A stretch of DNA of 64,000 nucleotides from Niabella aurantiaca DSM 17617. Lineage in GTDB: Bacteria; Bacteroidota; Bacteroidia; Chitinophagales; Chitinophagaceae. Position 1 is the first letter of the stretch. The number at the start of each line of letters is the position of its first letter. Position numbers and translations under genes: made by a program. The notes beneath the pieces were generated by a model. The model was not told the origin of the DNA and made no database searches. It was given only the letters and a program-made list of their open reading frames with translations. Below, piece by piece: positions 1 through 64,000 of the stretch. The stretch lies in the NCBI RefSeq assembly GCF_000374125.1, contig NZ_KB893637.1, positions 124,001-188,000 on the forward strand. Reading direction: 5' to 3'.

Positions 1-195
1 GCACAACATGCGCATGGCTGTGGTCTTTCCGGCACCGTTCGCACCCAGGAAACCGAAGATCTCGCCTGGATTGACATGGAAGCTGATCCGGTCTACGGCC
101 ACGAAATCGCCGAATTTCTTGGTGAGTTCCTTGCATTCAATGGCTGCACCTGCTGCGGCAGGCGATGACGGTTTAAGATTGATCTGCGGATCCAT
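1..195 (-). CDS. ABC transporter ATP-binding protein, N-terminal part (cut by window edge)
   Basis: First 65 residues of a second ABC ATPase. After a short Ala/Pro-rich leader comes an A-loop region and a Walker A motif GANGAGKTT near residues 53-61, directly before the window edge. The ATG at 193-195 is chosen because it puts Walker A at the usual distance; it overlaps the end of the upstream ATPase gene by 23 bp, which suggests translational coupling. Position after a TetR/TolC/HlyD/ATPase series matches ABC-2 type efflux operons of the yhiI-rbbA-yhhJ kind, so one or two ABC-2 permease genes should follow outside the window (inference). Substrate unknown. Confidence 0.9.
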
Positions 196-1168
196 ATTGC
201 AATGAATTTGTAGTGGTCAGCCGTATAAAGCTGTCTTCGATGGAAGGCGCGATGCGTTGAACGGTTACCTGGTCATGTCCTTTTGCTGTTGCATATTCCC
301 GGATCAATGCCAGGTCATCGCCGGTATGCGGCCCCAACGTTACGTGCAGCAGGTCCCCGAAAGCGTAGCAGCTTTCTGCCTGGGTCCAGGACCTAAGGTC
401 TTTTAACAGGGTATAGATCGATGCGGCTTTGACCGCGTATAGTTTTACAGGAAAGGTATCGGTGATCTGTGAAGGCGTGCCGATATTGAGGAGCTGCCCG
501 TTCTGGATAAGGGCTATGCGATCACAGCGCACCGCTTCCTCCATATACGGCGTGGACACGAGTATGGTAATGCCCTGCCGTTTTAATTGCTGCAGCATTT
601 CCCAGAACTCTCTTCGTGATACTACATCCACGCCGGTGGTGGGCTCATCCAGGAACAACACTGTTGGTCTGTGAACCAGCGCACAGCACAGGGCAAGCTT
701 TTGCTTCATCCCACCGGAAAGCTTTCCGGCCCTGCGATCGCTGAAGGGTTTGATCTGGTCGTAAATGTCTTTTATCAGTTCGTAATGGGCGGCCACGCTT
801 GTTCCGAAAAGCGTGGCAAAGAATGTCAGATTCTCCTCAACGGTCAGATCCTGGTAAAGGGAGAATTTACCGGGCATATACCCAACTGAGCTGCGGATCT
901 GTTTGTAGTCTTTTACCACATCGTATCCGGATACCCGGGCCTGCCCTTTATCGGCCTGCAAGAGGGTGGTGAGGATGCGGAACAATGTTGTTTTTCCTGC
1001 GCCATCCGGACCGATCAATCCGAAAAGCTCCCCTTTTTTTACCTCGAACGATACATCCCGCAATGCGTTTACTGCCCCTTTGTTATAGCTTTTGCTTATA
1101 TGATCTGCTATAATGGGCATATCTGCATGATCTGCTGCGGGGGCACTATTGGGGTTATTTTTTTTCAT
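173..1168 (-). CDS. ABC transporter ATP-binding protein (ABC-2 type efflux)
   Basis: Cytoplasmic ATPase of an ABC-2 exporter, 331 residues from the chosen start. Visible motifs: Walker [10 protein letters not shown] (about residues 53-61), signature [11 protein letters not shown] (about 150), Walker B VLFLDEP (about 170) followed by the D-loop region TTGVD. The C-terminal ~100 residues are the extra domain common in this class. The ATG at 1168 gives a 14-bp overlap with the end of the HlyD-like gene; a second in-frame ATG at 1186 is possible, but the protein would then begin inside the upstream gene with no better leader. It overlaps the next ATPase gene by 23 bp, so two nucleotide-binding proteins are encoded in series. 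It likely energises export of a small hydrophobic compound, under the TetR gene at 3401-4009. Confidence 0.93.
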
Positions 1169-2096
1169 GGAAGAGCACTTCACCATACATGCCGATTTTT
1201 AGATAGCCGTCGTTCCTGACCAGTACTTTTATGGCATAGACCAGGTTGGCCCGCTCATTTTTGGTCTGAATGGTTTTGGGAGTGAATTCGGACTTGTCAC
1301 TGATCCAGCTGATGGACCCGGTGTAGCTTTTGTAGGATTGATCGCCATTGTCGATACGAACGGTTACCGGCTGTCGTATTTTAAGGGCCGGTAACTGATC
1401 GCCGGTTATATAAGCTCTGAGCGTGAGGGTGTCGAGGTTGGCGATCTTATACAGTGGTTTTCCGATGGTGGTCATTTCACCCTGCAGGGCATATTTGGTA
1501 AGCACAGTGCCTGCAACCGGGTTCATGATCTGGCCTTTTTCTACCTGTAATTGTGTCTGGGCCTTTGCTTTTTCAAGAGGCGCCCGTTCGCTGAGGATGG
1601 TCCTGTTTTTTGTAGCTGCATTTGCGGTGTACAGGCGGATCTGCTGACGGGTGACGGCCATTTGTTTTTTTGCCTGTGTGATCTGTGCCTCCATATCATC
1701 CAGTTGTTTTTGCGGTGCGGCGGCGGCGGTAACGAGGTTTTGCAGGCGGTGCCGCTCTTTATCCAGGTTTTGCAAATGTGCTTCCTGCGCCGCCAGCTGG
1801 CGTTGTGCTACCTGTATCTCCTGCAGGGGAGATACCACCCGCTGTTGAAGGGAGCTGATCGTTGCCTGGGTCTGCTCCTGCTGAAGTTTTTGCAACGCAA
1901 CATCGATTTGCCCGACTACCTGGTGGTATTGAAGCACATCGCCTTCCTGGATGCCGAACTGAAGAAGCGTTCCGGTCTGTTCTGCGGATACGATAACCTC
2001 ATCCGCTTCAAAATTGCCGGCTGCATCAAAATCTTTTTTGTTCCCGTTGCATGCAAGAAGCATTAAAAGAAGTCCGCTGAGAAAATAGAATTTCAT
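1155..2096 (-). CDS. HlyD-family periplasmic adaptor, lipoprotein
   Basis: Membrane fusion protein linking the inner-membrane ABC exporter to the TolC-like channel. 313 residues. The N-terminus has a lipoprotein signal ending LLMLLAC, so Cys16 is probably lipidated. A biotinyl-lipoyl-like segment (about 30-65) precedes a long Gln/Lys/Leu-rich helical hairpin (about 65-165, coiled-coil composition), then the second lipoyl half with VAGTVLTKYALQGEM and a beta-barrel domain. It lies 11 bp after the TolC-like gene and overlaps the ATPase gene. Family role is well established; the transported substrate cannot be read from sequence. Confidence 0.92.
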   Translation of the reverse strand: MKFYFLSGLLLMLLACNGNKKDFDAAGNFEADEVIVSAEQTGTLLQFGIQEGDVLQYHQVVGQIDVALQKLQQEQTQATISSLQQRVVSPLQEIQVAQRQLAAQEAHLQNLDKERHRLQNLVTAAAAPQKQLDDMEAQITQAKKQMAVTRQQIRLYTANAATKNRTILSERAPLEKAKAQTQLQVEKGQIMNPVAGTVLTKYALQGEMTTIGKPLYKIANLDTLTLRAYITGDQLPALKIRQPVTVRIDNGDQSYKSYTGSISWISDKSEFTPKTIQTKNERANLVYAIKVLVRNDGYLKIGMYGEVLFHEKK

Positions 2097-2107
2097 ATTC
2101 GTGCTGT

Positions 2108-3346
2108 TTAATTTCCGGAAATGGTTTGATAGTTAACCTGTGCGTGCAGCAATTGTACCTGGTGGAGGTTTTTTAACTGTCTTGCCAGGTGCTCTGCGTT
2201 TAGCTGGTTAATGTATTCATGTGTGGTGATCACACCATTCTCCAGCTGGGCCTGGGCCGACCGGGTAACCTGGGCTCTTAATGCAATGACTTCGTCGTCC
2301 TGTTGCAGCAGCCGGCTATATTTTTCCATTGCATTGGTCTCTTTTGTTAGGGCGGTCTTTGTATTGCGTAAAAATGTTTCCCTGTCCGCTTCCAGCTCGC
2401 TGCGGTCGAGCGCCATTATTTTTTTATTGTTCTGATAGGTGTACAAACTGCCCAGCGGAAAGCTGAACCGGATACCTCCCAAGGCAAAAGCGTCAAATGC
2501 ATTGTTGAGCATATTGAGTGCCGGGCGGCCATAGCCCCCTTGCACGAAAGCCGCGATCCTGGGAGTCCAGCCGGTCGACAGTGCTTTTTCCCGTATGGTA
2601 ATATTGCTTTTCTGCAGATCAAGGAGCCGGAGCTCGGGGCGGTGAATTTCGGAATCGGTTTTTTGAGGAGTGGGTTGCACCAGGTGTTCCGGTACCGGAA
2701 TTCCGATCAGCAGGGCCAGTGTTTCCCGGACGGCCTTTTGATCGGATTGGATCTCCGTATTTCCCATAGCTGCGTTTATCAGTGCTGCTTTTAATTCGGC
2801 CACACTGCTTTGCGCAACGGTCCCGTTCGTTGCGGCCGCTGTTGCCTTTTCGAGCGAAGATGCGATGCCCGCTTTATAAATTTCCTGTTGCTTCCATTGT
2901 GCATCCAGTAACAAAATGGAAAAGAATAATTGCGTTACCTGCTCTTTGACCGCCTGGAAGCTGATCTCAATTTGCTGCAGTTGTGTTGCTTCCTGACTCC
3001 TTAAAAGTGCCTTTTGGCTTTTTGCAACGCCGCCGTCGTAGATCGTCTGCGTTACTTCTCCCTGTATGCGGTACTGGTCTTTACTTAGCTCGGGAACGCC
3101 TGGCAGCGCTATCGGGATCCGGGTTACATCCGTTTGATAGGTGGCCTGGCCGCTGACGGACAGTTGGGGCAACCAGGACCGGGCCGTATTTTCAATGGAG
3201 TACCGGGTGCTTTGGCGGAGCAGGTCCTGTTTTTTAATGTTGGGAAGATTTTTTCTTGCCAGCTGATAACATTCGTCCAGGCTGAGTGACTGTCCGGAAC
3301 ACCAGACGGACAGGAGCAGCAGGACACAGGATGTCAACCGTTTCAT
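2108..3346 (-). CDS. TolC-like outer membrane efflux protein
   Basis: Outer-membrane channel subunit of a tripartite exporter. 412 residues with a signal peptide (MKRLTSCVLLLLSVWCSGQ) and two OEP repeats rich in Gln/Ala/Leu helices, beginning with the typical SLDECYQLARKNLP segment. It is first in the operon after the operator at 3369-3384 and is followed by the HlyD-like adaptor after 11 bp. Length is near the usual 410-480 residues for Bacteroidota TolC homologues. Expression is expected to be repressed by the TetR protein encoded just upstream. Confidence 0.92.
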   Translation of the reverse strand: MKRLTSCVLLLLSVWCSGQSLSLDECYQLARKNLPNIKKQDLLRQSTRYSIENTARSWLPQLSVSGQATYQTDVTRIPIALPGVPELSKDQYRIQGEVTQTIYDGGVAKSQKALLRSQEATQLQQIEISFQAVKEQVTQLFFSILLLDAQWKQQEIYKAGIASSLEKATAAATNGTVAQSSVAELKAALINAAMGNTEIQSDQKAVRETLALLIGIPVPEHLVQPTPQKTDSEIHRPELRLLDLQKSNITIREKALSTGWTPRIAAFVQGGYGRPALNMLNNAFDAFALGGIRFSFPLGSLYTYQNNKKIMALDRSELEADRETFLRNTKTALTKETNAMEKYSRLLQQDDEVIALRAQVTRSAQAQLENGVITTHEYINQLNAEHLARQLKNLHQVQLLHAQVNYQTISGN

Positions 3347-3368
3347 ATTTTAAGATTTATTGTTTGAT

Positions 3369-3384
3369 TTAATCATTTGATTAA
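3369..3384. promoter_or_regulatory. Palindromic operator, copy 1 (TetR site before tolC-like gene)
   Basis: TTAATCATTTGATTAA: 7-bp arms TTAATCA/TGATTAA around 2 bp. The identical 16-mer (opposite orientation) occurs at 4053-4068 upstream of the TetR gene. Two exact copies, one per promoter, are what a TetR regulator controlling itself and its target operon would need. This copy lies 22 bp upstream of the tolC-like start, downstream of a TTTTTTTG run that could serve as the -33 element, so binding would occlude the core promoter. Confidence 0.8.
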
Positions 3385-3400
3385 TACCGGGACAAAAAAA

Positions 3401-4009
3401 TTATTTCACTTTCAACATCGCTTTCATCCATTTGGGTACCAGCTTCTTCCGTTCTTCCATGAGCGTGTTGAATTGCACCCCGATCTCCGGGGAGAGAACT
3501 TCCAGCCCCGGACGCATGGCAAAAGGAAAGATGCAGAGTGCAATGATGTTGATAAACAATTGTTCCGGTGCCACATCCGGGTTTTGCTCCTTTAACTGCC
3601 TGGCAAATACGGAATGCAGCACATGGTCCGCACCTTTCAGCATGGCCACAAATTTTTTAGGAGCATTGCGCATGGCATTCAATACAAACAGGGGAAGATC
3701 CGGGTTGTCTGCCAGCATGTTGATGTACCGGTCTGCAATGGTATGGATCTTGTCGCTGAGCGAGGAGGCCGGGTCCTGGAGCACGGGAAGCATCAATCCA
3801 AAAAAGCTGCTCAGTTTTTCCTGCATCACCAATTCGAATAGTTTCTCTTTACTGCGAAAATAATAATTCAGCAGGGCCAGGTTGATACCGGCGGCTTCTG
3901 CAATATCCCTCGTGCGGGTTGCGGCATAGCCTTTTTCCATAAAAACCTTCCGGGCTGCTTCCTTTATCTTTTCCTCGGAGGACAGCGTTTCCTGCTTCTT
4001 TTTTGCCAT
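3401..4009 (-). CDS. TetR/AcrR-family transcriptional repressor
   Basis: 202-residue repressor. N-terminal HTH (about 12-58) has the family pattern IKEAARKVFMEKGYAATRTR followed by DIAEAAGINLALLNYYFRSKEKLFE; the C-terminal helical ligand-binding domain is divergent, as usual. It is separated from the efflux operon on the same strand by 54 bp that contain one copy of the shared palindrome, and its own promoter carries the second copy. The -7-like element CAACTTTG ends seven bases before the ATG, implying a very short leader. Expected role: ligand-relieved repression of the exporter and of itself. Confidence 0.93.
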   Translation of the reverse strand: MAKKKQETLSSEEKIKEAARKVFMEKGYAATRTRDIAEAAGINLALLNYYFRSKEKLFELVMQEKLSSFFGLMLPVLQDPASSLSDKIHTIADRYINMLADNPDLPLFVLNAMRNAPKKFVAMLKGADHVLHSVFARQLKEQNPDVAPEQLFINIIALCIFPFAMRPGLEVLSPEIGVQFNTLMEERKKLVPKWMKAMLKVK

Positions 4010-4016
4010 TGCAGCA

Positions 4017-4048
4017 CAAAGTTGGTAAAAAGAAATGATTTAAACAAA
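4017..4048 (-). promoter_or_regulatory. Bacteroidota-type promoter of the TetR gene
   Basis: On the minus strand: TTTG (4045-4048), 20 bp, then CAACTTTG (4017-4024), one mismatch from TAnnTTTG. The start codon is at 4009, so the transcript would have almost no 5' leader. The 16-bp operator lies 4 bp upstream of the -33 element. Confidence 0.6.
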
Positions 4049-4052
4049 CTTT

Positions 4053-4068
4053 TTAATCAAATGATTAA
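4053..4068. promoter_or_regulatory. Palindromic operator, copy 2 (TetR autoregulation)
   Basis: TTAATCAAATGATTAA, the exact reverse complement of the palindrome at 3369-3384. It abuts the -33 element of the tetR promoter. Confidence 0.8.
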
Positions 4069-4118
4069 TTTTATCGTTAAGGAGTTGTTTGAAAACAGCA
4101 TTTTGATGCTCCATATAA

Positions 4119-4288
4119 GCGCCATCCGGCGCGTCGTTGTCGTTAAAGCGCAGCTTTAACGAGGCCATCATTTCATAAGTGCCATTGGCACGGATCATTA
4201 TGCCCCGGTCCCATGGCTCTCTGTTGCTCTTTTGGACTTGTAAATGGGTTGAAACCTGTTCTTGCCGGATCTTTCGAGGCCATGCCTC
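4119..4288. repeat. Block of four short inverted repeats
   Basis: Four unrelated-sequence stem-loops within 170 bp, with arms of 5 to 9 bp and loops of 1 to 4 bases. None is followed by a T run suitable for a terminator. The arms differ from unit to unit, so this is not a CRISPR. Possibly recombination scars or a REP-like cluster. Confidence 0.5.
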
Positions 4289-4308
4289 TTTTACTAAAAT
4301 GATCGCTT

Positions 4309-4420
4309 CCCCCTGTTTTTTACAGACGGCGGCTACAGCGGAACCCTAAGTAGAGGTGATAAAAAGCCGTTACCTTTTTGTGACGATAAAGATTCTCGCG
4401 GATCGTTTTTAAGCAGCTTC
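4309..4420. repeat. Dispersed intergenic repeat, copy A
   Basis: Matches copy B at 25411-25507. Shared blocks include a GTTTTACAG-like start, GGCGG, CCCTAAG, GATAAAAAGC, GATTCTCnCGGATCG and GTTTTTAAGCA. Copy A carries about 15 extra bases after GGCGG. Both copies are intergenic and in the same orientation; no reading frame is shared. Confidence 0.7.
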
Positions 4421-4458
4421 TAAAACAACCTTTATAGGCCAGGAGGTGTTGGTGGGGG

Positions 4459-5535
4459 TTATGGACTGTTTCGATGAAGTATCCTGCTGAACCGTGCAAT
4501 ATCCGCCTCCGGAAGCAGGGGCTGCCGGTGCAACAGGTGTGCTACCAACTGGTGCGCGAAATAGGGAGCCAGGGAGCAGCCTTTGGTGCCCATGCCGTTG
4601 AGAATGCCGATGTTGGTGTGAACCGGATGGAAACCGGCAAATGGCCGGCGCTCTACGGTAGCGGGGCGTACAGCGGCTTTATGATCGACAGTTCTGAACG
4701 GCATTTTCAGCCATTGCTTTAATGTTTGTTCTGCCGATTGCCGGAAACTTTCTGTTGGATTTTCGTTTTCAAAATCCCAGATATAGTTGGTGCCTGCCCA
4801 GAAGAACCCGGGCTCGGCCATGGGGGCCAGCAGCATCGACTTTTTATAAAGATGGTCCGGGGGCAGGCCGGGGATCTCGAGGATCAATGCTTCGCCTTTG
4901 TTCAATGCAAAAGGCAGCGTTGCAAAATAGGGATTGCCGGCCCCAGCAGCACCGTCGCAAAAAATGAGTGTGCCGGCGGTGACGTCTTTATAACGGATCC
5001 GCTGTTCTTCCGCCTTCAGCTCCGGAAAATTCAGCGGCTCTTCCATGAGCTTGTGCTCTTTTTTTAAGAAGGCACGCCATGCCGGCAGCAGCAGCTGCAG
5101 GTGCACGATATAGGCAGGCTCAATAACCCCGATGCCAAATTCGTAATTGAAAAAGGAAGGATAGGGGCCTTCATTTTCCAGCAGGGATATATAATCTTCT
5201 TTTTGCGCAAGCTTTTTGAGAAAGCTTTCTTTCATGAACGGGTTGGGAAAAAAATCAATGATGGATGTCCGGGTTATGCCGTTCACGCTGAGGAAATTGC
5301 CGACGGCATCATATGAAGCTGCCGCAAAGGGAAGGATCAGATCGTCGAGCCATACCTTTACCACCCGCCGCCCGGTAACGGGATTGATGATCCCCGCTGC
5401 TACTTTGGACGGAGTATGGGATCTCGGCTCGTCGATAACGATGAAGTCGAGGCCGGCCTGGTAACAGAACCAGGAAAGAAACGTGCCGCTGATGCCCTGG
5501 CCTACGATGATGACTTTCTTTATACTACGATCCAT
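4459..5535 (-). CDS. FAD-dependent oxidoreductase, DAO family
   Basis: 358 residues. N-terminal Rossmann FAD-binding motif VIIVGQGISGTFLSW (GxGxxG near residues 12-17) and the DAO-type segment AAGIINPVTGRRVVK after the first beta-alpha-beta unit. C-terminal VERRPFAGFHPVHTNIGILNGMGTKGCSLAPYFA is the second FAD contact typical of glycine-oxidase/DAO proteins. No signal peptide, so cytosolic. It resembles the stand-alone DAO-like proteins common in Bacteroidota, distantly similar to the oxidase half of MnmC; the substrate is probably an amino acid or a modified base side chain, but I cannot decide. Transcribed alone, divergently from trmN6 across 264 bp. Confidence 0.85.
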   Translation of the reverse strand: MDRSIKKVIIVGQGISGTFLSWFCYQAGLDFIVIDEPRSHTPSKVAAGIINPVTGRRVVKVWLDDLILPFAAASYDAVGNFLSVNGITRTSIIDFFPNPFMKESFLKKLAQKEDYISLLENEGPYPSFFNYEFGIGVIEPAYIVHLQLLLPAWRAFLKKEHKLMEEPLNFPELKAEEQRIRYKDVTAGTLIFCDGAAGAGNPYFATLPFALNKGEALILEIPGLPPDHLYKKSMLLAPMAEPGFFWAGTNYIWDFENENPTESFRQSAEQTLKQWLKMPFRTVDHKAAVRPATVERRPFAGFHPVHTNIGILNGMGTKGCSLAPYFAHQLVAHLLHRQPLLPEADIARFSRILHRNSP

Positions 5536-5601
5536 TAATCTACGGATTTATAATAAACGGCAAAAGAGCTGAGTAGCTCAGATTCCGTTTTTGTTATTGG
5601 A

Positions 5602-5622
5602 GGTCTTTCTTTAAGAAAGACC
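5602..5622. repeat. Perfect inverted repeat
   Basis: Ten-base arms GGTCTTTCTT/AAGAAAGACC around one T, in the divergent spacer between the oxidoreductase and trmN6. No T run follows on either strand, so it is more likely an operator or a structural element than a terminator. A smaller palindrome, CTGAG/CTCAG, lies just upstream (5569-5581). Confidence 0.55.
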
Positions 5623-5799
5623 CTGAAACCGGCCGGTAATAAATTGTTCGTATCATGAATTTCCGCTGATCTATGCAGAAATATGCGCCTATGACCTGTG
5701 CTTCTCAGCCTGGCCGGCGGGAACGGTATTACAGGAAATTTATTTGTATGACCGGTATCTGTTCACAAATATAATTGATAATATTCTTCATCTTTGCGT

Positions 5800-6510
5800 A
5801 TGCCCAATCCGTATTTCCGTTTTAAGCAGTTTACGATCTACCAGGACCGCTGCGCGATGAAAGTGACTACCGATGCCTGTCTTTTTGGGGCCTGGGTGGC
5901 TCAGCACCTGCCGGCAGCAGCCGAAACCGTGCTGGATGTGGGCGCAGGAACGGGTTTGCTCACGCTGATGATCGCACAGGCCGGGAACCGGTCGATCGAC
6001 GCCATTGAACTACAGGAAACCGATCATGTGCAGGCGGCGGCGAACATCGCGCAAACGGCCTGGCATGCTTCGATCCGGCTGATACAGGGGGATGTTTTAG
6101 CGCATGTTTTTGACAGGAAATATGATGCCATTGTCAGTAACCCGCCCTTCTATGAGCATGATCTGAAGGGCGGGCAACGGAACAGAAATATTGCCCATCA
6201 CAATGAGGGGCTCCTGCTGTCTGATCTTCTTGATTTCATCCGGGGACAACTGGCAGAAGAAGGAACCTTTTTCCTGTTGCTGCCGGCAAAGAGGCATACG
6301 GAACTGATACGGTACCTGGAAACGATGGGATTGCACTGCAACTCCTGCTGTTATGTGCAGCAAACCGAAAAACATGCCCCGTTCCGGATCCTGGTGTCGG
6401 GTGCGTTCAGGAAAAGTGCCTGCCGGGAGGAGCGGATCGTGATCCGTGAAAGAAATGAATATACACCTGAATTTAAGGCGTTGTTATCCCCCTACTATCT
6501 GCACCTGTGA
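5800..6510 (+). CDS. trmN6: tRNA1(Val) (adenine(37)-N6)-methyltransferase
   Basis: SAM-dependent methyltransferase acting on A37 of tRNA-Val (YfiC/TrmN6 family, as known in E. coli). 236 residues. N-terminus FRFKQFTIYQDRCAMKVTTD is the family signature; motif I is VLDVGAGTGLLTL and the catalytic motif IV is NPPFYEHD (N6-adenine class NPPF). The ATG at 5800 is chosen over a TTG at 5794 because it starts the conserved MPNPYFRF. A -7-like CATCTTTG ends three bases before this ATG, so the mRNA may be leaderless. Its stop codon abuts that of the convergent heptose gene with no spacing (TGA then TCA, 6508-6513). Confidence 0.9.
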   Translation: MPNPYFRFKQFTIYQDRCAMKVTTDACLFGAWVAQHLPAAAETVLDVGAGTGLLTLMIAQAGNRSIDAIELQETDHVQAAANIAQTAWHASIRLIQGDVLAHVFDRKYDAIVSNPPFYEHDLKGGQRNRNIAHHNEGLLLSDLLDFIRGQLAEEGTFFLLLPAKRHTELIRYLETMGLHCNSCCYVQQTEKHAPFRILVSGAFRKSACREERIVIRERNEYTPEFKALLSPYYLHL

Positions 6511-7752
6511 TCAGGGAAGCTGCACTGCCAGTGTCTTCAGATCCGGTAATTGCAGATCGATATCGGGGTGGGGTAATGTTTCAGACGCATTGGTGGTCGT
6601 AAGATAAATGGTGCGCATGCCGGCACCCCGGCCAAAACGCATGTCCGAAATGTTATTGCCGACCATTACCGACTTCGTGAGATCGATATCCGGAAAATCT
6701 TCAGTCGCCTGTAAAGCCATACCGGGATTGGGCTTACGGAAAAAATCGCGGGAGTCGATCGCTGTAGCATAATAGATCGCGGGTATATGGCCGCCGGTCT
6801 TTTTTACCTCATCGTTTAATAACCGGTGGATCCCGTGTAATGCTTTTTCCTCCATCAGTCCCTTACCGATGCCCCGCTGGTTGGTTACGATAATGACGTG
6901 CCGGAAATAGTGAGTGAACCGGTGAATGGCTTCCGGAACACCGGGATAGAACCGGAACTCCCCTTCATGAAATACATAGCTGTCCGGCTTTTCCTCGTTG
7001 ATAACGCCGTCCCGGTCCAGAAACAGGGTCCATTCTTCTGTCAGTTGCGACAGGCTGAACGGAGGGGTTTCAAAATCTTTTTGGGCACGGTTATAGTCTT
7101 CAGGAATGCCAATGTCAATAAAATATCCATCTCCTGCGGCGCCATAAAAGCGGCCTGCTTCCACACCGGCTTCCAGGTAATCTTTCTCAAAAGAGAATTT
7201 GGCAGGCAGACCTTCTCGCAGCAGTTGTTCTTTATTGATGAGATAAGTACCCGCATTGATAAGCCCGGCCTCATAATATTGTTTTTCTTTAAAACTCCGG
7301 ATGCACTGGTGGTCATCCAACGTAACCACACCATACCGGCTGAAATGCTGCATGGGCTTCAGCGCCAGGGTACAGGCTGCCCCGGAATCTTTATGAACTT
7401 TAATAAGCTGCCGGGCATCAAAAGCAAAGAAGCTATCCCCGTTCACCACAAATACATCGGGGCTCTGTGTTTTTTGCAATGCCAGCTGAATGGCACCTCC
7501 CGTACCCAATGGTTCATCTTCAATACAACAATCGTATTGTAGTGTGGGAAAGGCCTTTGCAAGATAATCTTCAATAAACTCGTGTTTGTAGCCCAGGCTG
7601 AAGATGATGCGCTGGATACCCTGTCGGCGTAAATAACGGATCACATAATACAGGAAAGGCCGACCCGCAACGGGGGCCATGCATTTGGGCAGATCGGGCA
7701 CCGCCGCGCGCAGCCGGGTACCCAGCCCGCCGGCCAGCACAATGGCTTCCAT
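6511..7752 (-). CDS. Fusion: heptose-1-phosphate nucleotidyltransferase (HddC-like) + heptose-bisphosphate phosphatase (GmhB-like)
   Basis: 413-residue bifunctional protein. Residues 1-230 form a nucleotidyltransferase with MEAIVLAGGLGTRLR, PKCMAPVAGRPF and VVNGDS. Residues 240-413 form a HAD phosphatase with FLDRDGVINEEKPD, VTNQRGIGKG and KPNPGM, as in GmhB. Together they would remove the 7-phosphate from heptose 1,7-bisphosphate and add GMP to the 1-phosphate. With GmhA and the GHMP kinase just upstream, the GDP-D-glycero-alpha-D-manno-heptose route is complete in three genes. The start at 7752 fits the nucleotidyltransferase family; an ATG at 7791 would add 13 unconserved residues. The guanylyl rather than adenylyl specificity is inferred from pathway context. 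Confidence 0.88.
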   Translation of the reverse strand: MEAIVLAGGLGTRLRAAVPDLPKCMAPVAGRPFLYYVIRYLRRQGIQRIIFSLGYKHEFIEDYLAKAFPTLQYDCCIEDEPLGTGGAIQLALQKTQSPDVFVVNGDSFFAFDARQLIKVHKDSGAACTLALKPMQHFSRYGVVTLDDHQCIRSFKEKQYYEAGLINAGTYLINKEQLLREGLPAKFSFEKDYLEAGVEAGRFYGAAGDGYFIDIGIPEDYNRAQKDFETPPFSLSQLTEEWTLFLDRDGVINEEKPDSYVFHEGEFRFYPGVPEAIHRFTHYFRHVIIVTNQRGIGKGLMEEKALHGIHRLLNDEVKKTGGHIPAIYYATAIDSRDFFRKPNPGMALQATEDFPDIDLTKSVMVGNNISDMRFGRGAGMRTIYLTTTNASETLPHPDIDLQLPDLKTLAVQLP

Positions 7753-7800
7753 TCCGTCTTTCCAGTTGCCTTCAAGGCGCTTTTGAAGCATACGATCTGT

Positions 7801-7821
7801 TTGGGATTTGAGATTTGGGAT
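7801..7821. repeat. Three tandem heptanucleotides (TTGRGAT)
   Basis: Units TTGGGAT, TTGAGAT, TTGGGAT head to tail, in the 115-bp gap between gmhA and the fusion gene. Related heptamers occur inside the GT4 gene at 9904-9917. Confidence 0.6.
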
Positions 7822-7867
7822 TTATACCATCATCATATCAAACGAAAAAAGCCAGGCATCGGCGTGC

Positions 7868-8443
7868 TTATCCGAAATATTGTTCTTCCACCAGCTGGCA
7901 AATGCTGTGTCCTAACAGCATATGGCATTCCTGTATGCGGGGCGTATCGGCCGATGGGATATTGAGGAGGAAATCGGAAGCGGTTTTCAGGATGCCACCG
8001 CTGGCGCCCGTAAACCCGACGGTGGTCATGCCTTTTGCTTTTGCCTGCTCAAAAGCCCGTACAATATTTTGAGAGTTGCCCGAAGTGCTCAGCCCGATCA
8101 GGACATCGCCCGGTTTGCCGATCCCGTCAATGATGCGGGAGTAGATCACGTCAAAGCTGTAATCGTTAGCCACTGCCGTAAGATAAGATGTATTGCAGTG
8201 CAGTGCTTCTGCGGGCAGGGCCCTGCGGTCTTTATAAAACCGGCCGCTGAATTCTGCCGCAAGGTGCTGGGCATCTGCAGCACTTCCTCCGTTACCACAG
8301 AAATATACACTGTTGCCATTCCGGAAGGCATCTACAATAGTATTAACCACTCCGGCCACCGTTTGTAACAGTGGTTCGTTTTCCAATACCTGTTTCTTTA
8401 CATCGATGGAAGCCTGCACCAGAGCTTTGATTTGATTGTTCAT
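7868..8443 (-). CDS. gmhA: Sedoheptulose-7-phosphate isomerase
   Basis: 191 residues, single SIS domain, close to the usual ~195. Converts sedoheptulose 7-phosphate to D-glycero-D-manno-heptose 7-phosphate, the first step of heptose nucleotide synthesis. Visible family features: CGNGGSAADAQHLAAEFSGR near residues 49-68, LTAVANDYSFDVIYSR, and the SIS phosphate-binding GLSTSGNSQNI; the late ECHMLLGHSICQLVE segment is also typical of GmhA. Cytosolic. It starts 2 bp after the heptose kinase gene, so the two are co-transcribed and probably coupled. Confidence 0.95.
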   Translation of the reverse strand: MNNQIKALVQASIDVKKQVLENEPLLQTVAGVVNTIVDAFRNGNSVYFCGNGGSAADAQHLAAEFSGRFYKDRRALPAEALHCNTSYLTAVANDYSFDVIYSRIIDGIGKPGDVLIGLSTSGNSQNIVRAFEQAKAKGMTTVGFTGASGGILKTASDFLLNIPSADTPRIQECHMLLGHSICQLVEEQYFG

Positions 8444-8445
8444 AA

Positions 8446-9468
8446 TTAAACTGTCCAGGTTTTTAAACCGTGTTTTACAAATTGATAGTTGCGGTACTGA
8501 CCGCCAAATTGCTGAAGGCTGGTCCTTACTTTATATTTGGTATTGCCGGGGCAATAAAAGATCATAAAACCGCCACCGCCGGCACCGCTGATCTTACCGC
8601 CGGAGGCACCATTCTTTTTAGCTGTTTCATAAATGGTATCGATGAGCTCGTTATTGATACCGGCGGCCATGCGGCGTTTTTGCTCAAAACCGATGTCAAG
8701 GATCCGGCCGATCTCGTCCAGCTGTCCTTTCAGTAGGGCTTCTTTCATCATCTGGGCCTGTTGTTTGAGGTGGTGCATGGCCTCGATGGACCCGCTTTTT
8801 TTTGCGGTAACATTTTTGCTTTGTTCAATGATGATCTTGGCAGATTCCCTGCTGGTGGAGGTGTAATATAACAACAGGTTGTTTTCCAGCTCGTCGATGT
8901 ACCGCTGGCGGATCCGCAGAGGGTTTACAATAACCTTGTCGTTGTTGTAAAACTCCATGTAGTTCACGCCTCCGAAAGTGGCCGCATACTGATCCTGGCG
9001 GCCACCTGCCAGCTGCAGGTCACTGCGCTCAATCTCATAGGCATAGTGTGCAATATCGTATTCGCCCAGGGGTAATTGCAGCATTTCCACAAAGGCGCCC
9101 ACTATGGCCACTACCAGGGTGGATGAAGTGCCCAGGCCGGAGCCTGCCGGCGCGTCTACATAAGTGCTCAGCCGGAAACCCCCGTTATTAAAAGGATAAT
9201 CCTTCTGGATCCGGTTGTACACGCCTTTTAACAGGTCGAGATGCCCGTTTAGCGGCAGGTTTTCCGACCAGTCGAAGCAGGCTTGCTCATCCCGGTCCAA
9301 CGCCTCCAGACAAATTTTACCATCGCTGGTCCGCTCGATGGTGGCATTGGCATTTAAAGAAATGGTGGTGTTGAGAATGGCGCCGCCAAATTCATCGCAA
9401 TATGGGCTTACATCGGTGCCTCCGCCCGCCAGCCCGATCCTTAAAGGTGCTTTACTTCTGTGAATCAT
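8446..9468 (-). CDS. hddA: D-glycero-D-manno-heptose 7-phosphate kinase (GHMP family)
   Basis: 340 residues. Phosphorylates heptose 7-phosphate at C1 to give the 1,7-bisphosphate. N-terminus RSKAPLRIGLAGGGTDVSPY is the HddA/GHMP signature; the ATP loop is APAGSGLGTSSTLVVA (about 107-122) and the third GHMP motif is GASGGKISGAGGGGFMIFY (about 288-306). The alpha-anomer kinase HddA, rather than HldE, points to the GDP-heptose route used for S-layer or capsule glycans, not ADP-heptose for LPS core. It sits between the GT4 gene (11 bp) and gmhA (2 bp). Confidence 0.92.
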   Translation of the reverse strand: MIHRSKAPLRIGLAGGGTDVSPYCDEFGGAILNTTISLNANATIERTSDGKICLEALDRDEQACFDWSENLPLNGHLDLLKGVYNRIQKDYPFNNGGFRLSTYVDAPAGSGLGTSSTLVVAIVGAFVEMLQLPLGEYDIAHYAYEIERSDLQLAGGRQDQYAATFGGVNYMEFYNNDKVIVNPLRIRQRYIDELENNLLLYYTSTSRESAKIIIEQSKNVTAKKSGSIEAMHHLKQQAQMMKEALLKGQLDEIGRILDIGFEQKRRMAAGINNELIDTIYETAKKNGASGGKISGAGGGGFMIFYCPGNTKYKVRTSLQQFGGQYRNYQFVKHGLKTWTV

Positions 9469-9479
9469 TCATTATCCGT

Positions 9480-10631
9480 TTATGGAACCAGGTCAATGAT
9501 GGCATTGACAAGATTGGTCCAGCTATATTTTTCCTTTTCACTGCGAAGATGTGGAATAAAATGGGTTTCTCCTAATCTGAAGAATTCAAGAATGGCGCCC
9601 GCAATGGACGCCGCTTCCGGCTCTGCTACCAGCCCGCTTTTCATATGAGGGACCAGGGCCGGCAGCCCGCCTACATTGGTTACCACCATGGGTTTTTCAA
9701 AATAATAAGCCAGCGGTGTAACTCCGCTTTGCGTGGCATTGCGGTAGGGCTGTACCAGCAGGTCGGCGGCACATAAATAATATTTTACTTCGCTGTCCGG
9801 AATGAAACCGGTCCTCAGGATCAGCAGATCCCGGATATCCAGCCTGTCGATCAGGGCCTGATAGGCGGCCTCGTCTTCGTAGAATTCTCCCGCGATCAAT
9901 AATTTGAGATCTGAGATTTCTGATGTCTGGTCGCTGCCCGCTGACGGCTGCCTGCTGATGGCTGATATCGCTTCCAGCAGCAGGTCCAGCCCCTTGTATT
10001 TCCGGATGAACCCAAAGAATAAAAGGATCTTCCCGTTGGGAGGAAGCTTCAAATGCTCCCGGGCCTCTGTTTTGGAAACCGGCGTTCCGAACGTATCATA
10101 TAAAGGATGCGGAACCAGCAATGCCTTTTTTTGGGTGAACTGCCGCAGATCCTTCAGTACCTTTTCGCTCATGGTAATAAACCCGTCGCAGGCTTTTACA
10201 AAATACCTGGTGAACGGAATATCGCCGGGTCTTTTTTCATGGGGGATGATGTTGTCCGCAATGCAAATGATCTTTGTTTTTTTATTTTTCCGGATGCGCC
10301 GAAGGATCGTTCCCAGGGCGGGACCCATAAAGGGCAGCCAGTAGCGCACCACCACGATGTCCGGGGCTGCTTTTGCAATGTCACTGCCTACCTGTATCCA
10401 GTTGAGCGGATTGATGGCGTTGATGCGGGTATGGATCGTGATCTTTTCCGGAGCGGGATCATCCGTATATTGCGATTTTCCGGGGAAAAGAAAAGAGGGA
10501 TATTGTAATGAAAAGGACCAGATCGAACAATCGTAGCCGCTATCGGCAAATGCTTTTGCAAGCCGGTGATTGAAGGTGGCCAGGCCGCCCCGCAAAGGAT
10601 GGGCTGGCCCTATGATGATTACTTTCTGCAT
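9480..10631 (-). CDS. Glycosyltransferase family 4 protein
   Basis: 383-residue GT-B enzyme. N-terminal domain begins VIIIGPAHPLRGGLATFNHRLA (glycine loop for the acceptor side); the C-terminal nucleotide-sugar domain contains KILLFFGFIRKYKGLDLLLEA, LLIAGEFYE, and LLVQPYRNATQSGVTPLAYYF in place of the EX7E motif. No membrane segments. Likely transfers a sugar, possibly heptose, to a lipid-linked or S-layer glycan; donor and acceptor are inferred only from the neighbours. An odd insert (SRQPSAGSDQTSEISD) between the two conserved blocks is encoded by tandem heptanucleotide repeats. Confidence 0.88.
   Translation of the reverse strand: MQKVIIIGPAHPLRGGLATFNHRLAKAFADSGYDCSIWSFSLQYPSFLFPGKSQYTDDPAPEKITIHTRINAINPLNWIQVGSDIAKAAPDIVVVRYWLPFMGPALGTILRRIRKNKKTKIICIADNIIPHEKRPGDIPFTRYFVKACDGFITMSEKVLKDLRQFTQKKALLVPHPLYDTFGTPVSKTEAREHLKLPPNGKILLFFGFIRKYKGLDLLLEAISAISRQPSAGSDQTSEISDLKLLIAGEFYEDEAAYQALIDRLDIRDLLILRTGFIPDSEVKYYLCAADLLVQPYRNATQSGVTPLAYYFEKPMVVTNVGGLPALVPHMKSGLVAEPEAASIAGAILEFFRLGETHFIPHLRSEKEKYSWTNLVNAIIDLVP
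9904..9967. repeat. Heptanucleotide tandem repeats inside the GT4 gene
   Basis: Two adjacent arrays. 9904-9917 holds TTGAGAT and CTGAGAT, followed by degenerate units. 9933-9967 holds five head-to-tail units: GCTGCCC, GCTGACG, GCTGCCT, GCTGATG, GCTGATA. They encode roughly 20 residues inserted between two conserved GT4 blocks without breaking the frame. The first array is related to the intergenic array at 7801-7821. Confidence 0.65.
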
Positions 10632-10723
10632 AAATACAAGTTCATCGCCTGCCTTACCGGAACGGGCCGGCTAAAAGGTTTCTGTTCAACAGAACCCTGT
10701 TCAGCAGGAAATCTGCAACAAAA

Positions 10724-11668
10724 TTAATCCAATCCTGTTTTGGCCTCAATTAAATAGCTGTTGCGTCCCGGAGCATTCCGCGAAATCAGTTCTCCGATAA
10801 AACCCGCCATGAAAAGCTGTACGCCAATGACGACAGCGGTTAAAGAAATATAGAAACCGGGGCGGTTGGAGATGGAGAAGTCGGGACTGACGATCTTTGC
10901 GACGACCAGGTACAATGCGGAAAAAAAGCCGATCATAAAAAAGAGCATTCCCCATATGCCGAAGAAATGCATGGGGCGTTTTGAGAATTTTCCCACAAAA
11001 GTGATGGACAGCAGGTCCAGGAACCCATTGATGAAACGGTCCCATCCGAACTTGCTCACGCCATATTTGCGTTTACGATGCTCCACCACTTTTTCTCCGA
11101 TCTTTTTAAAACCGGCCCATCTGGCCAGTACCGGTATATAACGGTGCATTTCCCCATAGACCTCAATGCTCTTTACCACTTTTTTATTATAGGATTTCAG
11201 ACCGCAATTAAAGTCGTTCAGGTTTATTTTAGAAACTTTCCGGGTAACGGCGTTGAAGAATTTTGAAGGAATATTTTTGGTAAGCGTATTGTCGTACCGC
11301 ACCTTTTTCCATCCGCTCACCAGGTCGTACCGGTCTTCTGCGATCATGCGGTACAATTCCGGAATTTCATCCGGACTGTCCTGCAGGTCCGCGTCCATGG
11401 TAATGATCACATTGCCCTGTGTTACGCGGAACGCCTCATTCAGCGCGGCGGATTTGCCATAGTTGCGCTGGAATTTGATGCCTTTTATATAGGGGTTTTT
11501 TTCGCGGAGATCACCGATCACCCGCCAGGAGTCGTCCGTACTGCCATCGTCTACAAAAACGATCTCATAACTGAAATGGTTTTCCTGCATTACCCGGTCG
11601 ATCCACATGGCCAGTTCAGGTAGCGATTCTTCTTCGTTTAACAGAGGTATGACTACAGAGATATCCAT
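10724..11668 (-). CDS. Membrane glycosyltransferase family 2 (dolichyl-phosphate-mannose synthase-like)
   Basis: 314 residues. GT-A domain starts DISVVIPLLNEEESLPEL and contains VFVDDGSTDDS, the metal-binding ITMDADLQD (DxD), and FQRNYGKSAALN. Two transmembrane helices follow at about 235-260 (FGIWGMLFFMIGFFSALYLV) and 275-300 (ISLTAVVIGVQLFMAGFI), ending GRNSYLIE. This is the DPM1/GtrB-like class that transfers sugar from a nucleotide donor to polyprenyl phosphate at the inner membrane. Two bp downstream of the DUF4199 gene and 92 bp upstream of the GT4 gene; probably part of the same surface-glycan operon. Confidence 0.9.
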   Translation of the reverse strand: MDISVVIPLLNEEESLPELAMWIDRVMQENHFSYEIVFVDDGSTDDSWRVIGDLREKNPYIKGIKFQRNYGKSAALNEAFRVTQGNVIITMDADLQDSPDEIPELYRMIAEDRYDLVSGWKKVRYDNTLTKNIPSKFFNAVTRKVSKINLNDFNCGLKSYNKKVVKSIEVYGEMHRYIPVLARWAGFKKIGEKVVEHRKRKYGVSKFGWDRFINGFLDLLSITFVGKFSKRPMHFFGIWGMLFFMIGFFSALYLVVAKIVSPDFSISNRPGFYISLTAVVIGVQLFMAGFIGELISRNAPGRNSYLIEAKTGLD

Positions 11669-11670
11669 TT

Positions 11671-12156
11671 TTAGTTTTTCTTTGACAAAGATAAGATTCC
11701 GGCTACCACGGTAGTTACAACAACGCCTGTTAGAAGATAGCCGAAAACGGACCCGGACACTTTGATGGGGATATAATATTTGAGCGTATTTTTTGCCTGC
11801 TCTTCAATTTCGGCGGGAGTGCGGTCCTGGGGATTTTTTAAAAGATATGCTTTTGTTTCTGCGATGTTCTTGTTTATGATCTCCGGGTTGGCTTTCCAGA
11901 AAATAAAAGTGTATACCGACATGATCAGTGCAACGACCACGAAACACCGGAATCCCTGGTTGAACAGTGTACCAAACCGGGCGCCGCTCCATTTGGCCGC
12001 GGCATAAACCGCCCATACAATGCCTGCTCCAAAGATCAGGAATCCGATATATTGCAGGGGCGAATTGAGGGGTACATCTTTCCAGAACATCAGGATTCCT
12101 GCGCATACCATCAGCAGCCCCGTTATCAATCCTTTCTTTGTTGCGTTGATTACCAT
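11671..12156 (-). CDS. DUF4199 membrane protein
   Basis: 161 residues from the ATG at 12156 (MVINATKKGLITG); longer frames starting upstream lie inside the dihydroorotase-like gene and read as its antisense-like shadow. About four membrane segments: near 8-25, 35-52, 68-88 and 135-157. The pattern KKGLITG, GAGIVWAVY, FNQGFRCFVVVALIM and PAEIEEQAKNTL is that of the Bacteroidota DUF4199 family, often found just before a GT2 gene. It starts 1 bp after the previous stop and ends 2 bp before the GT2 gene. Function unknown; possibly a partner of the polyprenyl-phosphate glycosyltransferase. Confidence 0.85.
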   Translation of the reverse strand: MVINATKKGLITGLLMVCAGILMFWKDVPLNSPLQYIGFLIFGAGIVWAVYAAAKWSGARFGTLFNQGFRCFVVVALIMSVYTFIFWKANPEIINKNIAETKAYLLKNPQDRTPAEIEEQAKNTLKYYIPIKVSGSVFGYLLTGVVVTTVVAGILSLSKKN

Positions 12157-12157
12157 G

Positions 12158-13423
12158 CTAAATTGAAAGATTTGTTTGGTTATTATGAATAATGCCCAAT
12201 GGTTTGCCGGTGAGCGGCTTGCCGGAGAACGCGGAGTTCTTGCTTCGCGAGAGGATCGCACCGACAGAAAGCTCCCATTGCTGCTGCGGGCTGAAAACCG
12301 TAAGCGATGCCGTGTTGCCTTCTTCAATAGAAGGTACCGGCAGTCCCAGGATCTCCCGGGGATTGATGGAGAGCAGCTCCACCCAACGCTCCTGCGGCAC
12401 TTCCGGCAATACAGTATTCAGCACTGCGTAGGCGGTTTGCAAACCGATCATGCCGTTTTGGGCATATTCAAATTCCACCATTTTATGATCGGTATCGCAG
12501 GGGATATGATGTGTGGCGATACAATCGATGGATCCGTCCAGGATGCCCTTCTGCAGCGCCTTCCGGTCGCCGGTGGTGCGCAGGGGCGGGTTCAGCTTCA
12601 GGTTGGTGTCGTAGGTCTGCAGGTCTTCTTCCGTAAAAAATAGATGGGCCGGAGTTACCGAAACGGTCACATCCGTTTTTTTCTGGCGGGCTTCTTTTAC
12701 CAGCTTTAATGAGGCAGCGGTGGTAATGCCGGTCAGGTGCAGGCGGGAGTCTGCATACGCTGCAAGCTTCAGGTCCCTTGTGATCAGCAGCTCCTCCGCG
12801 ATGGCCGGTTTTGCCTGCAGGCCGAGCTGCGTGGACGTAATGCCTTCATTCATCAGCCCGTGGGGCTGTATGTCTTTGTTATCCGGCAGCTGGATCAGCA
12901 CCCCGTTGAAAGGCTTGATGTACTGGAGCGCCTTTACCATGATATCGGATGACTGGATGGCGTTTTTTCCATCGGTAAAGGCGATGGCACCGGATTGCCG
13001 CATATCATAGATCTCCGCCAGTTCTTTGCCCTCTGCATTCCGGGTAACCGCTCCCAGGGGATGAATGCTTACGGGCAATTGTGCGGCTTTTGCGCGGATG
13101 TACTCTACGGATGATTTCTGATCGATCGCCGGTTTGGTATTGGGCACAATACAAACATCGGTAAAGCCTCCTGCCGCCGCTGCCCGGGCACCGCTGGCCA
13201 GTGTTTCCCGGTACTCAAACCCGGGGTCTGCAAAGTCGGCAAACATATCCGTCCAGCCCGGGCTCACATGCAGCCCTTTGGCATCCAGTACCTTGGCGCC
13301 TTTTTGAGCGAGGCTTTTACCAATGGACTGAATGATTCCGTTTACAATAAGGATATCTGCCGTGCGACCATTAAAAGAAGAGGTGGGGTCGATGATCTTG
13401 GATTGCTTAATGAGAATTTTCAT
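12158..13423 (-). CDS. Dihydroorotase-like protein, predicted non-catalytic
   Basis: 421 residues with the full amidohydrolase fold of type I dihydroorotases (N-terminal beta sandwich, TIM barrel, C-terminal SINPREILGLP). Key residues are missing: the metal-binding HxHxR after PG(x)xD reads DMFADFADPG; the DHCE segment reads QLPDNKD; HVST reads TGITT; and the catalytic ATDHAPH reads ATHHIPC. It should therefore not bind the zinc pair or hydrolyse dihydroorotate. Inactive dihydroorotase homologues are known as structural partners of aspartate transcarbamoylase in Pseudomonas (PyrC'); that role here is inference. First gene of the minus-strand run that continues through DUF4199 and the glycosyltransferases. 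Confidence 0.88.
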   Translation of the reverse strand: MKILIKQSKIIDPTSSFNGRTADILIVNGIIQSIGKSLAQKGAKVLDAKGLHVSPGWTDMFADFADPGFEYRETLASGARAAAAGGFTDVCIVPNTKPAIDQKSSVEYIRAKAAQLPVSIHPLGAVTRNAEGKELAEIYDMRQSGAIAFTDGKNAIQSSDIMVKALQYIKPFNGVLIQLPDNKDIQPHGLMNEGITSTQLGLQAKPAIAEELLITRDLKLAAYADSRLHLTGITTAASLKLVKEARQKKTDVTVSVTPAHLFFTEEDLQTYDTNLKLNPPLRTTGDRKALQKGILDGSIDCIATHHIPCDTDHKMVEFEYAQNGMIGLQTAYAVLNTVLPEVPQERWVELLSINPREILGLPVPSIEEGNTASLTVFSPQQQWELSVGAILSRSKNSAFSGKPLTGKPLGIIHNNQTNLSI

Positions 13424-13557
13424 TAAGGTGCGAAGATAAGGTCAATTTCTGATTTTTAAAGGAATATGAGGATATGTTAGGTGGTTCCGGTATAAAAGTG
13501 GGGTCATGCCGGTAAAAACCAGTGAAAACAGGAAATGTAAAAATGTTCTGCGCTTCT

Positions 13558-13590
13558 TTTGACGGAGAAAGCGAAAATATATTATATTTG
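13558..13590 (+). promoter_or_regulatory. Promoter of tRNA-Pro
   Basis: TTTG (13558-13561), 21 bp, then TATATTTG (13583-13590): an exact match to the Bacteroidota -33/-7 consensus. Expected start site about 13595-13598, some 37 bases before the mature tRNA. Confidence 0.8.
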
Positions 13591-13633
13591 CAGCCCTTCC
13601 GGTAACCCCATATATAATGGAGGTAAAACAGTT

Positions 13634-13707
13634 CGGGACGTAGCGCAGCCCGGTAGCGCACTTGCATGGGGTGCAAGGGGTCGCTAGTTCGAATCTAGTC
13701 GTCCCGA
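13634..13707 (+). tRNA. tRNA-Pro (anticodon GGG)
   Basis: Full cloverleaf: acceptor CGGGACG/CGTCCCG, D arm GCGC/GCGC, anticodon stem CTTGC/GCAAG with loop ATGGGGT (anticodon GGG), T arm GCTAG-TTCGAAT-CTAGT. Discriminator base A; no CCA is encoded. Preceded by a consensus promoter and followed by a strong terminator and then recombinase debris, so this tRNA is the likely anchor of an integrated element. Confidence 0.97.
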
Positions 13708-13718
13708 CAAATAAAAAG

Positions 13719-13746
13719 GCTCAGCAGCGATGCTGGGCTTTTTTTT
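13719..13746 (+). terminator. Rho-independent terminator of tRNA-Pro
   Basis: Eight-bp stem GCTCAGCA/TGCTGGGC with a GCGA (GNRA) loop, then eight T. A near-identical hairpin occurs at 21228-21253 with no gene directly before it. Confidence 0.88.
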
Positions 13747-13813
13747 GTTGCCTTTTTTCTACCAAGTGGTACCCTTTCACGGATCAAGTGAAAACTTCAA
13801 ATTTGGGTATCAA

Positions 13814-13885
13814 ATGGGTATCAAAAACCAGAAAGGAACTGTAAGTATTGAAAATTACAGGTCCAGAATCCGGCTAAGGCGGAGG
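13814..13885 (+). pseudogene. Tyrosine recombinase remnant (N-terminus only)
   Basis: About 24 residues, MGIKNQKGTVSIENYRSRIR and onward, match the start of Bacteroidota tyrosine integrases, where this motif opens the arm-binding domain. Homology stops near 13885 at a junction with a serine recombinase fragment on the other strand. Position directly downstream of a tRNA and pointing away from it is typical for the integrase of a tRNA-inserted element. Family call rests on a short match. Confidence 0.55.
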
Positions 13886-13887
13886 CA

Positions 13888-14105
13888 TAAAAGCTGTCTT
13901 CTTTTGATGACTTGTTTTTGATCGCTATCATCAGCTTTTTCCATTCAGGCCGGTTGAAGTTTTCGGCTGAGAAATCTTCACGATAGATACCCTTGACTTC
14001 AATATCGTTATACTCACAATATTTCAATAGCCGATCTTCTTGCTCTGGTAAGGAATATCCTTTTCTCTTTTGCTCATCCGTGCTGCTTACACACAAGAGC
14101 CGCGT
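13888..14105 (-). pseudogene. Large serine recombinase remnant
   Basis: About 70 residues read VSSTDEQKRKGYSLPEQEDR, LLKYCEYNDIEVKGIYREDF, SAENFNRPEWKKLMIAIKNK. This is the N-terminal resolvase domain of Bacteroidota serine recombinases (VSTDEQ, EDxSA, FNRPEW). The C-terminal part is absent: the frame runs into the antisense of the tyrosine integrase remnant. The residues upstream of the VSSTDEQ segment do not look like a normal start. No function is expected. Confidence 0.75.
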
Positions 14106-14619
14106 TTCCCGACAATTTACTGCCGCCGCAAAATCGTACCTACAAGATGGTCTGACAGGGCTGGCGTTGGCCAAAGGCCTGTCCGTAATGATTACAGAAG
14201 TATTGACTAAACCTGGATGAAGTATCCGATCACTGATACGAAATGCCGGTTTTGTATGGTGTCCGGATTTTTAATTATTCCGTGAAATGGACACGGCGTC
14301 ATTTTTTAAAAATAAAAAAATTAGAATAAATCACAATTCTATATTATATTTACCCTGGCCAATTTGAACCAGCAATAACAAAAATTTAGTCAAACATCTG
14401 TTTAAAATAATGGGAAGACAAATGCGTAAGTAACCCTCTAATCTGCATAGTTTTCCAAAATGTTTTACAGACACCGTTCAATTAGTAGCTGTATTCAACA
14501 TGAATACGCGTGTAGTCGTTTCGGATTTTTAAACGACCATTTTTCAAGAGCCCGTTTCTTGATAGGTACGTATTCATGTAAATACGTTCGTTAAGGATTA
14601 AGACCAAAATACTATTCAA
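14106..14619. other. AT-rich spacer without an intact gene
   Basis: Non-coding stretch between the recombinase debris and the oxidase cargo. The first ~115 bases may hold more gene debris (a short plus-strand frame ends at 14220). The rest is AT-rich, with a pair of inverted 10-mers at 14499-14508 and 14569-14578 and the presumed promoter of the gene at 14620. Confidence 0.6.
14499..14578. repeat. Spaced inverted repeat CATGAATACG / CGTATTCATG
   Basis: Perfect 10-base arms at 14499-14508 and 14569-14578, 42 bp upstream of the first oxidase gene. The inner halves (TGAATACG and CGTATTCA) equal the two overlapping halves of the LacI-type palindrome that flanks the regulator gene at 36031-37053. 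It could be a looping operator or chance. Confidence 0.45.
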
Positions 14620-15810
14620 ATGGATAATCATTTCGATGTTATCGTTATCGGCGGTGGCCCGATGGGGCTTGCCTGTGCCTATGAAATCGGCAAGAGAAAG
14701 GCATCCGTCCTGGTACTTGAACGGTTTCAATGCCTTAATCAGAAAGGCAGTTCCGCCGGCGTTTCCCGGCAATACCGCATCCCTTATCCCGATACCTATA
14801 TGGTAAAAATGGCTTTGGATGCCCAACCCTATTGGGATGCCCTTCAGCTACGTACCAGGACACCATTGATGGACAAAGTAGGCACTTTGTGGTTCGGAGA
14901 TCCAACGGTTGATTCTACAGAAGGCAATATTGGAGCGGCAGAAAAAGCGCTTCAGCAGCTAAACGTAAAATATGATAGCCTGACGGTCGAAAATATTGAA
15001 GACGATTTCCATTTTAAAAACTTACCCAAAAATTACACAGGATTATTTCAGGCAGATGGGGCAAGCATCAATCTGGCAGCGACTTTGCAGTCGCTTTTTG
15101 ATCTGAACAACAAAAATCCTGATGTTCATCTAAAGGAAAATGCCCGGGTAATAAAAATCGAACGGAAGGATGGGATTTTTTATGTCAGCACATCCGAAAA
15201 AGTTTTCACGACACCAAAGCTGGTAATTACACCCGGTCCTTACATTAATGAAGTGCTTAAATTACAGGAGTTCCATGTGGCGGTTACTTATTGGGAGATG
15301 TCTTCTGCTTATTTTAGAAGAAAGGACCCCAACATCCAATATCCTACCTGGTTTGTTTTCCAGAATGCTATCGAAGCAAATGGCAACCAGTTTTACGGAT
15401 TCCCAGGTGTGGATTGGGATTTCCCTGGATATATAAGGGTTGCACCCGATTTTGTGATCCAGCCGTTGGATAATCCGGAGAATGCCACCCATAAACCCGA
15501 TCCTCAGGCTTTGGGATATACCGCCCAATGGGTAAAAGATCATATGACGGGTTTGGATATCGTTCCCGAGCATACATCCACCTGCCTCATTGCCTTATCG
15601 AAAATCAAAACAAAGGAATTGTTGCTGGATTTTGCACCGGACTATATTCCCGGCCATGAAGATATCGTTATCTATGGTACGGGGTGGGCAGCTAAATTCA
15701 TCCCCTTCCTGGGAAAATTACTTGCCGATATGGCTCTGGACGGTAAAACCGATTATGATATTGCTCCCTTCCAGTTAGGTTTGAAATATTTCACCTCATT
15801 AAAACGATGA
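14620..15810 (+). CDS. FAD-dependent amine/amino-acid oxidase, MSOX/SoxA-like
   Basis: 396 residues, near the ~390 of monomeric sarcosine oxidase and N-methyltryptophan oxidase. FAD motif DVIVIGGGPMGLACAYEIGK (residues 6-25), then the MSOX-like stretch RFQCLNQKGSSAGVSRQYRI matching the known GSS(H/A)GxSR(I/Q) flavin contact. A Cys in STCLIALS sits where MSOX attaches FAD covalently, and GTGWAAKFIPFLGKLLADMA is the C-terminal flavin contact. No signal peptide. It should oxidise a secondary amine or amino acid with release of hydrogen peroxide; the substrate is unknown. First gene of a four-gene plus-strand cargo. Confidence 0.85.
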   Translation: MDNHFDVIVIGGGPMGLACAYEIGKRKASVLVLERFQCLNQKGSSAGVSRQYRIPYPDTYMVKMALDAQPYWDALQLRTRTPLMDKVGTLWFGDPTVDSTEGNIGAAEKALQQLNVKYDSLTVENIEDDFHFKNLPKNYTGLFQADGASINLAATLQSLFDLNNKNPDVHLKENARVIKIERKDGIFYVSTSEKVFTTPKLVITPGPYINEVLKLQEFHVAVTYWEMSSAYFRRKDPNIQYPTWFVFQNAIEANGNQFYGFPGVDWDFPGYIRVAPDFVIQPLDNPENATHKPDPQALGYTAQWVKDHMTGLDIVPEHTSTCLIALSKIKTKELLLDFAPDYIPGHEDIVIYGTGWAAKFIPFLGKLLADMALDGKTDYDIAPFQLGLKYFTSLKR

Positions 15811-15867
15811 ACCTTTTTCCGTTTATCCAACCCATTACTTTATCCAGCAATAAAAAATCATTATGTT

Positions 15868-17637
15868 ATGAAATCAGCAAAGATAAAAGACCTTCCATTG
15901 AAGACCGGTCAACCAGATATCCGTTCTGTTGAGGTAGCCATTATCGGCGCCGGTGTCTCCGGTTTATACAGCGCATATCGCCTTACCAATGATGCCCATC
16001 ATCCTGTTGCGGCAGACCAGGTGCAGCTATTTGAAATGGGTGACCGCATTGGTGGCAGATTGGAATCGGTGCAGTTGCCAGGCATGAGCATTACCGGCGA
16101 ATTGGGCGGGATGCGCTACATGACCTCACAGGAGATCGTGACTTCCCTCATTGAAAATGTATTCAAAGATGAATTGGAGCATGTTGATTTCCCCATGGGT
16201 AACGATGCTGACCTCTTTGGGTATTTCAGGAAGCAGCGCCTGCACATGGGGGATTGGGTAGCGGCACAGAATAATGGAGAAAAACTGCAAACAAGATATT
16301 ACTTAAATGATGATGATATCGGCTATAGCGCCGATCAGCTATTCAATAAGATCATCTATGAAGTATTGGCCGCTGATCCTTGGTTTATGAAGGTATACGG
16401 CAGTTTGATTTCAAACCCATCTCCCTATCAGTATAACTTTAAGATCACGAGGGAAGAGTGGAACGATATCAAGCCAAAACTGACTTATAACTTCGATGGC
16501 CCTTACAAAGGAATGAAGGTTAACGAAATAGGATTTTGGAACCTGATCAAAGACCGGGTTTCAGAAGAAGGATATACTTTTTTATCTGTGGCGGGCGGCT
16601 ATTATTCCAATACCATCAACTGGAATGCCGCAGAGGCTTTTCCTTACATGGTAGGCGATTTTTCAAATGCCGGATCGACCTATAAAACGATCAACGGTGG
16701 TTATGACCTGATTGCTTATGCATTGGCAAACGCCTACCTCCAAAAAAATGGTGCGAATATCTGGATGGGAAATCGCCTGGAAACTTTTACAAGACAAAAA
16801 TCGGGTCTATATAAATACACCCTTGTATTTTTTAACGAGCAATCGCAGTCAAAATGGATTTTAGAAACGAATAAAATCGTTTTGGCCATGCCTCGCAGAT
16901 CACTCGAACTTCTGGATCAAAACAATTTCTTTTTTAACCAGGATACCCAAAAAGTTTTACAAAGGAATATCGCTTCCGTAATAAAAGAACCTTCCCTGAA
17001 GATCCTCATGGGATTTGAAAACCCCTGGTGGAAAGAAGATTTTGGGATCGAGGCCGGGCATTCCATCACTGACCTGCCCATGCGCCAATGCTATTATTTT
17101 GGAACCGACCCCAACAACGATCATTCTTTATTCCTGAGCAGTTATAACGATATGAACACGATCACCTTTTGGCAGACATTGGCCAGCTCGCGCAGATCGT
17201 ATGGAGCGAAAAGAAAATTATTCCAATTCCGGCCTGCAAAGCTGCTTTCCTCAGAGCAACCCGATGCTGCATTCCTGCTCAGATTACAATCCAACCAGGC
17301 GACGCAAGTGATGGTGGATGAAGCCATGAACCAGATCAGGGAATTACATGGCCGGGATACCATACCCGATCCTTATGTGACCTGGTTCAAAGACTGGACC
17401 CTCGATCCCTATGGCGGCGGCTACCATGCATGGAAGGCCAATTACAATATCCAGGAAGTAATGCAATACATGCGTAACCCCGACAAAGCGGAGTCCATTT
17501 ATATCTGCGGCGAAGCCTACTCCGACCAGCAAGGCTGGGTGGAAGGTGCATTCTGCGTTGCTGAAAATATGCTGGAAGATTTTTTTGATCTGAAGCGCCC
17601 CGATTGGATTCCATCCGACTATTACCTGGGTTGGTAA
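15868..17637 (+). CDS. Flavin-containing amine oxidase (MAO/L-amino-acid oxidase fold)
   Basis: 589 residues. GxGxxG motif VAIIGAGVSGLYSAYRLTND (about 27-46) and the second FAD block EMGDRIGGRLESVQLPG, LGGMRYM are those of monoamine and L-amino-acid oxidases. The C-terminal part has YICGEAYSDQQGWVEGAFCV, the FAD-binding GE(A/S)xSxxQGWVEGA signature. No signal peptide or membrane anchor. Predicted to oxidise an amine or amino acid, producing peroxide. It is one of two oxidases in the same cassette, which suggests two oxidation steps on one molecule. Separated from the previous gene by 57 bp and from the next by 17 bp. Confidence 0.85.
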   Translation: MKSAKIKDLPLKTGQPDIRSVEVAIIGAGVSGLYSAYRLTNDAHHPVAADQVQLFEMGDRIGGRLESVQLPGMSITGELGGMRYMTSQEIVTSLIENVFKDELEHVDFPMGNDADLFGYFRKQRLHMGDWVAAQNNGEKLQTRYYLNDDDIGYSADQLFNKIIYEVLAADPWFMKVYGSLISNPSPYQYNFKITREEWNDIKPKLTYNFDGPYKGMKVNEIGFWNLIKDRVSEEGYTFLSVAGGYYSNTINWNAAEAFPYMVGDFSNAGSTYKTINGGYDLIAYALANAYLQKNGANIWMGNRLETFTRQKSGLYKYTLVFFNEQSQSKWILETNKIVLAMPRRSLELLDQNNFFFNQDTQKVLQRNIASVIKEPSLKILMGFENPWWKEDFGIEAGHSITDLPMRQCYYFGTDPNNDHSLFLSSYNDMNTITFWQTLASSRRSYGAKRKLFQFRPAKLLSSEQPDAAFLLRLQSNQATQVMVDEAMNQIRELHGRDTIPDPYVTWFKDWTLDPYGGGYHAWKANYNIQEVMQYMRNPDKAESIYICGEAYSDQQGWVEGAFCVAENMLEDFFDLKRPDWIPSDYYLGW

Positions 17638-17654
17638 TCAGATAAAACAAAAAA

Positions 17655-19493
17655 ATGCTAAAGCAAATGACCAATGAATCTTTTGTGTCGTACGAGGTGA
17701 GGCTGCATCCCCAGCGCCTGGAAATGTCGGTGAAAATGCACATAACCGGAGATGTAGCTAAAGGCAAAAATGGGGGACTGTTGCTGGAATTACCAACCTG
17801 GGTCCCGGGTGATTACAGTTTTGAATCTTACGGCCGTGATATCTTTTCGATCACCGCCCACGATGCCCGGGGAAGTGCATTGCCCATTGAAAGAAAAGAG
17901 CTTAATGGTTATCTCATCAGGGTTACGGACGGACCGGTCTTAGTGGAATACCAGGCTGCCTGTTATGAGCCCGACCTGGGAGACGCCATGGGGATCGTAG
18001 ATACCGGTTATACTGTTCTGATGGGGACCCGTTATCTTTTTTGCGTTGATTTTGTGGGTGCCTGTTCGGTGGATTATGCGGAAATACCGGATGGCTGGCG
18101 AATACATCATCCTTCCGGGGCGACAAGAGCCGGCAATACTAACAAATGGACCTATCCCAGCTTTGAAATCCTTTTGGATACGCCTGTTTGCTTTGGTGGT
18201 TTTAGGTTGCTTCAAAGAATAATAAAAGATACAATATTTTATTTTGTCTTTGTAGATAAAGGCCTGGGCTTTGATGAAAAAGTAAATGAATTTGTAGACA
18301 AAGTGAGTTTGACCGCTGAAAAGATCCATGATGTATTTGGATTATTTCCTTTTTCGGACTACACCTTCATATTGTCGCTGAATCCACAGGCAGATTGGGG
18401 GCTGGAACACTTAACCAGCAACATGAGCGGCATCGGCCCGGAAGTGTTTGTCGACGACGGTTTATTTGCAACCGGAATACGTGTTTGCGCCCATGAGCTG
18501 TTCCATGCCTGGAATGTACGAAGACTAAGGCCTGCGCCATTCGGTCAATTAAAACACCAGCTATGCTGCGGCAGCTTTACCGAAGGTTTGTGGATGGCCG
18601 AGGGTTTTACCCGTTATTATGAATTTCTGATAAGCGCCAGAGCTAAAGTCTATTCGCCGGATCAATTTTTCAGCGCCATCGCAGGATATTTCCAGCATTT
18701 GACGCAGCAACCGGCTTACTCCCGCGTATCGGTTACAGATGCTTCATTGGCGACTTATATGAATCATAGCAAATATCCGGGACGAGTCAATAATAGCATC
18801 GATTACTACGACAAAGGCATGCTGATCGCATTTGGATTGGATGCAAGATTACGGTCGGCTGATAAGCAAGCCAAATATGCCAGTCTTGACGACAGCTTTA
18901 AGGCATTTTATCTCCAATACTTTGGTGACGGCACCGCTATTCCCAACGACTATGTTGGTTATACGACAAAAGAAGTGATTCAGTTCTATGAAGAAGTGCA
19001 ACCTGGGTTGGGAAGCATATTGGCTGCGCAATTGATGGAACCCGGAAATATAGATACGGATAGCCAACTGGAAGCGATAGGCTTTGAAGTAAAATGGCTG
19101 GATACCCGTTATCTCGGATTATTTTTTCTGAATGACGGAGCCCCAACCATTTACGGCGTGGCCGACGATAGTCCGGCCGGCAAGGCAGGTATTGCACCTA
19201 ACGATGTCATTCAGGCCATCAATGGTTTTGCCTTTTCTCAGAAAGGATTGGAATGGGCAGGAAGTCAAACAGCTTCGGTTCACCTGGAGGTGCTGAGGGG
19301 CCATAGAAAACTAACTTTTCAGTTAACGCCAGCTGCATTCAGGAAAATGGATTACCTCCTTTGGAAAGGAACAGACGTCCAGGCGGAAAAAATAAACCGG
19401 TGGCTGGATACAGAAGATTTTAAACCTGCTGTTGGCCAAAGATTTGATTTGGATTTCTACGATAATTTTCATGGCATAGAAAAAATGGTATAA
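17655..19493 (+). CDS. M61-family metallopeptidase with PDZ domain
   Basis: 612 residues. N-terminal M61 beta domain (about 10-175) with TWVPGDYSFESYGRDI; catalytic domain with the zinc motif HELFHAWN (H280, E281, H284) and a downstream Glu in WMAEGFTRYY (E316) as third ligand. A PDZ domain follows near residues 480-560 (YGVADDSPAGKAGIAPNDVI). Family members (glycyl aminopeptidases) usually carry a signal peptide; this one has none, so it probably acts in the cytosol, together with the two oxidases. ATG at 17655 is used; one at 17667 is equally possible. It may trim a peptide substrate or product of the cassette (inference). Confidence 0.88.
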   Translation: MLKQMTNESFVSYEVRLHPQRLEMSVKMHITGDVAKGKNGGLLLELPTWVPGDYSFESYGRDIFSITAHDARGSALPIERKELNGYLIRVTDGPVLVEYQAACYEPDLGDAMGIVDTGYTVLMGTRYLFCVDFVGACSVDYAEIPDGWRIHHPSGATRAGNTNKWTYPSFEILLDTPVCFGGFRLLQRIIKDTIFYFVFVDKGLGFDEKVNEFVDKVSLTAEKIHDVFGLFPFSDYTFILSLNPQADWGLEHLTSNMSGIGPEVFVDDGLFATGIRVCAHELFHAWNVRRLRPAPFGQLKHQLCCGSFTEGLWMAEGFTRYYEFLISARAKVYSPDQFFSAIAGYFQHLTQQPAYSRVSVTDASLATYMNHSKYPGRVNNSIDYYDKGMLIAFGLDARLRSADKQAKYASLDDSFKAFYLQYFGDGTAIPNDYVGYTTKEVIQFYEEVQPGLGSILAAQLMEPGNIDTDSQLEAIGFEVKWLDTRYLGLFFLNDGAPTIYGVADDSPAGKAGIAPNDVIQAINGFAFSQKGLEWAGSQTASVHLEVLRGHRKLTFQLTPAAFRKMDYLLWKGTDVQAEKINRWLDTEDFKPAVGQRFDLDFYDNFHGIEKMV

Positions 19494-19514
19494 TAAAATT
19501 CATAAACGATAAAC

Positions 19515-19550
19515 GGATAGGGTAATGAGGGTTCGCCCTTTCAGCTATCC
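19515..19550. repeat. Nested hairpin with TTCG tetraloop
   Basis: Outer arms GGATAG (19515-19520) and CTATCC (19545-19550); inner stem AGGG-TTCG-CCCT (19528-19539). It lies in the 82-bp gap between the peptidase and the heme-barrel gene. With no T run it is probably an mRNA stabiliser or processing site rather than a terminator. Confidence 0.5.
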
Positions 19551-19575
19551 TGCCGGTTAATTAAAAAAAACAAAA

Positions 19576-21039
19576 ATGCTTAAGCGAAAAAAAGAAGGCT
19601 ATAAAGCGGGTGCTTCGTCCCTCCTCAAAAGTTCAGGTGCAGATCAAGGTACCCTGGCGCAAATCATGTCGGGATATTCGAAGCTGCTGATCGATGATCC
19701 GGTCAGGCCATTTAAGGAAGAAAACCTCGAGCAGATCGGCAACGATGTGGATTACGGTATTTTACAGGCATTGGATGGCACATGGGTAAGCTATAATGCC
19801 AACTATAACAAAAGTGTTAACAAGCCTTCATTGGCCAGTGGAATACATACCACCATCATGCCCTCACCGGGTACCAATTCAGGAACGATCCCTGGTAAGT
19901 TCAGTTTTGACTGTGAAGAATATATCGAGAAATTGACATTTTCGCTGGTACCCGGCGGTGTACGTAACCGTGGCGGGGCAAGTGAATTATTTTGCGGAGC
20001 GGTTAAGTATGAGCAAACGATCAAAAGTGTAAATAAAGCGGCCGAACAGGGGCCTTTAAAATACACACCCATCCACGAAGAAAATGGGATGTACTTGTGG
20101 CTTAGTGATGTGTACAATCATGCCGCTACCGAAGAATCGATCAAAAGAGATCGCGGCATTCACGCTTTTTCCGAGGAAGACTTTAAGCTGTACGGTTACA
20201 AAGGGGAATATAGAAATGAACCCCTGGTTCAGGTATCGACAGATGAAAATAATAAGAAGTATATTCTTTTAAGTGAATTGGCAGCAGGACAGGAATACTT
20301 TGAGATCATCCCGGCCCAGGAGCTAAAACCAGGCGCAGGCGTCGATGGCCCCTACTTTATTCCTGACTACTCTATTTCAAGGAGTGGTGTGATCCCACAT
20401 GGCAGCACCGTTACTTTATTGGGAGATATCCAACCCAACGGCGATAGTTATCTGATCAATGGTGCGCCTCAATTTCCTTACGGTGATGCTGCCTGGCAAA
20501 CCGACCACCTTGCTATTTCAAGAACAATGGGTGGGGCAGGTGCCAGTCCGTCAAATCCCATCAATCTTGACCAGCCTGCACCAGCATGGGTACAGGACAC
20601 GCTCACCGATGAGAATGACCCCGGCTCTAACAAAATCTATACGCAAAGAATACTTGCCGATGAACTTTATCCTTATTCCGTAAGACCCGATCTGAGACTT
20701 AGGGATACCTTAAGTGGACAACAGGTAAGCAATTACGTATTTGTTCAGCTGTCATCCAAAATGAAAACCGGCGCACAGGGCGGTATTTTAAATGTTCCTT
20801 TTGTGAATCGTTTTGTTCCTACCGTTGAAGTGGACATGAGCATGTGGATCGAGACAGTGATTGAAGACGGGAAAGAAATTCTTCAGCTGCAATACGAACA
20901 AATCGTATTTTTTGAATTTGATTTCGGAAATGACGGTGGCACCACCAGCTGGCCGCATATACAGGTCAATACTCTTCGCAAGATAGCCGATATTCCAGCG
21001 GATCAGCGACGTGTAATAGAAGAGCAATTTCCGGAGTAA
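19576..21039 (+). CDS. Predicted heme-binding (lipocalin-like barrel) protein
   Basis: 487 residues without signal peptide or membrane segments. The central part follows the pattern of a family often annotated as heme-binding or peroxidase-like: LDGTWVSYNANYN, then TTIMPSPG, EYIEKLTFSLVPGGVRNRGG, VKYEQTIKSV, TPIHEENGMYLWL, RDRGIHAFSEED and IPHGSTVTLLGDI. This suggests a beta-barrel that starts with the LxGTW lipocalin/nitrobindin motif, extended by a long C-terminal domain (about 330-487) I do not recognise. Last gene of the oxidase/peptidase cargo; it could use or detoxify peroxide made by the oxidases (inference). Function should be treated as unknown. Confidence 0.6.
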   Translation: MLKRKKEGYKAGASSLLKSSGADQGTLAQIMSGYSKLLIDDPVRPFKEENLEQIGNDVDYGILQALDGTWVSYNANYNKSVNKPSLASGIHTTIMPSPGTNSGTIPGKFSFDCEEYIEKLTFSLVPGGVRNRGGASELFCGAVKYEQTIKSVNKAAEQGPLKYTPIHEENGMYLWLSDVYNHAATEESIKRDRGIHAFSEEDFKLYGYKGEYRNEPLVQVSTDENNKKYILLSELAAGQEYFEIIPAQELKPGAGVDGPYFIPDYSISRSGVIPHGSTVTLLGDIQPNGDSYLINGAPQFPYGDAAWQTDHLAISRTMGGAGASPSNPINLDQPAPAWVQDTLTDENDPGSNKIYTQRILADELYPYSVRPDLRLRDTLSGQQVSNYVFVQLSSKMKTGAQGGILNVPFVNRFVPTVEVDMSMWIETVIEDGKEILQLQYEQIVFFEFDFGNDGGTTSWPHIQVNTLRKIADIPADQRRVIEEQFPE

Positions 21040-21227
21040 AAAATAGGTTGCCGCTTAAAAGGCGCGTAACTTAGAGCGACAGCTTTTCGAATAAAATCGT
21101 AACAAATAAAACGTGGGTTTTGAAAATGACATTACTTGCAATTTATACATGATATCAAATCCTGCCAACTTCCTTAAATTTCGTAGAAATAAGTTCGATA
21201 TTTATATGGAAGGGCAACGAATAAAAG

Positions 21228-21253
21228 GCTCAGTAGCAATGCTGGGCTTTTTT
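21228..21253 (+). terminator. Terminator-like hairpin, near-copy of the tRNA-Pro terminator
   Basis: Stem GCTCAGTA/TGCTGGGC with GCAA loop, then six T; only two differences from the hairpin at 13719-13738. The 30 bp upstream (GTTCGA at 21193-21198, GGGCAACGAATAAAA at 21212-21226) also loosely resemble a tRNA 3' end. It is a candidate right boundary of the island and may also terminate the heme-barrel operon. Confidence 0.7.
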
Positions 21254-21287
21254 GTGTGATGCCTGCGGCAAATGCAGGACCCATGCT

Positions 21288-22337
21288 TCAGGACTTAAGG
21301 GACCTGCCCGCGCGATCCTTTTTTCCTGTGGATTCGCGGATGATGAGGCTGCTGGGAATGGTTACATTTTTGCCTTCCGGGGTTCCTTTCCCGCTCTTTT
21401 TTGTTTTGATCTTTTCAATTAAGGTTTGTGCGGCCGTTTCGCCCATCAGCAGGCCGGGATAGTCGATGGTTGACAGTTTCGGGCTGATCAGACTGCCGAG
21501 GATATCATTGTTAAAGCCGATCACCCCCATATCTCCGGGAATACGGATGCCGCTCTGTTGCAGGGCATCCATACAAACAGCAGCGGCAAAATCGTTGGTG
21601 ACAAAAAAGGCATCCGGTTTTTGCGCCAGAAGTTTGTTCATTGCTTCTAAAGTATCTTCCCGGTTCAGGCTGCAGCTTTCCACCAGCTCCGGGCTGAACC
21701 GGATATTCCGGTCTGCCAGCGCCTTTTTATACCCTCTGAGCCGCTCTTCATAAACGTTGCGCTGTAAGCTGGCCGTGATGTGCGCAATGCGCCGGTATCC
21801 CTGGTCCAGCAAATGGGCCGTGGCCTGGTAACCGGCTTTAAAGTTGTCGATGACGATTTTGCTGCAGGGCATCTTCTTAACGACCCGGTCAAAAAAGACA
21901 ACGGGAATGCCTTGTTCAAAAAATGGGTTGAAATGATCGGTGGCCGAGGTGTTCATGGCCAGTGATACGATCAGCCCGTCCACTCTTTTGTTAAAAAGAT
22001 TCCGGGTATTGGCGATCTCCCGCCCGCCGTCTTCGCCCGAGTGCGCGATCAGGATATCGTATTTTTCCCTGGTGGTGATCTTTTCAATACCGGCAAGCAC
22101 GGAAGTGGCGAAATAGCTGTTGACCTCGTGGAGCAGCACACCAATGGTACGCGACTGCTGCTTGCGCAGGTTGCGGGCAATGAGGTTTTGCCGGTAGCCC
22201 ATTTTTTCCGCCATGGCCCGGATCTTTTCCCGGGTATGGGGTTTTACCAGCGGGCTGTTGTCCAGTGCCCGGCTGATGGTGGCCGTGGAAAGATTGAGCG
22301 CGCGCGCAAGGTCATAAATGGTTACCTGTTTCTCCAT
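21288..22337 (-). CDS. LacI-family regulator of the xylose genes
   Basis: 349 residues. N-terminal HTH (VTIYDLARALNLSTATISRA) and hinge (NLIARNLRKQQSRTIGVLL), followed by a periplasmic-binding-type sensor domain with DGLIVSLAMNT, VVFFDRVV and VIGFNNDILGSLISPKLSTI. Divergent from xylB across 118 bp that hold a palindrome and its own -7 element TACATTTG (22343-22350, minus strand), five bases before the ATG. Expected to regulate xylose (or xylulose) catabolism and itself; effector inferred from neighbours. It lies just outside the candidate right edge of the tRNA-Pro island. Confidence 0.9.
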   Translation of the reverse strand: MEKQVTIYDLARALNLSTATISRALDNSPLVKPHTREKIRAMAEKMGYRQNLIARNLRKQQSRTIGVLLHEVNSYFATSVLAGIEKITTREKYDILIAHSGEDGGREIANTRNLFNKRVDGLIVSLAMNTSATDHFNPFFEQGIPVVFFDRVVKKMPCSKIVIDNFKAGYQATAHLLDQGYRRIAHITASLQRNVYEERLRGYKKALADRNIRFSPELVESCSLNREDTLEAMNKLLAQKPDAFFVTNDFAAAVCMDALQQSGIRIPGDMGVIGFNNDILGSLISPKLSTIDYPGLLMGETAAQTLIEKIKTKKSGKGTPEGKNVTIPSSLIIRESTGKKDRAGRSLKS

Positions 22338-22342
22338 AAGGG

Positions 22343-22396
22343 CAAATGTACCTTTTTTTGATCCATTTTATATCAAAAATGAAATCGATTACATTT
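22343..22396. promoter_or_regulatory. Divergent xyl control region: -7 element and LacI-type palindrome
   Basis: On the minus strand TACATTTG (22343-22350) is an exact -7 element for the regulator. Upstream lie an inverted pair TTTTTGAT/ATCAAAAA (22355-22362 and 22372-22379) and a 20-bp near-palindrome AAATGAAATCGATTACATTT (22377-22396, centred on ATCGAT, one mismatched pair). The latter has the CG-centred form of LacI-family operators and is the best operator candidate. Confidence 0.6.
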
Positions 22397-22455
22397 AAAA
22401 ATATGTATATTGCATTGCTTTCCCGGAAAGGGGGGCGCTCAAAAAGTTTTGATCC

Positions 22456-23970
22456 ATGATTGCTGAAAGAAAAAGAACGTTTTTACTGGGTATTGATGTA
22501 GGTACCTCTGCGGTAAAAGTAGCCCTGGTAGAGGTCGCGACAGGGGCCGTAGTGGCCACGGCATCCTATCCGGAGACCGAAGAGCGGGGAATAAAATCGG
22601 TTGAGCCGGGATGGGCGGAGCAGGATCCGGAGCAGTGGTGGGCGGATGTGCAGACGGCCGTTCACGGGTTGCGTGAGCAGTCGGCCTGTGACCTGCACGC
22701 TGTTGAGGCGATCGGCATTACCTACCAGATGCACGGGCTGGTGATCACTGACAGGGAACAGCACCTGCTGCGGGATGCCATCATCTGGTGCGACAGCCGG
22801 GCGGTTCCGGAAGGGGCCCGGGCATTGCAGGCTATCGGAAAGGAAAAATGCCTGCACCATTTGCTGAATTACCCGGGCAATTTTACAGCGGCTAAGCTGG
22901 CCTGGGTGCGGCGGCAGGAGCCCGCAGTATATGCCCGGATCGATAAGGCGATGTTACCGGGCGACTATATAGCCCTGCGGTTAAGCGGTGAGGTCACCAG
23001 CACGGTTTCGATGCTGTCGGAAGGGGTTTTCTGGGACTTCAGGGCGCACCGGCTCTCACAGGAGATCCTTGACTTTTTTGAGTTTGATGACCGTTTTTTT
23101 GCGGAAACCCGGCCCGTTTTTGCCACACATGGCAACCTGGCGGCAACAGTGGCCGAAGCCCTGCAGCTGACACCGGGGATCCCTATTACCTATAAAGCAG
23201 GCGACCAGCTGAACAATGCGCTTTCATTAAATGTGTTGCAGCCGGGAGAGATCGCCGCAACCGCCGGTACCAGCGGTGTCATCTATGCCGTGACCGATCA
23301 GCTGGTCTATGACCCGCTTTCGAGGATCAACAGTTTTGCGCATGTGAATCATGATCCGGAACAAACACGCATCGGGCTGTTGCTATGCATCAATGGTGCC
23401 GGCATCAGCAACCGCTGGATCCGCGACTGCACCGGAGCGCAGCATTCTTATGTCCAGATGAATGAAATGGCGGCAACCGTACCCGCCGGCGCAGACGGGC
23501 TGCTCTATTTCCCTTTTGGCAACGGTGCGGAACGTATGCTGGAAAACGGCATCATCCATGCCGGTTTTTGGGAAATCGACCTGAACCGGCATCGTACGGC
23601 GCATTTATACCGTGCGGTGCAGGAGGGTATTGCTTTTGCCTTTCGCTATGGACTGGACATCATGCGGGCGAACGGCCTCCGGGCAAAAGTGGTCAAGGCG
23701 GGAAAAGCCAATCTGTTTTTAAGCAGGGTATTTGCCGAAGTATTTGTAAACGTGACCGGGCTTACGCTGGAGCTGTATCATACCGATGCCAGTGTGGGCG
23801 CGGCGATAGGGGCCGGTATCGGGCTCGGGATCTATACAGAAGCAAATGCATTCGAAAATCTCCGCCAGGCAGCGGTCATTACCCCCGATGCCGTGCAACA
23901 CGGGCATTATGAAACCATTTACCAGGATTGGCTTAAAAAGCTGGATCAACAGATTCTTCAAAATAAATAA
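22456..23970 (+). CDS. xylB: Xylulokinase
   Basis: 504 residues, FGGY kinase family. Phosphorylates D-xylulose to xylulose 5-phosphate for the pentose phosphate pathway. Visible: ATP loop [19 protein letters not shown] (8-26), substrate region [13 protein letters not shown] and IIWCDSRA, hinge [17 protein letters not shown] and GTSGVIYAV (phosphate 2 motif), and C-terminal [15 protein letters not shown]. Followed by xylA after 17 bp, an operon order common in Bacteroidota. Divergent from a LacI regulator with a palindrome between them. Cytosolic. Confidence 0.95.
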
Positions 23971-23987
23971 TAAAAATAATAAGCATT

Positions 23988-25316
23988 ATGCAGGTACTTA
24001 CAGGAGCGACCGAATATTTTAAGGGGATCGGACAAATAAAATTCGAGGGACAGGGATCCGACAACCCGCTGGCTTTTCGCTGGTATGATGAAACCCGGGT
24101 GGTGGCAGGCAAACCCTTAAAGGAATGGCTGCGTTTTGCCTGTTCCTACTGGCACTCTTTTAATGGCAACGGAACGGACCCCTTTGGCGGGCCCACCCAT
24201 TTCTTTACGTGGGATCAGAAGACGGATACACTGGAAAGAGCAAAGGATAAAATGGACGCGGCTTTTGAATTCTTTACTAAAATGTCCATTCCATTTTATT
24301 GTTTCCATGATGTGGACCTGGTTGACCATGATAATGACGTGGCAGAAAATGAACGGCGGCTGGATGCCATTACCAGCTATGCCCTGGAAAAACAGCAGGC
24401 AAGCGGGGTGCAGTTATTATGGGGAACAGCCAACCTGTTCTCGCATATACGGTATATGAATGGTGCGGCCACCAATCCTGATTTCAGAGCGGTGACCCAT
24501 GCGGGGGCCCAGGTAAAGGCGGCATTGGATGCTACTATAAAGCTGGGGGGTGAAAACTACGTATTCTGGGGCGGCCGGGAAGGCTATATGAGCCTGCTGA
24601 ACACCAACATGAAAAAAGAGCAGGAGCACCTGGCGCGTTTTTTACATATGGCAAAGGACTATGCGCGGCGCCAGGGATTTAAGGGTACTTTTTTTATTGA
24701 GCCCAAGCCCTGCGAACCTACCAAGCACCAATATGATTACGATGTGGCCACCGTCATCAGTTTTTTACGCCAGTACGGCCTTTTGGAAGATTTTAAATTA
24801 AACATCGAGGTAAATCATGCTACCCTGGCCGGGCACACATTCCAGCACGAGCTGCAGGTAGCTGCAGATGCCGGGCTTTTGGGCTCTATGGATGCCAACC
24901 GGGGTGATTATCAGAACGGATGGGATACCGACCAGTTCCCCAGTAATCTCAATGAACTGACGGAGGCCATGCTGGTTATCCTGGAAGCCGGGGGACTCAG
25001 TTGCGGCGGTATCAATTTTGACGCAAAAATACGGCGGAACTCAACGGATGCGGCAGATCTCTTTTATGCGCATATCGGCGGCATGGACGCCTTTGCGCGG
25101 GCACTGATCATTGCCGACAACATCCTGCAGCAATCAGATTACCTGAAGCTGCGCAAAGAGCGGTATGCATCCTTTGAGAGCGGAACGGGTAAAGACTTTG
25201 AAGAAGGAAAGCTGCGCCTTGAGGATCTTCGTGACCTTGCCCGGCAGGGCGGGGAGCCGGAGGTGATCAGCGGCCGGCAGGAGTATTATGAAAATATTGT
25301 GAACCGTTATATTTAA
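23988..25316 (+). CDS. xylA: Xylose isomerase
   Basis: 442 residues, the usual length of class II xylose isomerases. Interconverts D-xylose and D-xylulose using two divalent metals. Family features: [13 protein letters not shown] near the start, [13 protein letters not shown] with the catalytic His, [18 protein letters not shown] (metal Glu and following Lys/His), [18 protein letters not shown] and GSMDANRGD (metal ligands), and [13 protein letters not shown]. It ends the xyl operon; no xylose transporter gene lies in the window. Confidence 0.96.
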
Positions 25317-25410
25317 GGCCGGGCGTTATAGGAGCAGGGTAACGATTCCTGCAAATAGTTCCGGGGTGCGGTATTCATATGGCATCCCGGAATTTATTTA
25401 GAAGGATGAA

Positions 25411-25507
25411 CCCCGTTTTACAGATGGCGGCCCTAAGCAGATGCGATAAAAAGCAGGTGCCTTTTAATGGCTATACGGATTCTCACGGATCGTTTTTAAG
25501 CAACTTC
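25411..25507. repeat. Dispersed intergenic repeat, copy B
   Basis: Partner of copy A at 4309-4420. Most conserved at its right end: GATTCTCACGGATCG and GTTTTTAAGCAACTTC against GATTCTCGCGGATCG and GTTTTTAAGCAGCTTC. Confidence 0.7.
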
Positions 25508-25591
25508 ATGGTGTTGAGAAGATTTCGTAACTTGTAATATAAAATTTGTAATTAGAACTTTTAATTACAAATAACTTATTACAAACGTTCT

Positions 25592-25774
25592 TTAAATAAA
25601 GTTGTTTAAACTTTTAATTTTTGCAGGAATCTGGTGATAAAAGCAAGCTAATGCAATCCCGTCCATGTGGAGATTTTCTTCTAGGGCTTTGTAGGCATCC
25701 GGCCAGGCATTGGCGTGTTCGATTTTTGTCCTTCTTTTATAAAGTTTATCATCAAAGTATTTGTATTCAATCAT
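25592..25774 (-). pseudogene. IS transposase remnant (C-terminal scrap)
   Basis: 60 residues with YKRRTKIEHANAWPDAYKAL, the hallmark of the last part of IS5-group DDE transposases (R-x(2)-IE-x-ANAW-x-D-x-(F/Y)-K), including the catalytic Glu region. The DDE core upstream is missing and no flanking terminal inverted repeats were identified, so the element is dead. Confidence 0.65.
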
Positions 25775-26163
25775 TTCTTTTCTGCAGCGCCGTTTGTTGG
25801 GCTTTACATTCAGCTCTATCTCATTTTCGTCACATAGCCGCTTTGATTTCAGCTTCTATGCATATTGTCGTTCAATAGACCCTGAAACACCCGTCCGACC
25901 GCTTGGGCGAAAGCTCAGGGTGACATCGCGTTTATGGGAGTGCGACAATCTGAAATTCACCCCTTGATCATTATAAAATTTTCGGTTCCTCCAAAAATCC
26001 TATCTTCGTCATTCAAAAATCTACATTGATGAAAATCATTGCTACCCCGGTTGTTGTACTGCTCCACTAAGTACCATCCGACGATTCCGTTGTAACTACT
26101 GGTCAGTGGCATCCCGTCGTTGCGGGATGGTATTCTATTTTCATTCAAATCAATCAAAAATTT

Positions 26164-27588
26164 ATGTCTTTTGATCATAAAGATACCGGTAAGGTATCGG
26201 GTGCGCTTCTGTTTTTGAAACAGGCGTTCAGGGGAGAAGAAACGGATTACACCGCTATCAGTATTCGCAGGGCCGTGTTGATGCTGGCCATACCCATGAT
26301 GCTGGAAATGAGCATGGAGTCCGTATTTGCGTTGGTAGACCTGTATTTTGTGGGGCACCTGGAAAAGAGCAGTTTTGCTATACAAACAGTGGGCCTTACG
26401 GAGTCTGTACTGACAGTGATGTATTCGGTGGCCATAGGAATGAGCATGGCTGCAACGGCGGTTGTTGCCCGCCGGATCGGCGAAAAGAACCCCGAGGCGG
26501 CAGCGCACAGCGGTGCGCAGGCGATATTGGTTGCTACGGTTGTAACCGTTCTGTTAAGCATGGCCGGCGTTGTTTATGCAAAGGAGATCCTGCTGCTGAT
26601 GGGCGCATCGGAATCGGCTGCGGAGCATGGTAAAGACTTTACGGCCATCATGATGGGCAGCAGCATTTCCATTATGCTGCTGTTCCTGATCAACGGCATC
26701 TTCCGGGGAGCGGGTAACGCGGCGATTGCCATGAAAAGCCTTTGGGTGGCCAATAGCTGCAACATTGTACTCTGCCCGCTCCTGATCAATGGGTGGGGGT
26801 TGGTACCGGCGTTCGGGTTAACGGGGGCCGCAATGGCCACAGCCATCGGCAGGACCACCGGGGTGTTGTACCAGTTGTATCATCTTTTGGGCAACAAAGG
26901 GAAATTCAGGATCAGGATGCCTCATTTTCATGTGGATCTTCCGCTGATCCGTTCGCTGGTGAAGATCGCCGTGCCGGGAATTTTTCAGTTTGTGATCGCC
27001 TCCTGCAGCTGGATCGTGCTGGCAAGGCTGGTGGCAGTAACCAGCGGTGATGAAGGTTCTGCGGGGTACCAGACGGCATTGCGGCTGATGATGTTCTTCA
27101 TGCTTCCCGCCTGGGGACTGAGCAATGCTGCTTCTACGCTGGTGGGGCAAAATCTGGGAGCAAACGCTGCAAAGAGAGCCGAGGCTTCGGTGATGACCAC
27201 CGTAAAATACAATGTATTGTTCATGCTCCTGGTCAGTGCGGTCTTCTTTTTACTGGCGCACTGGCTGGTATCTTTTTTTACTACTGAAGAGCATGTGCAA
27301 TCCATTGCCCGTACGGCGATGTACATTATGGCCTGCGGGTTTGTGTTCTATGGCGTGGGTATGGTCATGATCAATGCCTTCAACGGGTCGGGCGATACAT
27401 GGACGCCCACCTGGGTGAATTTTTTTGGTTTCTGGTTGTTCCAGATCCCCCTGGCATACCTGCTGGCTGTTTATTTCGGGTTCAATGAGCGCGGCGTGTT
27501 CATTGCGATCCCGGTATCGGAAGCGGCCATCACCGTTGTTTCATTTATCCTGTTTAAACGCGGCCGCTGGAAGCTCCGGAAGGTATAA
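26164..27588 (+). CDS. MATE-family efflux transporter
   Basis: 474 residues with about 12 membrane helices, the normal MATE length and topology. N-half begins RRAVLMLAIPMMLEMSMESV with VDLYFVGHL; the halves are repeats (second half begins VKIAVPGIFQFVIASCSWIV). FRGAGNAAIAMKSLWVANSC and NAFNGSGDTWTPTWVNFFGFWLF are the paired family motifs. Exports cationic drugs or metabolites using a Na+ or H+ gradient (family knowledge). Monocistronic; convergent with a small lipoprotein gene across a spacer holding a long inverted repeat. Confidence 0.93.
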   Translation: MSFDHKDTGKVSGALLFLKQAFRGEETDYTAISIRRAVLMLAIPMMLEMSMESVFALVDLYFVGHLEKSSFAIQTVGLTESVLTVMYSVAIGMSMAATAVVARRIGEKNPEAAAHSGAQAILVATVVTVLLSMAGVVYAKEILLLMGASESAAEHGKDFTAIMMGSSISIMLLFLINGIFRGAGNAAIAMKSLWVANSCNIVLCPLLINGWGLVPAFGLTGAAMATAIGRTTGVLYQLYHLLGNKGKFRIRMPHFHVDLPLIRSLVKIAVPGIFQFVIASCSWIVLARLVAVTSGDEGSAGYQTALRLMMFFMLPAWGLSNAASTLVGQNLGANAAKRAEASVMTTVKYNVLFMLLVSAVFFLLAHWLVSFFTTEEHVQSIARTAMYIMACGFVFYGVGMVMINAFNGSGDTWTPTWVNFFGFWLFQIPLAYLLAVYFGFNERGVFIAIPVSEAAITVVSFILFKRGRWKLRKV

Positions 27589-27619
27589 AAATGGTATTGT
27601 TTTTTTACTGCACAGGAAT

Positions 27620-27673
27620 GGGGCCGACTAAAAAGCCGCTTGCCGGACAAAAAAATACTTTTTGGTCAGCCCC
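27620..27673. repeat. Long imperfect inverted repeat between convergent genes
   Basis: Sixteen-base arms GGGGCCGACTAAAAAG and CTTTTTGGTCAGCCCC (two mismatches), 22-base loop. A second pairing GCCGCTTG (27635-27642) with CAAGCGGC (27705-27712) competes with it. It sits between the MATE stop and the lipoprotein stop, so a bidirectional terminator or mRNA-end structure is plausible. Confidence 0.55.
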
Positions 27674-27713
27674 ATGATCAATAAAACCGGGATTTGTTTT
27701 TTAACAAGCGGCG

Positions 27714-28106
27714 TTACTCTTTCTTCAATGAGAGCGTCTGCTCGGAGATCTTTCCGTTGTCGTCTTCCGTCCAGGTGCCGTCGATCTTATTCTTGCTGTC
27801 CGACAGCGTGCCTTTGGCGGTGGCCTTAATGCTGTTAACCTGGAAACCGGCTTCAAAATTATTGGAAGTCAGTTTCCAGCTGCCGTTTAGTTGCACGGCT
27901 TGTGACGATACGATAACGGTTCCGTTTTCAAGGATTTCGAACCGGACAGGAGTGGGTTCGCCTTTGCCGATAACGGTTCCCTTCCAGGTGCCTACTACGG
28001 GGGCCGGCGGAGGTGGCGTATCGTCTTTGTCCTTCCGGCAGGAGCTGGTAAGGACAAGCGAAATAAAAATGCCTGCGATCGCAAAAATGTGTGTCAACGT
28101 TTTCAT
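27714..28106 (-). CDS. Small lipoprotein, lipocalin-like
   Basis: 130 residues. SPII signal MKTLTHIFAIAGIFISLVLT followed by SSCRKDKDD, so the Cys is lipidated; a Pro-rich linker (TPPPPAPVV) then a small beta domain starting GTWKGTVIGKG. The GTW start and alternating pattern (ENGTVIVSS, LNGSWKLTSN, IDGTWTEDDNG) fit the lipocalin-like/META-like lipoproteins common in Bacteroidota. The ATG at 28106 is chosen because it opens the signal peptide; the longer frame adds 25 basic residues that would spoil it. Function unknown. Confidence 0.85.
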   Translation of the reverse strand: MKTLTHIFAIAGIFISLVLTSSCRKDKDDTPPPPAPVVGTWKGTVIGKGEPTPVRFEILENGTVIVSSQAVQLNGSWKLTSNNFEAGFQVNSIKATAKGTLSDSKNKIDGTWTEDDNGKISEQTLSLKKE

Positions 28107-28447
28107 GAGATTTTTTTTATTTGAATGATTGTTTTTACGGGGGCAAAGGTGCCGGGATTTTGGCCGGTGGAAAAGCGGCAATTAATGAAACAATTGTTTG
28201 GTTTAACGAAAGAGCGTCTTTGGATATTGCGGGGTAGAATAATCGAGGGTCAGAACGATCAACGGCCCCTGAAGAGCAATTCTGCCTGCCATGCCTGTGA
28301 ATAAGACCGGCATCTTTTTTATTAATTCAGAAAACCATTCTGTTAAGTGGTGCAATGGGGGTTGCCGGCTGCCGGGTAATTTACATCCATTCAATAACGA
28401 AGGTGTGAACGGCCGCGGCTGTTTGTACCGGTAAAAAAAAATACATC
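28107..28447. other. Divergent intergenic region, no feature found
   Basis: 341 bp between the lipoprotein gene and the flavin monooxygenase gene. I see a weak -7-like CACCTTTG for the lipoprotein (28144-28151, minus strand) and nothing else convincing. Confidence 0.5.
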
Positions 28448-29974
28448 ATGCAAACGATTGGAATCATTGGCGCGGGAATCAGCGGACTGGCTGCCGCCAA
28501 ATCATTTAAAGAACGGGGCTATAAGATAACCGTACTGGAAAAAGCAGCGGCGATCGGCGGCGTGTGGGACCGGAACCGGTTTTATGTAAATGTTACCACG
28601 CAGACAACAAAAAACGAGTATGCATATTCTGATTTTCCCATGCCGGAACATTTTCATGAATGGCCTACCGGAGACCAGATGAACCAATACCTGCTGGATT
28701 ATGCTGCGCATTTTGATCTTCTTGCTTCGATCCGTTGCAATACCACCGTACTGGATATGCAGTATGAAGCGGATGCCTGGCAGGTTGCGGCATTGGATAA
28801 CTGCACGGGCAGTAACCTGTCTTATGTTTTTGACTTTGTGGTGGTATGTACCGGAACCTTTCATGAAAAATACATCCCGTCGTTTCCGGGTATGGAGGCC
28901 TACCGTGCTGCCGGCGGTGAGATTCTGCATACTTCAGAAGTTACCGATCAAAAACTGCTGCGGGATAAAGAGGTGGCGGTAGTAGGTTTTGCCAAGTCTG
29001 CTACGGATATAGCAACGCAGGCTGCCGATATCAGCACTTCCTGCACCCTGCTCTACCGCAAAGCCCAGTGGAAGGTGCCCCGCTTTTTTGGGAATAAGAT
29101 CAATTTAAAATACCTCTTGTTTTCCCGTTTTTCGGAAGCCTTTTTTGTGCCGTATCATAAAACGGGATTTCAAAAGGTCCTGCACAGTGTGGGAAAACCG
29201 CTGGTGTGGGCCCAATGGAGAGCTGTTGAGTTGCTTTTAAAGAAGCAATTTCGCTTAAAGCAATGCGGCATGGTGCCCGGGCACCGGATCGAGGACCAGA
29301 TCAGTTGCAGCCTGGGAATTGCCCCGGAGGGATTTTATGAAAAAGTGCGTTCAAAAAAGATCAACGCCGTTCATACGGAAATAGAAAGTTTTACAACCGA
29401 TGGAGTGGTTTTAAAGAACGGGGCCCGGATCCGGCCGGACCTGGTGGTAATGGGCACCGGGTTTCGCCAAAGCCTGCCTTTCTTAAGCGGGCACTACCTG
29501 CAGCGCATCTGCAATGAGCAGGGACAGTTCCGCTTATATCGTAACATCATCAATCCCAAACTTCCCGCCCTGGGATTTGTGGGCTTTAACTCAAGCCTCT
29601 TTTCTACATTGACCTCGGAAATCGCCGCCAACTGGCTGGCAGAATATGTAAGCGGAAATCTGTCCCTGCCGGTGCCCGGCGAGATGGTTAAAGAGCGGAT
29701 GCTGATCGACCGGTGGAAAAAACGGACGCGCCCGATCTCCTCGGAGTTCAGCGGGCTGTGCATTGCCCCGTTTAATTTTCAGCACCTGGATGCGTTGATG
29801 AAAGATATGGGTCTGAAAACGGCGGCAGGCAGGAACCCGGTGTACAATTTTTTTAAACCGATCAACCCCCGGGATTATCACCAGCTGCTGAAACGTTTCC
29901 GGACCCGTAAGGGTACCGGAACAGAAACCGGGCAGCCGGTCACAGGCGGTGCTCCGGCGCTTTCGGGGAACTGA
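28448..29974 (+). CDS. Flavin-containing monooxygenase
   Basis: 508 residues, class B flavoprotein monooxygenase. FAD motif IGIIGAGISGLAAAKSFKER (3-22), FMO-type fingerprint CTGTFHEKYIPSFPGM (about 138-153), NADPH motif EVAVVGFAKSATDIA (about 176-190, GxxKSA form) and the late ATG-like VVMGTGFRQSLPFL. No signal peptide. Family members oxygenate N or S atoms of small substrates, or act as Baeyer-Villiger enzymes; this one is closest in layout to plant/fungal-type FMOs, with a basic C-terminal tail. Stands alone; substrate unknown. Confidence 0.88.
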   Translation: MQTIGIIGAGISGLAAAKSFKERGYKITVLEKAAAIGGVWDRNRFYVNVTTQTTKNEYAYSDFPMPEHFHEWPTGDQMNQYLLDYAAHFDLLASIRCNTTVLDMQYEADAWQVAALDNCTGSNLSYVFDFVVVCTGTFHEKYIPSFPGMEAYRAAGGEILHTSEVTDQKLLRDKEVAVVGFAKSATDIATQAADISTSCTLLYRKAQWKVPRFFGNKINLKYLLFSRFSEAFFVPYHKTGFQKVLHSVGKPLVWAQWRAVELLLKKQFRLKQCGMVPGHRIEDQISCSLGIAPEGFYEKVRSKKINAVHTEIESFTTDGVVLKNGARIRPDLVVMGTGFRQSLPFLSGHYLQRICNEQGQFRLYRNIINPKLPALGFVGFNSSLFSTLTSEIAANWLAEYVSGNLSLPVPGEMVKERMLIDRWKKRTRPISSEFSGLCIAPFNFQHLDALMKDMGLKTAAGRNPVYNFFKPINPRDYHQLLKRFRTRKGTGTETGQPVTGGAPALSGN

Positions 29975-30058
29975 CGGACGGCGGCGGTTGTGCTACGCAT
30001 GTACAGCGCCCTGGTAAAGCCTCCGGTACCGGGGCCTGTACTTTTTACGGCCGCAGTC

Positions 30059-30814
30059 TTAAACCAGCCGCTGTGCCATCAGCTGCAGAAAATCGTCCTT
30101 TTTCTTTGGTGAGATTGCGATCATGGAAGCATCGCTCATTACCGCGTATCCTCCGTCTGTTTTGATCATTTTCCGCACTTCCTTTAGGTGGATCATATGC
30201 GAGTTGTGCACCCTGAAAAAGCCATGATCGCTGAGCAGCAGCTCGTATTCTTTCAGGTTTTTGCTTACCATGATCTTGTTCTGGTTCTTCAGAAAAAATG
30301 TGGTGTAAGGCCCGTTGGCCTCCAGGCGGATGATCTGGGACAGCAGTACATACTCAATACCATCGGAAGTAGAGAGACTGATCGAAAAGTTTTCACCGCC
30401 CGGCTGGCTGAGGTTCTTCATCAGCAGGTCGATGCGGTTTTCCTGTTGCCGCCGGATCGATTGAATGGCTTTGTCCACGGCCTGCTGCAGCTCTTCCAGG
30501 TCAATGGGTTTCAGGATATAGTCGATGGCACTGAACTTGATGGCTTTTATGGCATAGTGGTCATAGGCCGTGGTGAAAATGACCTGGAAATTCCGGTGCT
30601 TCACCTGCTGAAGCACATCGAAGCCGGTGCCCGGCTGCATTTCAATATCCATAAAAACGATATCCGGTCGTTGCTCATTGATCAGCCGGATGGCTTCCGG
30701 TACGGTGGCGGCCATGCCGGCTACCTGGATGTCGGGACAGAATTCGGTTGCCAGGTCCTTTAAAAGATCCCGGTTCCGGGCTTCGTCTTCAACAATGAAT
30801 GCTTTGTATTTCAT
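30059..30814 (-). CDS. LytTR-family response regulator
   Basis: 251 residues. Receiver domain 1-120: acidic pocket VEDE, phospho-acceptor Asp in DIVFMDIEMQPGTG (D56), TTAYDHYAIKAIKFSAIDYI and LKPI (Lys about 102). LytTR DNA-binding domain 145-248 with IIRLEANGPYTTFFL, FFRVHNSHMIHLKEVRKM. Co-transcribed downstream of the kinase at 30838-32604 (23-bp gap). The only regulator next to two kinases, so both probably signal to it. Its binding site is probably the direct repeat pair at 32659-32690. Confidence 0.94.
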   Translation of the reverse strand: MKYKAFIVEDEARNRDLLKDLATEFCPDIQVAGMAATVPEAIRLINEQRPDIVFMDIEMQPGTGFDVLQQVKHRNFQVIFTTAYDHYAIKAIKFSAIDYILKPIDLEELQQAVDKAIQSIRRQQENRIDLLMKNLSQPGGENFSISLSTSDGIEYVLLSQIIRLEANGPYTTFFLKNQNKIMVSKNLKEYELLLSDHGFFRVHNSHMIHLKEVRKMIKTDGGYAVMSDASMIAISPKKKDDFLQLMAQRLV

Positions 30815-30837
30815 TTTAGATAGGTTTTGATCGTTAT

Positions 30838-32604
30838 TTATGTTTCGAGGTCGAGCGCTTCCGGATGCTCAAAAAGCGGTTGTGGTATTTCGATGCGGGT
30901 GGTGAGGATATGATCGCCCTCTTCCCGGATCAGCAATATTTTCCGTTTTTGCTGTTTGTTGAACAGCCGGATGCGTTTTGCCAGGGTATCTTCTGTGTCC
31001 ATACCGCTATAGCCGGTTTGCCCGTGGGCACTGGTGCGTGGTGCCCCTTGCCCTTTGCCGGTTACGGTAACTGTCAGCTGGTTACCGGCAAACCGGAAAA
31101 ACACGCTGATCTTTCCCTTCTTATAACGGTTGATGACACCGTTATACAATACTTTTTCTACCAGTCCGTGTGTAAGGAGGGGCAACACCTGCAGGGATGC
31201 GGCGGGCTCCTCCACGATTATTTCGTATTCCAGCTGATCCGGGAACCGGGTCTGTTCCAGCCACAGGTATTCCTTTAAAAGTGCTGCTTCATCCTTTACG
31301 GTGATCAGCACCTCATCGCCAAAGCGGATCAGCTTTCTCAGAAAGCTGGAAAACCGGTTGATGTACTGCAACGAAACCTTCCGGTCATCAGCGACGATAA
31401 AATACTGGATGGAGTTCAGGGAGTTGAACAGGAAGTGTGGGTTCATCCGGGTTTGCAGCACCTTGAGCTTCAGCATGTGATTCATGTTCTCTATCTGCGC
31501 ATTCTGGGCGCTGATGAGCTGGTTACGCTGTTTCAGCGCGCGGTTCATCCGCTGTTTTGTCCGGAACCTTCCATACAGCAGGGCAGCAAAAATGATGAGG
31601 CAGGCCAGCAACAGCAGCGTCATATTGCGAAGGGATTGCTGTTTTTGCAGCTCCACTGCTGAATGAGTAAGCCGCTGGGTCACAATTTCGCGTTCCTTGG
31701 TCAGCAGATCGATATCGGCTGCGCTGCCGGAATCGTCCTGCGGTACGGAAACCTCAAGGATGATATGCGCTACCTCGGGTCCCAGGTATTTCCGGATAAG
31801 GGAGTTGACAAAGAACTTGCATTCGGCGGAGTTGAAATATTCATCCACCGGCATCCCCCAATCGCTGTTTTTGGGGTAAATGGCTGCAAAGCCTTCGCGG
31901 TGGATATCGAAGAGCCGCTGGCGTTTTATTTTATAGCCTTTTTGCAGCGCCACTACATAAATGCTGACCGGCACATAGGCAAAGGATGCCTTGTTTTCTG
32001 ATACCTGGCCCAGGATCGCATAGTCGTCTTTGGTATTATAAGATATCGGCAGGGAGGGGTAGTAGGCCTGGCGGATCTTTTTCAGGTCCGTTTCCATGGT
32101 AGTGCCGGGTTGGGTATACCCGTGCATGGCGGTGATCCGGTTCCTGAACTCGCCGGTTGTGGTGAACGTGGGCACCTGATTATTGGTAACGAGGATGTTC
32201 AGATCCGGCATATAGGGCGGGGAGAAGCGCACCTCTTTTTTTCGCTCTTCGGTGATGGAATAATAGGAAACGGCAAAAAGCCCGGGCCGGCGGGCGTCCC
32301 GGACCTGCGGATAGATCTGCGCAAAATCCTCGATCTCCTGCCAGCGGATCTTCAGATCGACCTGGTAGTGGTTTTTGAGAAATGTTTTGAACCCTTCCAT
32401 CAGTTCATACTCGACCCCGATTAGCTTGCCACGGGCATCGGGATATATAAAGGGTTCGATCCGGTCCCACAGAACAGTGATGGTGCCCGACTTGCGGGCA
32501 AGGGTCGTATGCCAGGAGTCTGCCCCTTCCCGTTGCGCTTTTGCGGGACCGCCCATGCACAGAAACAGCAGTAAACAGAGTGCCAGTTGTTTTATAAAGG
32601 GCAT
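30838..32604 (-). CDS. LytS-type membrane histidine kinase with solute-binding sensor domain; degenerate ATPase
   Basis: 588 residues. Signal peptide (MPFIKQLALCLLLFLCMGGPAKA), a family-3 solute-binding-like extracytoplasmic domain (about 40-280; RIEPFIYPDARGKLIGVEYE, VRFSPPYMPDLNILVTN), a membrane helix (MTLLLLACLIIFAALLYG), then the LytS core with QTRMNPHFLFNSLNSIQYFI, so the phospho-His is present. The ATP lid is degenerate: ENAxxHG reads EKVLYNG, the DNGxG loop reads TGKGQG, and the following GxGL helix is not recognisable. It may be a kinase-dead sensor working with the intact divergent kinase. The ATG at 32604 is chosen for the signal peptide; a frame from 32676 would run through the promoter. 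Confidence 0.88.
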   Translation of the reverse strand: MPFIKQLALCLLLFLCMGGPAKAQREGADSWHTTLARKSGTITVLWDRIEPFIYPDARGKLIGVEYELMEGFKTFLKNHYQVDLKIRWQEIEDFAQIYPQVRDARRPGLFAVSYYSITEERKKEVRFSPPYMPDLNILVTNNQVPTFTTTGEFRNRITAMHGYTQPGTTMETDLKKIRQAYYPSLPISYNTKDDYAILGQVSENKASFAYVPVSIYVVALQKGYKIKRQRLFDIHREGFAAIYPKNSDWGMPVDEYFNSAECKFFVNSLIRKYLGPEVAHIILEVSVPQDDSGSAADIDLLTKEREIVTQRLTHSAVELQKQQSLRNMTLLLLACLIIFAALLYGRFRTKQRMNRALKQRNQLISAQNAQIENMNHMLKLKVLQTRMNPHFLFNSLNSIQYFIVADDRKVSLQYINRFSSFLRKLIRFGDEVLITVKDEAALLKEYLWLEQTRFPDQLEYEIIVEEPAASLQVLPLLTHGLVEKVLYNGVINRYKKGKISVFFRFAGNQLTVTVTGKGQGAPRTSAHGQTGYSGMDTEDTLAKRIRLFNKQQKRKILLIREEGDHILTTRIEIPQPLFEHPEALDLET

Positions 32605-32658
32605 AGTTTTCCCGTTATTTATGTAAAGATGGACTAAATACGACAAATCCTGCTTTTG

Positions 32659-32690
32659 ACTTAACGGATGGGGCATTTAACTTAACGGAT
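32659..32690. promoter_or_regulatory. Direct repeats 21 bp apart: candidate LytTR binding site
   Basis: ACTTAACGGAT at 32659-32669 and again at 32680-32690, exactly two helical turns apart. On the minus strand each contains TCCGTTAAG, matching 8 of 9 positions of the published LytTR half-site [TA][AC][CA]GTTN[AG][TC], which also occurs as pairs with about 12-bp spacing. It lies between the two divergent kinase genes, so the regulator may control both. Confidence 0.7.
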
Positions 32691-32740
32691 TTGACCCCCG
32701 GTTTTTGATCTTTTTCGGATGAATGCCTACTTTTATGCCC

Positions 32741-35700
32741 ATGAAAATACATGGGGTCCGCCTTTTTATTTTTATACAATTGCTTTGCAGCCCTGCTATA
32801 CTGTTAACTGCACAGCCACTTGCTTTCCGGCACCTGAATACGGCCAACGGGTTGCTGAGCGACCAGGGAATACAGCTATGTGAAGACCGGATGGGGCGTC
32901 TGTGGATCGCAACGGATGAAGGCGTTAATGTTTTTGACGGCTATGCGGTGGCAGCCTATACCCGTGATAATAAAAGCGGGATCCGTAACAACCGTATCAA
33001 TGCCATTTTATGCGACCGCTCCGGAATCATCTGGATCGCCACTCCGGCCGGCCTGCAATATAAAAACGAGAACAGCAACCGTTTTTCTGTAATTGATAAT
33101 CCTTCCAGTTTCCCGCTTGAAAAGACCATGCTGATCCGGGAGGCGCGTACAGGCATACTGGCATTTACAAAAGACAGTTGTTTCCTGGTAGGGCATGATA
33201 AGCGGGTGCGGCCGCTGAACGGCATTTCATCGATGATCGGTGCCCGGGCCAACATGCTTACCGCAAGTCATGTTGAAGGAGATATCTGGTTGCTGGGGAT
33301 CCGGGCAAAAACACTGGTGGTGGATATTTCGCGGCAGACATTGATCCGGGAGCTGCCCTACCACAATGCCTGGAGTCTCTGCCGGGTAAAAGGAAGCGAA
33401 TGGCTGGCCTGCAGCCTGGCAAGGGACAGTGTGGTGCTGATGAACATCCGTACCGGCAGCATGGAGCTGGTGAATGACTGGAAGACGGTCGACGGAAAAA
33501 AGCTGGTTGGATATGGAAGTGAGATCGAAAAGATCGATGATGAGCACTATGCCATGGTAACGCGGTACCACGGCCTTTACATACTCAACACCCGGACACG
33601 GTCTGTACAGCAGTACTGTAATGATCCCGGGGATGCCACATCCATTCACAGCAGCTTTTTGCGCCGGGTACTGGTTACCCGCGGCCACACGCTGGTGGTT
33701 CATGGAAATGGTATTTCCTTCACTACATTGAGTGAACCGGCCTTTAGCGCGGTACGAAACTTTACCAATGAAAAGGGCGCCAAATACCAGAACGTAGTCA
33801 ACTGCTTCTACCAGGATCCATCGGGCCAGCTATGGATCGGCACTAACAGCTACCTGATCAAATGGAACCGCAACCATGGCCCCAGCAGCTTCTATTCCTA
33901 TTACAGCAAAGGAGAAGGCCCCCTGGATGTGCGCACGATCCGGGCAGTATTGCCCGACGCCAAAAACCGGCTGTGGATCGGCGCATTTGGCGATGGGTTT
34001 GGAAGGCTGCGTGCCGATGGTGGGTTTGATAAGATCCCAACGCGGATCCGGCCCGGGGATAACAGCCTGGTGAGCAGCGAATTTCACCGCGTCGTGGCAG
34101 ACCGGAACGGGAACTTCCTCGTAGCCACCGGTGCCCGGTTCTACCTGTTCAATCCGCTTACGAACCAATTGGAAACCTTTCGCACGCATCCCCAGCTGAA
34201 TAAGATCATCAGGGGATACACGACGCATTTTTTTGCGGACCGCGATGATAACTGGTGGTTTGCCCAGAGCCGCGGCCTGAGCTTTTATGATAAAAAGAAG
34301 GACCGCGTTTATACCTTGTCGTTTCCGGGAACGCAAAAAGACAATAATATATTTGCCGTTGAACAGGATCTGGACGGCAATATCTATGCCTGCGGATATT
34401 ACGGCGTGTACATCATTGATCCCCGTACGCTGCAGATAAAGGCGAGGCTGGATAAAAGCGATGGGTTGGAAACCTCTTATGTGGCCGGTCTTTTGCGCGA
34501 TCTTGAAGGAGATATCTGGATCATCGGCAACCGGGGGCTGGCGCGGTACCATCCCGGTACGGGCACCATTACATCGTTTGATGAAAAAGATGGCCTGCTG
34601 CAAAGCAATCACCGCATTTCTGCTTATTACCGGGCGCCGGACGGGGAGCTGTTCATTGGCACACAAACCGGCTTTAACCATTTTTATCCCTCAAAACTCC
34701 AGATCCGGTCCTACCCGCTCCAGGTCTTTATAACCGATGTTTATGCTGCAGATACCGTTTTAAACGTGCTGGACGGCAAGCCGCTGCGGTTCTCCCACCG
34801 GGGCAACAACCTGGTCTTTCGCTATCTGACGGTGGATTATAAACACGCAGGATCTGTAATGTACCGGTATAAGCTGACCGGGTTTGACACCGGGTATATT
34901 TATGCCTACCGCGAGCGCCAGGCCCGTTATACGAACCTGCCCTCCGGCGACTACCGTTTTGAGGCCGAGGCGTCGGTGAACGGTAAAGATTGGTATAAGG
35001 CCGCCCGCCCGCTGGTATTTACGATTGACCGTGCGTTCTGGAACACCTGGTGGTTCCGTATTTCACTGTTGCTGGTGCTGGGTATGCTGGCCTACCTGTT
35101 TTATAAATGGAGGATCGGCCAGGTGAAAAAAGAAGCCCGGCTGCGCAGCGATTTTGAGATACGGCTCAATGAGCTGGAGCATAAAGCGCTGCGTACACAG
35201 ATGAACCCTCATTTTATTTTTAACTCACTGAATACGATCAACTCTTTTATCAATTGCAACGACCGCATCCTGGCCAATCAATACATCAGTAAATTCTCAA
35301 GACTGGTGCGGTTAACACTCGATAACTCGCGGGCAAAGAAGATCCCGCTCCGGGATGAGCTGGAGGTGATCAAGATCTACATCGAACTTGAGCAGGTGCG
35401 GTTTGACCAGCGGTTTGCTTATTCCCTTACCACGGATGGAGTAGATCCGGATCTGGTAGAGATCCCCTCGATGATCATTCAGCCATTTGTTGAAAATGCT
35501 ATCCTGCACGGACTGTTACCGGCAAACCACCAGGGCATGCTGACGGTTTCCGTTACCCGGAACGCAACGGTGCTTCTGATCGTTATCGAGGACAATGGGG
35601 TAGGCCGGCAGGCTGCTAAAAAGAGCAGCGAGCAACAACAGGTGGCCCGTAAATCGCACGGACTGGACATTACGTTAAAGAGAATTGAATCGTTTAACAA

Positions 35701-35809
35701 GGGTTATGATGTTTTTGAACCGGTGCGCATCATCGACCTTGAGGACCCGGAAGGGATCCCTGCCGGCACCCGGGTGGTCATCTCGCTGGCGATAACGGAA
35801 GCATTTTAG
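32741..35809 (+). CDS. LytS-type sensor kinase with two-component propeller domain
   Basis: About 1022 residues. Signal peptide (MKIHGVRLFIFIQLLCSPAI), two seven-bladed propellers of Reg_prop repeats (about 30-690; for example MGRLWIATDEGVNVFDGY, SGQLWIGTNSYLIKW, KNRLWIGAFGDGFGRL), a Y_Y_Y domain (about 690-780; GDYRFEAEASVNGKDWY), a membrane helix (WWFRISLLLVLGMLAYLFYK) and a LytS kinase core: RTQMNPHFIFNSLNTINSFI, then VENAILHG, IEDNGVG and HGLDITLKRI, all intact. Unlike Bacteroides hybrid sensors it lacks its own receiver and AraC domain, so it needs the LytTR regulator. In-frame ATGs at 32723 and 32735 are alternatives. The likely ligand is a glycan fragment or small solute (inference). 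Confidence 0.9.
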   Translation: MKIHGVRLFIFIQLLCSPAILLTAQPLAFRHLNTANGLLSDQGIQLCEDRMGRLWIATDEGVNVFDGYAVAAYTRDNKSGIRNNRINAILCDRSGIIWIATPAGLQYKNENSNRFSVIDNPSSFPLEKTMLIREARTGILAFTKDSCFLVGHDKRVRPLNGISSMIGARANMLTASHVEGDIWLLGIRAKTLVVDISRQTLIRELPYHNAWSLCRVKGSEWLACSLARDSVVLMNIRTGSMELVNDWKTVDGKKLVGYGSEIEKIDDEHYAMVTRYHGLYILNTRTRSVQQYCNDPGDATSIHSSFLRRVLVTRGHTLVVHGNGISFTTLSEPAFSAVRNFTNEKGAKYQNVVNCFYQDPSGQLWIGTNSYLIKWNRNHGPSSFYSYYSKGEGPLDVRTIRAVLPDAKNRLWIGAFGDGFGRLRADGGFDKIPTRIRPGDNSLVSSEFHRVVADRNGNFLVATGARFYLFNPLTNQLETFRTHPQLNKIIRGYTTHFFADRDDNWWFAQSRGLSFYDKKKDRVYTLSFPGTQKDNNIFAVEQDLDGNIYACGYYGVYIIDPRTLQIKARLDKSDGLETSYVAGLLRDLEGDIWIIGNRGLARYHPGTGTITSFDEKDGLLQSNHRISAYYRAPDGELFIGTQTGFNHFYPSKLQIRSYPLQVFITDVYAADTVLNVLDGKPLRFSHRGNNLVFRYLTVDYKHAGSVMYRYKLTGFDTGYIYAYRERQARYTNLPSGDYRFEAEASVNGKDWYKAARPLVFTIDRAFWNTWWFRISLLLVLGMLAYLFYKWRIGQVKKEARLRSDFEIRLNELEHKALRTQMNPHFIFNSLNTINSFINCNDRILANQYISKFSRLVRLTLDNSRAKKIPLRDELEVIKIYIELEQVRFDQRFAYSLTTDGVDPDLVEIPSMIIQPFVENAILHGLLPANHQGMLTVSVTRNATVLLIVIEDNGVGRQAAKKSSEQQQVARKSHGLDITLKRIESFNKGYDVFEPVRIIDLEDPEGIPAGTRVVISLAITEAF

Positions 35810-35996
35810 GGCCGTTCACCTTTTTTCCAAAACACCGCATATATTGCCACAGCCGGGATGACGGATTGTATGGCGAGGCCTTTTCATCCGGGGGAGTTGT
35901 ACCGGCAACCGGTGAAATACATTCAGCACATCCTGCCGGGTAAAAAAAAATAAAAAAAAATTTGTCCAATTAAAAGAATGATTTTACCTTAGTTTT

Positions 35997-36010
35997 TGAA
36001 TACGTATTCA
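35997..36010. promoter_or_regulatory. LacI-type operator, copy 1 (upstream of lacI)
   Basis: TGAATACGTATTCA, a perfect 14-bp palindrome centred on CG, 20 bp before the regulator's start codon. Identical to the copy at 37070-37083; both are preceded by TTT and followed by TT. Confidence 0.85.
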
Positions 36011-36030
36011 TTCAAGATAATTCATATATT

Positions 36031-37053
36031 TTGGTAACTAAGGCAAATCGGGGAAATCGGAATGCAACATCGGAAGATGTAGCACAGCTGGCAGGCGTTT
36101 CGCAGGCCACGGTATCCCGGGTTTTTGCCGGAGGGGCCAATGTATCTGAAAAGAAACGTAAAAAGATCCTGGATGCAGCAGCGGCGCTTGAATACAAGCC
36201 CAATGCGCAGGCCAGGAGCCTTATCACCCGTAAGACGATGATGGTGGGCATTATTATGCGCAATATACGGGACCCATTTTACTCGGCGGTACTGGAAATT
36301 TTTCATACCCGTTTATCACCCCTGGGTTATCAGCTGATCTTTAACAATTCCGAAAATGAGATCATCGAGGAATGGGAGATCGCCAAACTGCTTGAATACA
36401 ATGTGGAGGGTATTATTGTAACGGATGCCCTGCTTTCTGAGGGCGCAACCCGTAAACTGAAACGCAGCGGCATTGTTTCCATATTGTTTAACCGCTATGC
36501 TGAGGGACTGAATTGCAGCGCGGTATACTGTGATAACTATCTTGCGGCCCAGCAGATCGCGACCTACCTGGTGGAGATGGGGCACCGGACGTTTGCCTTT
36601 ATATCCGGTCCCCGGAATACATCCACTACGGTCGACCGTCTGAAAGGCTTCCGGGAAGTATTGTTGGAGCGGAAGATAAAAGATCTTACGATCATTCCCG
36701 GGACCTATACCTATGAAAGCGGGTTTCAAGCTGCCCAGGAGCTGTTAACACGCAACAAGAAGATCGATTGCATCTTTTGTGGCAGTGATATCATCGCGCT
36801 GGGGGTTATGGATGCTGCGCGCCTGGTGGGGTTCCGCATCCCGGAGGACCTGTCCGTAGTAGGGTTTGACAATATCCGGATGCTGGGGTGGACGCCTTAT
36901 CCGTTAACGACCTGGGAGCAGCCCCTGGAGGATATGGTAACCAGTACGGTGGATTTATTATTGAAAGAAATCAACGAAAAGAATGCGGTGCCCCGGATCA
37001 TTGCCATGAAGGGGCATCTTGTGATCCGCAATACAGTAAGGAAAAAGAAATAA
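36031..37053 (+). CDS. LacI-family regulator of the GH172 locus
   Basis: 340 residues. HTH SEDVAQLAGVSQATVSRVFA (about 14-33), hinge YKPNAQARSLITRKTMMVGI, then a sugar-binding-type domain with EGIIVTDAL, SILFNRYA, DNYLAAQQIATYL, FCGSDIIALGVMDAARLVGF and SVVGFDNIRM. The frame opens with TTG at 36031; no ATG lies upstream before the operator, and the next in-frame ATG is past the HTH, so TTG is the likely start. Identical palindromes lie 20 bp upstream and 17 bp downstream of the gene, in front of itself and susC. It is therefore the probable repressor of the locus. Confidence 0.88.
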   Translation: MVTKANRGNRNATSEDVAQLAGVSQATVSRVFAGGANVSEKKRKKILDAAAALEYKPNAQARSLITRKTMMVGIIMRNIRDPFYSAVLEIFHTRLSPLGYQLIFNNSENEIIEEWEIAKLLEYNVEGIIVTDALLSEGATRKLKRSGIVSILFNRYAEGLNCSAVYCDNYLAAQQIATYLVEMGHRTFAFISGPRNTSTTVDRLKGFREVLLERKIKDLTIIPGTYTYESGFQAAQELLTRNKKIDCIFCGSDIIALGVMDAARLVGFRIPEDLSVVGFDNIRMLGWTPYPLTTWEQPLEDMVTSTVDLLLKEINEKNAVPRIIAMKGHLVIRNTVRKKK

Positions 37054-37069
37054 TTTTTTTCTGATATTT

Positions 37070-37083
37070 TGAATACGTATTCA
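37070..37083. promoter_or_regulatory. LacI-type operator, copy 2 (upstream of susC)
   Basis: Second exact copy of TGAATACGTATTCA, 17 bp after the lacI stop and about 185 bp before the susC start. The two copies are 1,073 bp apart, so DNA looping across lacI is possible. Confidence 0.85.
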
Positions 37084-37267
37084 TTTTGTCGGAAGGCAGT
37101 CGTTGACCGGTTCGGGACGATGCAGGGCTTTTACTGCCCGGTAGGAGACGGCTGCTGAAACAACCATAAGAACAAAAATTGCCACAGATATGAAAAGAAT
37201 AACGATCGCACTATCGTGCTGCATCCCGGCCGCAAAAAAGATCCCGGCCACAGATGCGTTTTTACGG

Positions 37268-40200
37268 ATGATCTCAAAATACTGCTGGATCATCTTTTTG
37301 CTGGGCCTTATGCTCAACAACAACCAGGCTGCTGCCCGCCATTCGCCGGTGAAGGGATTATGGCCCTCCGCTGCCGTTCAGGACACCCTTCCATATGTGC
37401 TCAACGGCCTGGTACAGGATGAAAACAAAAATCCGCTGCCCAATGCCTCCGTACAGATCAGGGGCACGGTAAGAACAGCGCAGACAAACCTGGATGGTAA
37501 GTTTATTATTGAAGCGCGGAGCGGCGATTCACTGGTGGTTTCTTCCGTGGGCTACCTCCGGCAAATATTGGTGCTGCAGGGAACCCCAACATTGGTGGTC
37601 CAGCTGCTGCCCGATCTTGAAGGACAAAAACTGAACGAAGTACAGGTGGTCGGCTATGGATCGCAGAAGAAGACAACGATGGTCGGCGCTGTTTCAACGG
37701 TCAGTGTAGCAGAGCTGCAAAAATATTCTACTCCCCAGCTTACCAATGCCATTGGCGGAAAGCTGGCAGGCGTACTCACCCGGCAAACCTCGGGTGAGCC
37801 GGGTTACGACGCTGCCAAGATCTATATACGCGGACTGGTTTCTCAAAACGGGGTAAACAAGCCACTGATCATTGTGGACGGCGTAGAGCGGGAACTGAAT
37901 GATTACTGGACGAACATGAACATCCAGGATATCGAGAGCTTTTCAGTACTGAAGGATGCATCTGCAACGGCCGTGTACGGGAACAGGGGCGCCAATGGTG
38001 TGATCCTGATCGTAACAAAAAAAGGGGTTGTTGGTAAAACGCGGGTGATCTTCCGGACAGAAACAGCGATAGCAACTCCACAACGGATCGAAGACAATAT
38101 CAATGCCTATGAATATGCATCACTGGTAAATGAGTCCCGGCGCAACATCGGGGAGGCTCCGAAATATTCGGATACCGAGCTGCAGAAGTTTAAAGACCAT
38201 TCTGATCCGTACCTCTATCCGGATGTGGACTGGTACCGTACCATTTTCCGGAAAAATACCATGCAGACGATCAATAACCTGGGCATTACCGGGGGCACGG
38301 AGGTCGCGCGTTATTATGTGAACCTGGGCTATACCCTGCAGCAGGGGATGTATGTAGAAGATCCTAAAATGGAATATAAGACCAATGCCATGCTACACCA
38401 GTATAATTTCCGTTCCCGGGTGGATGTGAAGCTCAACAAACGGCTGAATATAGACCTGGGGCTGGCCGGTATCTCAAAGGCCGCTAACTTCCCCGGCAGG
38501 GCGCGGTCTACCATTTTTGATGTACTCAAACTTACGAACCCGCTGATGTATCCGGTGAAAAACCCGGATGGATCCAATCCCGGCGCCAGCGGCGACTCCA
38601 GGATTAATCCCTACACCCTGGTTACACAAACCGGTTATACCAAACAGTTTTATACCACTATTACCAGCAACCTCAATGTGCGTTGGGATATGGGCGGCGT
38701 GGTACCCGGGTTGTCATTAAACGGGCTGGCCGCTTTTGATGTGGTAGACATTACACAGAACGTGCGTACAAAAGACCCGGCTACTTTTTATTACAAGAAG
38801 GATCCGGGCACCGGTGCGGAAACGTATACTCCCATTGTTACGGAGACCGCACTGGGCCTGTATAACCTCAATGAAAACTACCGTACCGTGTACCAGGAGC
38901 TGCGGCTGGATTATGTACGCAGTTTTGGTAAACATAACATAACCGCATTGCTTGCTGCAAACAGAAGACAGTATAACAACGTAAATGCGGGCAATTCGAT
39001 TGACAATATCGCGGAAAGAAGACAGGGGCTGATCGGAAGGATCACGTATAACTATGATACCCGTTACCTGCTGGAAGTGAATGCCGGTTATACCGGGTCG
39101 GAACAATTTCCAAAGGGCGAGCGTTATGGCCTCTTTCCCTCCATCGGTCCGGGCTGGGTGGTATCGAACGAGCCGTTCTGGAACTCCGGGTTGATCAGCC
39201 TCTTAAAATTCAGAGGGTCCTATGGGCTGGTCGGTAATGACCGTATTGGTGGCGAACGTTTTTTGTTCCAGACCCGCTTCGACAAAAATGCGCCCGGTTA
39301 TGTTTTCGGACAGGATCAGAACATCAATCCCGGCGGTAAACGGGAGAACTTTATCGGGAATCCCGATGTGACCTGGGAGCATGCCTATAAATCAAACGTG
39401 GGGTTGGATCTTGAAATGCTTGAGCATATGTTCACGCTCACCGTAGACCTGTTTCATGAGCGGCGCGAAGACCAGCTGCTGAGAAGGCGGATCATTCCGA
39501 TATATGCCGGGTACCCCGATTTTATTATCCCTTATGGAAATGTAGGCATCGTAGAAAATAGAGGGGTCGACGGTAGTTTTCAGTTCCGTAATACTACAAA
39601 AGGCGGCCTGTACTACTCCGTTAATGGTAACCTCACGTTTGCAAAGAACAAGATTATCGAGAATGATTATCCCAAGCCGCAGTACCCCTGGCAGGACCTG
39701 CGCGGCTACCCGATCGGGGCCAACCTGGGTTATATCGCCGAAGGTTTTTTTAAGGATGAAACCGAGATCGCCAACAGCCCGGACCAGACCTATTTTCAGT
39801 CCGTCATCCGGCCCGGTGATGTAAAATATAAAGACATTAACGGGGATAACAAGATCACCAATGCCGATCAGACCGTGATCGGGAAATACGGATCGGAACC
39901 GCAGATGATGTATGGCCTGGGGATCGTGCTTTCCTATAAGGGATTTGATGCTTCCGTTTTCTTTACCGGGGTAGCCCATCGCGATTTCTTCTTTACGCAG
40001 CAATGGACCGCGATGCCCTTTGCCTCCGGTGAAAGCATGTACAATGTTATGCAGATGGTATATGACCAGCGCTGGATACCGGGTGCCGATAACAGCAATG
40101 CAAAATTCCCCGCTGTAAGATCGCTGAGTAAAAACAATAATGCAGGCTCTACCATATACCTGCGCAGCGGCGATTACTTAAGGATCAAGAATGCAGAGAT

Positions 40201-40384
40201 CGGATACAACCTTCCCGATGCCATGATGAAGCGGTGGCGGTTGAATGGCGCGCGGATCTTTGTACAGGGTACCAACCTGGCAACCTGGGATCATATAAAG
40301 GCCATTGATCCGGAATCCGACTTTGGCACCGGCAGTTATCCCATCAGCCGCAATTTCAATTTTGGCCTGGAAGTTAGATTTTAA
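37268..40384 (+). CDS. susC: SusC-like TonB-dependent outer membrane transporter
   Basis: About 1038 residues. Signal peptide (MISKYCWIIFLLGLMLNNNQ), a CarboxypepD_reg-like domain (NGLVQDENKNPLPNASVQIR), a TonB-box-like segment before the plug (LNEVQVVGYGSQKKTTMVGA), the plug (LIIVDGVERELNDYWTNMNI, then SFSVLKDASATAVYGNRGAN), and a beta-barrel ending FNFGLEVRF with a terminal Phe. It imports oligosaccharides together with the SusD-like protein that follows after 17 bp. An ATG at 37190 would add 26 residues before the signal peptide. First gene of the catabolic operon; preceded by a LacI-type operator. Confidence 0.95.
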   Translation: MISKYCWIIFLLGLMLNNNQAAARHSPVKGLWPSAAVQDTLPYVLNGLVQDENKNPLPNASVQIRGTVRTAQTNLDGKFIIEARSGDSLVVSSVGYLRQILVLQGTPTLVVQLLPDLEGQKLNEVQVVGYGSQKKTTMVGAVSTVSVAELQKYSTPQLTNAIGGKLAGVLTRQTSGEPGYDAAKIYIRGLVSQNGVNKPLIIVDGVERELNDYWTNMNIQDIESFSVLKDASATAVYGNRGANGVILIVTKKGVVGKTRVIFRTETAIATPQRIEDNINAYEYASLVNESRRNIGEAPKYSDTELQKFKDHSDPYLYPDVDWYRTIFRKNTMQTINNLGITGGTEVARYYVNLGYTLQQGMYVEDPKMEYKTNAMLHQYNFRSRVDVKLNKRLNIDLGLAGISKAANFPGRARSTIFDVLKLTNPLMYPVKNPDGSNPGASGDSRINPYTLVTQTGYTKQFYTTITSNLNVRWDMGGVVPGLSLNGLAAFDVVDITQNVRTKDPATFYYKKDPGTGAETYTPIVTETALGLYNLNENYRTVYQELRLDYVRSFGKHNITALLAANRRQYNNVNAGNSIDNIAERRQGLIGRITYNYDTRYLLEVNAGYTGSEQFPKGERYGLFPSIGPGWVVSNEPFWNSGLISLLKFRGSYGLVGNDRIGGERFLFQTRFDKNAPGYVFGQDQNINPGGKRENFIGNPDVTWEHAYKSNVGLDLEMLEHMFTLTVDLFHERREDQLLRRRIIPIYAGYPDFIIPYGNVGIVENRGVDGSFQFRNTTKGGLYYSVNGNLTFAKNKIIENDYPKPQYPWQDLRGYPIGANLGYIAEGFFKDETEIANSPDQTYFQSVIRPGDVKYKDINGDNKITNADQTVIGKYGSEPQMMYGLGIVLSYKGFDASVFFTGVAHRDFFFTQQWTAMPFASGESMYNVMQMVYDQRWIPGADNSNAKFPAVRSLSKNNNAGSTIYLRSGDYLRIKNAEIGYNLPDAMMKRWRLNGARIFVQGTNLATWDHIKAIDPESDFGTGSYPISRNFNFGLEVRF

Positions 40385-40401
40385 CTCAAAAAAAAATGAT
40401 C

Positions 40402-42270
40402 ATGAAAAAGTTGATACAAATTACCGTAGTGGTAGTCACGTTTATACTCATATCCGGCTGTAAGAAAGGGTTCCTGGATAAAACACCGGATGGCGACCTG
40501 ACGCTGGAGCAGATCTTTACCAACTCAGGATTTACCGAGCAATTCCTGACGAATATTTATTCGCAGTTGCCACAGGAACTCCGTATGGTGGACAACCCGG
40601 GGTCCGGTTTGCCCAATAACCCGTTTAACGGAGCTTCCGATGATATGGAAATGAGCTACTCCGGCAATTTTGCCACTGAAATGAACCTGGGAAACTGGAA
40701 TCCCGTAACGTATACACTGGATTTTTGGTCCAACAGTTACTACGCTATCCGGAAAGCCAACCTGTTCCTGGAGAATATAGATAAGCTGGTGCCCAGCGAT
40801 CTGGCCCCGGTATCAAAGATCAACCGGTGGAAAGGAGAAGCGATCTTTTTGAGGGCCTTTTATCACTTTCTGCTTATAAGGGTTTATGGGCCCGTACCCA
40901 TTATTGACCGGACCTATAACCTGAATGAAGATTTTTCAAAGGTGCCGAGACAGCCCATAGACCAGTGCGTAAATTTTATTGTGGCCGAATGTGATAAAGC
41001 GGCGGCCCTGCTGGAGCCCAAAGTAAGTTCGCCCAGCGATTACGGCCGTCCTTCCAAAGCAGCGGCATTAGCATTAAAAGCCCGTACGCTGCTGTACATG
41101 GCCAGTCCGCTGTGGAACGGAAACCCTGATTATGCCGGTTTCAGAGACAATGCGGGTATCAGGCTGTTCCCTGATTTTGATGGCGGGCGCTGGCAGGCAG
41201 CTGCAGATGCGGCAAAAAATTGTATTGATGAAGCTGCGGCAGCGGGCTATACCCTGTACCGCTCCGGCAATAACAATCCTGTAAAAAATTACCAGGAGCT
41301 TTTTTATACCAATTTCAATAGCGAAGTGTTTTTTACCGGGAATGATCCGGACTACCAGAACATTGATGCCTACAGTGAGCCGAGGGGGATGACCGGGGCA
41401 AACTGGCCATTGCAATCGCCTACGCAGGACCTGGTTGATGACTATGAAATGGCCAACGGAACCCGGCCCATCACCGGCTACAATGCGGATATGACGCCTA
41501 TCATCAATCCCTTGTCCGGTTACACCGAAAACGGCCAGGCCAACACGGAAACGGATTATTATTATGCCGGTACGCGTACCATGTATGTGAACCGTGAGCC
41601 GCGCTTTTATGCTACCATCAATTTTACAGGTGCCAAATATAAGACGGGGAGTCCCCAGAACCGTAAAACGCCCCTGCAGTTCTGGAAGCTGGGGCTGGAT
41701 GGCCGCACAAACGTAAGTACCGATTTTTACAGTAAAACAGGATATCTGCTCAAAAAACTAACACACCCGGCCTTTGTAATGTCGCCAAAGTCGGACCCCA
41801 AGCGTACCTGGATCTTTTTCCGGTTGGGTGAGCAATACCTGAACTACGCGGAAGCATTAAATGAGGCACAGGGACCGCTTGCCGATGTATACAAATATGT
41901 GAACCTGATCCGCGACCGTTCGGGATTGCCGGGCCTTGCAGCCGGTCTTTCAAAAGATGCGATGCGGGAAGCCATCCGCCATGAACGGCGTATAGAACTG
42001 GCGTTTGAGACCCACCGTTACTTTGATTGTCATCGCTGGAAGATCGCAGAGGTTACGGATAACAAGAATATTTACGGGCTTGATGTGAACGGGGTTATTA
42101 AAGAAGCTACGGCAAACGATCCTGCCATACCGTATACGATCACCAGCGATGCATTTTATAAGCGTACGCTTATCGAAAAAAGGATCTTTGATAAGAAGCA
42201 TTATCTCTGGCCGATACAGCAACGCGATATCGATAAGAATCCCAACCTGGTACAGAACCCTTTTTGGTAA
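40402..42270 (+). CDS. susD: SusD-like outer membrane glycan-binding lipoprotein
   Basis: 622 residues. SPII signal with the lipobox LISGC (Cys near residue 16), then the SusD/RagB fold: TPR-like helices (RWKGEAIFLRAFYHFLLIRV with the typical RAFYH), and the C-terminal RYFDCHRWKIAE and QQRDIDKNPNLVQNPFW. The pattern HERRIELAFETHRYFDCHRW is characteristic. It caps the SusC barrel and captures the substrate at the cell surface. The start at 40402 is preferred to an ATG at 40396. Confidence 0.95.
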   Translation: MKKLIQITVVVVTFILISGCKKGFLDKTPDGDLTLEQIFTNSGFTEQFLTNIYSQLPQELRMVDNPGSGLPNNPFNGASDDMEMSYSGNFATEMNLGNWNPVTYTLDFWSNSYYAIRKANLFLENIDKLVPSDLAPVSKINRWKGEAIFLRAFYHFLLIRVYGPVPIIDRTYNLNEDFSKVPRQPIDQCVNFIVAECDKAAALLEPKVSSPSDYGRPSKAAALALKARTLLYMASPLWNGNPDYAGFRDNAGIRLFPDFDGGRWQAAADAAKNCIDEAAAAGYTLYRSGNNNPVKNYQELFYTNFNSEVFFTGNDPDYQNIDAYSEPRGMTGANWPLQSPTQDLVDDYEMANGTRPITGYNADMTPIINPLSGYTENGQANTETDYYYAGTRTMYVNREPRFYATINFTGAKYKTGSPQNRKTPLQFWKLGLDGRTNVSTDFYSKTGYLLKKLTHPAFVMSPKSDPKRTWIFFRLGEQYLNYAEALNEAQGPLADVYKYVNLIRDRSGLPGLAAGLSKDAMREAIRHERRIELAFETHRYFDCHRWKIAEVTDNKNIYGLDVNGVIKEATANDPAIPYTITSDAFYKRTLIEKRIFDKKHYLWPIQQRDIDKNPNLVQNPFW

Positions 42271-42286
42271 TCAATATACATATTTT

Positions 42287-43522
42287 ATGGGCAGGCATTA
42301 TGAAGATTTTGGAACGATCGGGAAGGTATTGTTTACGGCCGTTTTGTTATGGCTGTTATGCGGCAGCGGGCCGGTCCGTGCGCAACCATTATATGAGTTG
42401 CCGGCGGCCGGCACCGAAACCCGCTGGATCAGTTTTGAGAACATTCGTGGCGAAAAAGGTGCTGCTGCAAAAGAGAACAAAGGTGCAAAGGGACATTCTT
42501 CCGAATGGATCCGTGCGGGTGAGCGCAAGCTGCTGATGGATTATTCCGGTGCCGGTGTCATCCACCGCATCTGGATGACCGTGATCGACAGAAGCCCGGC
42601 AGCGCTTCGTTCCATACGCATAGAAATGTATTGGGATCATGCTGCAAAACCAGCGGTGTCGGCACCGCTGGGAGATTTCTTTGGGATAAGCCTTGGCCTG
42701 AGAACGGCTTTTCAGAGCGCCGCTTTTGCCGATCCGGAGGGACGTTCTTTTAATTGTTATATCCCGATGCCGTTTAAAAAGCATGCGAAAATTGTTTTTA
42801 TTAATGAATCAAAAAGCGACCAACTGCTTTTTTATGATATCAATTTCTCCGTGCTGAAGCGACCCCCGCAGCAAGCCGGTTATTTTCATGCCTACTGGAG
42901 TACGAATAAAGTTTCCGCGCTGGGAACGGACTTCGCCATACTCCCGGAGATAAAAGGAAAGGGGCGTTTTCTGGGTACCAATATCGGCATTGTGACCGAC
43001 AAAGTATATAGAAGTACCTGGTTTGGAGAAGGTGAAGTGAAAATATACCTGGATGGAGATCAGCAGTATCCCACCCTGGCAGGAACGGGTACGGAAGATT
43101 ATATTGGCTCCGCATGGAACCTGGGACCCTTCTCCAATTTATATCAGGGCGCGCCGATAGTGGATAAGGCAAAGGGGCGTTTCTCTTTCTATCGCTATCA
43201 CATCCCTGATCCGGTTTTCTTCAGTACGAGCTGTAAGGTCACCATCCAGCAGATGGGCGGTGGGGGAAGGGATTCCATACGGGCTATTATCAAAGCGGGC
43301 GGGCAGGCCCGGCCGGTCTCGGTAATGACACAGCAGGGGTTGATCCCGTTATTAGACAGTACCGGATATCCCGATCTGTTTGATGACCGGTTCTCCAAAG
43401 ACGAATGGGTGAATTTTTATCGTGTAGATAATTATTCTGCCACGGCGTATTTCTACCTGGACCGGCCCGGAAATGATTTGCCCCCTATAGCTGGGCTGGA
43501 TGAGCGTTTGAAAGGATTGTAA
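42287..43522 (+). CDS. GH172 (DUF2961) glycosidase, first of four
   Basis: 411 residues with a signal peptide ending near PVRAQ. DUF2961 is now CAZy family GH172, whose characterised members act on alpha-D-fructofuranosides or alpha-D-arabinofuranosides. Both conserved glutamates are present: E248 in WFGEGE and E270 in GTGTEDYIG, corresponding in motif and near-equal spacing (22 residues; 21 in the others here) to the catalytic pair reported for the Bifidobacterium enzyme. Other blocks: GAGVIHRIWMTV, FFGISLGLR, YRYHIPDPVFF. ATG at 42287 gives a proper signal peptide; the frame extends upstream inside susD. It is the most divergent of the short paralogues. Confidence 0.88.
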   Translation: MGRHYEDFGTIGKVLFTAVLLWLLCGSGPVRAQPLYELPAAGTETRWISFENIRGEKGAAAKENKGAKGHSSEWIRAGERKLLMDYSGAGVIHRIWMTVIDRSPAALRSIRIEMYWDHAAKPAVSAPLGDFFGISLGLRTAFQSAAFADPEGRSFNCYIPMPFKKHAKIVFINESKSDQLLFYDINFSVLKRPPQQAGYFHAYWSTNKVSALGTDFAILPEIKGKGRFLGTNIGIVTDKVYRSTWFGEGEVKIYLDGDQQYPTLAGTGTEDYIGSAWNLGPFSNLYQGAPIVDKAKGRFSFYRYHIPDPVFFSTSCKVTIQQMGGGGRDSIRAIIKAGGQARPVSVMTQQGLIPLLDSTGYPDLFDDRFSKDEWVNFYRVDNYSATAYFYLDRPGNDLPPIAGLDERLKGL

Positions 43523-43564
43523 CGTAACTTGACTGATCATTATTAAAAACAGCGATTTGTTATT

Positions 43565-45421
43565 ATGGTTTGGGATCATCTTGATATCTGGATTGTTATA
43601 GGCTACCTGCTGCTGATGCTGGGGATCGGCTTCTGGCACCGCCGTTTTGCCAATAAGAGTATGGACAATTTTTTCCTGGGGGGCAGGAAGATCCCCGGAT
43701 GGCTCAATGGGGTATCCTACACCGCGGCGCTGGTAAGCCCGGATGCTGCAACCGGTTATGGAGGGCTGGCAGTAGCTACCGGTGGTTTTATCTGCTGGTG
43801 GTACTTAAGCCGTTTTGGTCTGGCCCTCTTTTTGGGCGGGGTGTTGTTTGCCTTTTTCTGGCGGCGGCTTAACCTGTTTACATCACTCGAATTCTATGAC
43901 CTGAGGTTTCCGAAAGGAGCGGCTGCTGTAATGCGGTTGTGGATCGCCCTGCGCACCTCGCTGATCGCAATGCCCGCCTGGACCGGCATTACGCTGCTGG
44001 CGGCCTATAAAATAATGGGCCCTGCTTTTGATCTTACCAGATTTGAAACGCTTTGCCTGGTGGTGCCTGTTTCGTTGCTGTTCGTTTTTTCATCGGGCTA
44101 CAAGGGCGTGGTGATCTCCAACTTTATACAGATGCTGATCTTTTTTGCGGGAACGCTGTTGTTGTTATTCCTTACACTGCAGCATTTTGGCGGCGCTGCG
44201 GCCATGGTGCAGGCCATCGAACATGCATTCGGTCCGCAGAGTAAAGAGATCCTCGGAAGTATTCCGCCGGAGAAGCAGGAGGTGTTTCCGCTTGCGGCGG
44301 CCTTTGGATGGCTGATCGGGCAAAGCATCGGCTATGGCGGCGATGCGGCGCCGATGGGTGGTGCCATGGAAGGACAACGCATTCTTTCAACACGTACACC
44401 GTCGGAAGCGCTGACGATGTATGTGGTGGCTGCTGTTTCTATGTTTGTATTGCTGTTGCTGGTAACGCTGCCGAGCATCAGCGCGGCTGTACTATGGCCT
44501 GAGCTGCGGCAACCGGGAGCAGACCGGGAGCTGGTCTATGGCCGGCTGATGAAAATGCTCTTGCCTCCTGGCGCCATGGGATTGATGGTTGCAGCCATGC
44601 TGGCGGCAACGATGTCTACAGTAGGCGATAACCTGAATTTTGGAAGCCAGATCATGGTGAGCGATATCTACCGCCGCTGGTTTGTGCCCGGGCGTTCTGA
44701 AAAACATTACCTGTTCATTGGCAAGATTTCCATGCTGGTCATACTCGCCATTTCCATTGCGGTTGTTTATAATGTGCTCATCATTACGGATGTGGCCATT
44801 TTTATGTTGTCGCTAAGTGCTGCCGAATTGCCCGCCAACTGGGCACAATGGTGGTGGTGGCGGTTTAATGGTCCTGCAAGAATTGCGGCCTCATTTGGTG
44901 GCGCGGCCATATTCTGTATGGTGGTGCTGGGGCCGCGGTTGCTTATTTATCTTGGTGTGGAGGGCGCAGACCGGCTGGTGATCGCCTGGTACTGGCAAAC
45001 CCTGCTGGTAATGGGGCTAACCACGCTGCTCTGGATCATTGTGGCCCTGCTCACCAAACCCGATCCGCAGCCATTGTTACAGGATTTTTATAACCGCGCA
45101 CGGCCACTGGGGTTTTGGAAACCTTTTAGCAATACCCGTCAGCCCGGAACCGGACAACCGCTACGGCCTGTTTTGAAAGGGATCGTTATCGCCGTTATTG
45201 GAACAGTATCTGTTTCACTGCTGATCCTGGGGCTGACCCATGCCTGGTTTGCGCGATACGGCACCAGTGTGGTCACTCTGCTGACGGCGGTATTGCTTTT
45301 TATCGTTTTCCGGAAGATGGCATCCCGATACCTGGAAGAACTGGAAACCGCTACCGGCGACAGGGCATTGACAGAAGAGCAGCCGACGATCGCTGCCAGA
45401 AACACCGGAAAATATGATTGA
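43565..45421 (+). CDS. Sodium:solute symporter (SSS family)
   Basis: 618 residues and about 13-15 membrane helices. N-terminus IVIGYLLLMLGIGFWHRRFA with FFLGGRKIPGWLNGVSYTAA is the SSS start (conserved FFLGGR motif and unwound TM1 region). Likely imports the mono- or oligosaccharide product of the periplasmic enzymes across the inner membrane using Na+. Located between GH172a and the cytosolic genes. Somewhat longer than typical sugar SSS proteins, with a C-terminal cytoplasmic tail. Confidence 0.92.
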   Translation: MVWDHLDIWIVIGYLLLMLGIGFWHRRFANKSMDNFFLGGRKIPGWLNGVSYTAALVSPDAATGYGGLAVATGGFICWWYLSRFGLALFLGGVLFAFFWRRLNLFTSLEFYDLRFPKGAAAVMRLWIALRTSLIAMPAWTGITLLAAYKIMGPAFDLTRFETLCLVVPVSLLFVFSSGYKGVVISNFIQMLIFFAGTLLLLFLTLQHFGGAAAMVQAIEHAFGPQSKEILGSIPPEKQEVFPLAAAFGWLIGQSIGYGGDAAPMGGAMEGQRILSTRTPSEALTMYVVAAVSMFVLLLLVTLPSISAAVLWPELRQPGADRELVYGRLMKMLLPPGAMGLMVAAMLAATMSTVGDNLNFGSQIMVSDIYRRWFVPGRSEKHYLFIGKISMLVILAISIAVVYNVLIITDVAIFMLSLSAAELPANWAQWWWWRFNGPARIAASFGGAAIFCMVVLGPRLLIYLGVEGADRLVIAWYWQTLLVMGLTTLLWIIVALLTKPDPQPLLQDFYNRARPLGFWKPFSNTRQPGTGQPLRPVLKGIVIAVIGTVSVSLLILGLTHAWFARYGTSVVTLLTAVLLFIVFRKMASRYLEELETATGDRALTEEQPTIAARNTGKYD

Positions 45422-45447
45422 ATTTATAAAACACATATACAAAAGTT

Positions 45448-46260
45448 ATGAGAGCAAAACAAGTGGTACGAACAAAAGAAGAGCATGTGCTGTACCTGGG
45501 CGACTGGGTATTTCATGTGGGGCCGACATTTATTGAAACACCGTTTGGTACAGAGACAAAAGATGCGGATCTGCATTTTTACGGAGAACGGCTTACCGAA
45601 GCGCTCGAACAGCAGGCCGACGTAACGCCTTTGTCCAACTGGGAATTGTACCGGCTGGAGCCGGGAAAACTGGAAGCGTACCTGCAGGGATCGGAAGCAC
45701 TCATCATCAGTGACGTGGAAGCCAAATGTTTTCACCTGTACCCGAGCTTTTTTGACCGGGCACGCCGGGAAAAAAAGATCGTAACCTTCCCCGACCGCAT
45801 AGCCGTAATTAAAGAATGGATCCAAAGTGGTGGAGGCCTGATGATGCTGGGCGGATGGCTGTCATTCAGTGGTGTGCAAAGCCGCTCAGGATGGGGACGC
45901 AGTGTATTGCAGGAAGCGCTGCCGGTGAATTGCCTGCTGATCGAAGACCTGGTAGAATCGTCTGCCGGCTTTACGGCCGAGGTAGTAAAGCCTGATCATC
46001 CCATTGCAAAAGGACTGGCATGGGACAGCTTCCCGCCGATCTTCGGCTATAATGAGGTTACCGTTAAGAACGAAGCAGATGTGATCGTACGCGTAAAAGA
46101 GACCGGTCACCCGCTGGTAGTGGCAGGTGAATATGGTCAGGGCCGTGTGTTCACCTATATGTCGGACCCTGCGCCGCATTGGGGTATCAATTTTGAGTTG
46201 TGGGAAAGCTACAACGATTTCTGGCTGCAGGCCTACAACTGGATAAAAAAAGAACTATGA
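45448..46260 (+). CDS. GATase1-like domain protein (putative glutamine amidotransferase, PF07090 type)
   Basis: 270 residues, no signal peptide. Features of the PF07090 family: VLYLGDWVFHVGPTFIETPF near the start, ALIISDVEAKCFHL, WIQSGGGLMMLGGWLSFSG, GRSVLQEALPV, and late VVAGEYGQGRVFTYMSDPAPHWG. There is no Cys at the nucleophile elbow (GGWLSF), so true amidotransferase activity is doubtful; the fold may act in carbohydrate binding or hydrolysis as in related class I amidotransferase-like proteins. Its stop overlaps the next gene's start (ATGA), so the two are translationally coupled. Precise role unknown. Confidence 0.8.
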   Translation: MRAKQVVRTKEEHVLYLGDWVFHVGPTFIETPFGTETKDADLHFYGERLTEALEQQADVTPLSNWELYRLEPGKLEAYLQGSEALIISDVEAKCFHLYPSFFDRARREKKIVTFPDRIAVIKEWIQSGGGLMMLGGWLSFSGVQSRSGWGRSVLQEALPVNCLLIEDLVESSAGFTAEVVKPDHPIAKGLAWDSFPPIFGYNEVTVKNEADVIVRVKETGHPLVVAGEYGQGRVFTYMSDPAPHWGINFELWESYNDFWLQAYNWIKKEL

Positions 46261-47492
46261 GTCAGTCTGAACTATGTGCGGGAGCCGCAGTAACCGATAT
46301 TACACCACCGCTGGAAGTAGGATTGCTCACATCATCCGTAAAGGCGGAATATGCGCCCTTTGAATCGATACGTACACCATTGAAAGCACGGACGCTGGTG
46401 ATAGCGTCCGGAAAAGAAAAAGTGGCGGTGGTGTCGCTGGACCTGTTGTCCCTTACCGATACTTCCGTAGGAGGATGGGGGGCGTTTAAAGAAGGTATGG
46501 CAGGCATAGTGCCGGCAGCAAATATTATTATTTGCTGCACACATACGCACAGCGCCCCCGAATCGGCGGGTCTTACAGCGCTGTACCAGGAGCCGGTCTA
46601 CAAGCGCTGGATGCAAAAAATACAGCAGGATATCCGGGATGCGATCAGTACGGCGGCGGAGCGGCTTCAGCCTTGCCGTGTATCCGTTGCAACAGCAGTA
46701 CTGGAGGGCTACTCGCTGCAACGGCGGATAAAACAGCCGGAAGGAATGGTGATCTCTGATTCGCTGCAGCCGGTTTCGGAAGCATTAATGCAAGGCGAAC
46801 CGGTGGACCGGCGGGTGAAGTCCATCCGGCTGATAGGGAACGGCCGGCAATCCATTGCAACAGTAGTACAGGCGGTCTGTCACCCGGTGCACGAGATGTG
46901 CATTCCCCGCGTGTCGGCTGATTTTCCGGGTGAACTGTGTACGGCATTGGAGCAATCCGGCAAAAACGGCACCGCATTGTTTCTGAATGGTGCTGCCGGC
47001 AATATCAATCCGCCTACGGTATCCATGGGCGCCACTTATGCAAAAGCACATGGTGCGGCAATGGCGGCGCTGGTCGATGCAGGAAGGTCTTTGCCGCTGG
47101 CAGATGCTGCATGTTCTTTTCGTAGTCTTGTATTGCCGCTGATGGTACGTGAAGGGTCAGGCATCACAAATCCCGGAGATGCGGTAGCGCGGATCAGCCT
47201 GCTGCATTTTAATTCACTGGTCATCCTGTTCCTGCCCGGCGAGATCTTTGTAGAAACAGCCTTGGAGATCGAACGCCGCTCGCCCTTTGAATATACGGTG
47301 ATAGCGGGCTTCTCCGAGAATAATATCGGATACGTACCTACGCCGGCTGCATTTGTAGAAGGCGGCTATGAGACCGGCCCGGGAAAATGGTCCTTTCTTG
47401 AAAAAGGCGCCAGCGATCGTATAAAGGAGGCCGCCGTGGACCTGCTGCAACAACAGTTTGATACAATGAATGCACACCTGATTAAATCTTAA
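46257..47492 (+). CDS. Neutral ceramidase-like (PF04734) domain protein, cytosolic
   Basis: 411 residues. The N-terminus AGAAVTDITPPLEVGLLTSS matches the opening of the neutral/alkaline ceramidase domain, and CTHTHSAPESAG gives the HxH zinc pair; QAVCHPVHEM supplies a further His. The C-terminal immunoglobulin-like domain of true ceramidases is absent and there is no signal peptide. Such short homologues are common in catabolic loci of Bacteroidota and Planctomycetota with unknown substrates; an amide or ester bond in the imported compound is a reasonable guess. The start at 46257 is chosen for its ATGA overlap with the previous stop; a longer frame begins inside that gene. Confidence 0.82.
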   Translation: MSQSELCAGAAVTDITPPLEVGLLTSSVKAEYAPFESIRTPLKARTLVIASGKEKVAVVSLDLLSLTDTSVGGWGAFKEGMAGIVPAANIIICCTHTHSAPESAGLTALYQEPVYKRWMQKIQQDIRDAISTAAERLQPCRVSVATAVLEGYSLQRRIKQPEGMVISDSLQPVSEALMQGEPVDRRVKSIRLIGNGRQSIATVVQAVCHPVHEMCIPRVSADFPGELCTALEQSGKNGTALFLNGAAGNINPPTVSMGATYAKAHGAAMAALVDAGRSLPLADAACSFRSLVLPLMVREGSGITNPGDAVARISLLHFNSLVILFLPGEIFVETALEIERRSPFEYTVIAGFSENNIGYVPTPAAFVEGGYETGPGKWSFLEKGASDRIKEAAVDLLQQQFDTMNAHLIKS

Positions 47493-47495
47493 AAT

Positions 47496-49646
47496 ATGTT
47501 TTGGCGAATTAAAATAACCGGAACCCTTCTTGCATTGTGTATGACCATTGCCACACAGGCCCAGTTATTCAAAAAGACCATTTCCTTTTATGGGAGTGAC
47601 AAAAATGATCTGTACCTGCTGCTCAAAGAACAGGGTTATAATATAAAACGGTACAGCAATCCAGAATCGGCCATCCGTTCAGCACCAGCAGGAACCGGCG
47701 TGTTTATAACGGCGGACCACTATCCGGAAATGGACGGAAAGAACCGGATCAGCGAGGCCTTGCTGCGCACTGCCGCTTCCCGCGAACTTCGGTTGTATGT
47801 GGAATATCCTTCGGCATATCCCGGACTGGATCTTCCCGGTAAGCCTCTCGAAACCCATTTGGAGCGGGGTGTGGTAACCACCGGTCTGTTTGGCGCCGGG
47901 TTGCCGCGACTGGCATTGCTGGGTATTCATAACTGTTACGTATTGCCGGTTGATGCGGCGGACCCCCTGCTGGTTCTGGCCAAAGTAGTGGGCGTGGATA
48001 AAGCAGAGCTGGGCCTCGACAGTACGAAAACCTATCCTTTATTATTCCGGAAGAATGGGGTGCTGATCAGCACTACGGCACTGAGCAATTTCAGGACCGG
48101 TCGCTATGGTCCGGAACAACCGGTTAAAACGGTACTGTCCTATATCATTGCGCAGCTCACCGGCAACCGGACCCCGGTCACCGGCAAATGGCCGCAAGAT
48201 GTAAGACCGATGTTTGGACGGGCCGAACCGCTGCCGGAAAATGCCCGGCGTAACAGCATACAAAAAGGAGTGGAGTGGTTCGCCAACGGCCGGTTCTATG
48301 TGCATCCCAGCTGGAAGGCCGACTGGATGAAATACGGTGGTGTGGATGGATTAAAGCCCGTGGGGCCACCGGTATCACAGGATAAACCCAATGGGGATGG
48401 ATCGTTGGGCATCATTGAAGGGCATACTTCCACGATCTATTACGACGGAAGCCAGCAATACCGTTACTGGATGCGTGCCGATGTACAGGGAGAAGCAAGT
48501 ATGGCGTTGGCGGCTGCCGGCCAGTTACTGAACAATGCGGATTATAAAACAAGAGCCATTAATATTATCAATTTTCTTTTTAAGACCTCCAACCTGCGGG
48601 CGGGTCCAAAGAATGATCCGGGCAGTCCGGCATTCGGGCTGATCGGCTGGGCAACTACCAATGCCGGCACCTTCTACGGGGATGATAATGCCCGTGCTAT
48701 ACTCGGGGCACTGGGTGCAGCGGGCTATCTGAAAACAGACCGGTGGGATAAGGAGCTGGCAGAAGCCATTATGGCCAATTTCAGAACGACCGGCAAACAG
48801 GGGTTCCGGGGCGAGCGGCTAGAGGAAAATGATATCATAAAAAATGGATGGCCCTACTATTACAACCGTGATCTGGAGCATCCCTCTCCACATTTTGAAT
48901 CCTGGATGTGGGCGCTTTACCTGTGGCTATATGATAAAACACATTATGCGCCGCTGCTGGAGCGGACAAAGGAAGCCATAGCGATCACCATGAAAGATTA
49001 TCCGGATAAATGGAAATGGGGTAGCAGCCTGCAAACCCAGCGTGCCCGCCTGATCCTGCCCCTGGCCTGGCTGGTACGCGTGGAGGATACACCACAGCAT
49101 CGCCGCTGGCTGGATGAGATGATCCGCGAGATGCTGAAATACCAGGATGAAAGCGGCGCCATCCGGGAAGAACTGGGAAAAGGAAAAGGCATGTTCCGGG
49201 AACTGAAATCAAACAACGATTACGGTTCGGATGAAGGATCGCTGATCTCACAGAACGGACAAAAAATATCCTGTATGCTGTACACGAACAATTTTGCGGT
49301 GTTCAGTCTGCATGAGGCGGCATTGGCCACGGGCAATGCCGGATACATGAAGGCCGTAAAAAGGCTGGCTGATTTCCTGACCCGGATACAGGTGCAGAGC
49401 AGCAAGCATAAGGATCTTGATGGCGCCTGGTTCCGGGCGTTCGATTATGGCAAGTGGGAATACTGGGCCTCTAATTCCGATGCAGGCTGGGGTGCCTGGT
49501 GCACATTAACGGGATGGATCCAGAGCTGGATCGTGACCACACAGGCCCAGATCCTGCAACAGCAAAGCTTTTGGGATGTTACGAAGAACTCCGGCATGCG
49601 TTCCACGGGTACGGCCGTTATTGATCAGATGATGAAAAAACCTTGA
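47496..49646 (+). CDS. Exported two-domain protein: GATase1-like domain + (alpha/alpha)6 six-hairpin domain
   Basis: 716 residues with a signal peptide (MFWRIKITGTLLALCMTIATQAQ). Residues ~25-220 look like a Rossmann/GATase1-like domain (FYGSDKNDLYLLLKEQGYNI, TGVFITADHYPEMDGKN). Residues ~255-700 look like a six-hairpin glycosidase toroid (NSIQKGVEWFANGRFYVHP, SPHFESWMWALYLW, YTNNFAVFSLHEAALATGNA, SDAGWGAWCTLTGWIQSWIV). I do not recognise a named GH family, so catalysis is unproven. It sits 3 bp after the ceramidase-like gene and 2 bp before GH172b, so it is part of the operon. Confidence 0.7.
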   Translation: MFWRIKITGTLLALCMTIATQAQLFKKTISFYGSDKNDLYLLLKEQGYNIKRYSNPESAIRSAPAGTGVFITADHYPEMDGKNRISEALLRTAASRELRLYVEYPSAYPGLDLPGKPLETHLERGVVTTGLFGAGLPRLALLGIHNCYVLPVDAADPLLVLAKVVGVDKAELGLDSTKTYPLLFRKNGVLISTTALSNFRTGRYGPEQPVKTVLSYIIAQLTGNRTPVTGKWPQDVRPMFGRAEPLPENARRNSIQKGVEWFANGRFYVHPSWKADWMKYGGVDGLKPVGPPVSQDKPNGDGSLGIIEGHTSTIYYDGSQQYRYWMRADVQGEASMALAAAGQLLNNADYKTRAINIINFLFKTSNLRAGPKNDPGSPAFGLIGWATTNAGTFYGDDNARAILGALGAAGYLKTDRWDKELAEAIMANFRTTGKQGFRGERLEENDIIKNGWPYYYNRDLEHPSPHFESWMWALYLWLYDKTHYAPLLERTKEAIAITMKDYPDKWKWGSSLQTQRARLILPLAWLVRVEDTPQHRRWLDEMIREMLKYQDESGAIREELGKGKGMFRELKSNNDYGSDEGSLISQNGQKISCMLYTNNFAVFSLHEAALATGNAGYMKAVKRLADFLTRIQVQSSKHKDLDGAWFRAFDYGKWEYWASNSDAGWGAWCTLTGWIQSWIVTTQAQILQQQSFWDVTKNSGMRSTGTAVIDQMMKKP

Positions 49647-49648
49647 CA

Positions 49649-50833
49649 ATGAAAAGAACAGGAATATTTGTAGTTGCAGTGGTTGTGCTTACATCTGTTG
49701 TTTACGGGCAGGCAATCACCACCAATGATCTTGCTGCGCTTTCGATGATGCAGGACGGCGTGATCTCAAAACGGGTGAGCAGTCATGATACTGCTGGTGC
49801 CGGCAATGATTTTATACGGATTGCCGATAAGGAGACAAGGACCATCTTTGATGTAAAAGGTGCTGGTATGATCAATCATATCTGGATCACCATGGCGCCG
49901 GGACCTGAAGCACTAAGCCGTAATGATGTGATCCTGAAAATGTACTGGGATGGCAATACAACGCCATCGGTCATTGCACCCATCGGTCCTTTTTTCGGGC
50001 AGGGATGGAATGAGTCCTATACCTACACTTCGCTGCCGTTGTCGGCCAGTCCGGTAAACGGAAAAGGAATGGTCTGCTACTTTTCGATGCCCTTTGCAAA
50101 AGGCGCCCGTATTGAGATCGAGAACCAGGCCGGGAAGGAGATCAGTCATTTTTATTATTATGTGGATTATGTGGAGCTGGACCGGCTGCCTGCGAAAGCG
50201 GGGCGCTTTCATGCATGGTATAACAAGCAGCTTACGGAAACCTCGAAGACCGAAGGTGAAAATGAATGGGCCATTTTTGGCAAGCCTGGAGAGAATACGA
50301 CGGGCAAGGACAACTACCTTATCGCCGACATCAAAGGCAAAGGGCATTTTGTGGGTGTGAATTATTATGTGCATTCGCCCACGCCCATGTGGTATGGTGA
50401 AGGTAATGACCGGATCGAGATCGACGGTGCAAAGGGAACCGTCCTGAAAGGCACCGGTACCGAAGATTATTTTAATACGGCATGGTGTCCGAAGGCCGTT
50501 TTTGAACATCCGTATTATGGTTATGCAAGGGTGAATAATGATATCGGCTGGCTGGGCCGCACGCATCTGTACCGGTTCAACATCACAGATCCTTTTTTCT
50601 TTAATACTTCATTCCGGTTCAGTATCGAGCACGGGCATAACAATGTGCTGACCCTGGATCTTGCCAGCGTAGCCTATTGGTACCAGCCGGAAGCCCATGC
50701 AGTGCCGGCCATTCCCTCAAAAGAAGCGCGGCAACCGATGCCAATGATCGATATCGGCGATATCCACCGGTGGCGCAATGAATGGCGCAAAAGCAAGAAC
50801 AATGATCCGAAATTGTGGGGGAATGAACGTTGA
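49649..50833 (+). CDS. GH172 (DUF2961) glycosidase, second of four
   Basis: 394 residues, signal peptide ending VVYGQ. GH172 core: FDVKGAGMINHIWITMAPG, PSVIAPIGPFFGQGW, CYFSMPFAKGARIEIENQ, and both conserved glutamates, E251 in WYGEGND and E272 in GTGTEDYFN, 21 residues apart as in the characterised alpha-D-fructofuranosidase. Very similar to the next gene along its whole length (tandem duplication). The ATG at 49649 is used; an in-frame TTG at 49643 overlaps the previous stop. Periplasmic exo-acting glycosidase by family inference. Confidence 0.9.
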   Translation: MKRTGIFVVAVVVLTSVVYGQAITTNDLAALSMMQDGVISKRVSSHDTAGAGNDFIRIADKETRTIFDVKGAGMINHIWITMAPGPEALSRNDVILKMYWDGNTTPSVIAPIGPFFGQGWNESYTYTSLPLSASPVNGKGMVCYFSMPFAKGARIEIENQAGKEISHFYYYVDYVELDRLPAKAGRFHAWYNKQLTETSKTEGENEWAIFGKPGENTTGKDNYLIADIKGKGHFVGVNYYVHSPTPMWYGEGNDRIEIDGAKGTVLKGTGTEDYFNTAWCPKAVFEHPYYGYARVNNDIGWLGRTHLYRFNITDPFFFNTSFRFSIEHGHNNVLTLDLASVAYWYQPEAHAVPAIPSKEARQPMPMIDIGDIHRWRNEWRKSKNNDPKLWGNER

Positions 50834-50878
50834 TAATCCGGTACTGAAGCAAATAACGCATAGATCGTAAAAAAAACA

Positions 50879-52051
50879 ATGACATCCATAAAAGCAAAAT
50901 TAATGCTGGTGATATTCCTCACAGGTGCGCTGCAAGTGACGGCTCAGGACCTGATGGCACTTACCGGCATAAAGCAGGGCGTAAAATCGAAACGGATCAG
51001 CAGTTACGACCGGTCAGGGGATAACAACGATAACCTGCGGGATATAAAACCCGGGGAAAAACGCACGATCTTTAATGTGGAGGGTGCGGGGATCATCGAT
51101 CATATCTGGATGACGCTTTCTCCCGAACCCAATGTGCTGAGCCGGAATGATGTGATCCTCCGGATGTACTGGGATGGGAATACGTATCCGTCCGTTGAGT
51201 CGCCTATTGGCCCTTTCTTCGGACAGGGATGGAATGATGCTTATCTGTTTACATCAGCGGCGCTGGCGGCAACGCCAACAAACGGGAACGGACTGGTCAG
51301 TTATTTTGCTATGCCCTTTGCAAAAGGCGCCCGCATTGAGATTGAGAACCAGACGGACAGGAATATTAACGCCCTGTATTTCTACATCGACTACCAGGAA
51401 ATGAAAACGCTGCCGGCGAACACGGGACGGTTTCATGCCTGGTATAATAAACAACTGACAATACCTGCCGATCGTATAGAGAACGAGCACTGGATGTTTG
51501 GAGGCAACCCACCCAATAAAGACGGTAAGTCGAATTATGTCATTGCGGATATAAAAGGGAAGGGGCATTTCGTAGGCGTGAATTATTATGTACATGCTCC
51601 TACACCCTACTGGTATGGCGAGGGGGATGATATGTTTTTTATCGATGGTGATACGCTGCCCACAATGAACGGCACCGGTACGGAAGATTATTTCAATACG
51701 TCCTGGGGCGCGCCAAAACAATCTTATGCATCTCCTTATTTTGGTTATGCCAAAGTGAACGGGGATATCGGATTCCTGGGTCGTACGCATATTTACCGCT
51801 TCCATATTGCAGATCCGGTTTATTTCGACCGGTCGTTGCGCTTTACCATCGAACATGGAAGCAATAACGTGTTAACGCTGGATCTTGCCAGCGTGGCGTA
51901 TTGGTACCAGGACAAGGCAGATCGTATACCTCCGATACCGGGTGCCGCTGCGCGCAAGCCCATGCCATTGATCGGGCCCACGGACATCCATCGCTGGCGG
52001 AATGAGTGGCGGAAAAGCAAAGGAAATGACACCCGTCTCTGGGGCAAATAA
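50879..52051 (+). CDS. GH172 (DUF2961) glycosidase, third of four
   Basis: 390 residues, signal peptide (LMLVIFLTGALQVTAQ). A close paralogue of the preceding gene: FNVEGAGIIDHIWMTLSPEP, SPIGPFFGQGWNDAYLF, FAMPFAKGARIEIENQ, E248 in WYGEGDD and E269 in GTGTEDYFN, and an almost identical C-terminus ending DIHRWRNEWRKSK. The retained catalytic residues argue that both copies are active. The pair may differ in the linkage or anomer cut, or assemble as a hetero-oligomer, since family members form trimers or hexamers. Separated by 45 bp from GH172b. Confidence 0.9.
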   Translation: MTSIKAKLMLVIFLTGALQVTAQDLMALTGIKQGVKSKRISSYDRSGDNNDNLRDIKPGEKRTIFNVEGAGIIDHIWMTLSPEPNVLSRNDVILRMYWDGNTYPSVESPIGPFFGQGWNDAYLFTSAALAATPTNGNGLVSYFAMPFAKGARIEIENQTDRNINALYFYIDYQEMKTLPANTGRFHAWYNKQLTIPADRIENEHWMFGGNPPNKDGKSNYVIADIKGKGHFVGVNYYVHAPTPYWYGEGDDMFFIDGDTLPTMNGTGTEDYFNTSWGAPKQSYASPYFGYAKVNGDIGFLGRTHIYRFHIADPVYFDRSLRFTIEHGSNNVLTLDLASVAYWYQDKADRIPPIPGAAARKPMPLIGPTDIHRWRNEWRKSKGNDTRLWGK

Positions 52052-52096
52052 GTGATGATTGATCAATAAAAAGGCATTCGAAAAAAGAAAATAACT

Positions 52097-53377
52097 ATGG
52101 CGCGGTTTATTAAAAGAGGAAAAGCAGTAATAGAAGTGCAACAGGAGCATTCAAAAGTAAAACAGGTTGTGGAAGCGATGATCCGGAATATTGAATCCGG
52201 CGGTGACGAAGCAGTGCGCGCTTATGCGGAACGGCTTGATCAATGGACACCGGGATCCTTCCGGCTGTCGGACGAAGAGATACGGGCGATTATAGACCGC
52301 ACACCGCAACCGATAAAAGAGGATATCCTTTTTGCACAACAGCAGATCCGTTCCTTTGCAGAACAACAACGGAAGACCTTGCAGGACCTGGAAGTGGAGA
52401 CCCTGCCGGGCGTATTCCTCGGGCATAAGAATATTCCGGTGAGCAGCGTAGGCTGTTATATACCCGGCGGTCGTTATCCGATGGTGGCCTCCGCACACAT
52501 GAGCGTGCTCACCGCCAAAGTAGCCGGCGTAAAAAGAGTGATCGCCTGCACACCGCCCATACAGGGAAAGATACCGGAGGCCACGGTCTGTGCCATGTAT
52601 TTTGCGGGTGCGGACGCCATCTATATCCTGGGCGGTGTACAGGCGCTTTGTGCGATGGCGATCGGTACGGAGTCCATTCCGGCTGTGGACATGATCGTAG
52701 GTCCGGGTAATGCGTACGTGGCGGAGGCAAAACGACAGCTTTTCGGAAGGGTAGGCATCGATCTGTTGGCGGGTCCTACCGAAGTACTGGTGATCGCGGA
52801 TGAAACGGCGGATGCAGAAATGGTAGCCTGCGACCTGCTGGGGCAGGCGGAGCATGGCCCCACATCGCCGGCGGCGCTGATCACTACCTCTGAAAGGCTG
52901 GCAGGGGAAACGTTGGCTGAGATTGAACGGCAGCTGGAAACCTTGCCGACGGCGGATCTTGCGGGAGCAGCCTGGCGGGACTATGGGTCGGTTATATTGG
53001 TGAAGGACATGACGGAAGCCGTGACCGAAGCTGATAAGCTGGCCTATGAGCATGTGGAAGTGCTGACTGCCGATCCCGCTTATTTTCTGGAAAACATGAC
53101 CAATTACGGCGCACTGTTCCTCGGGCCGGAAACGAATGTGGCCTACGGGGATAAGGTCATTGGTACCAATCATACACTGCCCACCATGAAAGCCGCGCGG
53201 TATACCGGTGGGTTGTGGGTAGGTAAATTTATAAAGACATGCACCTATCAGCGCTGTTCTCCGGAGGCCAGCGCACTGATCGGTGCTTATGCAGAACGGC
53301 TTTGTGCTGTTGAAGGATTTGCCGGGCATAGAAAGCAGGCGCTCATACGCGTTGCGCGTTATGCCTCAAAGAAATAG
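52097..53377 (+). CDS. Histidinol dehydrogenase-family alcohol dehydrogenase, catabolic type
   Basis: 426 residues, cytosolic, HisD superfamily. Conserved blocks: [70 protein letters not shown], the metal ligands in GQAEHGP, the catalytic pair in [16 protein letters not shown] and the final GFAGH. No other his genes are near, and the sequence resembles catabolic HisD paralogues (such as HpsN of sulfopropanediol degradation) more than HisD itself. It would oxidise a primary alcohol to a carboxylate with NAD in two steps; in this locus the substrate is probably a released sugar alcohol or similar compound (inference). An authentic HisD moved into the locus is less likely. Confidence 0.85.
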
Positions 53378-53457
53378 GGAAATTGATCATTTTTTTACAA
53401 TTTTGGCATAGCTTAAACGATAAAACCCCTTTTTAACCGCATTAAAACAGCATCATC

Positions 53458-55155
53458 ATGAAAAAATACGCCCAAGGATTGCTGATCCTTTTCAGTGGAT
53501 GTTTTCTGGGAACGGCGCATGCAGGCAGCACCGGCGGACCCGATGCGCCGATGGCTGTATGGCTGCAAAGTTCGCTGCAACGGATATTTCCGCAATCACC
53601 GGCGCAAACGGCTGCTGCACTGGAACTGCAGGCGGCAAGGAACAGCCGGGTTTCATTCCAGGTAGCTTTCCGGAGCAATATGAAAGACCAGACCCATATA
53701 TCCTGCAGTACCGAAGGCGCGGAGACCCTGCACCCCCGGGTGCGTTATGTGGGTCTGGTGCCGATGCCGCATTTCAATACCGATGTAAGTCCGGAAGAAC
53801 TGGATGGTGTGGGCTACCTGCCCGGCTGGCTGCCGGATCCGCTGTATCCTGTAACAAAAACAGAAGCACATCCGTTTGAAAGCCGTTCGTTCTGGATCAC
53901 CCTGCAAATCCCGGCGTCATTGTCGCCCGGTATCCATGATTTTCATGTACGCATGCGCTGGCAGGAAGGCAAGGAGGAAAAAGACAAATTGCTACATGTA
54001 AAAGTAAAAGTGAGCGCATTGGTACTGCAACCAAGGAGCAATTTCCATGTTACGCATTGGTGGCGGGGTGAAGCTATTGCCTTACAGTATGAAACGAAAA
54101 TGTTTGATGAACAATGGTGGAAGCTGACGAGGGCCTGCATGAAAAATCTTATAGAACATGGGAATGATGTCGCTTTTATCCAGAATTTCTTCGAACTGCG
54201 GGCTGTATTTAAAGAACCCTGTCAGATGCTGATCGTAAGGGAACCGAGCCCCGGAAAATATGAGTTTGACTGGTCGCGGATCAAACGGTTTGTAGATATG
54301 TGCCGGGAACTGGGCTATAAAAAATTTGAATGGGCGCATCTCTGGCTTTATTGGGGCGTACAGGATGCCATGCATGTTTATAAGAAAGAAGGGAACGCCT
54401 ATAAACTGTTATGGGCGGAGAACCTCTCGGGTACTTCCGATACCTATATTCATTTTTTAAAACAATACCTGCCCCAGCTGCACCGGTTCCTGCTAAAGGA
54501 AAACCTGCTGAGCGATTCGTATTTTCATCTGTCGGACGAACCCTGGTCGGAGCATGTGGAAAATTATAAAAAAGCACGCAATATACTCCGGCAACTGGCG
54601 CCGTGGATGAAGGTAATGGATGCCTTAAGCGATGTGCGTTATGGACGCGAGCAACTGACCGATATTCCGATACCCATCATCAGCTCGGATGAGGCGTACC
54701 GGAAAGAACAGATTCCGCATTGGGTCTATTTCTGCACCGGTCCCCGCAATAAATGGCTCAACCGGTTGTACGATACACCACTGCCCAAATTGCGGATGAG
54801 CGGCTGGCTTTTTTACAAACTGAAAGCCCTTGGCTTTTTACATTGGGGCTATAATTTCTGGTATACACTGGATAAAGAGCAGCCGGGGGATCCCTTTACA
54901 GAAGGCGCCGCTTATGCCTATCCGGGTATTGCCTACGGTGATCCTTTTGTGGTATATCCCGGCCCGGATGGTCCGTATGATTCCATCCGCTGGGAGGTGT
55001 TTTCAGAATCGCTGCAGGATTATGCCATCCTGCAATCAGCAGGGATACAGCCTGAGGATCCCATGCTGGCAGCATTGCATACTTACGAAGATTTTCCCCG
55101 GAGCGAACAATGGATCAATGAAACGCTGAAAAAGATTTTGGAAAAAGCAAAATAA
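53458..55155 (+). CDS. DUF4091 protein, GH123-like glycosidase
   Basis: 565 residues with a signal peptide (MKKYAQGLLILFSGCFLGTA). Layout of DUF4091 proteins: an N-terminal beta-sandwich (about 30-190) and a TIM barrel (about 200-540) with a conserved Asp-Glu in YFHLSDEPWS (D360, E361), the pair used as catalytic residues in GH123 beta-N-acetylgalactosaminidases. The late motif SIRWEVFSESLQDYAILQ is also typical of DUF4091. Substrate is unproven; a retained DE pair supports hydrolysis of an N-acetylhexosamine or another sugar by substrate-assisted catalysis (inference). Follows the HisD-like gene after 80 bp. Confidence 0.83.
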   Translation: MKKYAQGLLILFSGCFLGTAHAGSTGGPDAPMAVWLQSSLQRIFPQSPAQTAAALELQAARNSRVSFQVAFRSNMKDQTHISCSTEGAETLHPRVRYVGLVPMPHFNTDVSPEELDGVGYLPGWLPDPLYPVTKTEAHPFESRSFWITLQIPASLSPGIHDFHVRMRWQEGKEEKDKLLHVKVKVSALVLQPRSNFHVTHWWRGEAIALQYETKMFDEQWWKLTRACMKNLIEHGNDVAFIQNFFELRAVFKEPCQMLIVREPSPGKYEFDWSRIKRFVDMCRELGYKKFEWAHLWLYWGVQDAMHVYKKEGNAYKLLWAENLSGTSDTYIHFLKQYLPQLHRFLLKENLLSDSYFHLSDEPWSEHVENYKKARNILRQLAPWMKVMDALSDVRYGREQLTDIPIPIISSDEAYRKEQIPHWVYFCTGPRNKWLNRLYDTPLPKLRMSGWLFYKLKALGFLHWGYNFWYTLDKEQPGDPFTEGAAYAYPGIAYGDPFVVYPGPDGPYDSIRWEVFSESLQDYAILQSAGIQPEDPMLAALHTYEDFPRSEQWINETLKKILEKAK

Positions 55156-55161
55156 TGCGGC

Positions 55162-56127
55162 ATGAATAAAACAGGAACTATCATTGGAATTGTATTGTTC
55201 GTTTTTCAGCTAACGGAAACGCGGGCACAGCATATAGAAGTGCCACAGATAGCGGGGGACTGGGTACATATTTTTGATCCGAATGAGACCCGCCGGCAGG
55301 GCGACAGTTCCTGGTACACCAATGACCATTGTTTTGTAAAAGCGGCAGACGGCTCCTGGCATGCCTTTGGCATCATTCATCATCTGCCGGTTGCTCCCTG
55401 GAAGGAAACCCGTTTATTCCATATTACAGCCCATACATTATCGCAGTCACACTGGGAAGATAAAGGATATGCCCTGTCGGCAGAGCCCGGTGTGGAACGG
55501 GTATTGTGGGCCCCGCATATTTTCAAAGAAAAGGGACGCTATCATATGTTTTACAATACTGGTAATATGCAGGAAAATGCACCCAACTATGCCTCATGGG
55601 GCCAGCTGCGCCTGGCTACCAGTATGGACCTGTATCAATGGCAGCGGCATGTGTTGAACCCGTTGTTCAGTGATGCCGGCCATGCACGGGACTCTTATAT
55701 TATGAAATATAAGGGGCGGTATTACTACTATTACACCCGCACGTTCAGCGAAACGGATCTGCGCTCCGTGGTAGCGGTACGCACGGGGCCGGACCTGTAT
55801 CACTGGAGTGGTCCCCGGATCGTGCATACGCAGCCCTTCCGGGTAGACTGGGGTGGCGATGCGGAAAGTCCCTTTGTGGTAAAAAAAGGGAAGATATTCT
55901 ATCTTTTTATTTGCCGGGCAATGACGGAGTATAACCGTACCGATGTGTACTGGTCAAAGGATCCGCTGCGTTTTCCAAATGAAAACCTTGTCTGCACCTT
56001 ACCGGTACATGCTGCGGAACTGATCTATGATAAGAAAGCAGGCTGGTTTATTTCCAATACCGGCTGGGATAAAAAAGGGCTTTACCTGGCCCCGTTGAAA
56101 TGGGTATTAAAAACCGGAATAAAATGA
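55162..56127 (+). CDS. Five-bladed beta-propeller glycosidase (GH43/GH32-like)
   Basis: 321 residues with signal peptide (VLFVFQLTETRAQ). Propeller-type motifs in order: WYTNDHCFVKAADGSWHAFG (first acid region), VLWAPHIFKEKGRYHMFYNT, GHARDSYIMKYKGRYYYYYT (second acid) and GGDAESPFVVKKGKIFYLFI (AESP, general-acid Glu). These fit the GH43/GH62/GH32/GH117 superfamily, but I cannot place the exact family. Family members include arabinofuranosidases, galactofuranosidases and fructosidases, all consistent with a furanose-rich substrate. Its stop overlaps the next start (ATGA). Confidence 0.8.
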   Translation: MNKTGTIIGIVLFVFQLTETRAQHIEVPQIAGDWVHIFDPNETRRQGDSSWYTNDHCFVKAADGSWHAFGIIHHLPVAPWKETRLFHITAHTLSQSHWEDKGYALSAEPGVERVLWAPHIFKEKGRYHMFYNTGNMQENAPNYASWGQLRLATSMDLYQWQRHVLNPLFSDAGHARDSYIMKYKGRYYYYYTRTFSETDLRSVVAVRTGPDLYHWSGPRIVHTQPFRVDWGGDAESPFVVKKGKIFYLFICRAMTEYNRTDVYWSKDPLRFPNENLVCTLPVHAAELIYDKKAGWFISNTGWDKKGLYLAPLKWVLKTGIK

Positions 56128-58391
56128 AGGATAAGATCTTAAAACAGGGAAGTTTTTTTTTGCTGTTGCTGCCTTTTTTTGCAATAGCGCAATCCCGCAA
56201 AAGCGTTGTATTGCCGCCCCAACCTTCGGGCTATGATGCCTACCGGATGTGGAGCAGTCTGCCGCAGCAGCGCATCGGCGTAAGGGCCTATATGCGCAGC
56301 ACCTATGACCGCGGCGGTGGCGGCTACGATGCTTCCAATTTTCTTTTTATGAAAAAAGAGGATGAGAATGTAACACTGGATGTAAAGGGTAATGGCACGC
56401 TCTGGTTCTTCAGAGCCAATCACTGGCATGGCAGCCCCTGGCATTTTGTTGTGGATGGGAAAGATAATATTGTAAGGGAAACAGCAACGGCCGATCCGGC
56501 AGATGCGGTTAAAAAATATAAAACGACTGCCTATATCCCCGCAAAGGCATTGCCGGAGCCCTTTGCATGGACCTGGGGAACCACTAAGGGCGCCAATCTT
56601 TCCTGGATCCCTATGCGGTTCAGCAATTCGTTGCAGATCGCTTATTCAAGAACTTTTTATGGTACGGGCTATTATATCTACCACCTGTATGCGGATACTG
56701 GATTACTGGCGAACCAGACCAGGCCCTGGAACCTGCAACAGGTGCCTCCGGCGGATGCCATGGCATTTGTGAACCGTGCGGGTACGGATATCGCTCCAAC
56801 GGATATTGAAAAGGTGCAGGGAACCGTGCAGCGCGATCGGGAGCACGTGGTGCTTGCTACACTGCGATCGGGACCTGCAACCCTTCGCGCGCTGAAGCTG
56901 ACCCTGCCCCTGGATGAGGCAGAGCAGCTCGAACGGGTACGGCTGAAAGCAACCTGGGACGGGGCAACAGAACCTTCCATCGATGCCCCGCTTTGCCTGT
57001 TCTTTGGAGCCGGTACCTTTTTTAACCGGGAGAAAAAGGAATACCTGGTAAAGGGATTGCCGATCAATATACGCTACAATTATGCAGAGGGAACGGTGGA
57101 GCTTGCCTGCTATTACCCCATGCCGTTTTTCAGCGCTGCAAAGATCGAACTGGCTGGTATCTCCTCCGGACAGGGAACGATCCGGTATGAGCTGCGTTAT
57201 GAAAAGCAGGCAAAGGCAACACCGGCGTTCAGCAGTTATTTTCATGCTACGTATCGCGATTTTCCGAAACCGGAACTCGGACGGGATATGGTCTGGCTGG
57301 ATACAAAGGGGCTGGAAGGGCAACAGGAGTGGTCGGGAAGCTTCCTTGGCAATTCATTTATTTTTTCGCATAACGCCAATCTGAATACACTGGAAGGCGA
57401 CCCCCGTTTCTTTTTTGATGACAGCCAGACGCCACAGGCCTATGGCACCGGAACAGAAGAATGGGCCGGAGGGGGTGATTACTGGGGTGGTGAGAACATG
57501 ACGCTGCCGCTGGCCGGACATCCCTGCGGTGCCATTGAAAAGAAAAAAGCAGTAAACGAAAAGGACCTGATCCAATCGGCATATCGTTTTTTGTGGGCCG
57601 ACCTGATGCCTTTTGGAAGGCGGGCCGTGATCCGGTTTGAGCACAATGAGAATGTTTCCCAGGAGCATTATGAATCGGTTTGCTACTGGTACGGGCTGCC
57701 GGCTGCTTCGCTGGTGGAAACGGATCGGCTGGATGTAGGCAATGAACAGGATGAGCGGTTGCATCGCTACAACTCGCCGCAGGGGTCAGCGGTCGATACC
57801 ATCGAATCGCGCTATGAATGGGGGCCGGATGCCTATCCCGCGCATGCCTGGGGCTATGACCTGCCCAACCGCCCGGGTTATAAAGAATATATGGGGAAAC
57901 AGATCTACCCGGCGCAAAAAGAAGATGGCCGCACTACAGCAGGCATTACGGAATTTAATATCCGCCTGAGAAAAGACAACCAGGGCGCATTGCTGCGACG
58001 TACACTGGATTACGGCTATCCCAATCAAACGGCTGAAGTATATATCGCTGTACCAACCGGTAAAAAGGCAATTGCTGAAACAGACTGGAAGAAGGCGGGT
58101 ACCTGGTATCTTGCCGGTTCCAATATCTGGATGACCTCCCGGCCAAAGGATGAACTGGGTAAGCGGGTATACCAGGTGCGTACCTCCAACCGGCGCCTGC
58201 GCGATGATGAGTTCCTGATCCCTGCAGTGCTGACAAAGAACCGTACAATGGTGCGGGTGCGGATCAAAAATATTCCCAACCGGCAGGGGCTTTACCCGGG
58301 GCACCCTTTTCCATTAGAAAATAAGTGGAGCGAACTGCGGTATCGCATTTTCAGTTATATCATTCCCTCATTCAACGTTCCCGGAAAATGA
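56124..58391 (+). CDS. Long GH172 (DUF2961) protein, fourth of four
   Basis: 755 residues with a signal peptide (FFLLLLPFFAIAQ). Roughly twice the length of the other three. The first half (about 20-380) contains GH172-like beta-jelly-roll blocks (YDAYRMWSSLPQQ, WFFRANHWHGSPW); the central region has both catalytic glutamates, E424 in LEGDPRFFFD and E445 in GTGTEEWAGGG, 21 residues apart; the C-terminal ~200 residues form an additional domain (EFNIRLRKDNQGALLRRTL, VYQVRTSNRRLRDDEFLIPA). The ATG at 56124 overlaps the previous stop as ATGA. Such long members are less studied and might be a different subgroup of the family. Confidence 0.85.
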   Translation: MKDKILKQGSFFLLLLPFFAIAQSRKSVVLPPQPSGYDAYRMWSSLPQQRIGVRAYMRSTYDRGGGGYDASNFLFMKKEDENVTLDVKGNGTLWFFRANHWHGSPWHFVVDGKDNIVRETATADPADAVKKYKTTAYIPAKALPEPFAWTWGTTKGANLSWIPMRFSNSLQIAYSRTFYGTGYYIYHLYADTGLLANQTRPWNLQQVPPADAMAFVNRAGTDIAPTDIEKVQGTVQRDREHVVLATLRSGPATLRALKLTLPLDEAEQLERVRLKATWDGATEPSIDAPLCLFFGAGTFFNREKKEYLVKGLPINIRYNYAEGTVELACYYPMPFFSAAKIELAGISSGQGTIRYELRYEKQAKATPAFSSYFHATYRDFPKPELGRDMVWLDTKGLEGQQEWSGSFLGNSFIFSHNANLNTLEGDPRFFFDDSQTPQAYGTGTEEWAGGGDYWGGENMTLPLAGHPCGAIEKKKAVNEKDLIQSAYRFLWADLMPFGRRAVIRFEHNENVSQEHYESVCYWYGLPAASLVETDRLDVGNEQDERLHRYNSPQGSAVDTIESRYEWGPDAYPAHAWGYDLPNRPGYKEYMGKQIYPAQKEDGRTTAGITEFNIRLRKDNQGALLRRTLDYGYPNQTAEVYIAVPTGKKAIAETDWKKAGTWYLAGSNIWMTSRPKDELGKRVYQVRTSNRRLRDDEFLIPAVLTKNRTMVRVRIKNIPNRQGLYPGHPFPLENKWSELRYRIFSYIIPSFNVPGK

Positions 58392-59791
58392 ATTTGAAAA
58401 AGTTATTCCTTATACTCCTGTTTGCAACGGCATCGATCCGGGCAAAGGCCAATATCCGCCTTCCGGATATCATTGGCAGTAATATGGTACTGCAACAAAA
58501 ACATAAAGTGAAACTGTGGGGCTGGGCCGATCCGTATGAAAAGATCACGATTAAAGGTTCCTGGAATAGGGAGGTGTATGAGGCTATGGGAACGCGCGAT
58601 GCCAAATGGGAGATCGAATTGCAAACGCCTGCCGCGGGCGGGCCTTATACCATTTCCTTGCAGGGAAAGAATTCATTGCTGCTGGAAAATGTATTGATCG
58701 GGGAGGTATGGCTTTGTGCCGGGCAGAGTAATATGGAAATGAGTGGTAACTGGGGATTGCCGGACATCCAGAACGAATTGCCGCAGGCCTATCAGCGGGA
58801 GCTGCGTTTTTTTCATATAGCCAAAACAACGGCGGCTTTTCCACAGGAACAGGTACAGGGACAGTGGGTGGTATGCGACAGTAATACGCTGAAGACCTTT
58901 AGTGCGGCAGCTTATTTTTTTGGAAAGAAGCTTCATCAGCAACTGGGCGCTCCTGTTGGACTTATCGAAGCAGCCTGGGGCGGCACGGCTGCGGAGGTAT
59001 GGACACCGGATAGCGTTGTGAACAACGATCCTGTTCTTAAAAAAGCTGCAACGCTGATACAGCCCAGTGGTATGTGCCCCTATATGCCCGGCAGCGCTTA
59101 CAATGGAATGATCGCGCCCATCACCTCTTATGCGATTGCAGGAGTGATCTGGTACCAGGGAGAGAACAATACCGATGCTGCCGTAACCTACCGTCCATTG
59201 TTTACCGCCCTCATCGGGGCCTGGCGCCGTGCCTGGGGGCAGCAGCTGCCCTTTTATTATGTACAGGTGGCGCCCTTCCGGTATAAGAAGATCAACGCGG
59301 GGGCATTGCTGCGGGAAGCACAGTGGCAATGCTCCTCGATTCCGCATACGGGCATGGTGGCCACTAACGATATTACCGGTAATGTAGATGACGTACACCC
59401 CCGGAATAAACACGATGTTGGGCTGCGATTGGCTAATTGGGCGCTGGCCGATCATTACGGCCAAGCCGGCATTGCGTATAAGAGCCCGGAATATAAAAGT
59501 ATGCAGGTAAAAGGAGCGAAGGCGGTTATTAAAATTTCCGGAGCAGAAGCGGGATTAATAATAAAGGGAGATAGCCTTGCGGAGATGCAGATCGCAGGGG
59601 CGGATAAGGTCTTTTATCCCGCGGAGGCCACCATACAGGGTGATAGGATCGTAGTTTGGAATACGGAGGTAAAAAAACCAATGGCCGTCCGGTATTGTTT
59701 TACCGATACGGCCATTGGTAATGTAAGCAACAGTGCAGGACTTCCGCTATTGCCCTTTCGCACCGATCGCTGGGCATTCCCGGGATTCTGA
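58388..59791 (+). CDS. Sialate O-acetylesterase-like SGNH esterase
   Basis: 467 residues, signal peptide (LKKLFLILLFATASIRAKAN). SASA family: IRLPDIIGSNMVLQQKHKV beta domain, nucleophile Ser in VWLCAGQSNMEMS, GLIEAAWGGTAAEVW, WYQGENNTD and catalytic DDVHPRNK (Asp/His). Removes O-acetyl groups from glycans in the periplasm. Last gene of the operon (ATGA overlap with GH172d); its presence implies that the natural substrate is acetylated. Confidence 0.9.
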   Translation: MNLKKLFLILLFATASIRAKANIRLPDIIGSNMVLQQKHKVKLWGWADPYEKITIKGSWNREVYEAMGTRDAKWEIELQTPAAGGPYTISLQGKNSLLLENVLIGEVWLCAGQSNMEMSGNWGLPDIQNELPQAYQRELRFFHIAKTTAAFPQEQVQGQWVVCDSNTLKTFSAAAYFFGKKLHQQLGAPVGLIEAAWGGTAAEVWTPDSVVNNDPVLKKAATLIQPSGMCPYMPGSAYNGMIAPITSYAIAGVIWYQGENNTDAAVTYRPLFTALIGAWRRAWGQQLPFYYVQVAPFRYKKINAGALLREAQWQCSSIPHTGMVATNDITGNVDDVHPRNKHDVGLRLANWALADHYGQAGIAYKSPEYKSMQVKGAKAVIKISGAEAGLIIKGDSLAEMQIAGADKVFYPAEATIQGDRIVVWNTEVKKPMAVRYCFTDTAIGNVSNSAGLPLLPFRTDRWAFPGF

Positions 59792-59816
59792 TACAGGGGA
59801 CTGTGCAACCCGGCGG

Positions 59817-61166
59817 CTATTTTAAGAACAACTCCACCACCGGTATTTCGTAAGGTGGCTTTTGTTTGGGCAAATGTAAAATAAGATCTCCGTTCTCTGT
59901 TTTGTACTGGATTTCGGAAGCATCATGTACAAACTGGGCATAGCTCACCTTGTCTGCATACCCCGGCAATACCAGCGTTCCGTAATTGGACGGATAGGTG
60001 AATAAATGCAGGAACAGCCTTTTTGTTTTTGGATTATAGGTCTGTTTTATATCCAGGTTGTCGGGCAGCTTATATTGCTCCGGCGGATAAGTGCAATTGT
60101 AAATGGACCGGCTGTTGGCGTGCATCCAGTAGGCCAGGCTGTCCAGCGCATTGTTGGCACGATAATCAAATTCGCCACGTGCGGTAGGGCCAACATTCAG
60201 GATCAGGTTGCCCCCGTTCGCAGCAGAGGTGATCAGCAGGTCCAGCAGCTGGCGATGGGTTTTCCAGGTATTTTCATCACGGTAGTAGCCCCAGGATCCG
60301 GAGAAGGTCTGGCAGGTTTCCCAGTACTTGCCTTTGTATTTGAGAAGTTCGGATGGTTTTACCTGCTCCGGCGTTTCAAAATCGTATCCATCTGAATAGT
60401 TATTCAGGTCCAGGCGGTTGTCTACAATAATGCCCGGCTGCAATTTCCGGATCATCTTTAAGAGCTCAATGGAGCTCCAGTCATCGTGCCCCTTGCCGTT
60501 TTTTCCGGGATAGGAAAAGTCGAGCCACATGATATCGATCTTGCCATAATTGGTCAGTAATTCTTTGATCTGGTCCTTCATGTACTGGCGGTAGCGGTTC
60601 ATATCCTTTCCCTTGTTCAATGCTGCGTAATCGGCCTCGGTAGCGTCATTGCCCAATCGCTGCGGATGTACCCGGTCAATGGTAAAGTCGGGGTGATGCC
60701 AGTCGATCAAAGAATAATAGAACCCGATCTTGATGCCCTCCGCCCGGAACGCGTCTACAAACTCTTTTACCAGGTCGCGCTTTGCCTGGGTATTGGTGGC
60801 CTTGTAATCGGTGTATTTGGAGTCGAACAGGCAAAAGCCCTCGTGGTGCTTGGTAGTGAGCACCGCGTATTTCATACCCGCGGCTTTTGCTTCTTTTGCC
60901 CATTTCTTTGGGTCAAACTCGTCGGGGTTGAAATGGTCAAAATATTTCTGATAGTTTTCGGTGGTAATGCGCTCCCGTTGTTTCACCCATTCGTGCCGGC
61001 CGGGAAGGGCATACAATCCCCAGTGAATGAACATGCCAAAACGGGCGCTGGTCCACCATTCCATTCGCTGGGCCTTTTGTTCCGGCGTTTCTTTAAATAA
61101 TTGCTTCGGCTGTGCATGAAGCAGGGTGGTAGTGGTGATGGCAATTGCCAGGAAAATCTTTTTCAT
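59817..61166 (-). CDS. GH29 alpha-L-fucosidase
   Basis: 449 residues with signal peptide (MKKIFLAIAITTTTLLHAQ). GH29 motifs: RFGMFIHWGLYALPGRHEW, YAVLTTKHHEGFCLFDS, IGFYYSLIDWHHPDF, and the nucleophile Asp216 in DIMWLDFSYPG. C-terminal beta-sandwich domain at about 360-449. Releases alpha-L-fucose from glycans; periplasmic. Convergent with the GH172 operon across 25 bp, so separately expressed, but it may act on the same substrate. Confidence 0.93.
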   Translation of the reverse strand: MKKIFLAIAITTTTLLHAQPKQLFKETPEQKAQRMEWWTSARFGMFIHWGLYALPGRHEWVKQRERITTENYQKYFDHFNPDEFDPKKWAKEAKAAGMKYAVLTTKHHEGFCLFDSKYTDYKATNTQAKRDLVKEFVDAFRAEGIKIGFYYSLIDWHHPDFTIDRVHPQRLGNDATEADYAALNKGKDMNRYRQYMKDQIKELLTNYGKIDIMWLDFSYPGKNGKGHDDWSSIELLKMIRKLQPGIIVDNRLDLNNYSDGYDFETPEQVKPSELLKYKGKYWETCQTFSGSWGYYRDENTWKTHRQLLDLLITSAANGGNLILNVGPTARGEFDYRANNALDSLAYWMHANSRSIYNCTYPPEQYKLPDNLDIKQTYNPKTKRLFLHLFTYPSNYGTLVLPGYADKVSYAQFVHDASEIQYKTENGDLILHLPKQKPPYEIPVVELFLK

Positions 61167-61339
61167 TCTAATCGCTATGTGTTTAATAATGAACTGTCGG
61201 TAGCGTAAAAATACAAAAGAAAAGTCTTAAGAAGCCGCTCTGGCCAGGCTCCGGCAGCAATTGGATAATATATTTTACGAAACGGGTAATATAATAGAGA
61301 TCCCGGATGTGCGCCATTACAGCGGACGTTCCGGGAAAT

Positions 61340-61372
61340 AAAAAAAGGCTGTGCCCCTCTCTGACACAGCCT
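61340..61372 (-). terminator. Terminator of the DUF4382 lipoprotein gene
   Basis: On the minus strand: stem AGGCTGTG/CACAGCCT (61346-61353 with 61365-61372), then a T run. Located 22 bp beyond the lipoprotein stop codon. Confidence 0.82.
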
Positions 61373-61394
61373 CGATCTTAGTGGGTGTGTGCCG

Positions 61395-62207
61395 TTACTG
61401 GGTTAGCGTAATTGAGCCTATATCCGTTACTTTTCCAAATGCTACATTGATGCCTGTTATGGTTGAATCCCTGTATGTGGTAGCGCTGTCCGCGTCAATA
61501 CGGAGCGAATAGGCGCCATCGGCCAATCCTACGAAATGAAAGAACCCATCAGGGCCGGGGATTGCGCTTCCAATGGTGTCTGCTCCCTTTAATGCATACA
61601 GCCAGGGGTTGGCTTCTGCCGGTTTTACATAGCCTCTGAACTGGCCATTGGCTTCTTCACTAAAGGCCTTTACTACCGGTTTTAGCATGTATTTACCGCT
61701 TTTACCGGCTGCATGTACCGAGCGGGCAGCATCAAAATCGAGCCAGATCTTGTAAACGCCATCGGGTGCCAGTTCTTTATGAAAATTGATCTTGTACCCA
61801 CTGGTAGAACCGGAGGGAACGGTGAGGGCATGCTCCACGCCGTCTACCACTACCGTATTGTCATCACCCAGGACCAAACGGATCTGCTCGATCTTACCGG
61901 CGGGTAATGTCAGCGGATCGCCCATGGCAATTACGGTTCCGTTACGATAATTCAGAATATTGATGGGGTCATGGAAGGTGGGGTCCAGCGGATAATCAAC
62001 CCAACCGGCATCATTGCTGCTGTTGTTGATCGATACGCTTTTTACATCCAGGTAGATGGCGTCATAGGTGGCCGGGGCATCGGTCAGCATCATCTGGACC
62101 TTTGCCTGTCCGTTGGAGTTCTGGTCACGATCACTGCTGTCATTTTTTGAACAGGAGGCGAGCATAAGAACAACACCAGCCCCCATTGTAAAGAATAAGG
62201 ATTTCAT
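61395..62207 (-). CDS. DUF4382 lipoprotein
   Basis: 270 residues. SPII signal with lipobox LASC (Cys19). DUF4382 domain (about 35-185): VQMMLTDAPATYDAIYLDVK, LPAGKIEQIRLVLGDDNTV, VYKIWLDFDAARSV, followed by a carboxypeptidase-regulatory-like beta-sandwich (GQFRGYVKPAEANPWLYALK, FHFVGLADGAYSLRIDADSA). Common Bacteroidota cell-envelope lipoprotein; function unknown. It precedes a two-component pair, perhaps by chance. Confidence 0.87.
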   Translation of the reverse strand: MKSLFFTMGAGVVLMLASCSKNDSSDRDQNSNGQAKVQMMLTDAPATYDAIYLDVKSVSINNSSNDAGWVDYPLDPTFHDPINILNYRNGTVIAMGDPLTLPAGKIEQIRLVLGDDNTVVVDGVEHALTVPSGSTSGYKINFHKELAPDGVYKIWLDFDAARSVHAAGKSGKYMLKPVVKAFSEEANGQFRGYVKPAEANPWLYALKGADTIGSAIPGPDGFFHFVGLADGAYSLRIDADSATTYRDSTITGINVAFGKVTDIGSITLTQ

Positions 62208-62282
62208 TTTAAAGGATTTTACATTGATGAAACGAAACTAAATCCTCTATATGAAGGGAAAATGAAAATGTGCCGGTTCTGG

Positions 62283-63611
62283 CTATTTTTGGAGATGATT
62301 TTCCGAAAACAGCAGTTCAAACCGCGAGCCCTGGTTTAGCTGCGTGTGTACCTCAATGCGAATGCCCTGATAATCAGCTATTGATTTTACAATGGAGAGC
62401 CCGAGGCCGAAACCTTCCCGCTGAGAGGTATTTTTCTTAAAACGGTCAAAGATCCGCTCAGATTCCCCGGCATCCATTCCGATGCCGGTATCGCTGATGG
62501 AAATGACATAACGGTTTTGCTGATATGCATCGCTGATGCTAACGGACCCGTTGAGCCGGTTATACCGGATGGCATTATGAATGAGGTTGTAAAACAGCTG
62601 AAAGAGCAGGTCCTTGTTTACCCTATAGAGAATGGTCTCGCCCAGGAGCCGTTCTTCTATGGTCAGTGATTTTTCATCTGCCCGGTGTTGCAGCTCCTCC
62701 AGTACTTCGCAGATCATGGGCTTTACGGTCACCTGGTCGTTGCGGTTGTATTGCTCGTTATCTATTCGTGATATGAGCAGCAGTACGCTTACGATCTTTT
62801 TTAACCGCTTCATGATCCGCATGGTGTCTTCCAGTTTCAGCACGGCATTCGCCGGCAGGTCCGGATCTGTCATCATGTTCTCGATCTTACCCTGCATAAT
62901 GCTGATGGGGGTCATCAGTTCATGGGAGGCGTTTGAAGTGAATTCTTTTTCTTTTTCAAAGGCATGGTTTACCTGTTGCATCAGTTGGGAGATAGACTGA
63001 TCCAGGTATTTGAAATCGTAGGTGGAGGTTGCCAGCGCGGGCCGGGGTTCTTTAAAAGGAAAGGTCTTTTTGATCAGCCGGGTGCGGATGATGCGTCCCA
63101 GCGGTTTCAGGAGGTGCCGGGTATAAAAGAGCTGGATACAGGCCATGATCAGGGTAAGCACGATCAGCACGCTGATGGTAGCCCTTTGCAGGGCGATACT
63201 GTCCTGCTGGATGGAAGCGATCTTCTTCCCGATCTCGAGGAGATAGGTCTGATGGCTGATGGTGAAGGTGTCGGTCAGGATGCGGTAGGTAATGGTATCG
63301 TCATCGATAATGCGCTGTGCGGTCTGCAGTTTTTGTTTTGCCCAGCCGGTGCCCCGGGGATAGGGTTCCAGGGAAATGTATTCGTCTTTCAGCATCGAGT
63401 AACTGCCATAGGCGGAATCTCCCTGGAGATAGTAATTGACCCCGTTCTCCTGGATGGCCTTCAATGCTTTTTCGCGTTGCTCACGGAGGTTTTTGTTAGT
63501 ATTATCCGAAGCGATTTTCTGCATGAGGAGCGGAAGCTGCCATACGAACAGCCCAAGGACGGCAATGGTGGCCGCCACGGTAAACAGCGTCAGTTTGGTA
63601 TGCAATCTCAT
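62283..63611 (-). CDS. Sensor histidine kinase (OmpR/EnvZ class)
   Basis: 442 residues. Membrane helix 1 (TKLTLFTVAATIAVLGLFVW), a periplasmic domain (~30-145), helix 2 (ATISVLIVLTLIMACIQLFY), then HisKA with the phospho-His in SNASHELMTPISIMQ and an intact HATPase: N box NLIHNAIRYN, G1 SDTGIGM, G2 GFGLGLSIVKSIADYQ. Signal unknown. Its start codon overlaps the stop of the response regulator gene by 4 bp (ATGA), so the pair is coupled. Confidence 0.94.
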   Translation of the reverse strand: MRLHTKLTLFTVAATIAVLGLFVWQLPLLMQKIASDNTNKNLREQREKALKAIQENGVNYYLQGDSAYGSYSMLKDEYISLEPYPRGTGWAKQKLQTAQRIIDDDTITYRILTDTFTISHQTYLLEIGKKIASIQQDSIALQRATISVLIVLTLIMACIQLFYTRHLLKPLGRIIRTRLIKKTFPFKEPRPALATSTYDFKYLDQSISQLMQQVNHAFEKEKEFTSNASHELMTPISIMQGKIENMMTDPDLPANAVLKLEDTMRIMKRLKKIVSVLLLISRIDNEQYNRNDQVTVKPMICEVLEELQHRADEKSLTIEERLLGETILYRVNKDLLFQLFYNLIHNAIRYNRLNGSVSISDAYQQNRYVISISDTGIGMDAGESERIFDRFKKNTSQREGFGLGLSIVKSIADYQGIRIEVHTQLNQGSRFELLFSENHLQK

Positions 63612-64000
63612 GAGGGGGTTTTGATTTTATAACCGACGCCTCTTACGGTTTCCAGCCAGTCGGTATCCGCATAGCCGTGGAGCTTTTTCCGGATGTTTTT
63701 TATATGCACGTCAATATAATTGGAGTCGTATTCGTCGTCCGCATTGTCGCCCCACAGATGGTCGCTGAGCTGCATGCGGGAAAGCGGCCGGTTTTTGTGA
63801 AGGAGCAGGTAGTTCAGCAGATCGAATTCCTTCCGCGACAGGGAGATCTCTGTTTCCTGATAAGCGATGGTCCGGTTTTTAAGATGAATGGTAAATGCTC
63901 CCAGCTGAACTGCGTTGTCGTTCAGTTTGAATTTCCGGCGGATGATGGCTTGCATCCTGGATTGGAGCTCCAGCAGGGAGAAGGGTTTGGCCAGGTAATC
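63608..64000 (-). CDS. OmpR-family response regulator, C-terminal part (cut by window edge)
   Basis: 131 residues in the window. The end of the receiver domain is visible (DYLAKPFSLLEL, with the conserved Lys-Pro), followed by the winged-helix DNA-binding domain (LSRKEFDLLNYLLLHKNRPL, then SRMQLSDHLWGDN, SNYIDVHIKNIRKKL, TVRGVGYKI). The gene continues past position 64000. Partner of the kinase at 62283-63611. Confidence 0.94.
   Translation of the reverse strand, partial: DYLAKPFSLLELQSRMQAIIRRKFKLNDNAVQLGAFTIHLKNRTIAYQETEISLSRKEFDLLNYLLLHKNRPLSRMQLSDHLWGDNADDEYDSNYIDVHIKNIRKKLHGYADTDWLETVRGVGYKIKTPS

Follow-up and report, generated by a model that had tools for sequence, protein, structure and literature searches.

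We identified a run of 15 genes in Niabella, a soil bacterium, that is probably a LacI-controlled PUL for a glycan other than mycobacterial D-arabinan, operating by the mechanism set out below. The run occupies 36031 to 59791 of the window (the whole 64,000-nucleotide stretch of DNA analyzed), with all genes on the plus strand, a largest gap of 136 bp, and 4-bp overlaps at three junctions. It begins with lacI (36031 to 37053; Pfam LacI and Peripla_BP_3), followed by adjacent genes for a SusC-like TonB-dependent transporter (37190 to 40384; Pfam Plug and CarbopepD_reg_2) and a SusD-like lipoprotein (40396 to 42270; Pfam SusD_RagB, 196.4 bits). This pair, together with the glycosidases and the regulator in one 15-gene run, gives the locus the composition of a SusCD-type PUL. 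Pfam matches and gene order bear out the operon described in an earlier, sequence-only reading, which included SusCD, an SSS symporter, a DUF4091 protein, and a SASA esterase. The N terminus is strongly hydrophobic in the glycosidases and not in three further proteins described below (GAT, Cer, and a dehydrogenase), as judged by a look at hydropathy rather than by a signal-peptide program.

GH172 was established as a family only recently; the four genes previously assigned to it (DUF2961) all exceeded the curated PF11175 cut-off of 27 bits, with scores of 133.6 to 282.7 bits; the assignment failed for none. These genes are GH172a (42287 to 43522; 231.5 bits), GH172b (49649 to 50833; 266.5 bits), GH172c (50879 to 52051; 282.7 bits), and the divergent GH172d (56124 to 58391; 133.6 bits). 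All four starts are in frame, and all four products are probably secreted. The catalytic glutamate pair (E233/E254 in DgGH172c, E270/E291 in alphaFFase1) is kept in every one, as had been claimed, with a spacing of 22 residues in GH172a and 21 in the other three. It is also present in the 27 GH172 orthologue rows inspected, where the spacing is 20 in the c-type rows of two loci (L085 and L091). A PF11175 profile search of the whole genome returned eight matches, the operon's four and four others; among 294 genomes of the same taxonomic family, DUF2961 was found at E<=1e-10 in 104, 86 of which have one or two copies.

In a phylogeny with characterized members, an analysis the sequence-only reading had proposed, GH172a falls on the ExoMA1 side of the tree (40% identity to ExoMA1) and GH172b and GH172c near DgGH172c (60 to 62% identity to DgGH172c and BACUNI_00161). 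GH172d, which is 24 to 26% identical to four solved members, stands apart in its own clade with support of 100/100. The Araf/Fruf specificity position, which follows the conserved Trp, holds Asn in GH172a, Cys in GH172b (as in DgGH172c), and Gly in GH172c (as in alphaFFase1); it predicts activity on Araf alone for GH172a and would permit Fruf for GH172c. All four are true GH172 proteins, and the suggestion that they act on Araf or Fruf is a prediction that fits GH172d least well, which is best described as a divergent GH172 lineage that retains the catalytic pair. The associated proposal of a furanose-rich, acetylated glycan was drawn from family names only.

Comparing gene order across relatives (best 80 of 152), as had also been suggested, moved the emphasis to a set of core genes kept in 15 loci that span Niabella, Chitinophaga, Pedobacter, and Mucilaginibacter. 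The shared core comprises an SSS-type sodium:solute symporter (43565 to 45421; Pfam SSF, 102.9 bits), the GATase1-like and probably cytosolic GAT (45448 to 46260; PF07090, 190.6 bits), Cer (46257 to 47492), U716 (47496 to 49646), an HpsN/HisD-like dehydrogenase (52097 to 53377), GH172d, and a probably secreted SASA-type carbohydrate esterase (58388 to 59791; PF03629, 81.8 bits). The variable genes are GH172a, GH172b, GH172c, GH43, and GH123. All four GH172 genes occur together in nine loci and GH172d in all 15; in L069, which was read from upstream of susC past lacI, GH172d is the only one. The Pedobacter ginsengisoli locus, in which GH172d is the sole GH172, is the simplest. GH172d, not GH172a to c, is thus the constant GH172 across loci, a feature missed previously.

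Several loci qualify this count. The L077 contig ends within SSS and its Cer is split over two reading frames; lacI-susC and two sites lie on another contig of the same genome (G779), presumably linked to L077. L088 and L090 represent one named species. Outside the count are G433/L096, whose dehydrogenase is identical and whose 6.5-kb contig holds SSS, Cer, and that enzyme, and G417, which has U716, SSS, GAT, and Cer and no dehydrogenase match in the stretch read. Two other loci, L084 and L082, have the dehydrogenase, but in the stretch read they lack Cer, GAT, and U716, and they have no near site. With the gene sets of L084, L082, and G417 split in this way, the cytosolic enzymes do not have to belong to a single pathway.

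Cer has only an N-terminal ceramidase-type domain: the protein is 411 aa long, and its PF04734 match (32.3 bits, cut-off 32.1) spans model positions 4 to 156 of 509. The AlphaFold model (pTM 0.81, mean pLDDT 70.8) matched neutral ceramidase 2zws in Foldseek with an E value of 5.2e-19, which suggests a shared fold. Unlike neutral ceramidase, Cer is not a full-length, two-domain, secreted ceramide amidase; because it has one domain only and no visible secretion signal, the case for classical ceramide hydrolysis is weak. The 716-aa U716, which is probably secreted, had no match in Pfam, NCBIfam, or PDB, and its AlphaFold model, of too low a quality to be relied on (mean pLDDT 51), showed a weak resemblance to alpha/alpha-barrel folds (best Foldseek E value, 4.5e-3).

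The gene described earlier as encoding a DUF4091 protein (53458 to 55155) is present and can be named more precisely: it appears from sequence to be the GH123-type beta-N-acetylgalactosaminidase NaNga of Niabella aurantiaca or a near-identical copy, scoring 1301.8 bits to PDB 8p4l over 544 residues and 1281.8 bits to PDB 8q8h. Of the eight operon genes compared with PDB by sequence, it alone has a near-identical solved structure. The neighboring propeller glycosidase (55162 to 56127) does exceed the GH43 profile cut-off, but weakly (PF04616, 40.5 bits, cut-off 32.2), and a sequence comparison with PDB gave no hit for it at E<=0.001.

The dehydrogenase (Pfam, 464.2 bits; probably cytosolic) scored 392 bits to sulfopropanediol 3-dehydrogenase and 274 bits to the best histidinol dehydrogenase. 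We take the label of PDB entry 4g07 to be B. suis. Q250, H253, E318, H319, and D352, which include zinc and catalytic residues by the roles given for HpsN in excerpts of PMC11382572, are kept in all 92 aligned rows, and H411 in 90, with gaps in the other two. The same excerpts give the HpsN motif as GRY[A/S]H, with a sulfonate-binding His and a sulfonate contact by Lys353, and the histidinol dehydrogenase motif as GSAPL-type. Like HpsN, the operon enzyme is a homologue with these zinc and catalytic residues and Lys353; unlike HpsN, it has the motif GRYPM, in which the His126 position is Met (Met in 85 of the 92 rows, His only in two HpsN rows), and no sulfonate pathway match adjoins it. With GRYPM and a glycan operon in place of a GSAPL-type motif and a histidine biosynthesis context, its motif marks it as neither HisD nor a sulfopropanediol dehydrogenase. 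It is homologous to histidinol dehydrogenase, and alcohol-to-acid chemistry is a likely shared feature. A separate HisD copy, 34% identical to the operon enzyme, lies at C3:30678-31889.

In the dehydrogenase tree, the 15 rows of a starred clade (98/91) are exclusively Cer-linked dehydrogenases; 13 come from the set of 15 loci, of which the tree omitted G716 and G739, and the other two are one Segetibacter sequence entered twice. In other Bacteroidota the class also appears in clusters that carry genes for extradiol dioxygenase and FAD monooxygenase, a poor fit to one obvious substrate. The operon enzyme passes the NCBIfam hisD domain cut-off, so members of its class are likely annotated as histidinol dehydrogenases. 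The dehydrogenase and the ceramidase-like protein had both been overlooked in the sequence-only reading, as had the shared palindrome described next.

The perfect palindrome TGAATACGTATTCA occurs exactly twice in the 5.93-Mb genome, upstream of lacI (35997 to 36010) and between lacI and susC (37070 to 37083), and these two copies are likely operators of LacI. The second is conserved in an alignment of five Niabella loci, and 13 of the 15 PULs have sites next to lacI or ahead of susC; in L085 and L091, whose genes were read from SSS onward, no site within one mismatch was found near the locus. In Bacillota, this dehydrogenase is preceded by an identical or almost identical site, in most cases along with a related LacI, and the operon's LacI is 41 to 53% identical to those adjoining the enzyme in Bacillota and Chloroflexota. 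Of the 21 loci whose LacI neighbor is at least 40% identical, 19 have a site with no more than one mismatch, compared with 4 of the 59 others (best 80 of 152 relatives); L147 has such a neighbor (41%) and no site was found there. Over loci that are not independent, 39 sites were found in 1.46 Mb, compared with a mean of 0.37 and a maximum of 4 for 100 shuffled palindromes. Given that Bacillota share both the palindrome and the dehydrogenase behind it, what LacI senses is probably the substrate or product of this enzyme, and probably a small unit, bearing an alcohol or amino alcohol, that is cut from the glycan.

The Niabella genome carries a D-arabinan gene set elsewhere, at C1:478-506 kb, with two GH172 genes, three GH183 (DUF4185) genes over the cut-off, and a fucose-isomerase homologue. 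This separate locus favors a target other than mycobacterial D-arabinan, a different substrate having already been thought plausible. As had been stated, GH183 is absent from the 15 proteins (Pfam), and all GH183 matches of the genome are on C1; matches to D-arabinose/fucose isomerase are confined to C1 and C3, with none in the run. A plain D-arabinan locus was rejected on these grounds. Dysgonomonas gadei PUL42, with three GH172 genes, and the D-arabinan locus of Microbacterium arabinogalactanolyticum, with one, are likewise sugar-utilization loci containing GH172, according to excerpts of PMC10115798 and PMC10509167. GH172b and GH172c lie near DgGH172c of PUL42; however, the Niabella run lacks GH183 and isomerase and has the HpsN/HisD-like enzyme, Cer, GAT, and U716 instead.

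We tentatively consider, as a less probable reading, a second D-arabinofuranan or D-fructofuranan PUL, in which GH172a to c act on bacterial glycans such as O-antigens and pilin glycans and strip them of alpha-D-Araf or alpha-D-Fruf, D-arabinose isomerase comes from the other, D-arabinan-type locus, and the cytosolic enzymes have side functions. The identity of GH172b and GH172c to DgGH172c, which is active on alpha-D-Araf (PMC10115798, in part), the ExoMA1 branch and Asn of GH172a, the nine loci with all four GH172 genes, and the 44 and 47% identity of SusC and SusD to those of the genome's own D-arabinan region are consistent with it. However, GH172a to c are not constant, as L069 illustrates, GH172d is far from solved members, and no isomerase, kinase, or GH183 match was found in the run (Pfam). 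The weak GH43 match, to a family that can cover enzymes for L-arabinan and galactan, would together with NaNga suit an arabinogalactan-type plant or microbial exopolysaccharide with beta-GalNAc. PMC11087588 reports arabinogalactan as a substrate that had been suggested for NaNga, the natural one not being identified there. We find this doubtful: GH123 is present in just 5 of the 15 loci and was not found in 10, so the case for GalNAc as the defining unit is weak, and besides GH43 no Pfam match in the run indicates beta-galactan or L-arabinan. It is very improbable that the dehydrogenase acts on a sulfonate (sulfopropanediol) freed from a sulfonated glycan or lipid; its best solved relatives and Lys353 point that way, but we rejected such a substrate because Met replaces His126, and no sulfolactate lyase match was found among the 15 genes (Pfam).

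Under the favored reading of a LacI-controlled PUL, SusCD would bind glycan fragments and import them, and secreted GH172a to d, U716, GH43, SASA, and beta-GalNAcase would dismantle the glycan. The SSS symporter would take in a small unit, which cytosolic Cer, as a ceramidase-type hydrolase, and GAT would process. The HpsN/HisD-like enzyme would use two NAD+ to oxidize to an acid a primary alcohol whose neighboring carbon bears a hydroxyl or amino group, and the LacI repressor, bound at the two palindromes flanking lacI, would be freed by the small unit or its product. None of the window's own enzymes points directly to the released monomer; the palindrome and dehydrogenase occurring together in unrelated bacteria suggest a special small molecule as part of the polymer.

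More speculatively, and with more doubt than belief, LacI, TGAATACGTATTCA, and the GRYPM-type dehydrogenase may together constitute a regulon, hitherto undescribed, that spans phyla and serves one small molecule. Among the papers searched, none combined LacI family and histidinol dehydrogenase with regulon, Bacillus, and operator, and histidinol, hisD, GntP, and TGAATA are all absent from the main text of the LacI regulon survey of Ravcheev et al. (PMC4052901). In Bacillota, the free molecule would be imported by a GntP/CitMHS-type permease; little beyond the dehydrogenase would be needed, so a single oxidation should yield a central metabolite. In Bacteroidota, GH172d, U716, and SASA would cut the same unit from a glycan under the same switch. 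As part of this reading, a concrete candidate is 3,4-dihydroxybutanoate, a C4 carboxylate analogue of sulfopropanediol, which would give malate (the amino form, aspartate) and might be held as an N-acyl group removed by Cer; among the matches listed for dihydroxybutyrate catabolism, no natural pathway of this kind was found. In Bacillota, of which Alkalicoccobacillus porphyridii is a tractable carrier, far fewer genes accompany the likely switch and the dehydrogenase, so the inducing molecule can be sought there; its identification would name a defining part of the glycan and also assign a function to this dehydrogenase class.

The operon consists of 15 genes, all on the + strand (36031-59791), with intergenic gaps of at most 136 bp and three 4-bp overlaps; the window corresponds to C13:124001-188000 of a 5.93-Mb genome. 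Their order is LacI, SusC, SusD, GH172a, SSS symporter, a GATase1-like gene (GAT, PF07090), a ceramidase-type gene (Cer), a 716-aa protein with no family assigned (U716), GH172b, GH172c, a HisD-type dehydrogenase, GH123, a GH43-like gene, GH172d, and SASA. The DUF4091 (GH123) protein scored 1301.8 bits to PDB 8p4l and 1281.8 bits to 8q8h, the entry for the Niabella aurantiaca DSM 17617 beta-D-GalNAcase, so the genome probably belongs to this species or a close neighbor (lineage Chitinophagaceae). This gene, NaNga, is one already known gene of the operon. Its authors reportedly proposed arabinogalactan, and the natural substrate is reported as not identified (PMC11087588). The literature searched contained no description of the operon gene set or of the LacI/palindrome regulon. 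We consider the operon a polysaccharide utilization locus (PUL) whose core is uncommon and whose switch is likely shared across phyla. An alpha-L-fucosidase-type gene (59817-61166) is convergent with the operon and lies outside the 15-gene run.

The four GH172 genes had been assigned from the sequence alone; all four scored above the Pfam cut-off and all four keep both conserved glutamates, which correspond to residues reported as E233/E254 of DgGH172c (PMC10115798) and E270/E291 of alphaFFase1 (PMC8605356). GH172a is 40% identical to ExoMA1, GH172b and GH172c are 61-62% and 60-62% identical, respectively, to BACUNI_00161 and DgGH172c, and GH172d is 24-26% identical to each of four solved members. 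In a 39-row phylogeny with characterised members, in which long branches were flagged, we recovered clades for GH172d (11 rows, support 100/100) and GH172a (5 rows, 100/99) and a GH172c group (9 rows, 90/77); GH172b (6 rows) was poorly resolved because its support was 52/68. The reported specificity position is Asn253 in Araf-only ExoMA1 and Gly299 in Fruf-allowing alphaFFase1 (PMC10509167). Here, GH172a rows have Asn (5/5), GH172c and GH172d rows Gly (9/9 and 11/11), and GH172b rows Cys (6/6, taken from the ungapped sequence since the alignment is gapped there), which suggests that the four enzymes may differ in specificity.

Contig C1 of the same genome carries DUF2961 genes at 477960 and 480828, a fucose-isomerase-type gene at 484440, and DUF4185/GH183 genes above the cut-off at 495269, 496431, and 505091, a gene set of the kind reported for D-arabinan loci. 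Because this set is separate, the operon is a second, distinct system, which favors the earlier suggestion of a target other than plain D-arabinan. The SusC and SusD of the C1 locus are 44% and 47% identical to those of the window. A fourth DUF4185 match, under the cut-off, lies at C1:371971, and additional isomerase-type matches lie at C1:630192 and C3:183570. Besides the two GH172, isomerase-type, and three DUF4185/GH183 genes, the stretch C1:470000-508000 (L163, L164) holds SusCD and DUF6786 (L163:11743-13005); DUF6786 also occurs in Segetibacter (L060:5382-6545), adjoining an SSS-Cer-dehydrogenase module. Two more GH172 genes lie in C13:255000-291000 (L165, L166); one is 49% identical to GH172a and accompanies GH127, PhyH, GFO/IDH/MocA, MR_MLE, and 2-hydroxyacid dehydrogenase genes.

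We compared gene order, as the sequence-only reading had proposed, across 15 loci: the window, four same-genus genomes (G760, G716, G739, G658), and ten records from Niabella pedocola, Pedobacter, Chitinophaga, and Mucilaginibacter (L068, L069, L070, L071, L072, L077, L081, L085, L091, L110). A common core of SSS, GAT, Cer, U716, HisD-type dehydrogenase, GH172d, and SASA was present in 15/15, although in L077 SSS runs off the contig end and Cer is broken into two reading frames. All four GH172 genes were seen in nine loci (the window, the four same-genus genomes, L068, L070, L081, L110) and GH123 in five; in L069, covered from upstream of susC past lacI, GH172d is the sole GH172. In Bacteroidota at large the core module is rare. 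Among 395 genomes including our own, U716 had a near full-length match in four and a short-stretch match in a fifth, and the dehydrogenase was found in six (E<=1e-100). Cer matched in 71 of 394 family genomes, with at least 48% identity in seven including our own; five of ten same-genus genomes, including our own, have a close Cer among the matches listed. U716, SSS, GAT, and Cer accompany GH20 and an SIS-domain gene in one genome (G417), and in another (G300) U716 adjoins a GlcNAc-2-epimerase-type gene, with glucosamine-6-phosphate-isomerase-type and amidohydrolase genes a few kb upstream. These neighbors hint at amino sugars. In G760 (L052-L053), G716 (L054), G658 (L058-L059), and N. pedocola (L196, with L068), GH172a is followed by an inserted second SusCD pair before the SSS gene is reached; this pair shares just 24-30% identity with the first.

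The dehydrogenase scored 392 bits to sulfopropanediol 3-dehydrogenase (HpsN) versus 274 to the top-scoring PDB histidinol dehydrogenase, and it is 34% identical to the other HisD of the genome, on C3. Its motif is GRYPM, whereas HpsN is reported to have GRY[A/S]H, whose terminal His126 binds zinc or sulfonate, and histidinol dehydrogenases GSAPL (PMC11382572). The last motif position in a 92-row alignment is Met in 85 rows, His in two (both HpsN), and another residue or gap in five. Q250, H253, E318, H319, and D352 are retained in 92/92 rows, Lys353 in 90, and H411 in 90 with a gap in two. Given these retained zinc and catalytic residues and the replaced His motif, the oxidation to an acid of a primary alcohol next to a carbon bearing a hydroxyl or amino group is likely retained, and we infer that the third substituent of the substrate would differ from that of HpsN's. 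The Cer-linked dehydrogenases included in the tree form a clade of 15 rows (support 98/91), comprising 13 of the 15 loci (all but G716 and G739) and one Segetibacter sequence entered twice; the closest relatives outside it are L082, L084, and Bacillota.

The likely LacI operator is a 14-mer palindrome in the lacI-susC gap (37070-37083), with a second copy ahead of lacI (35997-36010); elsewhere in the genome there is no exact copy and a single one-mismatch place. It is kept in the aligned gap of five Niabella loci, as TTTGAATACGTATTCAAA in four and TTTGAATACGTATTCATT in the window. Among the best 80 of 152 dehydrogenase relatives, sites with no more than one mismatch occur in 19 of 21 loci whose LacI neighbor has at least 40% identity, the other two being L069 (sites just beyond the fetched stretch) and L147. 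Sites also occur in four of the remaining 59 loci: L081, which is a PUL of the operon's kind, and L094, L100, and L102, with LacIs at 29-33%. These 80 loci, which include close relatives and are non-independent, gave 39 sites in 1.46 Mb, whereas 100 shuffled palindromes averaged 0.37 sites and never exceeded 4. Sites lie 19-77 bp 5' of the predicted dehydrogenase start in six Bacillota loci (L075, L086, L094, L102, L113, L129) and farther upstream or ahead of the cluster's first gene in others; in Bacteroidota PULs they stand on either side of lacI, spaced about 1.06-1.08 kb, or precede susC. Thirteen of the 15 PULs have sites, with one mismatch at L069, L070, L071, and L110; a single site was seen for each of G716 and G760, where the sequence read comes to its end, those of L077 are on a different contig, and no site was found near the L085 and L091 loci. 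In L081, two additional sites, each with one mismatch, form a pair in the interval from GH172a to the SSS gene. A 16-mer copy with two mismatches lies at 16151-16166 (0.30 matches expected by chance at <=3 mismatches).

The usual effector of LacI-family proteins is a pathway intermediate. Because regulator and palindrome adjoin the same enzyme in Bacillota, Chloroflexota, and Bacteroidota, the effector is likely the dehydrogenase's substrate or product. L086, L088, L090, and L092 have only LacI, the dehydrogenase, and a GntP/CitMHS-type permease (family assigned by clustering, with Pfam also matching the permeases of L073 and L113) before an opposite-strand gene downstream; in L086 a 128-aa frame lies directly upstream. 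The same trio occurs in L108, on a 3.8-kb contig, and in L113, which runs on along the same strand; in other Bacillota loci SDR, 3HCDH, and further genes accompany it. The single enzyme of the minimal groups suggests that its product feeds central metabolism directly, and we propose 3,4-dihydroxybutanoate to malate, which would be the carboxylate counterpart of the sulfopropanediol-to-sulfolactate step, as a candidate reaction. Counting against a simple story, in other Bacteroidota (L104, L106, L114, L116, L118, L122, L130, L146, near 10001) the GRYPM class clusters with extradiol dioxygenase and FrsA-like hydrolase genes, several of these clusters also having FAD monooxygenase, FAH-type, SDR, and cyclase genes. 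In Mucilaginibacter terrigena (L084:10001-21277), the dehydrogenase and a GntP-type permease adjoin SusCD, a BT_3987-like gene, and an alpha-N-acetylglucosaminidase (NAGLU).
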